The notes beneath the pieces were generated by a model. That model did no database searches. It saw only the letters and a program-made list of their open reading frames with translations, and was not told where the DNA came from. Below, in pieces: positions 1 through 64,000 of a stretch of 64,000 nt of DNA. The stretch comes from Paracamarosporium sp. OC-R06-R3 (Eukaryota > Ascomycota > Dothideomycetes > Pleosporales > Didymosphaeriaceae), in the NCBI GenBank assembly GCA_019828545.1, contig JACVRA010000274.1, positions 1 through 64,000 on the forward strand, written 5' to 3'. Within the stretch, counting starts at the first letter, position 1, and the number at the start of each line of letters is the position of its first letter. A program made the position numbers and the translations under genes.

Positions 1-20
1 ACCTCTTATCACGCACTCCC

Positions 21-78
21 ATATGCCTCTGCCTGGAGTACACCTAGCACAGACCTTTTGACTACCTGCGCCGATACA
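21..78. repeat. Dispersed repeat end (LTR-like), left copy
   Basis: From CATATGCCTCTGCC to CTGCGCCGATACA this stretch matches, in reverse complement, the sequence at about 32035-32094. The differences I see are C/T changes (for example CCTGGAGTA against CCCGGAGCA), as expected of RIP. The element may continue beyond the left edge of the window. The sequence to 483 is AT-rich and has no gene that I can support; it is the 3' flank of the ABC transporter gene. Confidence 0.6.
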
Positions 79-483
79 CTTTATAGTATAATTGTCAAGG
101 GCCAAAGGTAGCTAGCTTGGCCCTGATCATAGACGTGTGACAATGTGAGACAGTGATAGTAACAAGTGGCTTCAAAGGGTTCTATTGTAGAGTGAAGACG
201 AATCGCTAGGGATCTCCTTAGCGATTCCAGGACTATATATATCCTTTTGTCCTAGCTTGGGACGAACTGGAACTACCTGTTCGCATCTATCCAGATAGCG
301 GCCCTATCGGCCCGGCCTCTGACAATAATTTAGCATTAATTATATAATAACTTTATATAACTTATAGTCTAGTTTAGTTAAAGTAAAAAGCTAAAAGTAT
401 ATAAAGACTTACTTTTTCTATTACTTTCTAGTCTACCTGTCCCTGAGAGCGCTAGCCCTGAGTCTATATTCATAGCTTTACAG

Positions 484-3400
484 CTACAGCCCTTGCGATT
501 GAACTAGGGCATGATAAACGCCTTGCATCTGTAGCAGGGCGTCATGAGCCCCCTGTTCGACTAACCTCCCCTTGTCCAACACATAGATGATGTCCGCATG
601 TTGGACAGTCGCCAGTCGGTGAGCGATGGCGACAGTAGTGCGCCCTTGGCGCGTCGCTTCCAACGCAGTCAGAACGAGTTTCTCGCTACTGTTGTCAAGC
701 GCTGACGTGGCCTCGTCTAACAGCAGAATGGGACTGTCGCGCAGGAAGGCGCGAGCAATGGCGAGACGCTGCTTTTGCCCGCCAGAAAGCATACTGCCCC
801 CCGATCCGACTTGAGTATCGTAACCCTCGGGGAGGGAAGTGATGAAGTTGTGAATGTTGGCAGCTCGGCAGCTGGCGTGCAGTCGCTCCTCACTGACGAG
901 CTCGAATGCATCTTGACCAATCATCAGGTTTTCGCGAATCGTGCCCGAGAACACGGCAGGTTCTTGACTCACGAGTGAGATCATCTGTCGGTAGCTGTTC
1001 AGGTGAAGATCGCGAATATCGTGGCCATCCAATGTGATGCGACCATACGTAGGGTCGTAGAATCGCTCGAGGAGCGCCAGTAGTGTGCTTTTCCCACTGC
1101 CACTGCCGCCTACGATCGCAACAAACTTGCCCACCGGGATTTCGAGGTTGATGTGGCGCAGAACCATCGTTTGCGGACTGGAAGGGTACGCAATCGATAC
1201 ATTTTCAAATGCGATGTGCCCCTCGTTGTCCTCCCGTGATACTCGCTTCCCTCGCTGAGACCAGGAGTCTATCTCTGGCGTCCTTTCAAACAGCCGCTTC
1301 AACTCATGGGCAGCAAGTGCTGCCTTGCTCATATTTGGAGCAAAGTTGAACAGCGCGCCGGCAACTGCAGCTCCCCAGACTAGAGCAATAAGACATATAT
1401 AGTACTGCGTTAAGGTGTATTCTCCTCGGGCAAGCAGAAAACTTCCATACCAAAATGCCAACGCAGAGGCCAGGAAATTGATCCCCTGAGATGCTGCGTA
1501 AAGTGCAGAGGTGCGAAGAATAGGCCCCAGAGATTGGGCTGCTTGCGCTGCCAGGATCGTGCTATACCTGTGGAGCACATACCTCTCTAAGCCGGCAGAG
1601 GCGACAACCCGTATTGCACCAACGACCTCGCCCGCGTAGGCAGCGGCTTCCTCACCAGCCTGGCGGATCTTGCCGTCGAAGACCATGATGACCTTGAGTC
1701 GGACCCAACCAAGTCCAGCGAGAATGGGCACGAGCGGGAGGCAGAAGAGCGATAGCTTCCACGCGACGCCCAGGCCTACGCCCAGGGCCAGGGCAATGGT
1801 TGAGGAAAAAGTGACAATACTGCCAATGACAATCCCACTCAAGCCCATCAGATCAGTGGCACTGCTGCTCAGCTTTGATGCCATCCGGATGAGATCATGT
1901 GTCTTCTCATCGAAGTACCCGATGTTTTGACGAAGGATGGCCCGCAAAGTTGCATCGCGGACACGGCGGGCGAGTCTCTCAGTTGAAACTGCGAAGAACA
2001 CACCATTGAGCATGCCGACGATGAAGCCATAGATTCCTGTAATCGCAAATATCGACGTCCAGAACTCTGTGCTTCTCATCATTTCGTGAGCATTTGTGAG
2101 TGAGAATGCATTCAGCGTGTTCGCATACCAAATTGCTGGTATGATCAGATTGGCGCTGGCCAGTAAGGAAGTAACAATCCCTCCACAGAGGTACCATCGC
2201 TCTGGCCGGTTCAAATGTAGGATCATCCGTAGAGCACTCCAAACTGATGGCATACCATTCTGCATTGCGAGATCCTCGTCTGCGCTGCTCGTGGCTTTGA
2301 CAGACTCTACACCGTTTTCGACAAGTTCGTGCAGCTCTATATCGTCGAGGTCGTCGTCGCTGCTATAATCTTCCGTCTCTTCGCTGTAAGCTCGATCATC
2401 AGTGTGCGGTTCTGTCGTTGCGGTTCTCAGTTGATGCTTGTGGATGAGTTCTGCATAAAGTCCACGCTGTGCGAGCAGTTCGTCGTGGTTCCCTTGCTCG
2501 AGGACCTCTCCGGCCTGCATCACGACGATGTTGTCTGCATTTCGTATTGTAGATAGGCGATGTGCGATGACGATTGTCGTCCTGGTCCGAGAGGCAGACT
2601 CCAAAGCTTTTTGAATCACCTTCTCCGAGTGTGTGTCAAGTGCAGCTGTGGCTTCATCCAGCAGAAGTATCTTGGGGTCTGAGACAATCGCATGAGCGAT
2701 GGCTATGCGCTGGCGCTGTCCACCGGACAATGAGTGACCTTTCTCGCGGAGTTCGGTATCGTAACCCCGAGGCAGTGCCATGATGAAGTCATGTGCGTAT
2801 GCCGCCTTCGCAGCTGCAATCACACGCTCTCGATCCTCCTCATCATTGTTGGACATCGTTGCAGAGCTAATTAAGCCGTGGCGAATGTTTTCGAAGATTG
2901 TGGCGTTGAACAACGTCGGTTCCTGCCCAACATAGGCCATTTGCTTCCTCCACCAATACAGGTTCAGATCGGCCAGGTCGATACCGTCGACGCGTATCGA
3001 TCCCGCTGTGGGCTCGTAAAACCTCTCCAGTAGGCCCAGGATGGTACTTTTGCCACACCCAGAGAGACCAACCAAGGCGGTAGTCTTGCTAGCCGGTATG
3101 GAAATGGTAACGCCCTTCAATGCTTTGGTTTGCCTTCGAGAAGGATAGACGACCTCTACATTCTCGAGCTCGATGTTCCCTGTCAGTCTGTCGGGAATGA
3201 GTCCGGTGCTCGCAAATGGATCCATCGCAGACCGCCTATGGATGATCTTGAAGGTGGCACTGAGGCTGCTCATGCTGGCCACGAAACTCTCTAGGAGAGG
3301 AATGACACGAAGCATGGAAAAAGCACCGTTAACTACGGTGATCGTCGTGGCAACTACGGCTGCCACGTCAGAATCTCCTTTGCTGAGGAAGTACTTAGCA

Positions 3401-4518
3401 CCAGCCCAAAATCCCAGCGCATACGCCCAGTTAGGCATGCCGCTCGACCAGCCAAATGCCACTGCCATGTAGACGCGAGACTTGATACCGTATTTCTCAG
3501 CGCCACGAATGAACTTTTCATACTTTTCAGCCAATTGATTTTGACTGTTGGAAGCTACGACGTGCTTGATGTTCGAGATTGCTTCATGCGCAACGTTAGA
3601 GCCGACAGAGTAGAAGTTCTTGGAGATTTTGGAGTTTTTGACTGCAAAGCGCGAGCTGGACATAGTCACCAAGATCATGGCGACAAGAATGCTACAAAGG
3701 ATGAAAGCCAGCCGCGGGTTCATGATGAAGGCAATGGCGAATGCGGATAGAAAGTTGGCCGCCGCAGTGAGAGCAAGAGCCGATTTACTCGTCAGTCCCT
3801 CCTGCACTTCGATCATGTCCGAGGTAATGTGAGTTGTGAGCTGTCCAATGCTGACAGTGTCGAAAAAACTGATGTTTTGGCGCACGATTGCCTCCAGATA
3901 GGTCCTCCGCAGTCGACGCACAATTCGCTCGCCAGACCAGTAGAACCCAACCGTGCAAATATAGGATGAGACGAATTCAACGCCTGCAAGATATACAAAA
4001 TACCACGCAAAGTGATCAGTCCGGCCAAGCAGTTCTCCTGGTAATATGGATCCATCCGCGAAACCGACGAACGCTCCCGTCAATTCGCCAAAAAGTAGCT
4101 ATCGATTAAAAGGTCAGTCTTTCTGCTGCTTGTCTTGTTGGAAATGGGATGATTGAGAGAGGAGTGGACGGACAGATATGAATGGGTTCGCAGCTCCCGC
4201 AACAATACCAGCCATTGAGCTCAACACAATGACCATTTTGTCCCGTTTTGTGGCATACGGCCACAGAGAGAACTTCTGGTGATTGCGAGTAGATGGAAGT
4301 CCATTGAGTTGACGATCAAGAATGGCCCTTTCTTGCTTGCTGAGCGCGACACTTTGCTTCTCATCAACGGCGTCCCACTCTGGTAGAGCGGGACTCTCGT
4401 CATCGTCCTCGCTCATGGGACGCAACGGGATGTACTCGTCTTCATTCTTGTCCACGAGATGTAGTGGCGTGTTCTCATCATCACTGTCCATTGAGTATCG
4501 TTGCAAACTTCGAGGCAT
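484..4518 (-). CDS. ABC multidrug exporter, full-size (ABCB/MDR type)
   Basis: ATP-driven export pump of the plasma membrane, probably moving the cluster product or a toxic compound. Exons are 4174-4518 and 484-4098; the 75-nt intron (4099-4173) joins NPFIS to LLFGELTGAF, the usual place of the first transmembrane helix. The protein has 1319 residues in the order TMD-NBD-TMD-NBD. NBD1 has Walker A GLSGCGKST near residue 459, signature LSGGQRQR and Walker B ILLLDEATAALD. NBD2 has GGSGSGKST near residue 1112, LSGGQKQR and ILLLDEATSALD. A very acidic linker (SSDDDLDDIE) separates the halves and the N-terminus is acidic and cytosolic. All catalytic motifs are present, so it should be active. The length is normal for the family. 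Three ACAGTCA/TGACTGT sites lie just upstream. Substrate cannot be read from sequence. Confidence 0.95.
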
Positions 4519-4620
4519 GGCGGAGACGCACTCACAACAAACATCTCAGCCTTACTCTGCTCTACTTCTCACCCTCTAAATGCGCGAATGACAAACACGG
4601 GAGCTGCGACTGTACGCGGA

Positions 4621-4770
4621 ACAGTCAGAAATAAGACATGACCTCCTTGACATGCAGAGTCGTCAGAGCCGAGCTATGTTCGGGTAATAAGTAGTCAGAT
4701 GCTTAGTGCAAAGGTCATCAGCTACCCCACATGCGGTCGCGGCTGACTGTTCAACACATGTTGACAGTCA
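4621..4770. promoter_or_regulatory. ABC gene promoter with three ACAGTCA/TGACTGT sites
   Basis: ACAGTCA at 4621-4627, TGACTGT at 4744-4750 and ACAGTCA at 4764-4770; the last two form an inverted pair 13 bp apart. They lie 103-252 bp upstream of the ABC transporter ATG (4518). The same heptamer is found upstream of most genes of the left block, which encodes its own bZIP regulator. Binding is inferred. Confidence 0.5.
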
Positions 4771-6107
4771 GAGTTGCCCACTATCCGCCCGGGATCGCTA
4801 AAGCGGGATTTTTCCGGATAATCCCTACTTAAGGAACTTTGCTTGACCGCTGTTTAGCAACTAGTCGTAATCTAGGCACTCGACCTAGCCTTAAGCGACG
4901 ACGGAAGTCGATCGTTCATAGCCGATGCAGATGTGCCACGTATCATGCTGTTTCAAGATCTTCCGTCGCTCCTTCGAGCTGGACTTGAAGCTCGGCGCAC
5001 TAATGCGAGCGTGTTTACGTAGTCCTACAGCAGGGCTTGCCTCAATCAACCATCGACCTTTGTTTGACACACCGTGCTTGCTTGATTGACTTTAGGCCTG
5101 TTTGATTGACCGCTAAATCATCAAATCATTAGATAATAATTGATGATGGATTGTTAAGCTCTACGCCTACTGGCTGTATACCCCTCCTAGGGCTTACTAC
5201 CCCCTGCCTCGGGTTTAGAGGCGATTGGTTAGAGGCGATTGGTTAGAGGCGATTGGTTGAGACCTAGCACGACCGTTGATTGACGGCCTTCTGAGTCGAT
5301 CAATCTAACAAACATTGACGAAAATGTTTATTTGATGCGAGCCCTGTCCTACAGTATCTCACTTGCATACAAGAAGCCGCCTGCATGTGTGCAATATAGG
5401 TGAGAGCAGACAGGGTGCAAGGCGAGGGACCGTACGCGTGCATTACCGGAAGCCGCCGGTCTTCACGATCCTAGACCTGGCTGGATATGAGGGCCGCGCA
5501 AGGCCGGCCGATGGGTCTTCTCATGTCCATATGTGCAGTCTCTGTCTTATTGTGCATCCAGGAAACGCGCAAGCTACGCTTTGACTAGTTCACAGGGCAT
5601 CGGAGTGCTCTGTGTATCGGAGCGCGGTGATGGGTTTGAGCCTTGCATGATGCTCACGTGACGTTCCTCGAATTCATAAATACAACTATAGAACTGCGGC
5701 CAGTGCGGGCCAAAGCTGGAGGCGACTTCTCAGTATCCAGATCGCGCAACAGGGAAGGCCTGACTGAGCTGCGCACCCTTCACGTGCTACCACTAATTTG
5801 AACTGCTTTGGTCTGTATGAGCTAGATTTTAGGGGGGCAAAGGCTCGCGCTTGATGCGTAGAGAGCGCGAGACACTGATAACGATGGAGACGGTGCTGAG
5901 CGAAAGTTATTCCCAGATTCAGTGGCACTGCTCGAAGAGCGTGTCCTAGAAATGCTGATCCTATACACTCCTTATTGTGGCAGCGTAGCAAGACATCCAC
6001 ATACATTTGGAAAAGCACATATGCTTGCAGTAATGCGAGGCTAAGCCACGGACATAGGCAGTCCATTTCGCCCACGATGTTGTATCTAGTCTATATCAGG
6101 TCTGAGC
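4771..6107. other. Gene-free spacer with a 14-bp tandem repeat
   Basis: Spacer between the ABC gene promoter and the 3' end of the first ATP-grasp gene. I see no supportable gene. It contains three perfect head-to-tail copies of ttagaggcgattgg (5215-5256) and scattered AT-rich, relic-like sequence near 5100-5160. Confidence 0.6.
5215..5256. repeat. 14-bp tandem repeat, three copies
   Basis: Unit ttagaggcgattgg at 5215-5228, 5229-5242 and 5243-5256, followed by a diverged start of a fourth copy. Function not evident. Confidence 0.9.
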
Positions 6108-8162
6108 CTAAGAGATTTCTATATGAAGCTCGTTTCGAATCTCAGTCGCTAACTCAAGGAGATGTAGTCGACTTTGTCTCGAGAAGATGTGTAAGTAAGA
6201 CACGAAGCTGTTTGCTCCAGTAGACTGATGGCGCAATTGATCGCCCTTTTTCGCAAAAGTGCGATGCTGAGACACATGCTTGGCTAGGTCTGGCCGCCGC
6301 TGTAACAGTTCTTCCGTGATGTTACCCGACTCCCAGATGCCCTTCTTTGGTGGGTCCCAATCGGCAATGATCCACACTTTATCGGCGTGGTATTGAGCTC
6401 CATCGCGATACGGCTGCGAAAGCGCGTGTACCCATTCTGAGGCGTTGCGAAGCTTTGTGACGAGCAAGAGGGCCCAATAGTCGACACCCCACGTGGCCTC
6501 GATGAAGTCGCAAGTGTCGCCGCCTGGAGGCCGGGTGTTGATCTCTATGAGCCATGACTCTGCGGGCTTACCATTGTGGTCTTGACGTGGCTCAAGGGAA
6601 GGGATGCCCCGTGAATTGAACCGCCATTCGACCAAGGAGTTTTCAATGCGAGCCTCGCAGTGGTAGATCCCGTTGCGGAAACCGAGGCGAGTCATAGACC
6701 CTAGGACGGCGTCGTACACAGCTCGTTGTTCGGCCTCGGGGAGTTGAGATGGGAAGAGATAGTCGAGCTCGCCAAAGGAGGTCGAGCCGCCATCGGCGTT
6801 TTTGGGAGTCTCATCACCGATATCTACTCTTAATCAGCTTGTGTTACGAGAAGGAGTGAACAATGACATCATACCCCAGAAACACACTTCGCCATCATAC
6901 AAGACGAAGTTGATATCGACTTCAGGACCACTGCAGTAATGCTCCATGACAAATTCGGCGCCGTGGCTATCGGATCTCATGCGGGGAGCGGCCTGTTCCA
7001 GCTGTTCGATGTCGTCCACCTTGAACACCAGCTCCGACGCCCATCCACGACACGGCTTGATGATGAGCGGCCACGGCAAGTCCTCCGTCCTCGCGATATG
7101 CAAAGCTTGGTCTACACTTGATGCGGTGTAGGACTTGCGGCCTTCAGAGAGACTGGTCTTGAATTTGTCCGTCGCGACCTCGTACGCAGACAAGGGTTCG
7201 TGGGACAAGCCAAGCTGTTGTGCGGCAGTCGAGACAGGGACATGGTAGCTCTCATACGCGTTGAGGAGTCCGTCTGCCGATCTGCCAGAGTCTTGCTCAT
7301 ATTGCTTGACTGCGGAAACGATTCTCGCGGGGAATTCGGCATCATATCCACATTGGATGGGAATGAAGTGGTGATACCAGTGGCTGAGTTCGGGTTGCTG
7401 CTTGAGAGCATGGCCCTCCTCTGCGAGGACCACGAGATCGATACCCAGAGACTTGGCCGTCTCATAGAGTTGCCACGAGCAAGCACCGCCAAAGGGAAAG
7501 CCGAGCCCACCCTCCACCATGAATAGCAATTGCCGCTTCAGGCCGGTGAGCAGGAGCGGCAGACTCAGGCGCTTCTCCAGCTCGCGTTCGAGTGCTGTCC
7601 AGGCGTCGGCCATGGACACCACTGACAGCGGGCTCAGACGAATGGCGCCCGCGGCGGTGCGGAAGAGTGTCGACAGAGAGGTGGATGCTGTCCACGATTC
7701 GTCCGTGTACAGTTGCAAAGGCTCTGCGAGCGCCACCGTCGCCTCGACATTGTCGACATCGTGCATGCGCTTGGGCACAATGTCCGCGCGCACGATGTTG
7801 CCATGTCCTCGCGGGGCGATCAACGTGATGGCTTGGGGAGCGTGTGTGGTGGTGGTGCGCTGGAGTGTGTCGACGAGGAAGTCAAGACTTCGACGTCCAA
7901 TTACACCTTCAGCCAGCGCAACTCTCTCGCCTGTACCCTTCTGATCCGGATCCTCGAGGGAAATGGAAATGCCTCTCGTCGTCAACGCACCAACGTCCGC
8001 GACATGCTCGTCAGCATTGGTGATGGCCTCGATGGTGATATTCGCCCACTGATAGAATCGCGGCTTATGGGCGGCGACACTCCAAGTGATCTTCCACCGC
8101 CTCTCCCGCTCCCCATGAGAGCCCCCTTCCTCCCGACAGACAATCTGCGCAGTCCTACTCAT
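6108..8162 (-). CDS. ATP-grasp amino-acid ligase (carnosine-synthase/BacD-like), copy 1
   Basis: Exons 6875-8162 and 6108-6823; intron 6824-6874 (51 nt, phase 1). The start is the ATG of MSRTAQIVC; the frame stays open upstream, but the divergent partner starts at the matching place. 667 residues. The C-terminal half is an ATP-grasp domain: the ATP-binding lysine lies in IIKPCRGW (K369), then EHYCSGPEVDINFVLYDGE (residues 407-425), then the magnesium-binding ExN in LIEINTRPPGG (E523, N525). The N-terminal 300 residues are a family-specific substrate or pre-ATP-grasp region. Such enzymes activate a carboxylate as acyl phosphate and join it to an amine, typically making dipeptides or amides. 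No signal peptide, so cytosolic. It is paralogous to the divergent gene at 8486, with the intron at the same codon and phase. Substrates unknown. Confidence 0.88.
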
Positions 8163-8485
8163 CGTGATGACTCGGTTCGGTGGGAGATGGAGTAGACAGA
8201 TTCGGCGACCGCGGGAAATGCAGACTACAAAAGTCTTGCTGCCGACCGTGAGTTGTTGGTGGAAGCACGGAGCACAGTCAGCCCGCACAGTCAGCCTGCA
8301 TGGGCAGAAGCGATTCCGGCGCAACACCATGATTTACAACACAAATATTACTACAGGACAACGGGGACGGCGTGGTCTTCCATTCAATTTCGTTCGACTC
8401 GCCGTCCGGAGCAGCATACAGGAGGCCATACAGGAGAAGCGTGCAACAAAGAAACCTTAGCTACGACCAGTCCCTGCGCTGCACC
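8163..8485. promoter_or_regulatory. Bidirectional promoter of the two ATP-grasp genes
   Basis: 323 bp lie between the two divergent ATGs. Two copies of ACAGTCA sit 6 bp apart (8274-8280 and 8287-8293), near the middle, so one pair of sites could control both genes. Confidence 0.55.
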
Positions 8486-10503
8486 ATGTCGTGCCTGATC
8501 GTCCTCCAAAGCGCAGATGGTTCCGAGGCGTCGTGGAAGGCGTCGTGGACGGTGCTGCCCGTGAAGAATGCCGACCAGTCCTTCCAGTCCGCCGACGTGC
8601 TATTCCAGCGCTTGTCAGCTCCAGCCAACTTCACATTGCCCGAGCACTCTTTGCGTTGTTACATAGAGGACCCCGATCGTGGCCGACTGGAACTCCAAGC
8701 GGCTACATTGGGCCATCCCCACGCCCTGGAATTTCTGGTCGATACTCTAAAGGCCACGACTCAATCACTGAACGCTGGCCAGACAGCGATCAAATTGGTC
8801 GCTCCGGCTCATGCAGGCAATATCGCCCGAGCCGACATCGTGCGTCAGCGGATGCAGGACATTGACTATGTCGAAGCCGTGGCCACTTTGGCCCAGCCCC
8901 TTCAGCAGTACGATGGGCAATCGTTCTCCGACACTGATGACCTGGTCACTCTGACAAAGCACTCTGCCGGGGTCATACGCCTGCGTGCCAACTCCCCTTC
9001 TGTATTGGACACCCTTTCCGTCCTCGAAAGCGAACTGTTCAATCGATTGCCAAGCCGTTTGACTGTCCCCGGCCTCTGCAGACGCACTTTAGCATTCTTA
9101 GAAGGTAGCGAGTATCTTCCAGACACGGGTGGTTGTGCAACACAATTCTACAGTGCCGCAATAGCGTTAGGCGTCGACGTTATAGTGCTTGGCGTCGAGG
9201 GCCATTGGCTACAAGGTCCGGAGTACAGCCACTGGCGGAAGGCTTTCATTCCCGTTGAATTTAGCCATGACGCAGCCTTCCCATCAAGAATTGTCGCGGC
9301 TGTCAAGAAATCGGGTGAGCCAGTTGAGGCTCTGCTCACCTCCTTTGATAGTTACCAAGTTGCCGTGAGTCAGGCTGCTGCCGAGCTGGGTCTTCCCCAC
9401 GAGCCTACCGCTGCCTACCAAGTTGCCACGGACAAGTACCAGCTGAGTGCCGTCGAGGGTCGGAAATGCTTCCTTGCCACTGGAATCGAGGATCTGATTC
9501 AAACCGCACTGACCAAGGACGTCACGTGGCCTGCGATCGTCAAACCCTGTCGTGGTTGGGGTTCTGAGTTGGTCTTTCGGGCCGATAGCGCGACGCAACT
9601 TGTGGCGTGGGCCAAAACGATCAACCCTGCCACGAGTCACGGAGCACAATTCGTAATTGAACCGTACTGTGATGGCCCAGAGGTGGACATCAATTTCGTC
9701 CTATACAATGGTGAACTTCTCTTTTGGGGTAAGGCTACATCGCTCCTCTACCAGTCGCAAAGCATGCAGGCTCACATTAAACAGAGATTGGAGACGAGAA
9801 TCCAAAAGGTGCCGAGGATGGGTCCGATTCGTTCCACGAACTCGACTGTGTCTCACCTTCAGCACTGCCCCAAAAAGAGCAGCATGTCTTGCGCGATTCA
9901 ATTGTGAAGACTTTGCTGGGGGTGGGCTTTAAAAATGGTATATACCACTGCGAAGCTCGAGTAGCCGACTCCACCCAAGAATGGCGCAAGAACGAGTCCG
10001 GCGCACCCGTGCTGCTACCTCGCTGCGAGCCAACCACGAAGCCACCCTCCTGCTTTCTCATGGACTGTAATATCCGGCCGCCAGGTCTGAACTCCAGCGA
10101 TGTGGTCGAGACCACCTGGGGTGTGGACTATTGGGCTTTGCTAATTGCCATACCACTGCGCGAGGAGCAGCGGGTTCGGGCTTTGTCGCAGCCATATCGT
10201 AACGGCCCACAGTACTTTGCGGACATGATCTTTGTCTCTGCCGCGTTTGATGCCTCTAAGCAAGGCATTTGGCAATCCGGAAATGTAACAGAGGAACTGA
10301 AAGAACGACGTCCAGATCTGGCGAAATACATCTCAAAGGCCTTGACCTACAAGAAGAAGGGAGATAGAATCCCCCATCCTTCTACAGGCACAAACACATT
10401 CGTCGCATACTTGAACATCTTCTCCCGCGAGAGTCGAGAGCATGTTTTGGATATTGCGACCCAGGTGAGGAAAGAGATCAGCAAAAGCATTGAGATCTCC
10501 TAG
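8486..10503 (+). CDS. ATP-grasp amino-acid ligase (carnosine-synthase/BacD-like), copy 2
   Basis: Exons 8486-9728 and 9785-10503; intron 9729-9784 (56 nt, phase 1) at the same place as in copy 1. The ATG is preceded by CACC. 653 residues. Motifs run parallel to copy 1: VKPCRGWGSEL (K353), EPYCDGPEVDINFVLYNGE (392-410), FWEIGDENP after the splice, and LMDCNIRPPG, where the metal-binding acid is Asp508 instead of Glu, with Asn510 kept. The change is conservative, so activity is likely. Divergence from copy 1 is spread along the whole length, so this is an old duplication with presumably different substrate choice, for example successive coupling steps. The spacer to the dioxygenase gene (10504-10921) holds the facing 3' ends and nothing else that I can see. 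Confidence 0.88.
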
Positions 10504-10921
10504 ACCTCAAAGCATGCGCAGCTCTTGTTAAGGGAACATTCCGCTTAGATCTAGACCTGAGCCAATAGTAAAGGTATACATGTTACGATTACATCTGGAG
10601 TGTTGTCACGATTACATTCGGCCGAAGGAAGGCCGGCTCTACATGCAGGTTGATATCATCGTCCTTGGTGAAGATCAAGTCAGAATATGAACCAGCCTAG
10701 GAATGACCACTCCGCGATGCATCATTGTCAATTGCTCAATTTCACCTTCGTCACGGACAACTTGCTATGCATGGAAATACGGGCAACCGCATTCTTTGGG
10801 GGCATCAAAGGTGGCAGCACCGATTAACGGCATGACTCAAGCGATAGAACAGTATCACATTCGATGCGCAACTACTTGGTTTTCCTCCACAACAATGACA
10901 GATACATCTGAATCAAAGTCT

Positions 10922-12287
10922 TTAATGACCAAGGTCTTCCGTACGTGATTTCGAATTTGGATCCAAATATGGTTTCTCGCCAATACCCAATGCTCTCTTA
11001 CCTTTACGAGGTCCAAGATGATCATAATCCCATGTCACACAATGGAATGTGCTCCGGTTGTCCCAGAGAACTGTAAGATGACTCAGCACCAGAACAAATA
11101 TACATGTATTGTCCGTTCAAATGGGACTTACCGAGATCGTTGGGATTGGAGTATTTGATCCTGACCGTTGTATCATGGTTCTTGTACAGAATGCTGATGA
11201 CCCAGTCGAGCAGCATCTGGCTCTCTTCTGATGCAAGATCCTTGATCGATATCGTGTTCTGGCCCAGGGCATAAATCGACTTCCATCCCGTCACCGGATT
11301 CGTTCGCACAAAGGGCTGTTCGTGTCGGAAGTAAAGCCCGGAGTTTTGAGGACAGCCACGCTCTTTGGCGTACAGATTGGGGTTCTCTGCTCGCACTGCG
11401 TCCTCTAATGACTGTATCAACATGTCAGTAGACCCACAAGACAACATGCCTAGTGGATAGAATGTGCCGTCGCACGTACCGGGCTTCCGTTGATGATCGT
11501 AAGGCTCTCAACGAACTGCTGCATGGGCTTAGAGAGACGATCGTAAAGCTGACACATTGGTGTTAGTTTGCGGTCAGCAGATCGCCTTCTGTCACTTACC
11601 TCGCATCCGGATGCAAACATGGTGTCTATGCACTCCGCGTTAGCCTGCAAGCTTCGAGTGGAAATCTGGGGCACTCAATGTACATACCTCCTCCAGTCTC
11701 CGGAATTTCTGGTACGATAAAGGCGGAATAATCGCCTGGAACAGCCTCAAAGCCCACATCTGAGTGCCAGTTGTTGTGTGATTGGCTTTTTTTGCTGTTG
11801 TACAACTTCTTGCGATCATCGGAGCTGACGCAATTAATCTGGTTGTCCTCCTCCAGACCCTCCCTGGCGCTGTTGAACACTGGGTGGATGTGAAGCCCGC
11901 ACTCTTCTGGTCGCCCAGTCAGCTCGCCAAGCCTGAGAGCTATCTTTTTCAGCATCTCATTGTCTACGTCGTCCTGAGCTCGAAAGACGACGACTCCACG
12001 CTGCGAGACTGCCCGGGGGTGTCAGTGCTTGCACTGCATATCGTCTTCGACTAGTGTTTCTACTCACCAGTTATGGCCAAGTCTCGGATGAGCTCATCGC
12101 TGTTTGGAGCGTTCATCCATTCGGTGATACTGGCTTTCGGATATTCTCTACCCAGAAGAGATGTAATATCAACATACTCAACCCCATCAAGGGCACCAGA
12201 CAATTTCATAGGCTCTTTGAGCCGAGAGTAGGGCCCTCCGCCTAGAGGGGTTGCTTTTGGCGCTTCTCCTTCAAGTAACCACCCCAT
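10922..12287 (-). CDS. TauD/TfdA-type Fe(II)/2-oxoglutarate dioxygenase
   Basis: Six exons: 12068-12287, 11688-12008, 11600-11625, 11548-11480, 11132-11411 and 10922-11070, joined by introns of 51-74 nt with good GT-AG ends. The product has 354 residues; the start is the ATG of MGWLLEGEAP. The iron ligands are H155 and D157 in NNWHSDVGFE and H315 in NRSTFHCVTWDY; the 2-oxoglutarate-binding arginine is R327 in HLGPRKGKR. The tail reads DPNSKSRTEDLGH. This family hydroxylates or desaturates small molecules such as taurine, sulfonates and amino acids. All catalytic residues are present, so an active cytosolic tailoring enzyme is expected. A 26-nt micro-exon (11600-11625) makes automatic models likely to fail here. 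Substrate unknown. Confidence 0.88.
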
Positions 12288-12795
12288 TGCGGACAATGTA
12301 TTTTTTTTTTCTTCTCGTGCTTGATGGCTGTAGGATCAAAGTACCAGAAGGATAAATACTTGGAGGGCAAGTGAAGTTCACGCTCAATGACTACTTACGC
12401 GGGTTCATATCCCTCTGAGAGGCCGAATAATCGGAAGTCTACCCCATGACGAGATGTTGGGTCATCATCGTCAGTATCGCTTAGTGCCTGACTCAGTGCC
12501 CCAGACCCATGTCGCCGAGAATGACCCGACAGTGCTTCGTCGTTGACTCAACCAAAAATCACCTTACTCCAGCTCTGAACACTGATGGATCTTACGAGAA
12601 GGTGACGATATGACACGAGTCAGGTCATAGATGGCTCAACAGGATTCTCTCGCAGCCCCCAATGACAGCCAGAGTATGTTGGACCTTTGGTTCACTGCAG
12701 TGGCGATGGACTTCAGCGCATGGTTGCTCTGTTCGTGCACTCTTTGATAAATCACGACTCAGAAATGATGATTCTTGTAGCTGTCGACTATTCGC
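12288..12795. promoter_or_regulatory. Dioxygenase gene promoter with two TGACTCA sites
   Basis: The upstream region of the dioxygenase gene carries the AP-1-type site TGACTCA at 12489-12495 and 12544-12550 rather than the ACAGTCA form found elsewhere in the block. Both share the TGACT core. A long T tract lies just upstream of the ATG. The rest is the 3' flank of the aminotransferase gene. Confidence 0.4.
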
Positions 12796-14052
12796 TCATG
12801 GCTTTGGCACTTCACCTTCTTCTACAACATAGCCCCAAGGATGCTCTATATCGCCATGCATGATTGCCGAAAGTCTTTCCCTTAACCCCTCGACAAGATT
12901 TACTGATCGGCCCCGTTCATCTCCCACAGGTACCCTGATTGTTCTCCCTTCGTAACCAATCTCTCCTACTGGAGTGACAAAGAAGGCTGTGCCAGAGACG
13001 AAGCATTCCACCAACCTGCCATCACTGGCAGCGTCTATCAACTCATGGATCGAAAAATTACGCTCCACGACGTCAAGCTCGTTCGCAAGCGTTTCACTGA
13101 CGGTTTCAAGAACGCTGGTGCGTGTCACTCCTGGCAGCACAACACCACTCCCCAAGGGTGCGGTCAGCAATTGCGTTCTACCCAGGCCGCCCTTGGGCTT
13201 GACCACGGCGAAGAAGTTACAAGCACCCGCCTCTGTCACCCATTCCTCGCCTCCAAAAAGCCACAAAATCTGATCAAAGCCCTGCTGAGCAGCTGCAGCG
13301 CTCGCAATAATTGAGGGACCGTAGTTGGCGCCCACTTTGCAATTCCCAAAGCCGCCCGGCCACGCTCGAATCATATCTTTACCAGACGCAAGGAGTCGTA
13401 GACCGGGTCGTCGCACCTTTCCGCCTTGTGCTGGAGGTCCCAAGCTGCCAGTCGGCTTGTCGAAGTCGGGAAAGCACACTAGAATAATGTACAGAAGCGC
13501 TTCGCTGGCTTTCTTTATGGCCAGCGACGGTTGTGTCGCAATCAATGTTGGCCGCACGTACAAATACGTGCCAGGTCGGTCCTTTGGCAGCCACCGTGGT
13601 GCGTCAACGGCGGCGAGTGCGGCAATCAACTTCACCAGTTGCTCAGCTGGGAAATCCGGTAGAGATACTCGCGCAGCAGATTGGCGCATGCGCATTGCGT
13701 TGTGCTCGGGCCGGAAAAGCCGAATGCGGCCATCTACGCCCCGGTATAGTTTCATTCCCTCGAAACACTCCGTGGCGTAGTGGAGCGCTGCGGCTGTTGG
13801 CATAAGCGAGAGAGGCCCATAAGGCACTAGCTGTGGTGCAGCCCATCCTCCATTTGCCAGGTTGTAACGTGCCAGAATCATGTGGTCTGTCGCTTCGCCT
13901 TGGGCCCAGAGCTCTGGTGAATCGGGTGCAGGTATAGGCCTTGGGGAGGGGGTGAGTTCATGTGTCAAACGAGCGGCATCTAGGACGCCTCTGCTTCCGC
14001 TATCCCGCTGCAAAGCTCCATTTGCTTGTGGGGAACCAGCGGCTCCGGTCAT
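12796..14052 (-). CDS. Branched-chain amino-acid aminotransferase (class IV PLP)
   Basis: Single exon, 418 residues. It transfers amino groups between glutamate/2-oxoglutarate and branched-chain or related 2-oxo acids. Seen: FEGMKLYRG near residue 97, the PLP lysine in GGFGNCKVGANYGPS (K239), ILWLFGGEEWVTEAGACNFF, and the phosphate-binding PGVTRTSVLE. Length and motif order fit fungal BCATs. No obvious mitochondrial presequence: the N-terminus has few arginines and is rich in Gly, Ala and Ser, so a cytosolic, pathway-dedicated isozyme is likely. In the cluster it could make or consume an unusual amino acid. Confidence 0.93.
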   Translation of the reverse strand: MTGAAGSPQANGALQRDSGSRGVLDAARLTHELTPSPRPIPAPDSPELWAQGEATDHMILARYNLANGGWAAPQLVPYGPLSLMPTAAALHYATECFEGMKLYRGVDGRIRLFRPEHNAMRMRQSAARVSLPDFPAEQLVKLIAALAAVDAPRWLPKDRPGTYLYVRPTLIATQPSLAIKKASEALLYIILVCFPDFDKPTGSLGPPAQGGKVRRPGLRLLASGKDMIRAWPGGFGNCKVGANYGPSIIASAAAAQQGFDQILWLFGGEEWVTEAGACNFFAVVKPKGGLGRTQLLTAPLGSGVVLPGVTRTSVLETVSETLANELDVVERNFSIHELIDAASDGRLVECFVSGTAFFVTPVGEIGYEGRTIRVPVGDERGRSVNLVEGLRERLSAIMHGDIEHPWGYVVEEGEVPKP

Positions 14053-14893
14053 GATCGCAAGCGACGCCTCTTTCTGTCTTCTTGTTTGAGTCTTCCACCT
14101 GTGGTTGAGGGATAAATCTGGCGTCAGGCTTGCTTGTTGAAGAAAGCTTTCCGGTCTTTATTGTTTTCGCGATCACGTTGTTGCTCACGAAGTGACGATC
14201 TAGCACTGAAACACCTCAGCATAGGCCAGGAAATAGGCAAGGTTGACACAAGATTCGTTCCGATGTCGGGACGATGTCAGATTATGACCACACTACGTTG
14301 TCACTCATGCATGGGGCAACGACTGGAGTTAGCAGTACGGATGGAAACCTAGATCTCACTTCAACCTAGCTCAAGCTCTCACTATGCTTTTGTGTTATAG
14401 CAATGGGACAACCGAAGAGGTCAAAAACCTCCACCACTGCCAACACTAAGTAATGCAGGATTACTCGTCATTTCAAGGGTTTGTTGCGAAGCTTCGCCAG
14501 ACTTTGGTCATTGTCTACAATATTAGTCTGCTTTAGGAGTCAGCAAATCTCCCTGTCTGACTGTGACATGACATTAGCCTGACTGTTGGTGCTGCACTCC
14601 TGACTACACGTACATCGCCCCGAGGGTGCCCTGTCAGGAGCGATGGAGGAAGCTCTCGGATCCCGTGACAAGGTGAGCCATGCGCTACGAGATTGAGACG
14701 AAGAAGAATGGCGCTATGAGCACTTGGGATACCATTCGCATAAATTGATGTGCAGTATTGCCATGTGTGAACTAACAAAGCCGTTCTACAGCACTTCGAC
14801 CTTACCCATCGTAACTGCCCCTAAAGGCACCCTATGTCCTTTCCAAAGCCATCGGATTCCGTGAACTCCGCAAGAACTGCATAATACTTCCTC
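14053..14893. promoter_or_regulatory. Shared upstream region of aminotransferase and oxidoreductase genes, two TGACTGT sites
   Basis: TGACTGT at 14558-14564 and 14580-14586, 22 bp apart, i.e. two helical turns on the same face. They are about 0.5 kb upstream of the aminotransferase ATG and 0.31-0.34 kb upstream of the oxidoreductase ATG. No gene seen in this interval. Confidence 0.5.
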
Positions 14894-16733
14894 ATGGGGC
14901 CCCCTGGGACGCGATGCTTTAGGTTCATGCTTGTGGGTACGTTGATTGCGAGAACCTAAACCATATGACAGCCGATTGACCGGGAACAGGAATCGGCCCA
15001 CACGCGAAGCGCACCTACGTCAAGCACTTTCGAGGCCTGAAAGCCGAGGGAAGAGGAGAGATCGTTGCTGCAGTCGACATCACAAGCAATAGGTCGTCCC
15101 TGGAGCAGTATGCGGCAGAGCACCTACCAGATGCTAAACTAGTACTCGTGCCACAATTCAGGGAGCTGATGCCCCCGAATGTTACCGAAGTGCTTACAGG
15201 AGTGGCTTCGTCGCTTGATGTCGACTGTGTCATCGTGTCGACGGAACCAGAATGCCATAAACCATACGGTCTGTGGGCCGTGAGCTTGGGTCTCCATGTT
15301 ATCATGGACAAGCCTATATCCACTCGAAGCGATGCTTGCAACGATCCTGCACAGGCTGCTGGGATCGCTGATGACTACAATGAGCTTCTAGAAGCCTACA
15401 AAGAGCTACAAAAGCGCAAAGAAACAATGTTTCTTATTAACAGCCATCGACGGTACCATCCTGGCTATCTCGGCACGAGGGATTTCATCACAGACATACG
15501 GAACAAGACGAGGTGCCCTGTTACAAGCCTAATCTCGACGCATTGCGATGGCCAGTGGCGATTGCCAGATGAAATTGTCGATCAGCATTACCACCCTTTC
15601 CGCTACGGCTACGGCAAAATATCTCACAGTGGCTATCACTTCTTAGATACCTGCTACAAGTTCTTTGATGCAGGATGGAGTGCGGACAAGCGACCTGACC
15701 AGATTGAAATGGTTGCTACCTTCAGTCGTCCCAACGATCTCATGTACTCATTGAGTCACGAGGAACACGGTCAGGCGCTTGGTCGTGATGAATACAACAC
15801 GCACGCCAAGTACAGCGCAGATGAACTCCGAGTACACATGCAAGACATGGGAGAGGTTGATGCGATGCTCCAAATCACCTTTAAAAGTCGCGGGAATGTG
15901 CTCGGAATGGCGCAGTTGAATCTCCTCCACACCGGATTTTCTCGCCGTGATTGGATCGACCAAGGGCCGAACCCAGATCTCTATAAGGGTTGCGGGAGAG
16001 TAAAGCACGAAGCTCACGAGGTCAGAAGTGGGCCGTTCCAAACAGTCGTGATTGATTCACGCCAGGCAAATGACAAACATGACCGCAGCAAACCCAGCAC
16101 TGCAGAACTAGGGAGTGACAATCACTTCGAAGTCCAGACATGGCGTAATTGTGGTGTACTAGGCGAAGACGAACCTCTCAAGACTTACACAGTCAACGAA
16201 CTAGACAAGCGTTTCAACACCAAGGCGGCTGGTATCTACATGGAGAATATCAAGCAAGGCATTCTGTGGGAGGCGCTGAGCTTCCTCGAGGGCAATATAA
16301 CCATTGATGAACTTACATCAAATTTGCCGGATCACAGCATACCTGCCACCTTGATGAGCGCAGCCTACATGTCACACATACGTCGCTCCCGTGGTTTAAA
16401 TCCTATAACACATATCAGTGTAGCGTATACGAATGGTAAGGCGCATGGCACAACATGGTTAGGACTATGCTGACTGTAGCTATATTAGAAACCGCATGCG
16501 CGACAATTCGGTGTGAGGATCTCAATGTCTCCACAGCTTGCTCAGAAGCCACTCCATCGTTGACACCGACATCTGCTCGTTCGGAGGATGGAGAAACAGT
16601 GATCTGCTCATCTTTCAATGATGTACCAAAGTTGTCACCCGATGCTTTACTAAGCCGGAAATCTTCCTTTTGGTGGTCAATGACAAAGCTGTTGAAGCCA
16701 ACAACGGGGGCACTTGTGCGGAGATTTTCATGA
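14894..16733 (+). CDS. Gfo/Idh/MocA-type NAD(P)-dependent oxidoreductase
   Basis: Exon 1 14894-14936 and exon 2 from 14990; intron 14937-14989 joins MLVG to IGPHAKRTYV and so completes the dinucleotide-binding loop. A Rossmann fold follows: beta strand EIVAAVDIT, then DCVIVSTEP, then the family motif HVIMDKPIST (catalytic K in the D/E-K-P motif). The C-terminal alpha/beta domain contains HSGYHFLDTCY. Without further splicing the protein ends at 16473 (508 residues). A 44-nt intron, 16436-16479, with a perfect GCTGAC-TGTAG end would replace the last 12 residues and add 84 from 16480-16733 (580 residues); this tail has no recognisable domain. Such enzymes oxidise or reduce sugars, cyclitols and imines. 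Which substrate is reduced here cannot be said. Confidence 0.82.
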
Positions 16734-16885
16734 CATCGCTTTATATATCTAATTCATAACGTCAACGGACCGCTAGGCGTTCTCTTTTTTTCAAGCATAC
16801 AGATGATGATAAGGTCTACATGTAGGCCGATATCATGAGCCAAGGACAATGTGCATCAACCTCATAGCATGAACAGGACTCCAAC

Positions 16886-17035
16886 AGACCTCCACCGAGT
16901 CTCGAGTTCTGGCGACTCAATCACGAAAATGATTATGTGACTCTCAAAGCCGCTAGCGACGAAGACAAGGTTCAGGTCAAGGACAAGCTAGATGAGGAGT
17001 TTGGTATTATTCATCGATTCCAGTCCATAAGGTAG
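16886..17035 (+). other. Orphan coding-like fragment
   Basis: An open stretch without ATG reads like protein (SLEFWRLNHENDYVTLKAA, then a charged DEDKVQVKDKLDEEFG) and ends in TAG at 17033-17035. It lies between the oxidoreductase and methyltransferase genes (16734-17341), where I see nothing else. It may be the last exon of a degraded gene. Family not recognised. Confidence 0.3.
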
Positions 17036-17341
17036 CATTAATAATGAAATGATGACTCTACACTTGCAAGTATGTCTCCTGTGTCAGCGCTTTCATATCT
17101 ATGGATGAGCTGCAACTGCTGCTCCTATTGAGATGTCTATGTAGCTCCAACTTCGAGCAGCATTTACTACAATGAAAGGTCTCGTGTCATCGAACGTCTA
17201 TTTACAAGCTTACCCTACAGGACATATCTCGGTGGTCGTAATTATCTGTCAATTTATCTCAACGTCGGAGCTCGGATGACAATTTGTGATCTCTGCAACC
17301 AGTGCTCCTAGTTGAGGCGATGGCGAGATGAGCCAAATCGC

Positions 17342-18889
17342 TCACTCTAGCCGCTCGAACCGAAACGAATAAGTGTACACGTCTTCCTTCATCACCAGCG
17401 ATCGATACGCATAGCGTCTTTCGCCATACACGACCGCCTTCCAGCCAACCGGTGTCCCAAAGCGAAAGATCCGCGCTGTATTGTTGTGGTTGTACTCGAG
17501 CTTCTCCCAGCACTTCTCGCTACTGGCATCCGGGAAGTTGTTGATATATGTGTCTGACAAATCGTCAACGTCGAAGGTGACGGATTTCCTGGCCCGCAAA
17601 AACATCTGACTGATCGTCGAGACAAAGTCAAAAGGTTGCAACAGATGCATCGAGCCGAAACACACCACATGATCGTGCATGGGGGCACTGGCAAGGACTT
17701 CTTGAACAGGCCCAAGGATGAAAGGCTGTTCGTAGAGTCTCTTGGAGAAAGGTAGCTTGGTCATTTCGACCGAATAGTCGAGGGCGGAGTACTTCGCTTT
17801 GACCCCGTGTTCGATGGCAAACCGAGCAAATTCCCCACTCCCCGAACAGCAATCTAGAACGGTTCCGTTATAGTCGTACTTGCCAACGAATGGACTCAAC
17901 CGGTTCTCCGTGACGTTGGTGGAGTCGAGAATGGTGTAGTAAAGACGAGCAAGCCTATCGTGCTGCCTCGCACAGCCCTCATTTCGCATGACATAATGTG
18001 GGACCCTGGCAAGTCTGGCAGACAGGAGGATTTCGAAAAAGGCTGCATGCCCACCCGGTAGCGTCTTCGCAATAGTCAACGAGTCCAATGGAGTCACATC
18101 CTGAGGATAGAAGATGCGCGATGCAGGATCCACATTGGTGACAATGAGGGTATCTGACGCTTCGGCCACGCGGATATTTACTGTCAAGTATCCAAGGTAC
18201 TTGGTACCGCGAACCTGCTCAAATGCAGACACTGCGGTTTCTTGCAGTCGGCGGCTCAAGTTTGACTCGGGTGCAAGGACCCACGTGGCTTCTTGACCGT
18301 CTTTGACTGCCGCTTGGTATTTCAATGGTGTTAACGCGGAGGCGGTTTGCCCAAACAGCACGACCAGAATGGAATAGTCGCCATCCTGGAATTCTCGAGC
18401 CTGATTTGGTAGTAACGCTGCAGTCGGCGGAGACTGCTCATCGCCCTGGTAATCGGAGGTTTGCGCCCTCTCCAGGTTTGCTGCGCAGAGGTCCAACGCA
18501 GAGTCTGGCAGACTACCGATGCCAAACAGATATTTCGAATTCAGATACTTCAGTGCCGCAATCCACTCCTGATCGATTGGCTGCTGCGTGAACTGAACAC
18601 AACGATCGTTAGGCCGCAAATCAGGAGCAGAATACATTCCAATCTTACCAGATAGTTGACGAAGACATCGAAGTTCCCGATCTCGAGCTCGTCTATGTCT
18701 TCGATGGCATGTTCTTTCCTAATCTGCCTTGTCTGCACTGAGTGCACTTCTTGATCGATGTAGCTCGCGAAGTCTGGCTGCAAAATGTCAATATGTTTCC
18801 AACTGGATAGCACATGGTGTGTGATTGAATACCTGGACAGCTGCTTCAGCACCCGAAGCTGAGCTGGGCGTCACCACGCATATTTTCAT
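17342..18889 (-). CDS. Degenerate D-Ala-D-Ala-ligase-like domain fused to a SAM methyltransferase
   Basis: Exons 18833-18889, 18649-18777 and 17342-18592; introns of 55 and 56 nt, both phase 0. 478 residues. The N-terminus MKICVVTPSS and FDVFVNYLFTQQ, and the segment YLTVNIRVAEASDTLIVTNV with NVDPASRIFYPQD (residues about 195-227), match the start and end of Ddl-type ATP-grasp proteins. I find no K-P ATP-binding motif, the middle is about 100 residues too short, and the metal-binding E of ExN is T, so ligase activity is unlikely. Residues about 285-478 are a class I methyltransferase with motif I TVLDCCSGSGEFA (D309) and VVCFGSMHLLQP. It probably methylates a cluster intermediate, with the ligase-like part possibly binding the substrate. 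Cytosolic. Confidence 0.75.
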
Positions 18890-19090
18890 TTTCAGCTGAT
18901 ATCTGCAAGTTTGTGGACGAATAAAGTTGTGCCTGGACGATTCTCGATGCGTTTACCTGTGCGTCTGAATGGTGATGGCCTCAACTGTGAAGTGTCAACG
19001 TCCTGAACCTCGTCTTCCCAGACCATGCCACATAAGGGAAATTTTTCATGACTCGCACTAATCCGAAAAAGGAAACTGAGCTTGTGTAGC

Positions 19091-19167
19091 ACAGTCAGGC
19101 TCTGACTGAAACACCTGGTCAGCCCAATGACATGTGACGAGGAAGTGCAGATCGAGCCTCAACAGTC
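19091..19167. promoter_or_regulatory. Divergent promoter with two ACAGTCA sites
   Basis: ACAGTCA at 19091-19097 and 19161-19167, between the methyltransferase fusion gene (ATG 18889) and the homoserine O-acetyltransferase gene (ATG 19415). They are 0.2-0.3 kb from both starts. Confidence 0.5.
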
Positions 19168-19210
19168 ATGCAAACGAGCAGAAATATTCCGATTCACACC
19201 GTCTGCGAAG

Positions 19211-19282
19211 CAGATGGCGGGGTCGGGAAGCGATTGACGGGGTCGGGAACCGAGTGACGGGGTCGGGAAGCGATTGACGGGT
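19211..19282. repeat. 20-bp GC-rich tandem repeat in a promoter
   Basis: About three and a half copies of a unit like cgattgacggggtcgggaag, with small differences between copies, 133-204 bp upstream of the acetyltransferase ATG. GACGGGGTCGGGAA is the constant part. Confidence 0.85.
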
Positions 19283-19414
19283 TACCTCCAAAGCTAAGCA
19301 CCAGCCTTCGCGCGCGGAACCCGAGAATATTCCAGCTTTGCTAATCCCAGCGTTCTTCCTAGACGACGATGTGAATTCTGGTCATGTCCAAATCCTGACC
19401 TTTGCCGAATAATC

Positions 19415-20911
19415 ATGGCTGCAGCCCGCAAATTGGAGCCTATTGACCAAGATGGCGTCCGCCGATATAGTACATCGTCTCTTAGAGTCTGCCACTTCTG
19501 TGCCCCCGGCTGACAACTGGCAGAACGCATCAGATCTTGCGATCAGGTTGAGAATCCCTTGGTCAAGTACATCTTGAATCAGTATATCGCCATCGTTCCC
19601 GAATTCGCCCTTGAATGCGGTGCGACACTATTCAATGTTCCCGTCGCCTACCAAACGTACGGAACACTGGCACCCGGCCGCAACAATGCCGTCCTCGTCT
19701 GTCATGCTTTCACAGGAAGTGCCGATTTAGAAGCCTGGTGGAATCCGCTCGTAGGCAGCGACGGGGGCGTAGCGCTTGACACAAGCCGGTTTTTTGTCAT
19801 CTGTATCAATTGCTTGGGGAGCCCATACGGCTCAGCAAGTCCGGTGACTGCAGTCGATGGCGACCTCAACAAAGGCTGCTACGGGCCGGATTTTCCAATT
19901 ACGACGATTAGGGATGATGTGAAGCTGTTCAAATTGCTGCTAGACGACCTTGGAGTGAGACAAATCGCCGCTGTTGTCGGTGGAAGTATGGGCGGCATGC
20001 ATGCCCTAGAATTTGCTTACTTTGGAAAACATTACGTACGCACGATTGTCTCGATTGCGTCGTGTGCGCAGTCGTCGGCTTGGTGCTTAGGATGGAACGA
20101 GGCACAGAGGCAAAGCATTTTCTCGGACTCTAAGTACAACGGTGGTTACTACGACTTTGACGACCCTCCAGTATGCGGGCTTGGGGCAGCACGGATGAGC
20201 GCTTTGTTGACATACCGCTCCTGGAACAGCTTCGAAGATCGATTCGGCAGACGACAGGACAACGGCAGGAATGGTAATATCGACCACCAGCTGCGCGTAC
20301 AGCGTACGAATCTTCGCACTCTGCGATCGGATCGGATTGCATCACGTACCCCAGTCCATCGAAATGGAAACCGTGACAGTCGAGAATGCGAGTCGAATGA
20401 AAGTACAAAATCAGACACAATCTATGCAGCGCAATCCTATTTACGCCATCAGGGCAGAAAGTTCGTAAAGCGCTTCGATGCAAACTGCTACATTGCCATT
20501 ACTCGCAAAATCGACACCCACGATGTCGCACGCGGTCGCGCCAGTACGGCAAAGTCAGCATTAGAAATGATCCAGCAACCGACCTTGATCCTTGGAATTC
20601 CCAACGACGGCCTGTTTACCTACCGAGAACAGTGCGAATTATCGGCTGCAATCCCGAACGCCCAACTCAAGACGATCGGCAGCAATGATGGCCATGACGG
20701 CTTCTTGTTGGAGCATCAACAGATCAACAAGTTCCTGAACGAATTCTTCGAACGCGAACTAGGGAAAATCGCCTCCCATACATCGGGACAGCCGTTTACG
20801 CTGCCAGCTAAGACGCAGCATATGAAATTGGGTAGAGGACAAGAGGTGGATATCACAGCATGTGAGCACAGCGTATTGATCCGGAAGACCGCATTTTCGA
20901 CATTTGCATGA
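19415..20911 (+). CDS. Homoserine O-acetyltransferase (MetX/Met2-like)
   Basis: Exons 19415-19469 and 19524-20911; intron 19470-19523 (54 nt). The splice adds MAAARKLEPIDQDGVRRYK in frame; without it there is no ATG before the conserved part. 480 residues, alpha/beta-hydrolase fold. It moves acetyl from acetyl-CoA to L-homoserine. Catalytic triad: S173 in VGGSMGGMHAL, D380 in IPNDGLF, H409 in NDGHDGFLLE; also CHAFTGSAD (oxyanion) and FDANCYIAITRKIDTHD. The poorly conserved, Arg/Asn-rich insert after GRRQDNGRNG is usual in fungal members. A second, cluster-borne copy of a methionine-pathway gene suggests O-acetylhomoserine, a donor for PLP gamma-replacement enzymes, is a precursor, although no such enzyme is in the window. 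Confidence 0.9.
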
Positions 20912-21363
20912 CACTCGTGGGGTCCATAGAGGCCGATATACACTGGCCAACTGTACAGCTTTTCGATAGTTCAAATTCAAGCTTGCAAACCGCACAAGTA
21001 TTTGCATGTTTTCTAGAAATTTTGATAGAATTACCAAGACCCAGCATATACTCCATAAAGCAGCCCAACGCCGGCGTCCAGGAGCAATGCTTGGGCGATG
21101 AGTAGAAAATCGAAATATACTGGTGATCTGCCCAAACACACAAAGTCAGAAATGAGTAAGGCCGAGGCTATTTCACCGCCGCATGTCAGCTTTGGAGCCA
21201 TCCAATGATGACAAATCGTGCACACGGAATGAACCGGCCGCTTATCGGCAAATCTGGACAACCGAACATGGGTGCTCAAGTTGGTATTTTCCTACTCCAG
21301 CTCCGTTTTCTTGTCGGTTTCAAAGATCAATACTAACCTATTTTCCCATGTTGTCTCGCCGGG
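20912..21363. other. Spacer between acetyltransferase and esterase genes
   Basis: 452 bp with AT-rich patches. I see neither a gene nor the ACAGTCA heptamer here, unlike in most other upstream regions of the block. Confidence 0.6.
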
Positions 21364-23526
21364 TTGTTTGACATGAGTTCACACTGGATCTCTCGTTGTC
21401 CTACACATGAACCGAAAAAGGCGATCAAATTCAGTGATCGAAATCTCACACTGGTTGTGCTTTTCTGCATTGGCAGCATTGCCGCGTGTTACACCTGGGC
21501 GCAGGCTGCCGCCACTTTTACTCCGAAAGTCACAGTACACATCACCACAGCGCCCGGGTTACTATCGAATCCGGTGGAATCAGGCAGGGTTCTTCTCTTG
21601 CTGGGGAAGACCAAGGACGACCTCCGCAATACAGATGTCAGACATACGACGACACAATTTTTCGGCAAGAACGTCTACAGCTTCTATGGACAGGACGTGG
21701 TACTCACGGGCGGGAGTGTCGACGATATAGAAATTGGGGTGTTTGGATGGCCCATCCGTGCGTTGGACGACATTCCCCAAGGCGCGTACTTTGTTCAAGC
21801 CTTTCTCAATATCTACAACGAAACGATTACCCGGAGCGATGGATCTATGGTGACGGTCAGGTTTCCGTGTGGGGATGGCAGTCCTGCCTTCGGAGGGAGT
21901 GGGAGCCTCAGTACTAATATACGCGAAGTCGAGATTCGACGCGGGATGACGCAGACTATCAACCTGCAGTTCCAGACGACCGTCGAGCCCATTGCCTTCG
22001 ATGGGACGGAGATTGGTGGTTGCTCTCAGGGGAATTACAAAGACACCGAGCTGCTCAAATATGTCAAGATCCGAAGCGACTCTCTGAGCAGCTTCTGGAA
22101 CAGAGACATGTATATCGGCGCCAAAGTCCTCTTGCCAGCCGGATACAACGCGTCGGACACGCGTACGCGTTATCCCGTCGTATACTCTCAGTTTCACTGG
22201 CTTGGGGGCGAGAGTTGGTGGAGTCACGATGCAGCCTTCACAGAAGCTTGGCACAACGGCACGATTCAAGCCCAGGACGGGAAACCAGCACGACCGACTC
22301 CCAAGCTCATCATTGTCATGTTTCGCCATGAGAATCCATTTTATGACGATTCCTACGCTGTGAATTCGCCGAATCTGGGACCGTATGGCGACGCCTTGAA
22401 CGACGAACTGGTGCCCCATCTGGACATGATGTTCAACACGATTGCCCAACCGTATGCGCGGATACAGGAAGGTGGTTCTACCGGGGGCTGGGCGGCCGCT
22501 GCCAGTGTCATCTTTCGGCCAGATCTGTACGGCGCGTGCTTCGCTTCCTATCCAGATAGTCTCGATTTTCACCGGCACCAGGACAATAGTCTGTATGAGC
22601 AGGCAAATGCTCATGTCCGAAACGGCCTCCCGGTACCATCAAACCGGAAAGTTGACGATGACGGCGTAGAGCGCGTCAAGGTCACCATGGAAGAAGAGAA
22701 TCATTGGGAGCTCACATTCGGGACGTCTGGGCGTAGTGCCCTGCAGACTGACGTCTGGTTTGCCGTATTCGGCGTGCAGGGGCTCAACGGGTATCCTCTC
22801 GCCGCCTGGGACAAGATTACAGGAGAGATGTATCCGGATGTAGTGGAGCTCTGGAAACCCATGGATCTCACGCATCATATACTCAGCAATTGGAATAGCA
22901 AACTCAACCTGGGAGAAGCGCTTCGAGGGAGAATACATGTCTACGTGGGCGGTGTGGATAGCTATTATCTCGACGAAGGCGTTGAGCAGTTCCGCATGCG
23001 AATTACTGAAAAGGGAGGGCCAGAATGGGCCAATGTGACGGTGCTCCCGGGAGAGGCACATGGTGGGGTGTACAATTTGCTGCCGAAATGGACATATCTT
23101 GACTTGCTCCTTCAATGGGTTGCGCATCATGCCCCCGGAGGGAGAACGCCGCTCTCAGATGAGTACACTGGAGGCACATCGAGAGGGAACTTGTGGGAAG
23201 ACGTTTTGGCATTTGGGGGCCGTCAAGCAGCAGTCGCCCGCCAGTCGCCACCTCATATTGACATGTACCCCTCTCATCGGTCTGATGGGCGTTTACACGC
23301 TGAGCCGCAAGCCAGCGTTGGGCTTTGGGATCCAGGTGTTGCGTTGAAAGCCCAGTGGCTCGTGGATGGTAAGGTTGGCAAGGACAATGTGTTTGATGTC
23401 AAGCAACGAGAGACACTTACGTTCTCTGGTAATGCGCCGGGCCGGACGTTACAATTGGTCGTTACGGGCACCAAAAGAGACTACATCGAGGAAACGAGAC
23501 GAAGCAATGTCATTACCTTGGGATGA
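21364..23526 (+). CDS. Membrane-anchored esterase, PF00756-like
   Basis: Single exon. The frame opens with an ATG at 21373 (MSSHW) just after an upstream in-frame TTG; 717-720 residues. An N-terminal hydrophobic stretch, LTLVVLFCIGSIAACYTW (about residues 28-45), is a signal anchor or uncleaved signal, so the enzyme faces the cell surface or a secretory compartment. The N-terminal 200 residues form a beta-rich domain (VTVHITTAPG, GKNVYSFYGQ). The alpha/beta-hydrolase domain follows: YPVVYSQFHWLGG, nucleophile S372 in EGGSTGGWAA, and H566 in PGEAHGGVYN; D532 in VGGVDSYYLDEG may complete the triad. Related proteins are putative enterochelin-esterase or acyl-esterase types. The length, twice the catalytic domain, is as in other fungal members. 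Possible roles: product release, activation outside the cell, or detoxification. Confidence 0.75.
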   Translation: MFDMSSHWISRCPTHEPKKAIKFSDRNLTLVVLFCIGSIAACYTWAQAAATFTPKVTVHITTAPGLLSNPVESGRVLLLLGKTKDDLRNTDVRHTTTQFFGKNVYSFYGQDVVLTGGSVDDIEIGVFGWPIRALDDIPQGAYFVQAFLNIYNETITRSDGSMVTVRFPCGDGSPAFGGSGSLSTNIREVEIRRGMTQTINLQFQTTVEPIAFDGTEIGGCSQGNYKDTELLKYVKIRSDSLSSFWNRDMYIGAKVLLPAGYNASDTRTRYPVVYSQFHWLGGESWWSHDAAFTEAWHNGTIQAQDGKPARPTPKLIIVMFRHENPFYDDSYAVNSPNLGPYGDALNDELVPHLDMMFNTIAQPYARIQEGGSTGGWAAAASVIFRPDLYGACFASYPDSLDFHRHQDNSLYEQANAHVRNGLPVPSNRKVDDDGVERVKVTMEEENHWELTFGTSGRSALQTDVWFAVFGVQGLNGYPLAAWDKITGEMYPDVVELWKPMDLTHHILSNWNSKLNLGEALRGRIHVYVGGVDSYYLDEGVEQFRMRITEKGGPEWANVTVLPGEAHGGVYNLLPKWTYLDLLLQWVAHHAPGGRTPLSDEYTGGTSRGNLWEDVLAFGGRQAAVARQSPPHIDMYPSHRSDGRLHAEPQASVGLWDPGVALKAQWLVDGKVGKDNVFDVKQRETLTFSGNAPGRTLQLVVTGTKRDYIEETRRSNVITLG

Positions 23527-23913
23527 CCATTACGAACCCACAGTGCCTGACATCTCATGTAACGTTCCTGTGTAATCGGTTTGGTAAAGTTGTGAGTTAG
23601 CACCAATGTGCCTCGTGAGTCCTGTCAGCAGAGTATGTGAGTTGAGACATCCACAACACGCTGTGCTTTGGAATCATGCCGGCACACTGCTGTCATTCTC
23701 AAGGCGACTGCGAAATCAGACAGGGGCAGGCAGGTGTGTGAGGGTAGCGCGAATGATCAAGTGACTAGTGGAGTGTGCGCAGCCCAATAATTCGTGACAA
23801 TGAGCATTCAACGGCAGCACTCGAGAGGACCATCTAACCCCTTCATCTCGTTATGCAGCGATCAGAGCCTCATACCGGCACGACGTGACCAATCCAATTT
23901 CCAGCTGACGAGT

Positions 23914-24004
23914 ACAGTCACCGCGGGGGGTTTCTGATACGTCACTACCTGACCACGGCACGATGTGGGGCGTACAGTCATGATATGCATAACATGCACA
24001 GTCA
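23914..24004. promoter_or_regulatory. Repeat-protein gene promoter with three ACAGTCA sites
   Basis: ACAGTCA at 23914-23920, 23974-23980 and 23998-24004, all in the same orientation, 230-320 bp upstream of the ATG at 24234. The first two share the longer match GTACAGTCA. No gene is seen in the rest of the spacer 23527-24233; CA-rich, AT-rich sequence precedes the ATG. Confidence 0.55.
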
Positions 24005-24233
24005 GAATCTCCCGGCACTCATCGTCCCAAGTCCCAACACTTACGAACAAGACCGTCGGTCGCCGTGCTCCAGTCGCATCCACATATATCAGGCGACAGG
24101 CCTAGTTCCTGTTGTAACACCACGGAAATTTGGTGGAGTCCACTCAGGATAATTCTAATCCAATCCCACAAGATTCCACAACTCGAAAGCAACAAACTCA
24201 AAACAAGAACTTTCAAATCAAACAATCACGACC

Positions 24234-25219
24234 ATGCATTTCTCTCAGCTCATTTCTGGAGTCGGCCTCGCCTGCCTTGCTGTTACTGGCGCCCAGCCGA
24301 TCGAAGCGGAGTAAGTCTGTTGCGCCTCATCTTTTAGTAATATTTGCTAGTCATAGACACTCAGCTTACAAGGGGTAAAACAGACACAAGGCCCTAGGTG
24401 TAGTCGAACGCGGTGTCGTTGACCGTGGTGTCGTTGACCGCACTGTCGTCGACCGTGGTGTTGTCGACCGCGGTGTGGTTGACCGTGGTGTCGTTGACCG
24501 CACTGTCGTCGATCGCGGTGTGGTTGACCGTGGTGTTGTTGACCGTGGTGTCGTCGACCGTGGTGTTGTCGACCGCACTGTCGTCGACCGNNNNNNNNNN
24601 NNNNNNNNNNNNNNNNNNNNNNNNNNNNNNNNNNNNNNNNNNNNNNNNNNNNNNNNNNNNNNNNNNNNNNNNNNNNNNNNNNNNNNNNNNNNNNNNNNNN
24701 NNNNNNNNNNNNNNNNNNNNNNNNNNNNNNNNNNNNNNNNNNNNNNNNNNNNNNNNNNNNNNNNNNNNNNNNNNNNNNNNNNNNNNNNNNNNNNNNNNNN
24801 NNNNNNNNNNNNNNNNNNNNNNNNNNNNNNNNNNNNNNNNNNNNNNNNNNNNNNNNNNNNNNNNNNNNNNNNNNNNNNNNNNNNNNNNNNNNNNNNNNNN
24901 NNNNNNNNNNNNNNNNNNNNNNNNNNNNNNNNNNNNNNNNNNNNNNNNNNNNNNNNNNNNNNNNNNNNNNNNNNNNNNNNNNNNNNNNNNNNNNNNNNNN
25001 NNNNNNNNNNNNNNNNNNNNNNNNNNNGTTGTCGACCGTGGTGTTGTCGACCGTGGTGTTGTCGACCGTGGTGTCGTCGACCGCGGTGTCGTTGACCGCA
25101 CTGTCGTCGACCGTGGTGTGGTTGACCGTGGTGTTGTTGACCGTGGTGTCGTCGACCGTGGTGTCGTTGACCGCACTGTCGTCGACCGCCGTGGTGTGGT
25201 CGACAGGAACGTGGTCTAG
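24234..25219 (+). CDS. Secreted protein of tandem GVVDR/TVVDR repeats, candidate peptide precursor (interrupted by gap)
   Basis: Exon 1 (24234-24310) encodes a classic signal peptide, MHFSQLISGVGLACLAVTGA, then QPIEA. Intron 24311-24383 (73 nt, GTAAGT...CAG, phase 2). Exon 2 begins EHKALGVVER and continues as five-residue units: GVVDR with TVVDR after every 2-4 units. Thirteen units are visible before the N-gap (24591-25027) and about eleven after; it ends TVVDRRGVVDRNVV and TAG at 25217-25219. The two halves are in different frames because the gap has an arbitrary length; simple continuation needs 15k+4 nt. The only dibasic (Kex2-like) site is the RR near the end. The design (signal peptide plus short identical units) is that of fungal repeat-peptide precursors, but no UstYa-type protein is in the window. 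It could also be a structural wall protein. Family not recognised. Confidence 0.72.
24400..25215. repeat. 15-bp coding tandem repeat array with assembly gap
   Basis: Unit ggtgtcgttgaccgt with silent third-position changes (gtc/gtt/gtg, cgt/cgc) and recurrent ggt to act (Gly to Thr). The Thr units are always followed by gtcgtc. Silent variation with constant protein suggests selection on the peptide. GTCGAC in many units is its own reverse complement, which keeps other frames open on both strands. Confidence 0.95.
24591..25027. other. Assembly gap (437 N) inside the repeat array
   Basis: Run of N within the 15-bp repeat; the true copy number is unknown and the reading frame cannot be followed across it. 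Confidence 1.
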
Positions 25220-25815
25220 AGGGATGTCGTTGATCGCGATGTTGTGACCGCCGCAACCGCATTATCCTAGAGAACTAGGGCAGCGTCGCTCAACACCATT
25301 TCTCAAGAGGGAAAGTCTGGAATAGGTGCCGCCTTGGGAGCTCGGATCAATAGCCTCGAGGGAGCTGTTCAAAACATATTTTGAGCATGTTCGTTCCGCT
25401 CGTTTATGTAGATCCTCGAGTTAGAAAGGCAATGAATATTTCTAGCGTTGCCACAAGCTGACGCTCCTTTGCATCAAGAATGGTCCGGGTCATGTCGTGC
25501 ATTATTGTTAGTGAATTACTGAGGCCTTCTGTGTCTAGTACCTCTTTCTAGATTCGTTCGCGAACCTTGCAAGATCACGGGATTATTGCTACTTGCGCTC
25601 GACGGTCGTCCTCTTCTCATACACATACTTCGCTATCAAACATGCTATCATGGTCGTCGTGTCAAAGAATAGCACACGTGGAATGTCACATGCTGCAGCA
25701 GCTCACCATCTCTTAGAAGAACTGGGCGAAAAGCATACAGTGTAGGTTCAAGTCTTAGCATCGAATCATCGTACTTGTGCTTGGGAAATGGAAGAACTGA
25801 TTTCAAACTTATGAC
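25220..25815. other. Spacer between repeat-protein and peptidase genes
   Basis: About 0.6 kb between the stop of the repeat-protein gene and the 3' end of the facing peptidase gene. No gene seen; presumably two 3' UTRs. Confidence 0.6.
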
Positions 25816-27770
25816 TTATAGAGGCATTGGCAACCCATTACGCCTAACCATCCACTGCCAGTCGCTAGCAAGCGCCAATTGTGCCCGATATATCCTGTCC
25901 TTCTCCGACTGCTCGATCCCTCCAAGACTCCTCCGAGTCAGAACATCCTCATGCTCAGCATCGATAAAGTACGGCCGGTCGACTTCACACGTTACATGCC
26001 TCTCGTTCGGCACTACCCCACCATTAAGATAATCTCTTATATAATTTGCCGCACAAGCTGACACGACAGAGACACTGCAATGCCCGACTCCCTTGATCTC
26101 CACCAATCGCGAGTCTCGAAAGAATTGTTGCGTGGTTTTTGCGGATATCAGGGGGCAAATGGGATCAGTCGTCATCGATACGATGAGCATGGGCTCTGCC
26201 GTCGCAACTGTCGACTGGGGAGTATATTCCATTGTTTTGGGCACGATCCATTGCTGTTTGGTGTAGTAGTCGAGATTCTCGCTCGGCCCAAACATGCTGA
26301 TGTTGACGAATGAGAGGACTGTCCCCTCGAGAAACTCTTTGCGGTCCTGCGTCCAGTAGTTCGGGCCGCTGCGGGCGTCGTTGTTGAAGACAAAGTTGCT
26401 CGAGTCGTCTCCCATGTCGAATGCTTCATGCTGGGCGTAGGCTAACCAGGCGTCGGTGGCATTGCCGTTGAGCACCTTTGCCAGGTTTTCTGAGAGTTCA
26501 TACCACTTGAGCGGCCTATACACTGAAGAGAGCAGTATTAGTGTGAGATGCAATTGTGGTCTGTCCTGGCTTTCACTCACGCGCGGGAAGAATGCCGTTG
26601 AAGAAGATGTTCTCATATGTAAGTTGACCCCATGCCGTATTGTTCACATACACACTTATGGGCTGCTCTTTAAGCCGCTCTCCGAGGTCCATCACTACCT
26701 TGCGCAAATCTTCAGCCGTTTCTCCGAACGACGATAGAGTGCAGTTTTCTTTTTCCTTCATGCACTGGCGAAATATGCCCATAAAAGCGTTCTCCGTATC
26801 GGTGTAGTGGATGCCATCGAAATCGCGGCCGTACCAGTGGAAGGAGTTGGACACTCCATCGATGATGATCCGCTTCGATCGCTCGGGAAACAATTGCGCG
26901 TACGTCTGGCCCAGAGTTGTGCCATAGCTAGAGGTGTCTTAGCCGGAGCACATTGAGACGAATTCATGACACGAACCTGAAACCCCAATAATACATGTCT
27001 TGTTGTCCGACTGCATCCAGGATACTATTCATATCGGCGGCGGTTTGAGGGGTAGTAATGTAACCACCCTGCTCTCCCATAGTGTCTTTGCAAGCTTGAA
27101 CGAACCCCTTCGCCCAGGCATACATTTCTGGACTGTCATGCACAGCCTCCTTACTGCGTACCGGACTCAATTGCGCCTTTGTCTCGTTGTCAGGATAGCA
27201 TAATGCACGAGGCACAGATCCATTAACCCCTCGTGGATCAAAAGAGACAATGTGCAAGCCATCGCCAACAATTTCTCTCAGCTGCGCCCCACGCCGGTAT
27301 ATTAATCGCATACCACTGCCCCCTGGTCCTCCGGGATTGAGCAAAAGATTCTGCGTCGCGTGCTCTCCACCACGTAGACGAATGACAGGAATGCGGAACG
27401 TCTGATCCTTACTCTTCGACGTATCAAAATGATCCATTGGAACGGTGAGGTTGACACATTCGAGTGGATGCCCGGCAACACTACCACACGGCTGCCACGA
27501 CACCTTCTCACCTGCGTACTGATGCCCTGAGCCTCCATTGCTTGAATCCCACCTCCGGCGTTGAGATAAAATCACAAACACGGCGCCTACCCAGATCTGC
27601 CCGGGAGAGTGAGTTTGCAAATAGACTTCAAAGTATTAGTATGAAAGAGCACTCACCACGAGAAAAGATGCTGTGGCAGCGATGAGGATTCCCTTCCATC
27701 GACCCGACCGAGGAGCTGTTGGAGGATTAAGATTCTCCTTGTCGTCGAGTCGTCGGTAGCTAGGCGCCAT
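25816..27770 (-). CDS. Membrane-anchored S33 / tripeptidyl-aminopeptidase-like hydrolase
   Basis: Exons 27657-27770, 26977-27596, 26581-26927 and 25816-26522; introns 60, 49 and 58 nt. 595 residues. The start is the ATG of MAPSYRRLDD. One transmembrane segment (about residues 25-49, ILIAATASFLV joined across intron 1 to IWVGAVFVIL) makes it a type II membrane protein with the catalytic part outside the cytosol. Alpha/beta-hydrolase: oxyanion NPGGPGGSG, DPRGVNGS, nucleophile S245 in YYWGFSYGTT (built across an intron), then the TAP-like C-terminal domain with D480 in MTTDPICPL and H508 in GVGHCS. Family members remove N-terminal di- or tripeptides or act as prolyl-type peptidases and hydrolases. 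Lying next to a secreted repeat protein, it could trim that protein; this is inference. Confidence 0.88.
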
Positions 27771-28010
27771 TGCGTCGATGAATTCAAAAAGAGAGCAGTC
27801 ATGCAAATCGAATAATGTGACGAGCCAGCGACACTGCAACTACATACCGACCCCGGTCTCTCGGTCCGAGGACGTGCCATGGCACGTGCCTAGCCGTCCA
27901 GAAGCTGACAGTAGGAACGAACTAGCGGCGAATAAGATAGTGCTTACTCCGGGCTGCCCCGCTGCAGTCTATGCCGAATGCAGCAAATATGACTTGTTGA
28001 CTGCAGTCAC

Positions 28011-28259
28011 ACAGTCATCCTTATTTCTCGGGGATAGCAGCAGCAATCGTAGGCGCATGACTTAGGATTGCCACTTGGCATATCCCCTCGCATTGTCTAT
28101 CTAAACCTCCCTTGTGCAGGGCAATAGTCGATGTTTCGTGCGAGATTTTGTTTCTGAGTTTGTTTCGTGCGAGAGTTTGTTTCTGAGTTTGTTTCGTGCG
28201 GATCAGTTGATGTCCGGCTTGTCGACGCTCCAAAAGCCGCGGTAGAGGGCCCACAGTCA
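28011..28259. promoter_or_regulatory. Peptidase gene upstream region with two ACAGTCA sites
   Basis: ACAGTCA at 28011-28017 and 28253-28259, 0.24 and 0.48 kb upstream of the peptidase ATG (27770). Between them is a 29-bp tandem repeat. The spacer 27771-28807 otherwise shows no gene. Confidence 0.5.
28134..28200. repeat. 29-bp tandem repeat, 2.3 copies
   Basis: Copies at 28134-28162 and 28163-28191 and a partial copy 28192-28200; units begin tttcgtgcga and end ttctgagtttg, differing at one base (agatt/agagt). Confidence 0.9.
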
Positions 28260-28807
28260 TATTACAGTCTAAGGCTTGCAGCCCTGGCTGGTATGTAGTG
28301 AGACAAATAGTCGGCTGTCTCACTGGTCCGTTTGACGTTGAGGCTCCAATTTCTGGCTCTTTCTCTCGCGCTCACGTTCTCCCTTTCTGTATACTATTGC
28401 ATGAGGAGACCCCGTCTCCACGTTTGATAGAGGCCAGGATTAGACCTTACGCAGGAATGCTTGCTGGCTCTATCGCGGATATTAGATAGGCTCAGAACCA
28501 CAAGTACTACAGCTTCGAGGATAGACGTTTGAATAAACCAATTCTTCAACTGAGAGTAAGACTTCATAAGCAATGAAGCCTAGGGTTAGGCTATACACAC
28601 TATGGCAAGAGACGAGTGAATTTTCCAAGAGTTTCCATCCCAAGGGCGGAGGCGGCGGAGGCAGCGGATCCAGGGCATAGCGACGGCAATATATGCTTAA
28701 TTGAGCCACACGTTGAATTGCGGCATCTACTGGTCTGGCGTTCCCGGCCCAAGCTAGCAGGGATAGTAAGCATTGTTTGTGAAGGCTGTACTCTCTAATC
28801 GATGGCG

Positions 28808-30216
28808 TCATTCGTTTGGACTTCCAGCGTCGAGACTATCCAACAACACGCTGATTGCACACACTGTGGCTGCGGTTCGGTCTACATTTCCTTGGGGTTG
28901 AACGGACATGCCAAGCACGCTGAGTAGACTTGACAGGTTCGGTAACTGTGTGTAGAACGTTAAGCCTGAGTGTGAATTGTTCGCATGGGCATTGCTCTCT
29001 TACCTTGTCTTGGAACCGGCGTCTCTGTTCCGCCAAATTCCCCTCCGTGTTCTTGCCGTTTCCGTAAAGCTTGACGAATCGAGAGAACTCCTCGTCCAAG
29101 ACCTCCTCTGCTGATCGCAGAATCTCATCACGATAACGTTGTACCTCCCACTCCGTCCACTTGTCTCTCGAGTCTTCTTCAATCGAGCGCAGGAGATCGA
29201 CCAAACCTCGTCGACGGGATAGTAGACGTCTGTGCTGAAGGGCAGGTCGATGTTGAAGATCCGCAGTGTAGTACCGTGTAGCGAGCTCATCGACGCTGTC
29301 AAAGCCCAGCTCGCGAATAGCCTCAATCGCCTTCTCAATTCGTGTGGCAAGACTTCTTGGCGAGTCAATGTCACTGTTGGCTTTTTGTGAATCTTCGTTA
29401 CTCATCTGAGGCGTGTGCGTGTGAGGCGATCGACCTTCTGTCGATGATCCGTCTCGGTTGTCCTGAGTCGAGCTAGTCGAATTCCGACCAAAGTGGAGAT
29501 CGAAGAGGGCTGACGAGGGCGTATTGAAGTAATCTGCCGGTTGGTTTTGCGAAACAATGCATCGACTCGAACCGGCCGTGTCGTTGCACGAGTTGGCATG
29601 ATAGCTCTGAGGTGTCCCTTTGGCCGCAGTGGGAGCGTAAAGCAAGCTTTGTTCCGTGAAATTAGGAGTTCCCGGATTCAAAGATTTGCTGTTTCGATGT
29701 CCTTCTTGGTGACTGCCGGCCGACCAAGGCATAGCATCCGGTCTGCGCAAAATGTTGCCATCGCAATTCTGGACCATCTGAGCTGCAGGCTGCCCGGAAA
29801 GAGACGCAATATTGGCAGCCATATTCAAGCCCACATCGTTCAAGGTCGCTGACATGGACGCATCAGATGCTCCATCCGGTGAACGGCCAGGTGCGTAGGG
29901 GAAAGAGCCGTTCGGTGGAAGCTCTGCAGGGTCAGGCCACGAGTTCATTTCGTTTTGGAATTCTTGTTGTCCAGTCAGCTGTTCTAGTATCTTGAGCTTT
30001 TCCTCTACAATTCGTCCTTGACTATGATTACTGAAAGCTCATGACGGGGAATGGAGAACAAACGAACATACGGTGTTTCCGTTGTGCTACTCGATTCTGC
30101 ATACGCTTTCGCAATGTCTGATCGGAGATGTGGCGCCAATCATCATCATCGTTCGCCTCGGTTCTTGCACTTCTCTTTCGCGGCATGCTGATGGTTCTCG
30201 ACGGCGCTTCCTTCAT
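28808..30216 (-). CDS. bZIP transcription factor, likely cluster regulator
   Basis: Exons 30072-30216, 29004-30016 and 28808-28945; introns of 55 and 58 nt. 431 residues from MKEAPSRTIS, or 421 from MPRKRSARTE, 30 nt later. Basic region TLRKRMQNRVAQRKHR: N41-x7-R49-x9-L59 is the exact bZIP spacing, built across intron 1, followed by only LEQLTGQQ, so the leucine zipper is very short, as in many fungal pathway-specific bZIPs. The middle is Ser/Asn/Pro-rich. A conserved-looking C-terminus (RRFQDKLPNLSSLLSVLG) is seen only after removing intron 2; reading through gives a false tail. It presumably activates the genes to the left through TGACT-type sites; a TGACTGT site in its own promoter suggests autoregulation. 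Confidence 0.9.
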
Positions 30217-30345
30217 TGACAATGCTACTGTGGCGACAATGACACTCAAGTAGCCTCGAGCGTGGCCCGTCCGCATCGGCTCGGCTCTACCCCTCATGTG
30301 CTTATGTGTGCCTACTGTGGTACATGCGAAATGTAGTGTTAGCGC

Positions 30346-30352
30346 TGACTGT
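30346..30352. promoter_or_regulatory. TGACTGT site in the bZIP gene promoter
   Basis: One TGACTGT 130 bp upstream of the bZIP start, the same heptamer as in the other cluster promoters. Confidence 0.45.
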
Positions 30353-30429
30353 GGGGAAGTGCCGGAATTATTTCGCTTATCTAAGGATATTTGAAATGAT
30401 ACGTTTTAAATGGACTCGTTGAGCTAGCT

Positions 30430-32599
30430 ATCTACTTCTCTTAGCCACAATAGTAGGTTTGAGACGGTATCAAAGATAATCGATGTATTTTGTGGATACC
30501 GGTGCTCGAGCCCATGAAGGATTGATGCTAACACTACTTTTCGCATGTACCACAATAAAGTATCGTGAACACATCGCTGATTCGTTATAGCAAGGATGCT
30601 GGCAGGACTCGCTTGGCGCAACGAGGACAGTGCTACAGTCACCCCCCCTGGCTGAGGTGTATAGCGGCAGATCAAGGCAGGGGGTGATCGGCCAATCGGA
30701 TATCTGCCTACTAGCCATCTCCTGAGGGCCAACACGGGGCCTTGTACTGCTAAATTACCTAAAGAGGCCCTCGAGGAGGCCCTTGCTGCGTGCATAACTT
30801 GCACAAAGGCAACTAACTTCGTAAGTTAAAGCTCTAGGATAGAGATGAGGCCTATGCGCTAGTAGAGAGAAATTTTATAGTAACTTACAATACAATAAGG
30901 AGGCTTTTCTAGAGGTGTGAGAGACTTTGTATGTATTATTAATTACCTAGTACTTTGTAGGGTCTCTTTTAGCCAGTTCAACTGCGTTACAACGCCGTCT
31001 TATCAGAGGCTGCGAATCCCACTTTTACTGCTATGCTGATGATTTGATTTGTTCACGCTAGTTTAGCTCCATCCGGTATTAACAAATGTCTACGGTAACC
31101 TCTCCCGGCGTAGTCTAGCACAATGCATTTGCGGAATCCTTGTAAGCTGACAACCGTTTCTGATCCTCCTCTGTGCATCTGCGGAATCCTTGTAAGCTGA
31201 CAACCCTTTCTGACCCTTTCTATATTGCTTGCGGACGTAATCTAGCACTGTGCATCTGCGAAATCTCCGCAAGCCAATAGCCCTTGCTAATTGTTCACAT
31301 GATGCGGTGTAGTCGTGTACAGAGATGGCGTCATCCAGTAGGCTTAGTCGTAGTTCAGGGAACAGCATGTAAATCAATTGCTTACGGTAAATATGCTTAA
31401 AATCCCCTTGCCTAGCTACCGCACGCTGCTGACGCACCCTTGAAAACGTTTGCGAAATAGTACGAGCCCACCTGCCTGATCAATACACGCATTAGGTAGT
31501 GTCTGGCAGCTAGCTTCTTCTTCAGGGTGGCGGTGACATCAATTATGTGGGCAACTTCGTCACTAGCAACGCAGTGTAGCTCACACGCAATGTTCTAGTA
31601 TTGCGCAAGCATGTCTACTCCGCCGTGGCAGAGGCTAGCGATGCTGCCAGCTAATCGTTATGTGACCTGTAGCAGCACCTGGTTCTCCGTCCGCTATCGT
31701 AGCTGCGCAAGTTAGAGTCTACTTCGAGAGCTTATATGAAAGAAGGTTGAATTAGGCATTAGATATCGCCACTCCTAGATGAGGCGTAATGGGCACACGG
31801 AGCCGAAGTACGGGAGCTAAAATAAGCGCATGGGGCCAAAAAGTCGACTAGAACACAGGGTGGCCAAAAATAAAATTATCGTTTCAGAAATAATAAATTA
31901 TCGTATTTTTTGATAATCTTATGCTAAATAATCTACGATATTATTGTATTTTCGCCTACTGCTTATACCTATAGACTATCTTTCCTCATTAAAATTCAAA
32001 TTCTTTGTATAAAAGGCTATTTTCTTAATTATTATTGTATCGGCGCAGGTAGTCAAAAGGTCTGTGCTAGGTGTGCTCCGGGCAGAGGCATATGNNGTAC
32101 GAAAGGATACAGAAAAGCTACTGAGCTATCTACTGCGAGGAGCTGGCTATATGGGTGGACCTAATCCGCGTTGCCAAGATCCTGCTCGTTTGAGCTCCTA
32201 ACGATCATAGCTCAACTGAGCCACTGAGGCCCGATATGATCAGTGAGTCCCAAGCCTCGTTACACTTCCCCCCGCTTAAACTCTGCAGATAGTCCCTTAT
32301 CTGCGCTTGTCGGAGCTGCGTAGGCCAGCTGGCTACTCAACGCCGTGTTCCCAGTCACGAATCCATCTATCTAAAGCTGCTAGAGGACCTAGCTTGCTTA
32401 GGTATCTATCGTGGAAGCTCTTAAGCTTGTGAGGAGCTCCTATAAAGTTTAAGGCTGGATACCACACAGGATCTAGATCATAGCCTAGCCACTTAACTCA
32501 ATATTTCAGCGTCCTGCGTACGAGCTTACTAGCCAAGATCTCTTCCACTTCCCATTCTTCTACACCGTTAATAGGTATTGCTGGCGGCTTGGGTGCTTC
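30430..32599. other. RIP-degraded repeat relics, no intact gene
   Basis: AT-rich, stop-rich sequence. A minus-strand protein-like piece at 31090-31437 (HIYRKQLIYMLFPELRL) is probably a transposon remnant. It contains two near-identical copies of gcggaatccttgtaagctga (around 31130 and 31182) and a third, diverged copy. A repeat shared with 21-78 lies at 32035-32094, and two N at 32095-32096. The left cluster stops before this region. Confidence 0.55.
32035..32094. repeat. Dispersed repeat end (LTR-like), right copy, inverted
   Basis: The stretch ending in ctccgggcagaggcatatg is the reverse complement of 21-78, with a few C/T differences; it is cut by two N at 32095-32096. The pair lies in opposite orientation on the two sides of the biosynthetic block. 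Confidence 0.6.
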
Positions 32600-34217
32600 T
32601 TGTCCTAGTAGTGGATCCTGTGGATCTTTGCAGAGCAGATCAGGGGCGAATACGTTATGTATTCTGGAACCCTAGGGCAGCTTTTCCGTCGACCTCGTGT
32701 GGTCATCTCTAATTCCAATCGGCCAGACCATGCTTCTGCTGCCGGATTTTTCACCATAAGCAGAGCAAGCTGCCCCACGAGTGCCTCGACCCGTGCCACC
32801 TGCGCCGCTACCTACACGCCTAGTTGTACCTTCGCCTCCTCAACAGTTCTGTTCTCGGTCTTGGTCTCGATCAATACAGCAATAGTTCGAGCGCGCAGAC
32901 CCTCGTAGCCAACGTGGTTGATAGAATTAGTCAGTATGTTGATAATGGATGATATAATGTCGCGTGCGGGACCGGAGGGTTCGAGATAAATGGTATAGTC
33001 GACGATCTTACTAGTTGTAAGGTTGTTCGAATGTGTGGGGCGATATTCGGGTGTGATTCTGGCTGTAGTTCTGAATGGTGTTAGTCTGCTCAGTAAAGCT
33101 CTTAGAGCGTCCTAAGTCGCGGATGGCCGGAAAAGTACTTGTACACTTCAAAACCCAACACTCGTCTTATTATTTCCTAACGCTAGCTCTAACACCTTGG
33201 CGTGCACCCGATTGTTCCACTCGGTCTCGTGGTCCCGGTTTACCGAACACCGGTGCGACAGCAAGATGATGTCTTGTATGGTCCGTAGCTCCTATAGTAG
33301 CTCGTCTATTGGCCTTTTATCTGATGTGTCGAACTGGTGTTGCTTTACGTTGCCTATGTTAGCCTCCGCTAACCGTTGTTTGAGTCCCGTAGGTACCACA
33401 GGCCCGTCGCCCATATCCTCCAGCTTCTCCAAGAGCGCAAGCCCGTTTCCACCGAGCTGCTCCCGTTTCGAAGCGTTCGTGTTCGCTAAGTGTGTGTATA
33501 TGACTCCATTTCCAACGTTCTATAACGAAGTAATTTTCTTGGGGCTAGCCGAGCGATTGGAAGACTGTGACTGCGTGTGCGATTGTGTGGGCGAACGGGC
33601 CAGGAGGTCGTCGTCGTCTATAATGGGCTGGTTAGAAAGAGCCGCTTTGTATGAAAGATTAGGAATAGGATATGCGCTGCGTGCGAAGCGGTCCGGGCGA
33701 GGCGTGGCATCATTGATATCGTCAATATCGTTGGAAAAATACGCGTCGTCGGGAAATTGGCGTTGGTTTTTTAACGGCGAGGGATTGCGTATGCGCTTCT
33801 TGTCAGTGCTCTTTTTCGGCCGCGACGCATTGCTCTTGGGGAAGGTATGAATATATTCTGGTCGTTGACCGCAATCTCGCCTAGTACAACACGGCGTGGC
33901 TTCTTTCGCGGGCGCGGGCTCATGTAAGTGTCGGGCTGTCGTCGCTTGTAGGTGCGTAAGGAAGAGGGATGTGGCTGAGTACGGGCGGGAGGTTCAAGTT
34001 CGCGGATCCAGGCGGCGACTGAGATCGAATGCATTGAGGGCGGGGAGTAGTGGAGAGGGATAGGATGGCTCGGCGTAAAGTCGATGTTGTTGTGGTGGTC
34101 CGGGGGCGCAACCGTGAATTGGTGGTTGCGCCTGCGTGTGAAGCGCCGACCCGCCGACCCGCCGACCCGCCGACCCTCCAAGCTCTCGGCGAAAAACATC
34201 CTATCCTCTACGACCAA
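32600..34217 (-). pseudogene. PD-(D/E)XK nuclease-like domain protein (PF20516 type), RIP-inactivated
   Basis: Reading the minus strand gives the layout of this fungal family: a start near MHSISVAAWIRELEP, a basic Ser/Pro-rich stretch, a helical part (NGLALLEKLEDMGDGP, ETEWNNRVHAKVLELALG), and the nuclease-like core with VDYTIYLEP, GLRARTIAVLIETKTE (the ExK pair) and EEAKVQLGV-stop-VAAQVARVEALVG. Breaks: TAG at 33520-33522 and 33292-33294 (where Gln is expected), TGA and TAG close to 33150 and 33110, TAG at 32813-32815 (Trp expected), and a frame change near 33845. All stops fit C>T or G>A. In this family intact members are common in fungi; their role is unknown. Confidence 0.75.
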
Positions 34218-34887
34218 ACTACCACATAAGTACAGTAATTAAAAGTATATAAGCTACTAGTTTTAATCAGCGCTAACCCTGTAAATAGGTGGCCGCGAAT
34301 CCATCACCTTGTTCAGATGCAGTATTTTCGTTCCTCAAGTTCGCGAAAGCCACAATTATCGCCGTCTGTGCCACTCAGCCGGATATGTAACGCAGGATTT
34401 TCACTTTGTAGAATGAAATAGGGAGTCTTCGTTCAAGCGTCATTCGATGTCAGCATGTACAAGAAATAGCACTATTCTGGCGCGTTATTATCGTATGCGC
34501 ATCGTTCATGTCTGCCCGTTTAGAAACCCCTCTACTCAGTCCGGATCTCAGGTTGAGGAACCGCATCGTTGGTGAGCAGCCCCACAGTTTTTGTCGCTTC
34601 CCTAAGATGCTGACCCACGATTAATCAAGACTCAGCAACTCAGTTCATGGAGCTTACATGGACTCCAACTATCCCATCCAAGCAATTACGAAAATACTGC
34701 TTCCTCTGGAGTACTTCCCCTCCGCAGTTACATCCAAGAACTTCTATATCGATCTTGAGCAAGTTATTTCACTCTTAGTCTCGCGTTATACTATCTAGTC
34801 CTGCTTAAGACGCATTTGGAAAGACACCAAGCTATCACGACAGTGAGTGCACTGCGGTGTGGCGGACGTATGTTTCTTGTCGCGACC
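34218..34887. other. Spacer, no gene seen
   Basis: Contains AT-rich sequence and no supportable gene; it includes the presumed promoter of the gene at 34888. Confidence 0.5.
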
Positions 34888-35652
34888 ATGGCCTACCAAA
34901 TCATGTACACGTCCACCCCAATCACCTATTCAGTCAACTCTGCCACAGCTGGAAGTTCGTCTGGCGATGCTCTGGGCGGGAATGCTCCAGCTCCAGGCGG
35001 GAACGCGCCGGTGACTCTTCCTCTCGCAGGGGCGAATCCTTCATCCACCAGCATCACCCACGTAGTCGCGCTCGATGAAGCGAACCGAGAATACTGTGCC
35101 AACAGCACATTAACATTCTCAAGGATGCGAGTCACCATCCATACAACTGGGGCATGGCCCAATTCTCCCCACAGCGACAACCATGTCACCATCCTCCTGA
35201 TCCTGAATGAGGGTGGAACTGTCCAATTCAATATCAGGACTAATGAAAGGGCTAAAAGGGGCCAGCTTGAATGGAAGCGGGGGAACTATCAGCACTCGAA
35301 CTCAGAGATCATATTTCTCAATTACGATCTCGGTGCGGTGGTGCTCGTCAAAACTCTGTATGGGGCAATCCGAGATGAATGGGCCCTTCACCAGTATCTC
35401 TTTTCGGCTGGCGGAACCCGCTCGCAGCTTCGAGATTTACCGCTCATTGCTTACCTGGTGAAGCTTCTCGCTCCTGCGATGTATGGCATCCGATACTCAA
35501 AGGTTTCCCTTGCATTCCACGGTACCAAACCATGTTTGGGCTATCTTCTCGAAGTGGTATTCTCGTACTGGCGCGGAGAGACCGAACGCTATCCTTCAAG
35601 GAACGTTTCAGGACTATACGGAGTGGTAGAACGATTGGTACGGCGAAGATGA
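34888..35652 (+). CDS. Hypothetical protein, DUF7770-like
   Basis: Start chosen at the ATG in ACCATGG (34888); an in-frame ATG at 34870 is possible. About 254 residues. A low-complexity Gly/Ala/Pro stretch (LGGNAPAPGGNAPVTLPLAG) is followed by a globular part: DNHVTILLILNEGGTVQFN, LEWKRGNYQHSNSE and DEWALHQYLFSAGGTRSQL. The pattern of a hydrophobic strand with a Gly-Gly turn, then a Y.FS.GG.R motif, resembles fungal DUF7770 proteins; this is a pattern-level match only. No signal peptide or membrane helix is clear. Function unknown. Confidence 0.5.
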   Translation: MAYQIMYTSTPITYSVNSATAGSSSGDALGGNAPAPGGNAPVTLPLAGANPSSTSITHVVALDEANREYCANSTLTFSRMRVTIHTTGAWPNSPHSDNHVTILLILNEGGTVQFNIRTNERAKRGQLEWKRGNYQHSNSEIIFLNYDLGAVVLVKTLYGAIRDEWALHQYLFSAGGTRSQLRDLPLIAYLVKLLAPAMYGIRYSKVSLAFHGTKPCLGYLLEVVFSYWRGETERYPSRNVSGLYGVVERLVRRR

Positions 35653-35970
35653 GGAGGACGATGAAGAAGACGAGGACCAGAATAGAGAAGAGATAAAGCA
35701 ATAGAATAGTATTCGGTTGGAAGTATTGGAAGTTCTGTAGCACCCCAGCCAAGGATGCAGAGCTCTCTTGATAAGGCTGAATTGGATTCGCCGCCTTATA
35801 TCTTACTTTAAACCTCCTCTGCGTTCGTTGTCTGATTGCTTCTTGTTTTCCCCTTCCTTGACCGAGTTGCTCTTTTACTCTTCCTTGGGTGGGTCATTCC
35901 AGGCGGGAGTGGAGGCTTGAATACTTGTGTTCGACTGACCTAATCAGTAAACTACAATATTGAACCATGG

Positions 35971-36797
35971 CTATATGTATCTCTGCCCGAGATAGTAAGC
36001 TCGTTTCAATAGCTGAGCTTGAAACTTCTCACCCTCTTCAAGCTCGCATAACAGCCCCAGGAGTTTAGTATTCCATATATTAATTTCTATAGCTGTTCGT
36101 TCGAACAGTCTCGGGTAAACGCCAGCAGAGTTCCAGTCGATGAGGCAAAGCGAGCCGCCCTCCAAGACGAGAATGTTTCGGGGAGCGATATCGAGATGGT
36201 AAAAGACTAACGGATAGCTGGCAAGGTAGAGATGGGTTAAATTTTTCAGCTGTCTCTTGTTGTAGTATTCCTCGATGTCCGATATGTTAGAGGGGGCAAT
36301 GGGATCGTAGTCCAACCATAGCTGGCCAACAGCAATGCTTTCATAGAGAGGTCTAGGTTTGACTTGTTGCACTTGTTTGAAAAGCTTCAAAATCTTTGCC
36401 ATTGGCTTCAAGAAGGCATCAGAGTCCATCGTGGAAGAGAGGGGCTAGGCATTGATGTATTCCATGATAAGACAGCCGTCAAGTTCACGGACAAAGAAGT
36501 GATAGACTCGGAGAACTCGTATGATCGCCGGATCAAGAATCTCGCATGCTAGCTGTTGGTTTGCGGCCTCAAACTGACTAACACTGAATCCGCACTTGAC
36601 AACTGCATCTTCTAAAATCTTAATAATCGAAAGTCTTCCATCTAGCTCACTGATGACCTCTCGATCCGGGTTAGAACGTAAGCAATGCTGGATGATTTCA
36701 TGTTCGGTTGCCGTGCTCCATTCAATCGTCATGATTGCGTTTTCTGGTTTGCTCAGAAAGGGTACGTCTCGGAATGGAGTTGCGGGAAACCTATAGG
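35971..36797 (-). pseudogene. APH/kinase-like phosphotransferase with one in-frame stop
   Basis: Protein-like from FPATPFRDVPFLSKPENAI (after a CTATAG acceptor at about 36797) through LDGCLIMEYINA to a TAG at 36445-36447, then on in the same frame: PLSSTMDSDAFLKPMAKIL, catalytic loop VFYHLDIAPRNILVLEGG, metal-binding LIDWNSAGVYP, ending GQRYI. The catalytic residues (HxDxxxxN and DW) are intact. The stop could be a RIP change (CAG>TAG), a sequencing error, or a sign of two pieces. The 5' exon(s) could not be traced. Family: aminoglycoside-phosphotransferase/choline-kinase fold, common in fungal accessory regions; substrates unknown. Confidence 0.65.
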
Positions 36798-37777
36798 TTT
36801 GGTCAGTGTTTCAGTGTGACGTAGGCAGATACTCTACCTCAAAGTGCAGGACACGGCTCTGCAACTTTATGCAGTGGCTTAGAAGCAGTGACTGCATCCC
36901 AGTAGTGGGACTGCCTTGCGTTTGTATCAGCCGACGGGCCGATTGATTCTCCGCCTCCCTACTCAGCTTCAATGAATACTTTCCACTGAGTGCGATGGAT
37001 GACATCCAACACGATAGTTGCGAAGCAGCTTCATGTGCCTCTACACTAACGTTTGAGCGATCAGTTCTGGGTCCAAGGCGAGGGAACACACTTGTCGTGT
37101 CCCTTTAGACCCTCGTAGCACAGGGAATGCTGTTTGCGAAACGCCGTCGTGCGGGAACGCATGCACGCCGAGCGAAAGAGACTGGAAAAATTTTGTACCG
37201 ATTGAAAATCGGCGACTCTGAATAACATATAATCCAAATGCCTACTCAGCCTCATCATATCATATAGAAATATGCGAAGCGGCGGCACTTTCCATATGTA
37301 TAGCGTCATCTCCAAGAGTCGCAACACTTGCGTCCCCCCTTGCCATTCTCTCCCCGCCAGCCAACCCCCTAGACTACTATCAACAGATTTGTGTAATGGA
37401 TTTTTTGTCCGTGAGGACGACGATAAGTTTGAAGGAGTTCCACACATTCAACTCGCATAGGTGATGTTCAAGACTCGTCGACCCGACAAGCCCAAGGTTA
37501 GTCCTACACGAGCTAGCCACTTTTCTCTTACTCCAATACCAACATGTGACCGTTTGGTATGTTCTTTATCCAGCTGAAGTACAATATCCGGGTTCTACTC
37601 CTACGTCTTGACGCAAGTTTTGTTGAAAGTAGGTAGCCAAAAAGTTGGCATCATTGAAATGTAGAAGTGGAGTGAAAAAGTGATAGATTGTTATGAGCGG
37701 GGATCGCCTAGAAGTTATAAATGGTTGTATTTCTACAAGGCTCAAGGCAGAGTAAAGGGAAAACAACGTGTAGACTA
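36798..37777. other. Spacer left of the transposon, no clear gene
   Basis: May hold the 5' exon(s) of the phosphotransferase-like gene; open frames here do not resemble any family I know. Ends in the TA target duplication at 37776-37777. Confidence 0.45.
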
Positions 37778-37827
37778 ACGTGTCCGTGCACGCAATGCGC
37801 ATGTTCGCGCAATGCGCACCCCAACAC
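37778..37827 (+). repeat. Transposon terminal inverted repeat, left
   Basis: 50 bp identical to the reverse complement of 40011-40060. It contains two direct copies of cgcaatgcgca, 18 bp apart, possibly transposase binding sites. Confidence 0.97.
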
Positions 37828-39259
37828 TTTTTAGCCAAACTTCTTAATCCTATAACTCCACCACTATGGCTCCAATCGAGGATGCGCTTGCTGAAATTAA
37901 ATCTTTACAGCCTAGAGAAGAGTTCTCGTATAAAAAAATAGCTAATAAGTATGGTGTATGGCGCTCTACCTTGACGCGGAGGCACTAGGCTGAAACACGC
38001 TTACGCAAAGAGCAAGCAGCTATACAGTAAAAGCTTAGCCTATAATAAGAATAGGAGCTTATATAGTATATAGAAGGGCTTACAGCACGTTACTTACTAC
38101 CTACAAGAGAGATGATACGAAATTTTGCGTTAATAATAGCTAAGGAGCTAGTGAGCGAGAGCTGGGTTACGCGCTTTATTAACTAATACAGCATCCAGCT
38201 TATCTCTTAATGGGCAGCCGGCATAGACAGCAATCGCCACCAAGCCGACTTAGGGGATAAATACAGCCTGTATCTTGATCTCCTAGGTGATAAGATCAAG
38301 GAATACGATATTGAGCCTCGTTATACGTACAATATGGATGAAAAAGGCTTCCTTATTAGTATCATTGGCCAATTAAAACGAGTGTTTAGTAGACGTATGT
38401 GGGAGAATAAAGAGGTTAAAGCATCTCTGCAAGATGGCCCTCGCGAATGGATTACCCTCCTAGTATGCATGTGCACTGATGGATCTGCCTTGCCGCTAAG
38501 CCTTGTCTATTAGTCTACTAACAAGGACATCTAGTCAAGCTGGGTTAAGGATATCAAGGCAGGAAAGCATAGCGTACACGTCTCCTCTTCACCCTCAGGC
38601 TGGACAAACAACGATATCGGCCTTGGCTAGCTTGAGTAGGTGTTTGATCGCTACACCAAGGCGAAGGCTCAACGATCTTACCGACTACTTATCCTAGATG
38701 GCCATGGATCTTATGTTACTATGGATTTTATCGAGTACTGCGATAGGAATAGAATCCTTTTAGCCATGCTTCCCCCTCACTTGACGTATACGCTTCAGCC
38801 GCTTGATGTAGTGCTCTTTAAGCCTCTCTTATCAGCCTACTCAGCCGAGCTTACGGCCTACCTCTAAAAGAGCCAAGGCCTAGTTCCTATTAAGAAAGGC
38901 GACTTCTTCCCTCTCTTCTGGAAGGCCTGGACAAGCTCCTTCTAGGAGGAGATAATTCTTAAGTCTTTTAAGGCTACTAGTATATTACCTTTTAACCTAG
39001 AGGTTATACTTAAAAGATTTACCAAAACTACCTAAGATAAGCAGGAATCACGAGAGAGCTCTACATTAGTACTTAGTAGATCTAACTAGCGTAAACTAGA
39101 TCGCCTCGTGCGAGCTGTAGTAAAGAACTAGGGTAGTAAGGATGCATAAAAGCTTAGCTACTTACTTTACTATATCTTAGTTTAAAATAAGTGTCACGTC
39201 ACGGGTAGTAGCAATGTAGACTCGACTTAGGGGAATCGATAATAGATTGTAGGATAGAC

Positions 39260-39312
39260 NNNNNNNNNNNNNNNNNNNNNNNNNNNNNNNNNNNNNNNNN
39301 NNNNNNNNNNNN
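39260..39312. other. Assembly gap (53 N) inside the transposon
   Basis: Run of N in the 3' third of the transposase region. Confidence 1.
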
Positions 39313-40010
39313 CCGTGTAGGGTGAAAACAGGTACTCTTTACCTGCCTATGTGACAATAAGCTACTTTACTATGAGATTAACGGGCTTAAGGAGGCACTA
39401 CTAGTTAAGAAGAAGCATAAGAAGAAGGGTAAGCATCTTAACCTTTAGTAGCGTTAAGAGTACTATAGGGGAGTAGTCCTCTAGTTACTAAGGAAGGTTA
39501 GGGAGGCTCGTATACGCCAGTCCATAAAGAAACAAAAGGAGAAGGAGTAGAAGCTTTAAAAAGCTGAGATAGCTAAGCTAAGGAAGGCGGCTAAGCTATA
39601 TAAGGAGAAAATAGTAGAGGAGAAGCGTGTGGCGCAGGAGGAGGCTAAGAAGGAGAAGGAGAAGGAGAAGGCTAAAAAGGTAGTAGAGCGTGCTTACTAG
39701 AAAGAGGCTTATAATGCAGCTAAAGCTCTACAATCTACCTAAAGGGGTAAGAGAAAAGCCTTGCAGCCACTTTAGTAGAGCAACAAGCGTTAGAAACGTA
39801 TAGTTAACGCTATAGCTACTAAGGAGGCCTTAGGTGCTGCATTAGCAGCTCTACTTAAGACTACGCGGCAGGGCCGCAACGTTAAGCTTCTAGATAGATT
39901 TTTATAGCGTAAGTTAATTGCAAGCATTGATATAGTACTATACTAAAAAATCTTACAATACTAGCTAGTATGTGTAGCTCTAGAGCCTTATTTCCTGCAT
40001 TGCTATTTTG

Positions 40011-40060
40011 GTGTTGGGGTGCGCATTGCGCGAACATGCGCATTGCGTGCACGGACACGT
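40011..40060 (-). repeat. Transposon terminal inverted repeat, right
   Basis: Perfect 50-bp partner of 37778-37827, followed by TA at 40061-40062. Confidence 0.97.
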
Positions 40061-40309
40061 TAAGGGGGATTGCACCGTGGCTGCGGGAGGGCGTGAGATA
40101 GTGCGGCTCTGCGTACAAAGTCGCCGACCACCAAGAGGGGAGGGTTAGCAGAGACACTACTTGCGTTTCTACTACGACGCCCTGACCAGCAAGGAGCGCG
40201 GCCATGGCAGAAGGCAGAAGGCAGAAGTGTTGCAGTCAAAATGACCCTATATAAGCCCTTCTATCCACTAGGCTAAAAGTGTTCACTTTTGCCGAATTTC
40301 CTACCTCAA

Positions 40310-40372
40310 CAAGAAGGCAAAAGGCAAAAGGCAGAAGGCAAAAGGCAAAAGGCAGAAGGCAAAAGGCAGAGG
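40310..40372. repeat. 7-bp microsatellite (aaggcaa/aaggcag)
   Basis: About nine head-to-tail copies of aaggcaa or aaggcag; a short related run (agaaggc) lies at 40206-40228. Confidence 0.95.
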
Positions 40373-40453
40373 GCAACCATGTGGGCACTTGTGCAAAAAG
40401 CACTATGGAGTTTTGGAAGAGGCTGATCGAGGCTGCGACTACAATGGCATGGC

Positions 40454-40795
40454 CTACCGAACAGCAGGCTTTCCATGACCAACCATTGAGAAACGGAGAC
40501 CTATAACGAAGAGTCAAGCATCTAATGGATCACAACTTGCCTGATTTTCGCAAACAACCCTAAAAACAATGGTCGTGGCGTCTGCGGAGATTATTTTGCC
40601 TGTTCATTAGCCATTTACTTAGGTCTACCGAACAGCAGGCTTTTCATAACCAACTATTGGGAAACGGAGACCCATAACGAAGAGTCAAGCATCTAATGGG
40701 TCACAGCTTGCCTGATTTTTGCAAACAACCCTATGAACAACGGCTGTGGCGTCTACGGAGATTATTTTGCCTGTTCATCAGCCATTTACTTAGGT
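40454..40795. repeat. 171-bp direct duplication with C/T divergence
   Basis: Copy 1 40454-40624, copy 2 40625-40795, both starting ctaccgaacagcagg and running to the conserved catttacttaggtct. Most differences are transitions (ccatgacc/tcataacc). No coding content recognised. The surrounding spacer 40061-42608 shows no gene I can support. Confidence 0.85.
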
Positions 40796-41363
40796 CTTAC
40801 TCAGCTACCATTCCGCGTTAGCCTCGGCTTGATGCCAAGAGTCCGACCCCATATCTTGGCACCCCATGTGCTAAACTGCTTTCAGAGTTGCGCAGCCCAC
40901 CCAAAAAGGTTCAGTCCATTTTGTCACCCACTGTTCTATCCCGTTGACAAGCAGGCAAAACAGCGCGTCACTGAATCAAAGTATCGTCGCCTTTTTCAGG
41001 AGGGACGGTATTGTCAAGAAGGCGCCGACGCAATCCTTACGCGCTAGTCAAAACTGCATCTCCCCTCCAGATCACAACCAGGCTTTTCTCTGTACACCCA
41101 CTCCTACCTACCTTGCCATGCTGACCCTCCAGGCACAGCGACTGCGAGGACTTTGTATACTGTCTCTATACGACTCTTCTATCCAACGAGACCTTTTTGC
41201 ATTGCCGTTAAAAGGCCCTGTTACGCCGCAGCTGCGAGAGCTACTCATGTTGCGTCGGCTGAGTTCACTAATGTTGGCCCGGACAGCACACTAGGGCCTT
41301 GTTTCGGTAAGAAAATCCTATCTAAGACCTTCCACATGGAAGTTGGAATAGGCGCAGAGAAAC

Positions 41364-41424
41364 CAGGCGGACTAGGCGGACGAGGCGGACGAGGCGGACG
41401 AGGCGAACTAGGCGAACCAGGCGC
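41364..41424. repeat. 9-bp minisatellite (ggcggacga)
   Basis: About seven units, ggcggacga with ggcgaacta/ggcgaacca variants at the end. On the plus strand it would encode Gly-Gly-Arg-like triplets within a 166-codon open frame (41153-41653) that I cannot support as a gene. Confidence 0.85.
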
Positions 41425-42608
41425 CATGTCTGGGCATATGACAGACCACCAGCGTACTTGCCCACACGCTAGTTTCCTGCCTACATCGAAGACGCGTCGA
41501 GGAATCGTTGCTGGTACAGTAGGTAGATACGAGAAACTCGCTATCCAGCACCCATGTGGAAACAAGGTGCAATTGAATGAGCCGAGAAAACTCTTGTTTG
41601 GATTTGGGCATCGAGCTACCCCTTTTCTCGCAGGGTGGTGCTCCCTGCTGTAGTATTACTCGGCATTGTATTTGGAGGGACTGGCGGAAATTGAACGGCC
41701 ACTGGCAGCATGTCAGAATCGCCGTCTTTGGTCGACATAGTGAAGAAACAAAATGTAGCCTCCTGGTTTACGAGCGTCAGGTACAGCATAGGGTATGCTG
41801 AGCCGTTCTTTTGAGACTCTCAGGTGGACACGACGTACACTTGTCTTGTGATGGGAAAAGCACGACGTGAACGAGTCAGCATCTTCTACCACGCCGCTAC
41901 TGTGGGCTGAAAGAAGCACGTCTAGTCGTCACATACTTTGCGCCGCCAAGTTGCACCACGGTACGGCCTACAGCAAAGCCAGGTCCCATCTACAACTCGG
42001 TTGAAGAGAACGGGCTCACAAAGTAGTGTTTCGCCCACTGCGAGATCAGGCTTCAGTGGAGAAGTTGTCGGACTATTTCGGGATTAGAGTGAGTGAAGGG
42101 GGCTGTTCAATGGGGCAGTCCGGACAGACCCAAGGTTCGCCCAATGTACGGCCAACACAAACCTGTCTGAAATGAGGATGCATGCAGTGACGCTGGTATG
42201 ACGAGGGTGTGTAGGAACGAGCACTCGGCATGGAAAGTCGCGAGTCTGAAGACTCTGCAGCCACAATGAAGGAGTGAATTGAGTGAAAAACAAGCGACAA
42301 TCTAAGTAATACTACACCAGTAAAAACACAATCTGATCCTCCGCCGCGTCCGCTCAGCAGAAGCCCCTAAAAAAGAAAGACCCTGACTCACGCTAGTCAA
42401 CAGCGAAAGAGTGAAGTAAAGAAGAAACACGCGTCAATTTAGACAATATACACTCGTAAAAATACAATCCAGTCCACCAACGCCACAATCCAGACATAAA
42501 ACAAAAAAGAACCACGCACCAATTTTAGTCCAATCCAATTCACCGCCACACACATCCACAGAAGTCCCAGCCAAGAACGATCCGTCCCGTCAAGCCAACA
42601 GACGAGCC

Positions 42609-43430
42609 TCACACCGGCCTCGACGCCAACTCACGAAAGTACTGATCGACCTCATTCCCTGGCAACAGATGAATCCCACTCCTCATCACCTTCGCATGCC
42701 TCCTCATCTGTAGAAGCTCTCCGATCTTCTCCCCGGCAATGAGCTCGATCCAATGCCAGGACTCGTCCGATAGTAGTCCTGGAGTCCCACTCCGATTCAG
42801 CTTGGCCAGAATCTCACGCGGAGACTTCCATCCCACGCGTACGCCCTCGTCAGCGGATTTCTCGTGGCCGTCCATCATGATGTCGTCGTTGGACGGATAG
42901 ATCGTTTCGTCGTCGGAGTCGTTTTCGGAGTCGTCGCCATCGTCCTGTACACATATCTCTTCATCCGCCTCAATAAGCATCTTCTCCTCGTCCGGGATCA
43001 TCGCCGCAATGTACCGCAGCTTTCCAGGATAGTGCTTCAGTCCATCCCAGAGGTTCCGCATCCCACAAAGAGTCACGCTCGCTGCGTTGCCCCCCTCTCC
43101 AGACCGGTACATCAAGTACCACGTGCGGCATGGCGCGAGCCGCTCCTCGAAGCGCTGACCATCCGACAGCCAGGCGAGGTCGTAGTAGAACCCGGCGTGC
43201 CTGGAGCATGTCGCCATGATGTTGCAGGTGCACAGGACGGTCACGGAGATCGGGTAGCCTGCGTAGAGGCTGGCCTGGATCGGCCAGAGGATGGCACAGT
43301 ATCTGCCGGTTTCAAAGCGTCGTCTGCAGGGGATGGGGATGGAGAGCGTGTGGTCCATTACGTCGGGGCGGGGGAGGCCGTTCTCGTCGTCGATGCAGGC
43401 CTTGCCGGTGAAGGACTCGAAGTAACACAT
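42609..43430 (-). CDS. Hypothetical protein
   Basis: The start is taken at MCYFESFTGKACIDD; the frame is open upstream but that part (Ser/Thr/Pro-rich, simple) looks like 5' UTR. 273 residues. The N-terminal half is rich in Cys and His (LCTCNIMATCSRHAGFYYDLAW, shown by C/H spacing CxC...C..H), perhaps a metal-binding fold; the middle is highly acidic (QDDGDDSENDSDDETIY); the C-terminus is basic and helical (GELLQMRRHAKVMRSG). Single exon. I do not recognise the family. No signal peptide. Codon-like structure with low-complexity DNA on both sides. Confidence 0.6.
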   Translation of the reverse strand: MCYFESFTGKACIDDENGLPRPDVMDHTLSIPIPCRRRFETGRYCAILWPIQASLYAGYPISVTVLCTCNIMATCSRHAGFYYDLAWLSDGQRFEERLAPCRTWYLMYRSGEGGNAASVTLCGMRNLWDGLKHYPGKLRYIAAMIPDEEKMLIEADEEICVQDDGDDSENDSDDETIYPSNDDIMMDGHEKSADEGVRVGWKSPREILAKLNRSGTPGLLSDESWHWIELIAGEKIGELLQMRRHAKVMRSGIHLLPGNEVDQYFRELASRPV

Positions 43431-45642
43431 TTTGCTTGTTTGTTGAGTAAGAGGCGAGGCAATGGTGGATTGTAAATTGTAGATTGTAGATTGAATGGGA
43501 AGACTGAAGATGAGGTGGATGGATGGTGAGGAGGTATTGGGTCCAGACGGGATCATATGGGAAACTTGGGGAGAAGAAATGACAAGGGTACGATACTTTC
43601 TTTCAACATACGGAGATGCGAGCTCGATCGTGAGTGTGCATCTGCCTTGGGTCAATCGGTGTGATGTCCTGCATGTGGCTCCCGATTTTTCCTCCATGAA
43701 GACCTATGGCATCCAGAAGTTCTATCCAGGCTGCCCATCTGAGCAAGATACTTCCACGCCCCACAGCTGATACCATGCCTCACAGCTGCGCTGCAACCGG
43801 CGCCCCACTGAGACAACCCCTGGTCAAGAGCTAGCTCCCGCTCTCTAGTCCGCGTCCGGCCCGTCCCGCATATGTCTAGCCTTCGTGAGCACGACAAACC
43901 TCAACCCAACCCCCACCTCGATATGATATCTCAGCTCATTGACGACAACCCAGAGCCCAAACCAAAGAGTATCGTTACACCTCAGCAGATATCCTCTTCC
44001 CCGAACGCCATGGCACCATCCGCCTGACGCCCACCCACCGCCACGAGAACTCAGTGGCCAAAGACGCACCACAGGTACTGCTTCCCGCTGGACCGCCTCT
44101 CCATCCCCACTCACCGACGACAACCCAGCGCCCAAACCAAAGAGTAGCCCCTCGCCCACCAGCTACCCGTCTCCCCGCCCTGCCAGGCCAAGCCACGGCA
44201 CCATCCACATGCCACCAACTGCACGAAGACTCCATCGTATGACGCACAACGCATTGCCTCCGAGCCCGGCCAAGCCAGGCCTGGACCACGCGGGATGTCC
44301 TCGTCCCCGGTAGGCCCCCATATCAGCATAGATTAGCGACTCAGACGTCGCCCGAATACGACGCTTAGGCAAACAGAAACCGGTGCATGACTGGACGCTA
44401 CCTGCGATGCTGTTGCGGGGGGTACGCGCATACGACAGCGATCCTGGGTCCCGGGTCGTCCCTCGCCCCCTCAAGAGCATGTGTCATCGTTGTGCTGGCC
44501 CGTCTTGTCCGACACACCGCGACACACAAACGGTCGGTCTGCATCTGCACTCTGCTCGTCCTACCCACCCATCCACCCACCCAGCACCCGTGCCCATTCG
44601 TCTTCTCCCGTCCAGTCCAGTCCATGCACACACGCACGCGCGCACGCACGCACCCGTCCATCCCTCCCTCCCTCCCTCCTCGCAGGTATCCGAGTCCAGC
44701 CTCGCGCTTTACGCCCTCCCCATCCCTGTGTCCAGGTTCATGGATCCCCGCGAAACAAGCAAACAATCATGCAGACCGAGCATCTCCCCTCCCTCGTAAG
44801 CACGGAAGGACCTCCGCGTGCGCGTATCCGCATGCATGCATGCAGGATGGTTGGGGCGGAAGAGTGGGCACGCAGGTAGGCCGTGTCCTGGGGGCTCATC
44901 GGGTTGCATCGGGTTGGGTTTGCTATGTGGCGTTCCACATAAGGAGATGCCCGACGGGAGGACAAAGTAGAGGGAGGGAGGGGAGGGGAAGGGCGGCTTG
45001 TGCTTTATTTTGGTGCACCTGCTGTGAGGTGCATGCTTCGTGGTACGGGCTTCGTGAAGAGTCCGGGGCGGGGGATCGCGCTGTTGAGGGGCAGTGGAAT
45101 CGGGGGCTTGCTTGTTTCGAGGGATACGAGGACGTCGTGGGTGAATGGTACTGTGGGACGTGGGATCATGCTGTTGCAGAGGATAGTGGAATTGGGGGTA
45201 TTGCCTTTTTTTTTTCTGGAGGGTACGAGGACGTCGTGGGCGAGGGATGCTGCGGCGGGGAAGGCGGACTCGGACTCTGTGGGAGATGGAAGGTAGGCAC
45301 CAGGGAGAACATTTGGAGACAGACGGGGTGGGGTGGGATTTGGACGGAGGCACTGTAGTGATAAATACATATTTTGATATACAAAGTTTTGTGACGGACG
45401 CTGAGCGCATTCGGTAGAGCGAAGACGCTCATCACATACCGCGAGGTAATGAACAATATGGCACTTCCAGCTCCACCCTTCTTACATGTGCTGTGACTTT
45501 GGACCGTCGAAGTCGCAGCTGAACCCCGAGCAGAGCGATGTACGACAAGCGGAGAAAGAGACGCGTCGCGTTGGACATGTAGTAGCCAGCCCGCCAGCTT
45601 CCCACACTTTGACCCACTCCGACCAGACAGCCAGCCAACCCA
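43431..45642. other. Low-complexity GC/C-rich spacer, no gene
   Basis: Long open frames on both strands here are compositional: the DNA is Pro/Arg/Gly-coding in all frames (CA and CCCT runs near 44640-44680). It includes an imperfect duplication, about 45070-45144 and 45160-45243, sharing gtacgaggacgtcgtggg-like sequence. Confidence 0.6.
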
Positions 45643-47773
45643 TCAGCACAAAATATTCCACACCTTTTTCCACCTCGGCCACTGCGCCTGTTGCGCCCTC
45701 TCCTCGGCGAGGATGGCCGGTAAATCCATCTCGCGCCGCCCAGATGTGATGTCGATCTCGTCAACGCGCTTGAACCGTGTCTTCTTGACGACCTTGAAAA
45801 CGACGTAGCAAGACACGACGATGGGGAACGCAAGGTACGCTTTGAAGAAGCTCTCGACGAGCTCTGTGGTAGACATGTCGGCGTACCCGACGGGCGCGAA
45901 GCCAGTCCAGAACTGCGCGACCAGGACAAGCCCGTTGAAGATGAGGCCAGCCCATGAGCCGTAGACGGTGGCTTGGGAGCGGAAGGCGAGCTCGTCGAGC
46001 GTGTGGCCTCGGTGCTTCCACGCCTGGCGGAAGCGGATGTGGCAGAGGCAGATGGAGCCCCAGTTGAATATGGCTGAGAGGCCCGAGATGGCCATCATCC
46101 ACGCGAACGCTTTGTCGCTGGTGTCGGAGCCGGCAGCTACAATGTACGATATGAAGCCGAACAGTGAGGAGAAGAGGATGGCGACGAGGGGGCGCCCGGA
46201 GCGATCGATGTAGCCGAAGATTTTGGGCGCCTGGCCGCGGTCGGCGAGCGCGGCAATGGTGCGGGACGAGCCGTAGATGGAGGAGTTGCCGACGGAGAGG
46301 ACGGCGATGAGAATGACGACGTTCATGATGGATGGGACCACGTTGATGCCAGCATTGCGCACGGCAATGACAAAGGGCGAAGCATTGGCGTCGGTCGAGC
46401 CGGAGCCAAGCAGCTTTTCGTCATTGTATGGTACCAGGCATCCGACAATCGTCAGTGAGACCATGTAAAACTAGCACGGTAAGCTTTTGTTAAGTGTATC
46501 GTGAGCCGTCATACCAGAGTGATTCTCCAGAACACCTGCTTCACGGCCTTTGGCAAAGTCTTGCGTGGATTCTCTGTCTCGGCAGCGCACAAGCCAACCA
46601 GCTCGGTGCCTTGGAAGGAGAATGCAGCAGTTCTGGGGGCGCAAAGTCAGTGTTGTGTTCGAAGATTGAAGGGGTGTGTGGAAGTGGATGTCTGACCATG
46701 CCTGAGAATATCAGACATGAAGACAAGGTCTGAGAAGTTCAGACAATCGCCAGCACGAGCACCCCACTTTGCACCTGGCATTACTTACACAAAGACAGAA
46801 CACAGGCCCTTGAAGCCATTGTTGAAAGCTCCGGGGTCGTACCTAACAGCATGAGTGAGCAGCCGCACCCTTGAATCGAAGGTCCAACTCCAACTCACCA
46901 GTACTTAGCGCCAAGGTAGCCATTCCCACCAGGGACACCACCCGTGTCAATGATGATACCAAGAATGATAAAACCGATGACAGCCGTGACCTTAATGATA
47001 GAGAAGACGAACTCGGCTTCTCCATAGCCCCTGACGCCGAATAGGTTGATGGAGATGATGACGAAGAGGAAAATGGTGACCCAGGCAGCGGGGTTGGTGG
47101 ACCTCGAGCCGCTCCAAAAGTTGAGCGTGATGGAAGCAGCGACGATTTCGAGGGGGAGCGTCACAAGCCAGGAGAGAGCGTAGCTGGAAGAATCTTTAGC
47201 CAAAAAGCAGGCACTTTGCGGCGAGAAACGTACTTCCACGCCATGGCAAAGCCCCAGGCGGGGTCCAAGAAACGCGAGGCATAGACTGCGAAGGAGCCCG
47301 CTACAGGGAACGCCACGGCAAGCTCGCCTAGGGCTTGCACGGTGCAGAACAACATGATGCCAATGAGGCCGTAGGCCAAGATCAGGGATGCAGGACCACC
47401 ACTGGACAAGGCAGAGCCTGAGCCGACGAAAAGCCCAGTGCCTAGAAAACAAAGCATCAGCTATCTTCTCGGCGCTGCAAACAATCTGGAACGTACCAAT
47501 GGAGCCCCCGATGGCTATCATCTGCAAGTGCCTGTCCTTGAGCTTCATGCTCAGCGCAGGCTCAGCAGGCGGCTGGTCGGGCAGCGGGCGGCCATCCTCA
47601 TCCAACGCCTCCGTCACCATCCTCGCATTGGGGTTCCGCCTGAAGCTGTCGGTGAAGGTTGCCCATCTGGAGCGTGTCTTGACTTCTGTCTCGCCGTAGG
47701 CCTGCTGGCCCGAGGCGACAGACGGCGAGCCATAGCCCTTCTCTTTTCCGTGTTCGATGTCTGCGTCGGCCAT
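45643..47773 (-). CDS. Amino-acid permease (yeast-type, APC superfamily)
   Basis: Six exons: 47497-47773, 47234-47441, 46899-47183, 46789-46842, 46515-46632 and 45643-46470; introns 44-156 nt. 589 residues. It imports amino acids with protons across the plasma membrane. Seen: cytosolic N-terminus ending [18 protein letters not shown] (the substrate-binding unwound helix 1, built across intron 1), [68 protein letters not shown], and [19 protein letters not shown] in the second half. About 12 membrane helices and a charged C-terminal tail. Everything expected is present, so it should work. It lies well outside the biosynthetic block and has none of its promoter sites that I can see. Confidence 0.92.
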
Positions 47774-48569
47774 GTTGACTGCGGCACGGTGATGGTCAAG
47801 CGAAGCTGGGCGAGGCGCGAGGCGCAGAGGCACACGCTGCCCGTCCGATCTGCCGACAAAGAATGACGTTGACAGGGTCGCCCAGGGCAAACCACATGCA
47901 ATACCGTATCGTATAGGGTGCGAGAAAATGCCGCAAGTCTAAGCAAAGCCAACTGTGCCGTTGCGCGGCACAGGCTGTCACGCTGCATGCGCATTATAAC
48001 GGCGCAGTGCGTCGGTATGCACTCCGGACCGCTGAGAGGAGGCACAGCAGCCCTCGGCGGCCCCAAGGTGAACCGGTGCGGTGTGGACGCAGCTCGGAGC
48101 GCACAGGACAGCGACGATCGTTTTCATCCCTTATCGCAGCGTTGCAGCGGACCGCGAGTGAAGGGGGGGTTTCGGGTGATTGGCGCGTCTCCACACTCCG
48201 TATCACAAGCTTCGACCAAGCACTCACAAGCTTCGCCCCCGGTACGCACCAAGAGAGGCCTGCGATAAGACAACAAGAAACCGTTGAATCAGCGAAAGAG
48301 GCAGGGGGTGTCGGATGATTCGAGAAATCCGATGTGCGAGGTGGTGGCATTGCAGGCGTGGGGTCAATGCCGCAGTGACGAGGCGTGGGCGCGCGACGTG
48401 GCAGGCGACGGGTTCGGATGAGGATAGGACAGGCGAGTATATGCAGTGTCTCTGTGGAGAACTGCACATGTTTGCGAGCTTTCTGGGGGATGTTTGTCGT
48501 CTTGGTTGCACGTCCAGGTTGGAGGATGGGAGGCCGCACATCCGTTGGGAGGCCGCACCTCCACGTTGC

Positions 48570-49108
48570 ATGGCCGGTATATTGCTTTCTACAGTTTGTT
48601 TGTCGTCGTGGGTTGCACATTCATGCTATAGGTTGTTTGCTCATTGGGAGGCCGCACATGTTTGTCGCTCTGGGTTGCACGTCCAGGCTGGAGTGGGAGG
48701 CCGCACATCCAGGCTACAGAATGTTGGGAGGCCGTACCTCCACGCTGCATGATCGGTATATTGCTTCCTACACTTTTGTTTGTCGTCGTGGGTTGCACAT
48801 TCATGCTATAGGATGTTTGCTCATTGGGAGGCCGCACATGTTTGTCGTTCTGGGCTGCACGTCTAAACTGGAGGGTGGGAGGCCGCACATCCACGCTGTA
48901 TTGCTTTCTACAGTTTGTTTGTCATCGTGGGTTGCACATTCATGCTATAGGTTGTTTGCTCATCAGGTGGACGTACATCTAGGCTCCACATTGCATGGTC
49001 GGTATATTGCTTTCTACGGTTTGTTTGTCGTCGTGGGTTGCACATTCATGCCATAGGATGTTTGCTCCTCGGGAGGCCGCGCATCCACGCCACATATACC
49101 GGTATCCC
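48570..49108. repeat. Diverged tandem array A, four copies of a 95-180-bp unit
   Basis: Copies begin near 48570, 48748, 48899 and 48994; each contains tatattgctt, gggttgcacattcatgc and usually gggaggccgcacat. The spacer from the permease promoter (47774-48569) shows no gene. Confidence 0.8.
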
Positions 49109-49181
49109 GTGTTTACGAACTTTCTACGGCATCTTCTACCGTTTTAGGTTGCATCCCCGGTGGTACTGTGCTCTGGATATG

Positions 49182-49890
49182 CATGTTTCGCCTTCCATAT
49201 TGCTCGGATGCTTTGTAGGCTGCACAGGAAAAGGCAGATGCGAGGCAAGCATCGCCATCCTACCCGTGCATACACGCCTGGTCCATTGGACGGGGAAGGC
49301 AGACGTGAGCCGATCCTGGGTGTGTGGGCAACCAAATGCATGTTTCACCTTCCATATTGCTTGGATATGCACAAGAAAAGGCAGATGAAAGGCGAGAATT
49401 GCCGTCCGAAGTGTGCATACACGCCTAGTCCATTGGACGGGGAAGGCAGACGTGAGCCGATACCAGGTGTGTAGGCAGCTGAATGCACGTTTCCTTTTGC
49501 CTATTACTTGGATGTGCACGAGAAAAGGCAAATGAAAGGCGAGCATTGTCGTCCGAGGTGTGCATAGATCACTCGGATGTTTGCTTCCCCAAATTACCCG
49601 GATGTTTGCGTAGTGGGCGGGGAAGGGCGGACGCGAGCCGATCCTAGGTGTGCAGGGAGCTGAACCCATGTTTCCTTTCGCACATCACTCGGATGTTTCG
49701 TGGGGCGCACAAAAAAAGGCATATGCCGTCCTAAGTGTGCATATGCGCCTAGTCCGTCGCCTGAATGCCTTTTTCCTTTTCCTTGTTACTTGGATGCCTA
49801 GTGGGCGGGAAGGGCAGGTGTGAGCTGGTGGCCTGTTCTCCATCCTGAGTGCGCATATGGACCTATCCCGTCGCCTGGATGCATGTTTCC
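49182..49890. repeat. Diverged tandem array B, five to six copies
   Basis: Units of about 100-185 bp starting catgtttc, with ttggatg, aaaggcagatg, tgcatacacgcctagtcc and cgtgagccgat. The first two copies are close, later ones diverged and truncated. It follows array A with a short spacer but does not share its unit. Confidence 0.8.
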
Positions 49891-51182
49891 TTCTGCATGC
49901 TTCGCACAGCAGACGAGAACAGGCAGAGGCGAACCGCGCATCTCCGTTGCTGAGCCTTGTTCATGATCAGCGGCCGCCTACGGTCCGATCGCTCCGTGCG
50001 GTCCGAGGATTCCACCTTGTCTGTTTTGGGAAATCAATAGGACACAGCAGCTCTTTATTACGAGGCGTATGTCAGGAGACCGATGATATCCAGCAGTCCT
50101 TCATTCTACGGCGTCGCTTTCATGCACAAGATCCCACGTCTATCACAGTGCCAATAAATGCCTCGCCTGTTTTAGGAAGCTGCTGGCACCCGGCAGTTCT
50201 TTTTTACGAGGCGTAGTCCCGATGCACCAGACACCACATATGTTGGGGATCGATAGCGCCCGACAGTCTCTTTTACGAGGCAGTCTTTCTGAACAGACAT
50301 CCGTTTAGGCAGTCGTTAGGACCACTGGAATCCACAGAATTTTCACATTGCCAGATGTAGATATCTCAGATTGGCCAATGTGATGGTTGATATCTTCCAC
50401 AACCATGCCTTTGGGATTTGGCGCTCGTATCGAGATTGCTGCAACATGTGAATGCATCATCCTCTCGTCATGCTGCCCAAACATGCAAGGATACCTGGGC
50501 CATCATCTTCTGCCTGCGAGCTTTCTGCCTGATGTGCTGTCGTGTCCTGAGGTTGCGTTCCCGATGCCCGGGCGGGCACCCGCAGGGCCAGCCTTGTCTG
50601 AATTCCACGCAACCAACGTGTTGTTCCAGTCCAAGGGATCCTGTGCTCGGACTTTGTCAAGTGTTCTGTACCGACGCCTGACATAATGTTCCTCCACGCA
50701 GCCTGCCAAGAGAGCAGCCTTATTTCCCACTGCCATGAACGAGCCCATCTTTCGGTATTCACCTAGGGATTCTGGCGGTTTGAGGTTTGCGCTGAGCTCG
50801 TTGCATCTGTTTGATAGTGCATATGTGTCAACCATGTGACCGGTATATAGATACCTCTGGCAATTCACCTTGGCCAGGTCAATTAATCATCCTTCTACCA
50901 CTCAGTACCTCCTACTAATGAAGCCCATTTGACAATGTCTCCAGTGCCCACCTCCTATTCATGTATGCCTAAATCCAAAGCGAACAGGGTCCGTGAAGTC
51001 AATTGAAGACACAGGGGTAATTAGTCATTGCGTTCGCACTCTTGGCCAGATAACTGTGGGTACCAGACAAGATACCACGATAGGTTTTGAAAAGAGCGTG
51101 TAGGGAATGCTGGAAAGACTGATTGAGTCTTCGTCTTCCTAGTTTCTACGAGTTTTGTTAGTAGAAATTCTAGTTGTTGACC
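49891..51182. other. Repeat-rich spacer, no supportable gene
   Basis: Three short copies of a cagttctttttacgaggc-like motif at about 50050, 50195 and 50260. A minus-strand open frame at 50503-50868 reads plausibly in part (SLGEYRKMGSFMAVGNKAA) but I recognise no family. Confidence 0.4.
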
Positions 51183-51560
51183 TCACTTTACCTTCGATCT
51201 TGATATCGCGTAATAAGCTCTCCATGTCCGTGTAACGCCTTCCTGGCACTTTGCGATAGTGGAATGACGCACGTCTAGGCAGTCTAGTCGAGGGAGTTCC
51301 TCAAAGGGATAGGCGGCCTCGATCTCATTGACCGAAAAGGTAGAATACGGCTTAGATCCGGTGACTCCGTGACGGTCTTGTAGAATGTAGAGCCAAGAGT
51401 GAACATCTCGCTTTGGACACAAATGCTCTGAATACTTGATTGTAAATAGTTCGACTCATAGCAGGTCAAGTATGGCTCTCCATCGATTGCCGACCCTGCG
51501 AAATCTGCGACCTTAGCGTTGAGATTTTAATCGATGAAGATAATACTATAGGAGACATTG
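51183..51560 (-). pseudogene. Protein-kinase-like gene fragment, broken
   Basis: C-terminal kinase lobe of a fungal kinase-like family: GVFHGNVSYSIIFID, stop TAA, NLNAKVADFAGSAIDGEPYL (a DFG-like motif DFA), SVCVQSE-like and FTLGSTFYKTVTGSKPYS, VNEIEAAYPFEELPRL, TIAKCQEG and RYTDMESLLRDIKIEG. To read through these pieces one stop and two frameshifts must be crossed, and the upstream lobe is missing. The loop HGN in place of HRD/HGD shows catalytic loss as well. No product expected. Confidence 0.7.
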
Positions 51561-52939
51561 CCGTGAAACACGCCTTTGAAATGGAGAAAGATGTGTAGTA
51601 TTATTTTTGACGAAAAATTCGGCATATGCTTTAGTACAAAAAAAGATACAAAAAAGGTAATTCCCCTGGGAATCGGCACAAGAGTAGGGTGTAATAAAAG
51701 AAAGTGCAAAAAAAGGTTGGCTGGACCAGGGTTCGAACGCGCAAGCCGTAGGCTTAGCATTCGGCAAATGGAGAAAGATAATGGTCGAGGTAGCCTGTTG
51801 GATCTAGCGAAGCTTCGTGGCAGGCGGGACTGGCTCGTGATGTTCCATGCGGTATTGTCAGGTGGGATCATGATGGGTAAACTCCAAGAGGATTCCATTC
51901 TCCCCGGGGCCGTGGTATTTGAGAATGAGGGGTACTTATGTGGATTAAAGCCTTTGATAGGCACTGAAGCTAACAATGCTAGCAAGATGGAGTACTAATA
52001 GAATGATGGAATGAATGTCTTTCCAAGATCGCGCCGTTTCTCGACTCCGGAAACGAAATACTTCGGCGATGCAAAGGAAGCCAATGCCCAATGCACATAC
52101 AAGCACCGCAGGTAGCTGCTGATGTACCATCTTGTATGCAAGTATGAACTGTTAATCAAAGAAGGCAGAGCTCTATAACGGTATCTGTTTTACCGATGCA
52201 GGCGATATATCAGTGAGTAAACTACAGGTCTTGAGGTGGTCAAAACTGATCATGCTGATTAAGAGAATCTGATTGAGGCAGTGTTATACTTTGTACCCGT
52301 CTTCGCATGAGCGGTCTTTACGTGAGCAGGTTTTCAGGGCTAGCGGCTCTCAGCGCATACAAGAGAGCGAGACGAAGCATCTACGATAGCCGTTTATGTT
52401 GAAATTAAATTACTCATAAGCTATAGTACGGGCATGAGTTACTAGGTGTTTCGAGTCAACCCATTGATCGTGAAAGGGTGATGCTTCTGAAGTGGATCGA
52501 GGATGCTATCCTTGCTGCGACCTAACATCCAACGCCTGCACACAGCTTGTCGGTGCTCCAAGTATCCACCACATACTGCGCAGTTTTTGTATTGCCAATA
52601 GGGGGTTTCAAGAGGAATAAGATTATGCATATGGGAATAGAAGCAACTGGGATTGTTGGAAGAAGCAGGAAAAGGGCAGAAGATAGCAACACGACTATCT
52701 ATTGTAGATAGATATCAACATCAGACCCCGAGGACGATGCCTGGATAAAGCGGTATGAAACAAAGTCTTCGCTCCCATATCCACGCGTTGCTCGAACAGG
52801 GCGCCCTGCCGCAGCTCTCAATTGTGGAATAGATCTATACGGTATATATTGTAATTTAGCGGTTTTGTATTACTGCAGCGAATGTCGACATACATCAACG
52901 ATATTTTTGGGATCGTCGAACGGACAAATCTAATCTCAG
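51561..52939. other. Spacer, no gene seen
   Basis: A-rich sequence near 51580-51720. A GGTTCGAAC near 51734 recalls a tRNA T-loop, but the stems do not pair. Confidence 0.45.
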
Positions 52940-53240
52940 ATGGAATATGGTGAAGTGCAGCTTTCCATCCAGGTGGAGGCATATTTCAACCGTTCGAGGT
53001 CCTCACTCAGAACGGTCTCAATCACTCTTCCGCTTATTCTCATTTGGGATGAGCATTGGGAGTTATTATTCGCTGGTGATTTAAATGGGGTGGTTCAGAT
53101 AATCGATTCCGTTGATTTTGACGCTACGGTAGACGTTGTTGGTTGCGATACGATCTTGATGGTATTGAGATTAATCATCGAGTAAATGGAGGGTACCTTC
53201 TTGGAGTGACTTGAAGAAAACGTTCTTATAACTAAATAAA
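52940..53240 (+). pseudogene. Coding-like relic of an unknown fungal protein
   Basis: The frame MEYGEVQLSIQVEAYFN, LPLILIWDEHWELLFAGD, VQIIDSVDFDATVDVVGC reads like a real globular protein fragment, then TAA at 53183-53185 and, in the same frame, MEGTFLE, TGA (Trp expected), LEENVL. The family is not recognised; probably the end of a gene inactivated by point mutation. Confidence 0.35.
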
Positions 53241-53380
53241 TGCCGGGGCCCTGGATGTCTCTTGTGCATAAGCGCAATCATCCCTTCAACAGCATCATTA
53301 TCACGCGAGCACCAACCAATTGCACCTTGAATAAAGCATACTTATAATTCTCTGCCTTGGTAGAGTGCGGTCACAGACAT

Positions 53381-54178
53381 CTATACCCACCACCCTAGAG
53401 ACCGACAATCTCGCATTGCAGCTTTCATCATCTCAGGACACGGAAGCTCACCAAGTCTGATTTGTTCAGCCAACTCTGCCTTATCCTCCCACTGCTCGCA
53501 ACACTCCAGATATTCAGTAGGAAGGAATTCTGCTATGGCTTGTGCTATCCTGTCACCACGCAGAAGGTAAACACCTTCATCCAGCGTTCCAGGCCATCTC
53601 TCCATTCCGGGCGGGAAGAAGCCAGCATATTCCCAACCAATCAGAGCCTTAACTCCAAGCGTATATGGATCCATGATGATATTGTATGGGCTCATGTCAC
53701 CGTGCTGGAAAACATATCCCTCCTCCGCTAATGGCATGGTTTTCCAAGATTTTTTCCCTATCCACGGAGGCTGCACGTCAGGATGTAGCCAGGAGGGTGG
53801 CATCACGAATCCGGAAATACCTCGTGTTCGAGATTTCAGTTTCGTAAGCTGAGGCAAGACGGTTTTGTTGACGAAATTGAGAGCATTGGAGTGAGCTTGC
53901 ATTGCACATGTCATGCAAGGTGTACCTTCTGTATGCTTCTGTGTCCCTGCGAACGAGCAACCTCGATATAGATACTGATTGAGAGTAACGCCGTCGACGC
54001 GATCTGTGATCATATATCGCCTTCCGTCTCGAAGGACACCATGGTCGAGCAGGCGTGGTACGGGAATGTTGGTTTCTCGCATGACCAACTCTAGGGCTCT
54101 AGCCTCATTCTCAATACGCTCATGGTTCCTGTTTCCATAATCAGCAAGCATTGCGCAATGGATAAACTCTCGTACCAT
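53381..54178 (-). CDS. APH-like phosphotransferase/kinase with altered metal-binding Asp
   Basis: From the first ATG (MVREFIHC) 265 residues; the conserved family start (VKYG-type strand) lies upstream, so a 5' exon may be missing. Seen: ENEARALELVMRETNIPVPR, GRRYMITDRVDGVTLNQYL, catalytic loop YVFQHGDMSPYNIIMD (H..D....N complete), then ALIGWEYAGFFPPGME. The last motif normally reads IDWEYAG: the Mg-binding Asp is Gly here. A helical C-terminus follows. No in-frame stops. The fold is that of aminoglycoside phosphotransferases and fungal kinase-like proteins; the Asp loss suggests a pseudo-enzyme. Substrate unknown. Confidence 0.68.
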   Translation of the reverse strand: MVREFIHCAMLADYGNRNHERIENEARALELVMRETNIPVPRLLDHGVLRDGRRYMITDRVDGVTLNQYLYRGCSFAGTQKHTEGTPCMTCAMQAHSNALNFVNKTVLPQLTKLKSRTRGISGFVMPPSWLHPDVQPPWIGKKSWKTMPLAEEGYVFQHGDMSPYNIIMDPYTLGVKALIGWEYAGFFPPGMERWPGTLDEGVYLLRGDRIAQAIAEFLPTEYLECCEQWEDKAELAEQIRLGELPCPEMMKAAMRDCRSLGWWV

Positions 54179-54190
54179 GATCGAGCCCAC

Positions 54191-55631
54191 AAAAAGGAAG
54201 TGCCATCACTGTGTGTGATGTTGAAAGGCAGTCGCGAGATTTTGACGAAGGCCGTGTCAGTAAATTCGTACGTTACGTCATTCGTTTCGTACGAAATGTA
54301 TGTTCGCTCGCTTGTCTCTTATGCACAAATGTCAGTGAGGCACATGAAGCCAAGGTGATATTAAGCCCACATACCAGGCATGTTGAGAACGTAGGTTCTG
54401 ACACGCATTTGTCTTGTACGTGACCGGCAACGCCATCGCTTATATGCAGCGTGCCAAAGAGCTTTGACCACTGCGTAACCAGACTAGAAGCTTGTTATTT
54501 ACATTCCTACCGTCACTGTGGAATGAACATCACCTCGAGAGCAACACCACCCGATGTTCGTACACGCGGCAGTAGTATGAGGATTGTGAAATCCGGGATG
54601 GTGTTTTCATTACACTTCCTCGTCACTTGATGTCTATTACAACAAGAGCATTGATGCAAGTGCATCAAACAGATAATGTCCAATTCTCTTTCCCTCCATG
54701 ATAAAAATCTGTGGTTGCATTCCAGGCACTGTGTGACAGAGATGAAACTGACCGCTCCACATGGTTTTCTCGGCTCGCCTGGACGCGTCTTTCTTTGCTT
54801 GACGCCGGTCCTCGTGATATTCACTTAAAATAAAGCCTTAGCAGGGTCAGGCGACGATGAGAATAACTTACAGGGAGCTATACTCGAACGAAGATAGATG
54901 CGAAATGCTGTCACCAATTGCCTTCTTGCATGTTCGTTGCCCCCACGCCTGCTACCATCAACCTGGTTGGACCTGTTGCATGATGGGTTATCTCACCGTT
55001 GGAGAAAATTGCATTGTGGTCGTTACTGTTGGGAGGGTTTATTCCGTTGGGCTATTCTGGTATGTGACCTATCTTTGAAGGCCATGGGCTCACATGAATT
55101 GGCTGAAAATTTTACAGAACTCGTCGTGCAATTTGTGCTATGTTCCAACGATTTCGAATTCAACACCCCCGCAGGAATGACAAGAAAAGCCTATCCTTTG
55201 CAACACTCATCAGAGACGCATCGATTGACAATGAGCTGACCAGCACCGCGTTGGGCCAAACATTGTCTTCTTCCCGCCTGCATGCATTCTCCCTTGCATA
55301 ACGCTGTGAACCATGGACACCAAGGAGGCGAAGGGCACAATGTTGACCCACATCCTAGTTTTGACTGTATCGATTGAGGTGTGCGGAGATTCTTGTGTGT
55401 GTGCATAAGTTTGTGATCAGACGGCACCGGGAAGTGGAGACATCGACGCAAAGGGAGCGTAAGCCAGTGTAGGTATCCAGAACACCCAAATTCCTCGCCT
55501 CACATGAACCTGTGCCACTTCCAAGCTTCAAGACTGTGCACGCCAAGAACGCTTGGTCCTTCTGTGTGACTGGGACTTGAGCCACCGCTCCTTCCTTCAC
55601 TTCACGATCCCTTCTTTCTTGCAATCTGACC
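54191..55631. other. Spacer, no supportable gene
   Basis: Short open frames only; none resembles a family I know. A missing 5' exon of the phosphotransferase-like gene could lie within about 54191-54420. Confidence 0.45.
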
Positions 55632-56138
55632 ATGGCTAGGAATCTAGCAAGGCGTCGCTTAGCCCGATCCGTGGAATGGCCGTTCATCGGCGAGAAGCTC
55701 CGAGAACTACCAGATAACTATGTCGAGATGTACTTTTGTAAACCTCCGCCTGGCATCGAAGTCCCCGTTCTGGACGGCATCAATCTCCGCCCGAAACCAA
55801 TCGAGACCTCAGAGACGATAACCTTGGTCGATATCTCGGCGAGTGATTACGAAATACTTTGCAGACGACAGGCAGAGCCTAGGGAGCGTGGTATGTCTCG
55901 AACAAAGACACCTGTATGCTGTACTGACAGAGTGCTAGAACGATTTGACCAGCTTCGCCTACGGGTGCAAATCTATGCACAAGAGAGCATCGAGATGCGT
56001 ATCGCTTTGAGTGAAATTCATGCGGACATGAGAGAAACAAAGGCGGGCACGGCTGACGTTGGGATACTCGTTTGGATTGCGTTGGGTAGAGCCCTCAGAG
56101 ACATGGATAGATCAGGCCAGTGGGGTTCTTTCAGTTAG
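55632..56138 (+). CDS. Hypothetical small protein
   Basis: Begins MARNLARRRLARSVEWPF after a purine-rich leader. An intron of 48 nt (55891-55938, GTATGT...CTGAC...TAG) is divisible by three, so both the spliced (152 residues) and unspliced (168 residues) forms stay open; the splice signals favour the shorter. The C-terminal half is helical (FDQLRLRVQIYAQESIEMR, ALSEIHADMRETKAG), perhaps a short coiled coil, ending in IALGRALRDMDRSGQW. No signal peptide. Family not recognised. Confidence 0.5.
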   Translation: MARNLARRRLARSVEWPFIGEKLRELPDNYVEMYFCKPPPGIEVPVLDGINLRPKPIETSETITLVDISASDYEILCRRQAEPRERGMSRTKTPVCCTDRVLERFDQLRLRVQIYAQESIEMRIALSEIHADMRETKAGTADVGILVWIALGRALRDMDRSGQWGSFS

Positions 56139-56402
56139 CTTGCATGGCCCCGCGAGATCCTGATGAATCAATGAGACATGCGACTCGCCTCCATAATAAT
56201 TATGCTTGCACAACCTTCACCATATATCTCTCCACGTACTGAAGCTCTCAAATTCAATACCACCAAGAAATATCTCTACTGTCGTCGCATGTTTGTGTTC
56301 ACTCGATACGATGACCACCTGCTACAAAACGATTGTGAACAGATGTCATATGGATTGAATAACTTTGTACTTTTTAAGGCTGGAAAGATTGGAAAGAACT
56401 AA

Positions 56403-57087
56403 AGTGCGATTAGGGCGAAATACCTTGAGCGGAAAGGAAAGCTGCAACGTTGGTCGTTTCTCCTAGGCGAGAGCGTGGGGGCATACTGGGCGGCTATGGT
56501 GTTCTTCTTGTATCCCAATTTAGAGGCTGTTTCCGTGAAGCTCTGTTGTCCGATAACAGGGTTTTATAGAAGAGAACCTGGGCCCTACCGCGGTTTCAAA
56601 GTAGATCATATGGAGCTGGTCCAAGGTGCCTTGCAGTGGCTAGATGATGGAAGCAAGACCTGATTAGGTAATTATCTGGGACAAGGAAGGATGCCTCCTG
56701 AATGTATGGGAAGGTCTGGCATTGAATTCCATATGGACCTACTTTTTGAATGAAGGAAACCCGGAGATGGCAACATGCTGGGAATTACTTTGCCGACATT
56801 GCAGTCTTGTGAAGATCATGAACACTATCGCGAAGCCAGGCCGCTACATTGATAAGGGGGAACTTATGAAAATTGACCTAGATTGTATTGTAGAGCCTGT
56901 AAAGATCACTGAGAGGCTTGGGAATCGGCCTGGCGACATTGGTCTGCGATTGGAGGGAGAGGTGCCCCATGCATTCAATGTGCCGACTATACAATGCAGG
57001 ATTATGATCATGACTGGGAAGAAACACATCGCTGGTCAACGGGTCCGATGCCATGGTAATTCTTGGATAATTTTTCGTAGGCAATAA
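56403..57087 (+). other. Coding-like fragments of unknown genes
   Basis: Two open stretches read like protein: 56475-56663 (AAMVFFLYPNLEAVSVKLC) and 56722-57087 (LMKIDLDCIVEPVKITERLG, HAFNVPTIQCRIMIMTGKK). They lie just upstream of the regulator gene at 57089 and could be pieces of one broken gene. No family recognised. Confidence 0.3.
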
Positions 57088-57088
57088 T

Positions 57089-59029
57089 ATGGAAATCAAC
57101 CCCACATCAACAAACGCGGGGCATCACGCGCCGCGTGATCATGTGACCGATGTGAGCACAGACAACTTGCACGCCGTGACGCCCTTCGACAACTCACATC
57201 TCAAAGTGAGTGAGCGGGCATCGGCCGCACTCGCGACGATCCTGCTAGTCAGAATGGAGAGTCCAGCAAAACGAATTTATCTCGTCTGTAAGAGTTGCGA
57301 ACACAAATGCCAGGTTCTGAGCGCGCATGGGCGTTGTCCGGGATGTACAAAACAGGACCCGGAGGGTATACAGCCATACCGGAAGGATAAGACAGATATA
57401 GTCGAACTTCCTTCGACACGGGTCTTGAGCGAGCGATGCAATATTTTCAGGCACTGCTTCGCTATCACACTTCCCTTCTTCCACGAGCCAACTTTCCTAA
57501 CCACTGCTTGGCGACCAAAAGCGACGTTGGATAATAATACCCCCGTATTCTTCGCCTTCCAAGCGCTCATGTCCCAACACTCAAACAAGCCTCATCTCAG
57601 CGAGAAATATGCAATCGCTGCGGGAAACGGACTTCCCATTTCAAAATGGGACAATCCTGCGGCAGAAACGATCCAGGCTTTTTTGATGTAAGTTAGTCTC
57701 AATGCAGGTTGGAAGAGAACTTACTAATCTGGATTTGTAGGCTCAGTCTTTATGCAATCCTAGAGTGTCGATTAGGATTGGGCTCTACGCTACTTGAACG
57801 AGCAACGGACCTCATGGTCGGAGTTGGTTGGTTGGAGAAAAAGCTCGGCGACGCGAGATTTGCCTCGCTGGTGGTCGAAAACTCCAAATCTCCACAGGAA
57901 AAAAATATCATTAATGAGGACACAATGAGAGACAAATTCATCGCATTTGAGATCAGACGCCGTATGTTTTGGACCTTGCAAATCCTACTACAATGTGTGG
58001 ATTGCGGTCTTCACAAACGTTTCATTGGGACGAGGGATCTGTCATTGAAGCTGAGGGAGGATATCCAGCCACCTTGCAAAGAGACGTATTTCATAAACGG
58101 TCTAGATGCTCAGTTAGGGCAGGAAAGCAAAAAGGATCAGTATGGAAACGAAGACCTTGTAGCTTTGTTCACCGAAATCTTGAACAAGGGGTGAGTTCCG
58201 TCGATACTACCTACATTTCTCATCGCTAATCGCTGCAGACATTCACCGGCAGCACTCGACAAGATCATGAATAATCTTCCGCCGAACTTACAGTTCACAG
58301 ATTATGCAAGACAAATGCACGTCTACCATCGGACCACCACACCACACATCATTTTGCACATAACCGCTGCGAGGTTCAAGATGACTCAGTTCCGGGACAA
58401 TCTCTCACAAGCTCGAAAATGGAGGCCGTGTACATATGGAATGGAATCTGTCCAGATGATAGCAAAACATTTGGAGCTCTTAGATTACTACGCGCAGCTT
58501 GCGGCTTTGTTTGAAGGTCCAATAACCACGTGGTTCTGCTTCGAAGCTCTTTCCTTGAGTAAGTTCTCCATCTTGTCAACCGTCGTAGCACCAAAAGACT
58601 AATTCATCAACAGTGATGTGGTGGTGTGCTTTCCACACCGAACTCCGAGACCGTCTCAACAGCAAGTGTATCGACAACTTGCAGCGTGGCTTCGCGATCC
58701 TAAGCTACCTGCAAGACCGACAACCCCTGGCTCGAGGACTGAGCATCAGACTATCGAAAATGCTCTCCGCGATCGTCGAGTTTCTAGAAGACTATCCCCA
58801 AGGATTGGACAAGGAAACCAAGGAGAAGGTCCCATGGGACCTCGAAGACTACCTTGAAATCTGGATGTGCGAAATCGACAGCGACAGAAAGTCAGAGGAT
58901 CCAGAGGCGAAGCCTGGGCAACTTTACAGCTTCAAGCCTTCGAAAGGCAAATCGAAATTCGACGACAGGGACTTCGTAGCGGTCCCCGAACCCCAGCTGC
59001 TTTTCCGCACGCTGGCGAACGGATACTGA
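57089..59029 (+). CDS. Fungal-specific transcription factor domain protein
   Basis: Exons 57089-57687, 57741-58190, 58239-58558 and 58614-59029; introns 53, 48 and 55 nt, all GT-AG and in frame. 594 residues. The middle homology region is plain: HCFAITLPFFHEPTFLTTAW, FFAFQALMSQHS, LSLYAILECRLGLGSTLLER, ATDLMVGVGWLEKKLG, FIAFEIRRRMFWTLQILLQC. Near residue 70 a Cys cluster, CKSCEHKCQVLSAHGRCPGC, recalls a Zn2Cys6 finger but has only five Cys with the wrong spacing (x2, x3, x8, x2), so DNA binding by a normal zinc cluster is doubtful. Nuclear regulator by family; targets unknown. Confidence 0.8.
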
Positions 59030-62000
59030 GTCCGATGGACAATCATCGTCGTCCACTAAATTGACACCAAACGGACACGGACGATGGGCTTGACCCCTTA
59101 GCTCGACTACAACACCTTGGGAGAGCTTTTAACAGGGGAACAACAGGTGTGAACACCGACACGATAACGAATCTCCTTCAGTTGTTGTCGCTCGTTAACT
59201 AAATGGTTTTCTGAACTTTGTCGCTCGTTACTCCCCCTACTATGATGGCGAAACCTGATATCTCCTATTCAAATTGACACAGAGATAAAGGAACGCTGAG
59301 TTTCAAAACTGCACGCTCGCTCCGATTTCATTTGGCGTACTGGTGTGCTTCATTGCTGGATGCGTAATCTCGGTATGTCAAGGATAACGAATAATGAAAA
59401 CCCCTTATTTGGTTGATTGCTGCTACGAGTGAATACATTTGGGAACCCCTGAGCTACCAGCAGACCATGGCTCAAGATCCACACACGATCACGGCTCGAC
59501 CTCGAGCTCTACCACATCAAGAAGCTGCGTAGACGGAGAGTCATCACCAGTGAGATTTGATCATGCCAATGTGTCTCGTTGTGTTGGAAGGTTTTCAAAG
59601 GTGATCATCCCGAATAGGGGGAATGAATCAGGGCACAGCACAGAGTTTTGCAACCGCATTGATTAGGTCACTGGAGAAACATTGACTATGGCGTAGCTTG
59701 GAGTACTGCTCTCTAGGTTGAACGGTCAACTGGCCTTGTCTATTACAACGGCCATGAGTTGAAGAATCGGAGAGTGCGCTGAAGCGTCTCTGCCAAGAAT
59801 GAAGCCATATTGCAGCGAGGCTGAGCCTCCAGCACACGCTTCTACAAAGCCACCACTGTCAGCCTGCTCCGGGCATTGTGTAGAACCAACCAACACGATA
59901 GCACACACGGTGATTGAATCATTCAAAAGCGGGGTTCTTGTCGGCGGCTTTGCTGTGCCATCATGGTGCATGAATTTCGGATTCCGTTGTGCATACATTC
60001 AAGGCACCGACATGGCTGGAGGACCACCATCTAATTTCGCTGATCAGACTAATTGGTTACCCAGCCCGGCGTGAGGGATGATGGTGGGCAAACCTTCGTG
60101 TCAATAATCATATGATTATTGACAGGGGTGCATGTGTGGGGGTACAGACATGCAAGTGGCAGAGCACCAAAGCCTCTCGTTGGCCTTCGACGCAGCAGGC
60201 AAAAAAGGCAGACTTCAAGCGCCTTCACCTGAACAGCAGGCTCGGTTCCAGCCGTGTGGGTGCGCGCAACCGGAGCGTCTCGATTGGATTTTGACTTAGG
60301 CAAAAAACAGGCATCGCCTTCAGCTGAAAAACAGGCGCTCAAGTCCGGTCCCAGGTGGCTGGGTGCGCGTCTGCGTTGGCCCGCGCTAGACCAGTCGCTG
60401 GCAGCCACAATTCATCACCAATACCCGGGAGATTGGAACTATCTGTTCATCCACGACCCCCCTCCGCAATAACCAATCGCCACTAGCACGATACGGACCG
60501 TGCGGGCTCGATCGTGACGGCACGACGCCGCATTGTCGTGGTCAAATACACAGTAAGTTTGCAGGACACCACAACGCCGCAACGACCTGGCCGGATATAG
60601 CAGATCTAGGCGAAGGACCCGTTTGCCGTAGCACGCACGGTGAATGGCGTTATGCGTCGAGAATCGCCAGCAGATTCAGCCATTTGAGGACAGATGCGTT
60701 ATCTTTGGCGTGGGGCTGGAATTGAACCCCGCTCCCGCTGGTGTGGATGAAAGCGCACGGTTAACGCCATTGAGCACTTGGCTGCATGGAATGCTTGGCC
60801 CCAAGCGTTCTCGCTCCGAGACAACGCAATGCCCACTTTTGCGGGAGCCCTTCACATGGCTGCCGTCGTTGCCAGCCCAGTCATCGCCCATCTGTTGCGG
60901 ACCACGCTTGGGCGTTCGAGTCCTGGTTCACTCGAGTTGTTTACTCTCAAGACCGTTCTTCAGTATCCCCCTCGCCTCCACGATCTCCTTCTGAGCCCTT
61001 GATGACGACACCGTCGCGGGCGGCTCGGTTGTGCGCGTGCGAGATGTTGTCGTTCGAGTTGGGCGTTTCCCGCTGAGAGGTACTGTGCAAAGGCAGAGCT
61101 GCACACGAGGTAACGTTAACGAAGCTGAGGTGCGATGGAAACTTACGCGTCAAGCAGCCGCTCGTCCTCAGCAGCAAACGCCGTCGCACTCGGTGGCTCG
61201 GTGCTCTGCCCGTCTCTCGTCGCTCCCCGTCTCTCCCCGTCTCTCGTCGCTCCTCGTCACGTATACAACCGCAGTGTCCGGTGTCGGTTGCGACGATTCC
61301 TTCCGGTCCTCCTTCGCCGTCTTGTCTGGCTACGCAGCGCCATTGCCTGATCCTTGCGGCGTTAGGCTACAACGGGATGTATGGGTCGCGTGGCGCAAGA
61401 GTTATGGTGGAAGCATGCCCTTGAGCGCTAGAGGGAGTTCGCCGCTGTGATCGACAAAGATAGCGTATGCGGCCAGCTTTAGGCTTGTGCCTAGCTTGTC
61501 GTTCGGTCGTGCGGGTGACGGTGGGCGCGGACACAAGGGTTGGTAGGCGTCGATTGGAAAGCAGTCAAGGTCACGTGGAGATTTCGGGCCGTTTTCGAGC
61601 ACAATGGAGGCTGGGCTGTGGAGCCAGCGGCGACGAGCTTTGCAAGCCTGGGCGAGGACAAGTTGGGCGTCGCATACGTTTCTGATTGCGCGCGTTGTTG
61701 CGAGTGGGTGAGAACGGGTGGATGGCGAGACATGTTCATTGTTAGATGGTCTTGGGCAGCTACCAGAGAGTGCGTGAGCGGCGCCTCTTATTAGTCAGAT
61801 AGCATGAACATTCCCAACGTTCCAAAAGCGGAAAGTTTTCTCAAACTCGTTGAATACTGCGGCGAAGCCTCCGGGCAACGAGAGTGTCTTATTGGGCAGA
61901 TGCAAGATGCCATCATTCTTACCAGACACCACAATGAGGCCGACACCGACTCTGTGGCGCAATTGAACTCTGCACGGGCAAATTGGAGCCATTACCTTAC

Positions 62001-62323
62001 ACCAGATGAACCTTACAGTTCGTTTCGCAGGAGCTTTGGGCTTTCAGCGTGTCCAAAAGTCGCCCACCCAGCTTCAAGAAGGGTTTTGCGATGACGAGTT
62101 CGCGATAGCATTCACAGCCGAGGCACAAATTTTTTCGAAATTAGGCTATTATTATTCGAGAATCGTTTCCGTTCGCTCACACCAATCACAACCTGCTAAA
62201 AAGTCGGATGAGCTTAATAAACAGATAGCACGGGACTTTGAACAATGGCATCTTACTCAGCGAAGCAAGTCATGGCAATTTGCAGAAGTATCAACTCGCG
62301 CAATATGAAGACAGACGACGCTT
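59030..62323. other. Gene-poor region with simple repeats
   Basis: I see no gene I can support. Near 60196-60365 a block with aggc-rich sequence and gtgggtgcgcg occurs twice in diverged form; near 61209-61257 the unit cgtctctcgtcgctcc is repeated. An open frame at 61804-62094 (FLKLVEYCGEASGQRECLIG) may be the N-terminal part of the kinase-like relic that follows. Confidence 0.4.
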
Positions 62324-62852
62324 CTGTAGGTTGGCGGTTGGCTGAGTAAGCAGCTGGAGCGACGACGTATATACACGAGAACGGTGTTGTGCACTCAGAT
62401 CTGCGCCCTGAAAATTTCCTAGTGCATGATTCAGATGAGCGATCGGCCGACGGGTTGACACTATTCAATCTATGGCTTTGCGACTTTGGCGGTTCAGCGT
62501 GTAAGGTACTTGGTCTGGATGGACGGCACATGCCGGATGCACCGTTCTTCAACCCGCGAATCACATGCTGGGAGTCCAAGACATCCACCGACATTTTCAG
62601 CTTGGGATCCGTCTTTCATGTTGCTAGGACTGGACACTGGGTTTCCAAAAACAGTCCACATTACGATGCTGTAGAAGACATAGACGTCTACTGGGATGAA
62701 GTGGACAAAGTATTCCAAACGGACGTTTTCTCGGGCGTACATGGGCTGCGTAGAGATATGGTTAGAAGCTGCTGTACAAGAGTGCTGCGGAAGTGCTGAA
62801 TGGTCTGAGCTCCAGACATGGAGACAAGAACATGACAAGACATGTACTTTGA
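62324..62852 (+). pseudogene. Protein-kinase-like gene, broken
   Basis: WRLAE, stop TAA (62347-62349), then AAGATTYIHENGVVHSDLRP and ENFLVHD (catalytic loop HSDLRPEN), LCDFGG (DFG metal site), KTSTDIFSLGSVFHVARTG, EVDKVFQTDVFSG, RSCCTR; a frame change is then needed to reach SAAEVLNGLSS and the final TGA at 62850-62852. One stop and one frameshift, so probably no full product. The order YIH...HSDLRPENFLV...DFGGSA is that of the fungal kinase-like family also found at 51183-51560. Confidence 0.65.
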
Positions 62853-64000
62853 GGCAAGATGTTCAACAATAGGTCATGTAACAACCTAACTTGACGCTGT
62901 GGTTTTTCAAAGGCCGGACGAAGGGTATTGTACTTTGCGTTTCACTGGACACGGGACGATACTGGTCCCTGTTCGCTACCTACGATTACTAAGCCCCATA
63001 AAGCCAGAGTTCGGGCTGTAAATTTGAACGCGCCCTCAATAAACTCGTAGGTCAACACGCCTAAATTTCTACAAAATAACAACGCACAGATCGAATCTCT
63101 ACCTCTATGCGCAATGTGGTGGCGTAGATATTCGAGCTATGTTTTGCGAGAGGCGGTGGCTCAGTTGTGTTACCCGGCAGGGTCGCGATGCGAGTACGAA
63201 GGACGTAGATAGTACACCTGTAGATTAGGTACAACTTTGCGGCCTTCAAGATTTGCCATCACACCATTGAGATCTATCTACAATATGCAGGAAGGCCATG
63301 CTTGCGAATTGCATATACCTAGCTATTTTGCTATCTATGGTAAGCTACAACAATGACGGGTTCCATGTAGAAGTATTCCTATTTAAACAATCCACTATCC
63401 TTACAAGTATGCGTGAGCCTTTGTTCCCTACTCTCTGGAATACATAATCTCTATCACCAGCGGTATGGATTCTTCTCGTCGTTGTATAAACAGTACCTGT
63501 CTTGCTAGCACGAAGTCGCGAAAGGCTTTTGCGCTAACGTTCGCTTAGCATTCGGGGCAGGCGCGGTCTCTTCAGCTACCACTGGTCTTCGATGGTGTTG
63601 AGGCAACTACGATTGGAAAGCTCGGCCCAGCGAGCAGTAATTGATTTATTGCTACATAGGAGAGATCAGATGAGCTTGGCCTATCAAATAGGCGATCGGG
63701 ATCTGAAACTGTACTAGATACAAAAGAAGACATCACGTGAAGAAAGATCACGTGCTCATTTCGCAACAGATGGCGATTGTGGAGTACGAAATGACCAGTG
63801 TAGTTGCGTTCGGCACTCGTATCTTGAAATGCGGTCTCTGCAAGCGCAGCGCGGCCTCATTGGGAGTTCGAGGTATAGTCGGCCGGGATTTGCGAGGTGG
63901 GCGGCGGCTCGGAGTCACCTCGGAGTCACCTCGGAGTCACCTCTCGAATTCGAAAACGACCGTTACCCATCCTTCAGCACAGACCGTGAGTATAGGACAG
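62853..64000. other. Right end, no gene seen
   Basis: Mostly AT-rich spacer; three perfect copies of tcggagtcacc lie near the end of the window. Confidence 0.5.
63909..63941. repeat. 11-bp tandem repeat, three copies
   Basis: Unit tcggagtcacc at 63909-63919, 63920-63930 and 63931-63941. Confidence 0.9.

What the first reader, a model, noticed from the sequence alone, without database searches (positions are those of the whole stretch)
484..30216. A biosynthetic block built around ATP-grasp ligases, without PKS/NRPS/terpene core
Seen: exporter, two ATP-grasp ligases, dioxygenase, aminotransferase, oxidoreductase, ligase-like/methyltransferase fusion, homoserine acetyltransferase, esterase, repeat protein, peptidase and bZIP regulator, adjacent and mostly with short shared promoters. 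Known: carnosine-synthase/BacD-type ATP-grasp enzymes make dipeptides or amides without a megasynthase. Inferred: a new class of fungal small peptide or amide made from non-standard amino acids. Standard cluster finders look for core enzymes absent here and would probably skip it.
Basis: partly seen in the sequence, partly recalled or inferred. Interest (0 to 1): 0.87.

Follow-up and report, generated by a model that had tools for sequence, protein, structure and literature searches.

The report
Fungal dipeptide-ligase gene cluster
A fungus close to the barley net-blotch pathogen carries a conserved, apparently co-regulated set of genes that probably joins unusual amino acids into a small peptide-like molecule without the giant enzymes normally used, by a route with few studied fungal examples.

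The parts
484..4518 (-). ABC exporter (two membrane and two ATPase domains)
   Evidence: Pfam; first exon; motif sites in its promoter
4621..4770 (.). ABC promoter motif sites 4621, 4744 (-), 4764; the last two form an inverted pair
6108..8162 (-). AG1, BL00235/CARNS1-type ATP-grasp ligase; exons 8162-6875 and 6823-6108
8274..8294 (.). Direct pair of CTGACTGT sites in the shared AG1/AG2 promoter
8486..10503 (+). AG2, ATP-grasp paralogue with Asp at the metal motif; exons 8486-9728 and 9785-10503
11002..12287 (-). TauD-type Fe/2-oxoglutarate oxygenase (last exon not resolved)
12796..14052 (-). BCAT-type class IV aminotransferase
   Evidence: PF01063 77 bits; best PDB match E 5.4e-71
14557..14586 (.). 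Direct pair of CTGACTGT sites in the shared BCAT/Gfo promoter
14894..16473 (+). Gfo/Idh/MocA oxidoreductase; exons 14894-14936 and 14990-16473
   Evidence: PF01408 35.6 bits; exons
17342..18889 (-). Pseudo-ligase (Ddl fold) fused to a methyltransferase; exons 18889-18833, 18777-18649, 18592-17342
19091..19168 (.). Motif sites in the shared fusion/MetX promoter
19415..20911 (+). MetX-type acetyltransferase, cluster-specific clade; exons 19415-19469 and 19524-20911 (first intron by comparison with the P. teres orthologue)
21372..23526 (+). Esterase-like protein; membership in the cluster doubtful (no motif in its promoter)
23914..24004 (.). Three motif sites in the repeat-gene promoter
24234..25219 (+). 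Secreted-type GVVDR/TVVDR pentapeptide-repeat protein; exons 24234-24310 and 24384-25219, with an assembly gap of 437 N inside
   Evidence: signal peptide judged by eye
25816..27770 (-). TAP-type serine peptidase
   Evidence: PF08386 51.9 bits; gene read
28011..28259 (.). Two motif sites upstream of the TAP gene
28836..30186 (-). bZIP-like regulator (basic region by eye)
30345..30641 (.). Two motif sites upstream of the regulator

Best explanation
This is a conserved fungal biosynthetic cluster that makes a small dipeptide-like or amide molecule from modified amino acids without an NRPS. AG1 phosphorylates the carboxylate of one amino acid and joins it to the amine of another (inferred from fold, motifs and family). 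AG2 is its old paralogue and may take another substrate, form a second bond or partner AG1 (inferred). The BCAT-type aminotransferase, the methyltransferase on the fusion (perhaps acting on a substrate held by the dead ligase fold), the TauD-type oxygenase and the Gfo/Idh oxidoreductase prepare the building blocks; the MetX-type enzyme acetylates a hydroxyl group; the ABC transporter exports the product; a bZIP-like protein acting through TGACTGT sites switches the genes on together (all inferred). Shown here: the gene set, the conserved adjacency of four of the seven core genes, the fold of AG1, the loss of ligase motifs in the fusion, and the motif enrichment. Substrates, order of steps and product are inferred.
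Against: No metabolite, transcript or enzyme assay. TauD, BCAT and Gfo relatives were not searched in other species. P. eumusae has AG2 on a different contig from fusion and MetX. The P. teres tags leave three places where four genes are expected. AG2 lacks the canonical Glu. BacD's Z (29.5-30.1) is nearly tied with a phosphoribosylglycinamide synthetase (28.9), so only BL00235 stands clear. The motif was first seen by eye; the TauD and esterase promoters lack it; looser motif pairs are common enough that reversed controls also match (9 against 17; 7 places against 3).
Confidence: 0.7

Rival explanations
1. A conserved amino-acid modification or detoxification unit rather than a peptide pathway: the ligases add or remove protecting groups on a small metabolite taken up or exported by the ABC protein.
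For: The product is unknown; ATP-grasp ligases of this fold also act on non-peptide amines (phosphoribosylglycinamide synthetase and others in the same list).
Confidence: 0.15
2. A ribosomal-peptide pathway: the co-regulated GVVDR-repeat protein is a precursor cut by the TAP-type peptidase, and the ligases and methyltransferase decorate the released peptides.
For: Three motif sites upstream of the repeat gene and two upstream of the peptidase gene; signal-type N terminus and perfect-length repeats.
Against: No UstYa gene on this contig (0 of 75 genome matches); no KR site in the visible repeats; conservation of the repeat and peptidase genes in other species was not tested; C. zeina tags show the core only.
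Confidence: 0.06
3. Two overlapping neighbours: the core (AG1 to MetX) is the pathway, and the esterase, repeat protein, peptidase and regulator are unrelated genes that happen to share a common promoter site.
For: Conserved order is shown only for MetX, fusion, AG2 and AG1; the esterase promoter lacks the motif; ACAGTCA is found 20 times in 103 kb of other genome pieces.
Against: Motif density and pairing in the block, including an ACAGTCA pair at the repeat gene.
Confidence: 0.25

Closest known systems
BL00235 and BacD/YwfE L-amino-acid (dipeptide) ligases of Bacillus
   Different: About 210 extra N-terminal residues; 19-22% identity in the aligned part; fungal and paired with a paralogue that has Asp for Glu; one pattern scan of the prokaryote collection confirmed no relative
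E-64 pathway (cp1/cp2) of Aspergillus with the ATP-grasp enzyme Cp1B (PMC12568646; abstract, part 1 of 14 and passages seen)
   Same: Fungal, NRPS-independent, an ATP-grasp enzyme with an Fe/2-oxoglutarate oxygenase
   Different: Cp1B is described as having no detectable Pfam domain and as closest to homoglutathione synthetase; E-64 clusters also have an amide bond synthetase and a PLP decarboxylase, neither recognised here
D-Ala-D-Ala ligase fused to a methyltransferase, as in Colletotrichum P0067
   Same: Same two-part layout, 29% identity to the Boeremia orthologue
   Different: The window's group lost the EIN motif and about 40 residues of the ATP-binding part; P0067 keeps VLEIN and PF07478
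MetX-family acetyltransferases, among them proteins named deacetylcephalosporin-C acetyltransferase
   Same: Serine, aspartate and histidine positions invariant in 13 rows (roles recalled); the P. teres f. maculata orthologue bears that name
   Different: A separate clade of 7 rows with long branches

Membership tests
BL00235/BacD-type L-amino-acid ligase (AG1) | PF18130 and PF13535 over cut-off | tested here: met
   P. teres orthologue (94%): 45.1 and 40.7 bits, cut-off 27 each. The window's unspliced exon: 41.3 and 18.1
BL00235/BacD-type L-amino-acid ligase (AG1) | Ligase fold | tested here: met
BL00235/BacD-type L-amino-acid ligase (AG1) | Metal-binding Glu and the following Arg (E-x-x-x-R) | tested here: met
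   EINTRPPGG, aligned with EVGAR of BL00235 and ESAAR of BacD; residue roles are recalled
BL00235/BacD-type L-amino-acid ligase (AG2) | The same Glu | tested here: not met
   Asp in the window's AG2 and in 7 of 7 AG2-clade rows that cover the site; Glu in the other 28 of 35 rows; the other 17 of 52 hits do not cover it. AG2 is called a paralogue, not an active ligase
BL00235/BacD-type L-amino-acid ligase | ATP-dependent dipeptide formation | not testable with these tools
   needs an enzyme assay
E-64-type cluster | Amide bond synthetase (AMP-binding protein) in the cluster | tested here: inconclusive
   No PF00501 match in 30 of 57 ORFs; none of 15 genome matches on this contig, but 14 of 105 candidates scored
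Dikaritin-type fungal RiPP | UstYa (PF11807) protein in the cluster | tested here: not met
   0 of 75 genome matches on contig C118
Dikaritin-type fungal RiPP | KR (Kex2) sites between precursor repeats | tested here: not met
   No KR in the visible repeats, one RR near the end; the N gap hides the middle
Mycosporine-like amino acid cluster | Dehydroquinate-synthase-like enzyme | tested here: inconclusive
   None in 30 of 57 ORFs scanned; no dedicated search
D-Ala-D-Ala ligase (fusion N-half) | Catalytic C-terminal domain (PF07478) with E-x-N | tested here: not met
MetX homoserine O-acetyltransferase | Curated model cut-offs | tested here: inconclusive
   NF001209 335.3 over 331; TIGR01392 425.2 under 500
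Branched-chain aminotransferase | Curated model cut-offs | tested here: inconclusive
   PF01063 77 over 28.5; NF009897 261.2 under 307
bZIP transcription factor | Recognised bZIP domain | tested here: inconclusive
   Basic region by eye; no Pfam match; Pap1 at E 0.8

The most novel reading that the evidence does not exclude
A new fungal class of NRPS-free peptide: two diverged ATP-grasp proteins, one with an Asp-type metal site, work as a pair; a dead ligase fold presents the substrate to its fused methyltransferase; and the co-regulated secreted GVVDR-repeat protein supplies or receives peptide units cut by the cluster's own peptidase.
Probability: 0.06. Interest if true: 0.9.

Novelty: new variant of a known kind. 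Interest (0 to 1): 0.62.

Why it matters
Fungal peptides made by stand-alone ATP-grasp ligases are barely explored: a 2025 paper calls Cp1B the biochemically validated example in fungal natural product biosynthesis (PMC12568646, passage). A cluster kept in several Dothideomycetes, many of them plant pathogens (recalled), with a different ligase family, a pseudo-ligase/methyltransferase and no ketosynthase on its contig, would be missed by searches keyed to PKS or NRPS genes. Its product could be a peptide-mimic antimetabolite or a plant-active compound, and AG1 could be a useful amide-forming biocatalyst.

Tried and rejected
Aspergillomarasmine-type compounds of P. teres (passages of PMC9503419) as the product: their C-N links are not amides and no fitting PLP synthase was recognised in the block; set aside on recalled chemistry, not tested. 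Dikaritin RiPP: not met as a family. Mycosporine-type cluster: no dehydroquinate-synthase-like ORF among those scanned. Prokaryote relatives of AG1: 49 pattern matches, none confirmed (first of 2 scans; the second was not used); distant ones are not excluded. Other gene copies in the genome (C204, C12, C329) do not repeat the cluster in the pieces read: Pfam on 10 of the ORFs found there. Ptr ToxC: one literature search (listing only), no link seen. The 2020 Pyrenophora cluster survey PMC7232245 has no 'ATP-grasp', 'carnosine' or 'homoserine' in its main text (find; supplements not looked at). PMC7376913 mentions a carnosine synthase 1 gene in a Fusarium PKS cluster legend (passage), another context. 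That this cluster is not in print rests on ten searches of an open-licence library. The first 210 residues of AG1 gave no match in the rows listed and were not modelled alone, so nothing is claimed about their fold.

Results against the reading: P. eumusae has AG2 on another contig than fusion and MetX; the P. teres tag count is one short; 20 ACAGTCA and 4 ACAGTCAG in 103 kb of other genome pieces, so the single motif is not rare; that control is imperfect, since some pieces overlap and one (L028) was fetched because it holds the third CTGACTGT pair; reversed-pattern controls match 1, 9 and 14 rows against 3, 17 and 6, so only the 8-base direct pair and the local density carry weight; the fusion methyltransferase domain is under Pfam's cut-off in the window (25.1 of 27 bits), though found at E 0.01 or better in 15 of 15 relatives. 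The P. eumusae MetX is no closer by identity than housekeeping MetX; only the tree (long-branch warning) groups it with the cluster copies.

Rows dropped: the AG tree used 51 of the 52 hits (P0052 left out); alignment A3 used 35 of 52, the other 17 not covering the late motif; A4 used 12 of 120 listed MetX hits and the tree used 40 of 120; one search scored 7,998 candidates only, 7,997 and 7,988. Locus-tag order was read only from hits with visible tags.
Full report
What is there. The window is the left 64 kb of a 105.6-kb contig (C118) of a 43-Mb genome. AG1 is 94% identical to a Pyrenophora teres protein, so the organism is probably a Pyrenophora or close kin (inference). From left to right: ABC exporter (-), AG1 (-), AG2 (+), TauD-type oxygenase (-), BCAT-type aminotransferase (-), Gfo/Idh oxidoreductase (+), fusion (-), MetX-type acetyltransferase (+), esterase-like (+), repeat protein (+), TAP-type peptidase (-), bZIP-like regulator (-). 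Three divergent pairs share promoters: AG1/AG2, BCAT/Gfo and fusion/MetX.

Conserved clustering. The collections on hand give no fungal genomes to scan, so I used locus tags and contig lengths of protein hits. In Cercospora zeina the MetX, fusion, AG2 and AG1 relatives are BST61_g4191 (66%), g4192 (75%), g4196 (50% to AG1, the query) and g4197 (64%), in window order, with three tags left for Gfo, BCAT and TauD. In P. teres the fusion is PTNB73_10089 and AG1 PTNB73_10093. P. eumusae has MetX (AC578_4406) and fusion (AC578_4411) on a 36,620-base contig but AG2 on another.

MetX. At least two other MetX-like loci lie elsewhere in the genome, both on contig C331. In a 41-row tree (40 of 120 listed hits plus the window) the copies of window, P. 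teres f. maculata, Bipolaris oryzae, an unnamed source, Boeremia, C. zeina and P. eumusae form one clade, SH-aLRT 100, apart from 34 others; C. zeina and P. eumusae have long branches and the program warns about them.

Co-regulation. ACAGTCA occurs 22 times in the window against 9.2 expected; none of 100 shuffles reaches 22. 21 of the 22 lie in the first 31 kb, 16 of them in its 9.3 kb of intergenic DNA, where 300 shuffles give a mean of 1.7 and at most 7, and the most frequent of all 7-mers reaches 13 in any shuffle. ACAGTCAG occurs 10 times there against at most 7 for any 8-mer. Because I first saw the motif by eye, the comparison with all 7-mers and 8-mers is the fair test. Sites lie upstream of ABC, AG1/AG2, BCAT/Gfo, fusion/MetX, repeat, TAP and regulator genes, not of TauD or the esterase. 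Genome-wide, CTGACTGT-N0-30-CTGACTGT occurs 3 times, two in this cluster (reversed control 1); ACAGTCA direct pairs 17 times, 3 here (control 9); inverted pairs at 3 places, 1 here (control 7 places). Other genome pieces (103 kb, some overlapping) hold 20 and 4 copies of the 7-mer and 8-mer, against 21 and 11 in the 31-kb block. That the regulator binds the motif is inferred.

Core enzymes. None of 79 ketosynthase matches lies on this contig. The AMP-binding search scored 14 of 105 candidates and is not conclusive. The 30 of 57 ORFs scanned show no PKS, NRPS or terpene-synthase family.

How it probably works. The aminotransferase, methyltransferase, oxygenase and oxidoreductase shape one or two amino acids; AG1, perhaps with AG2, forms the amide bond with ATP; the acetyltransferase caps a hydroxyl; the ABC protein exports the product. 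Methylation of a keto acid followed by transamination is a known route to beta-methyl amino acids (recalled) and fits the BCAT/methyltransferase pairing, but nothing here shows the substrates.

Place among known systems. The E-64 paper (PMC12568646: abstract, part 1 of 14 and passages) describes a fungal NRPS-free pathway with the ATP-grasp enzyme Cp1B and names FsqD and AnkG as earlier proposals. By that paper Cp1B has no detectable Pfam domain and other structural neighbours, so this cluster works like that kind but with a different ligase family and different partners. My ten literature searches found no description of this cluster. Verdict: real, conserved, probably a new variant of NRPS-free fungal biosynthesis; product unknown.

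Noticed in passing
G000:C204:41994-43676, loci L021 and L022: Another ATP-grasp paralogue (32% to AG2) near a POT-family peptide transporter and, further off, a 2-oxoglutarate/Fe oxygenase: perhaps a second NRPS-free cluster.
   Followed up: partly
G000:C12:24381-25652, locus L023: A third ATP-grasp paralogue (33%) near a fatty acid desaturase and a prolyl-oligopeptidase-type peptidase.
   Followed up: partly
G000:C329:116673-118115, locus L018: A 54% paralogue of the Gfo/Idh oxidoreductase near a P450 piece and MFS transporters.
   Followed up: partly
24234-25219: Single-locus secreted-type protein of GVVDR/TVVDR pentapeptide repeats with a 60-base higher-order unit and an assembly gap of 437 N.
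   Followed up: partly
40454-40797, 48544-48897, 49221-49566: Tandem duplications with periods of 171, 180 and 147 bases.
   Followed up: no
34759-35652, 35971-36444, 46895-47938, 53381-54205: A DUF7770 protein, two APH-type kinase pieces and an amino acid permease right of the block.
   Followed up: no
G000:C258:50943-50961, locus L028: The only other CTGACTGT pair within 30 bases found in the genome, beside genes that look unrelated.
   Followed up: partly
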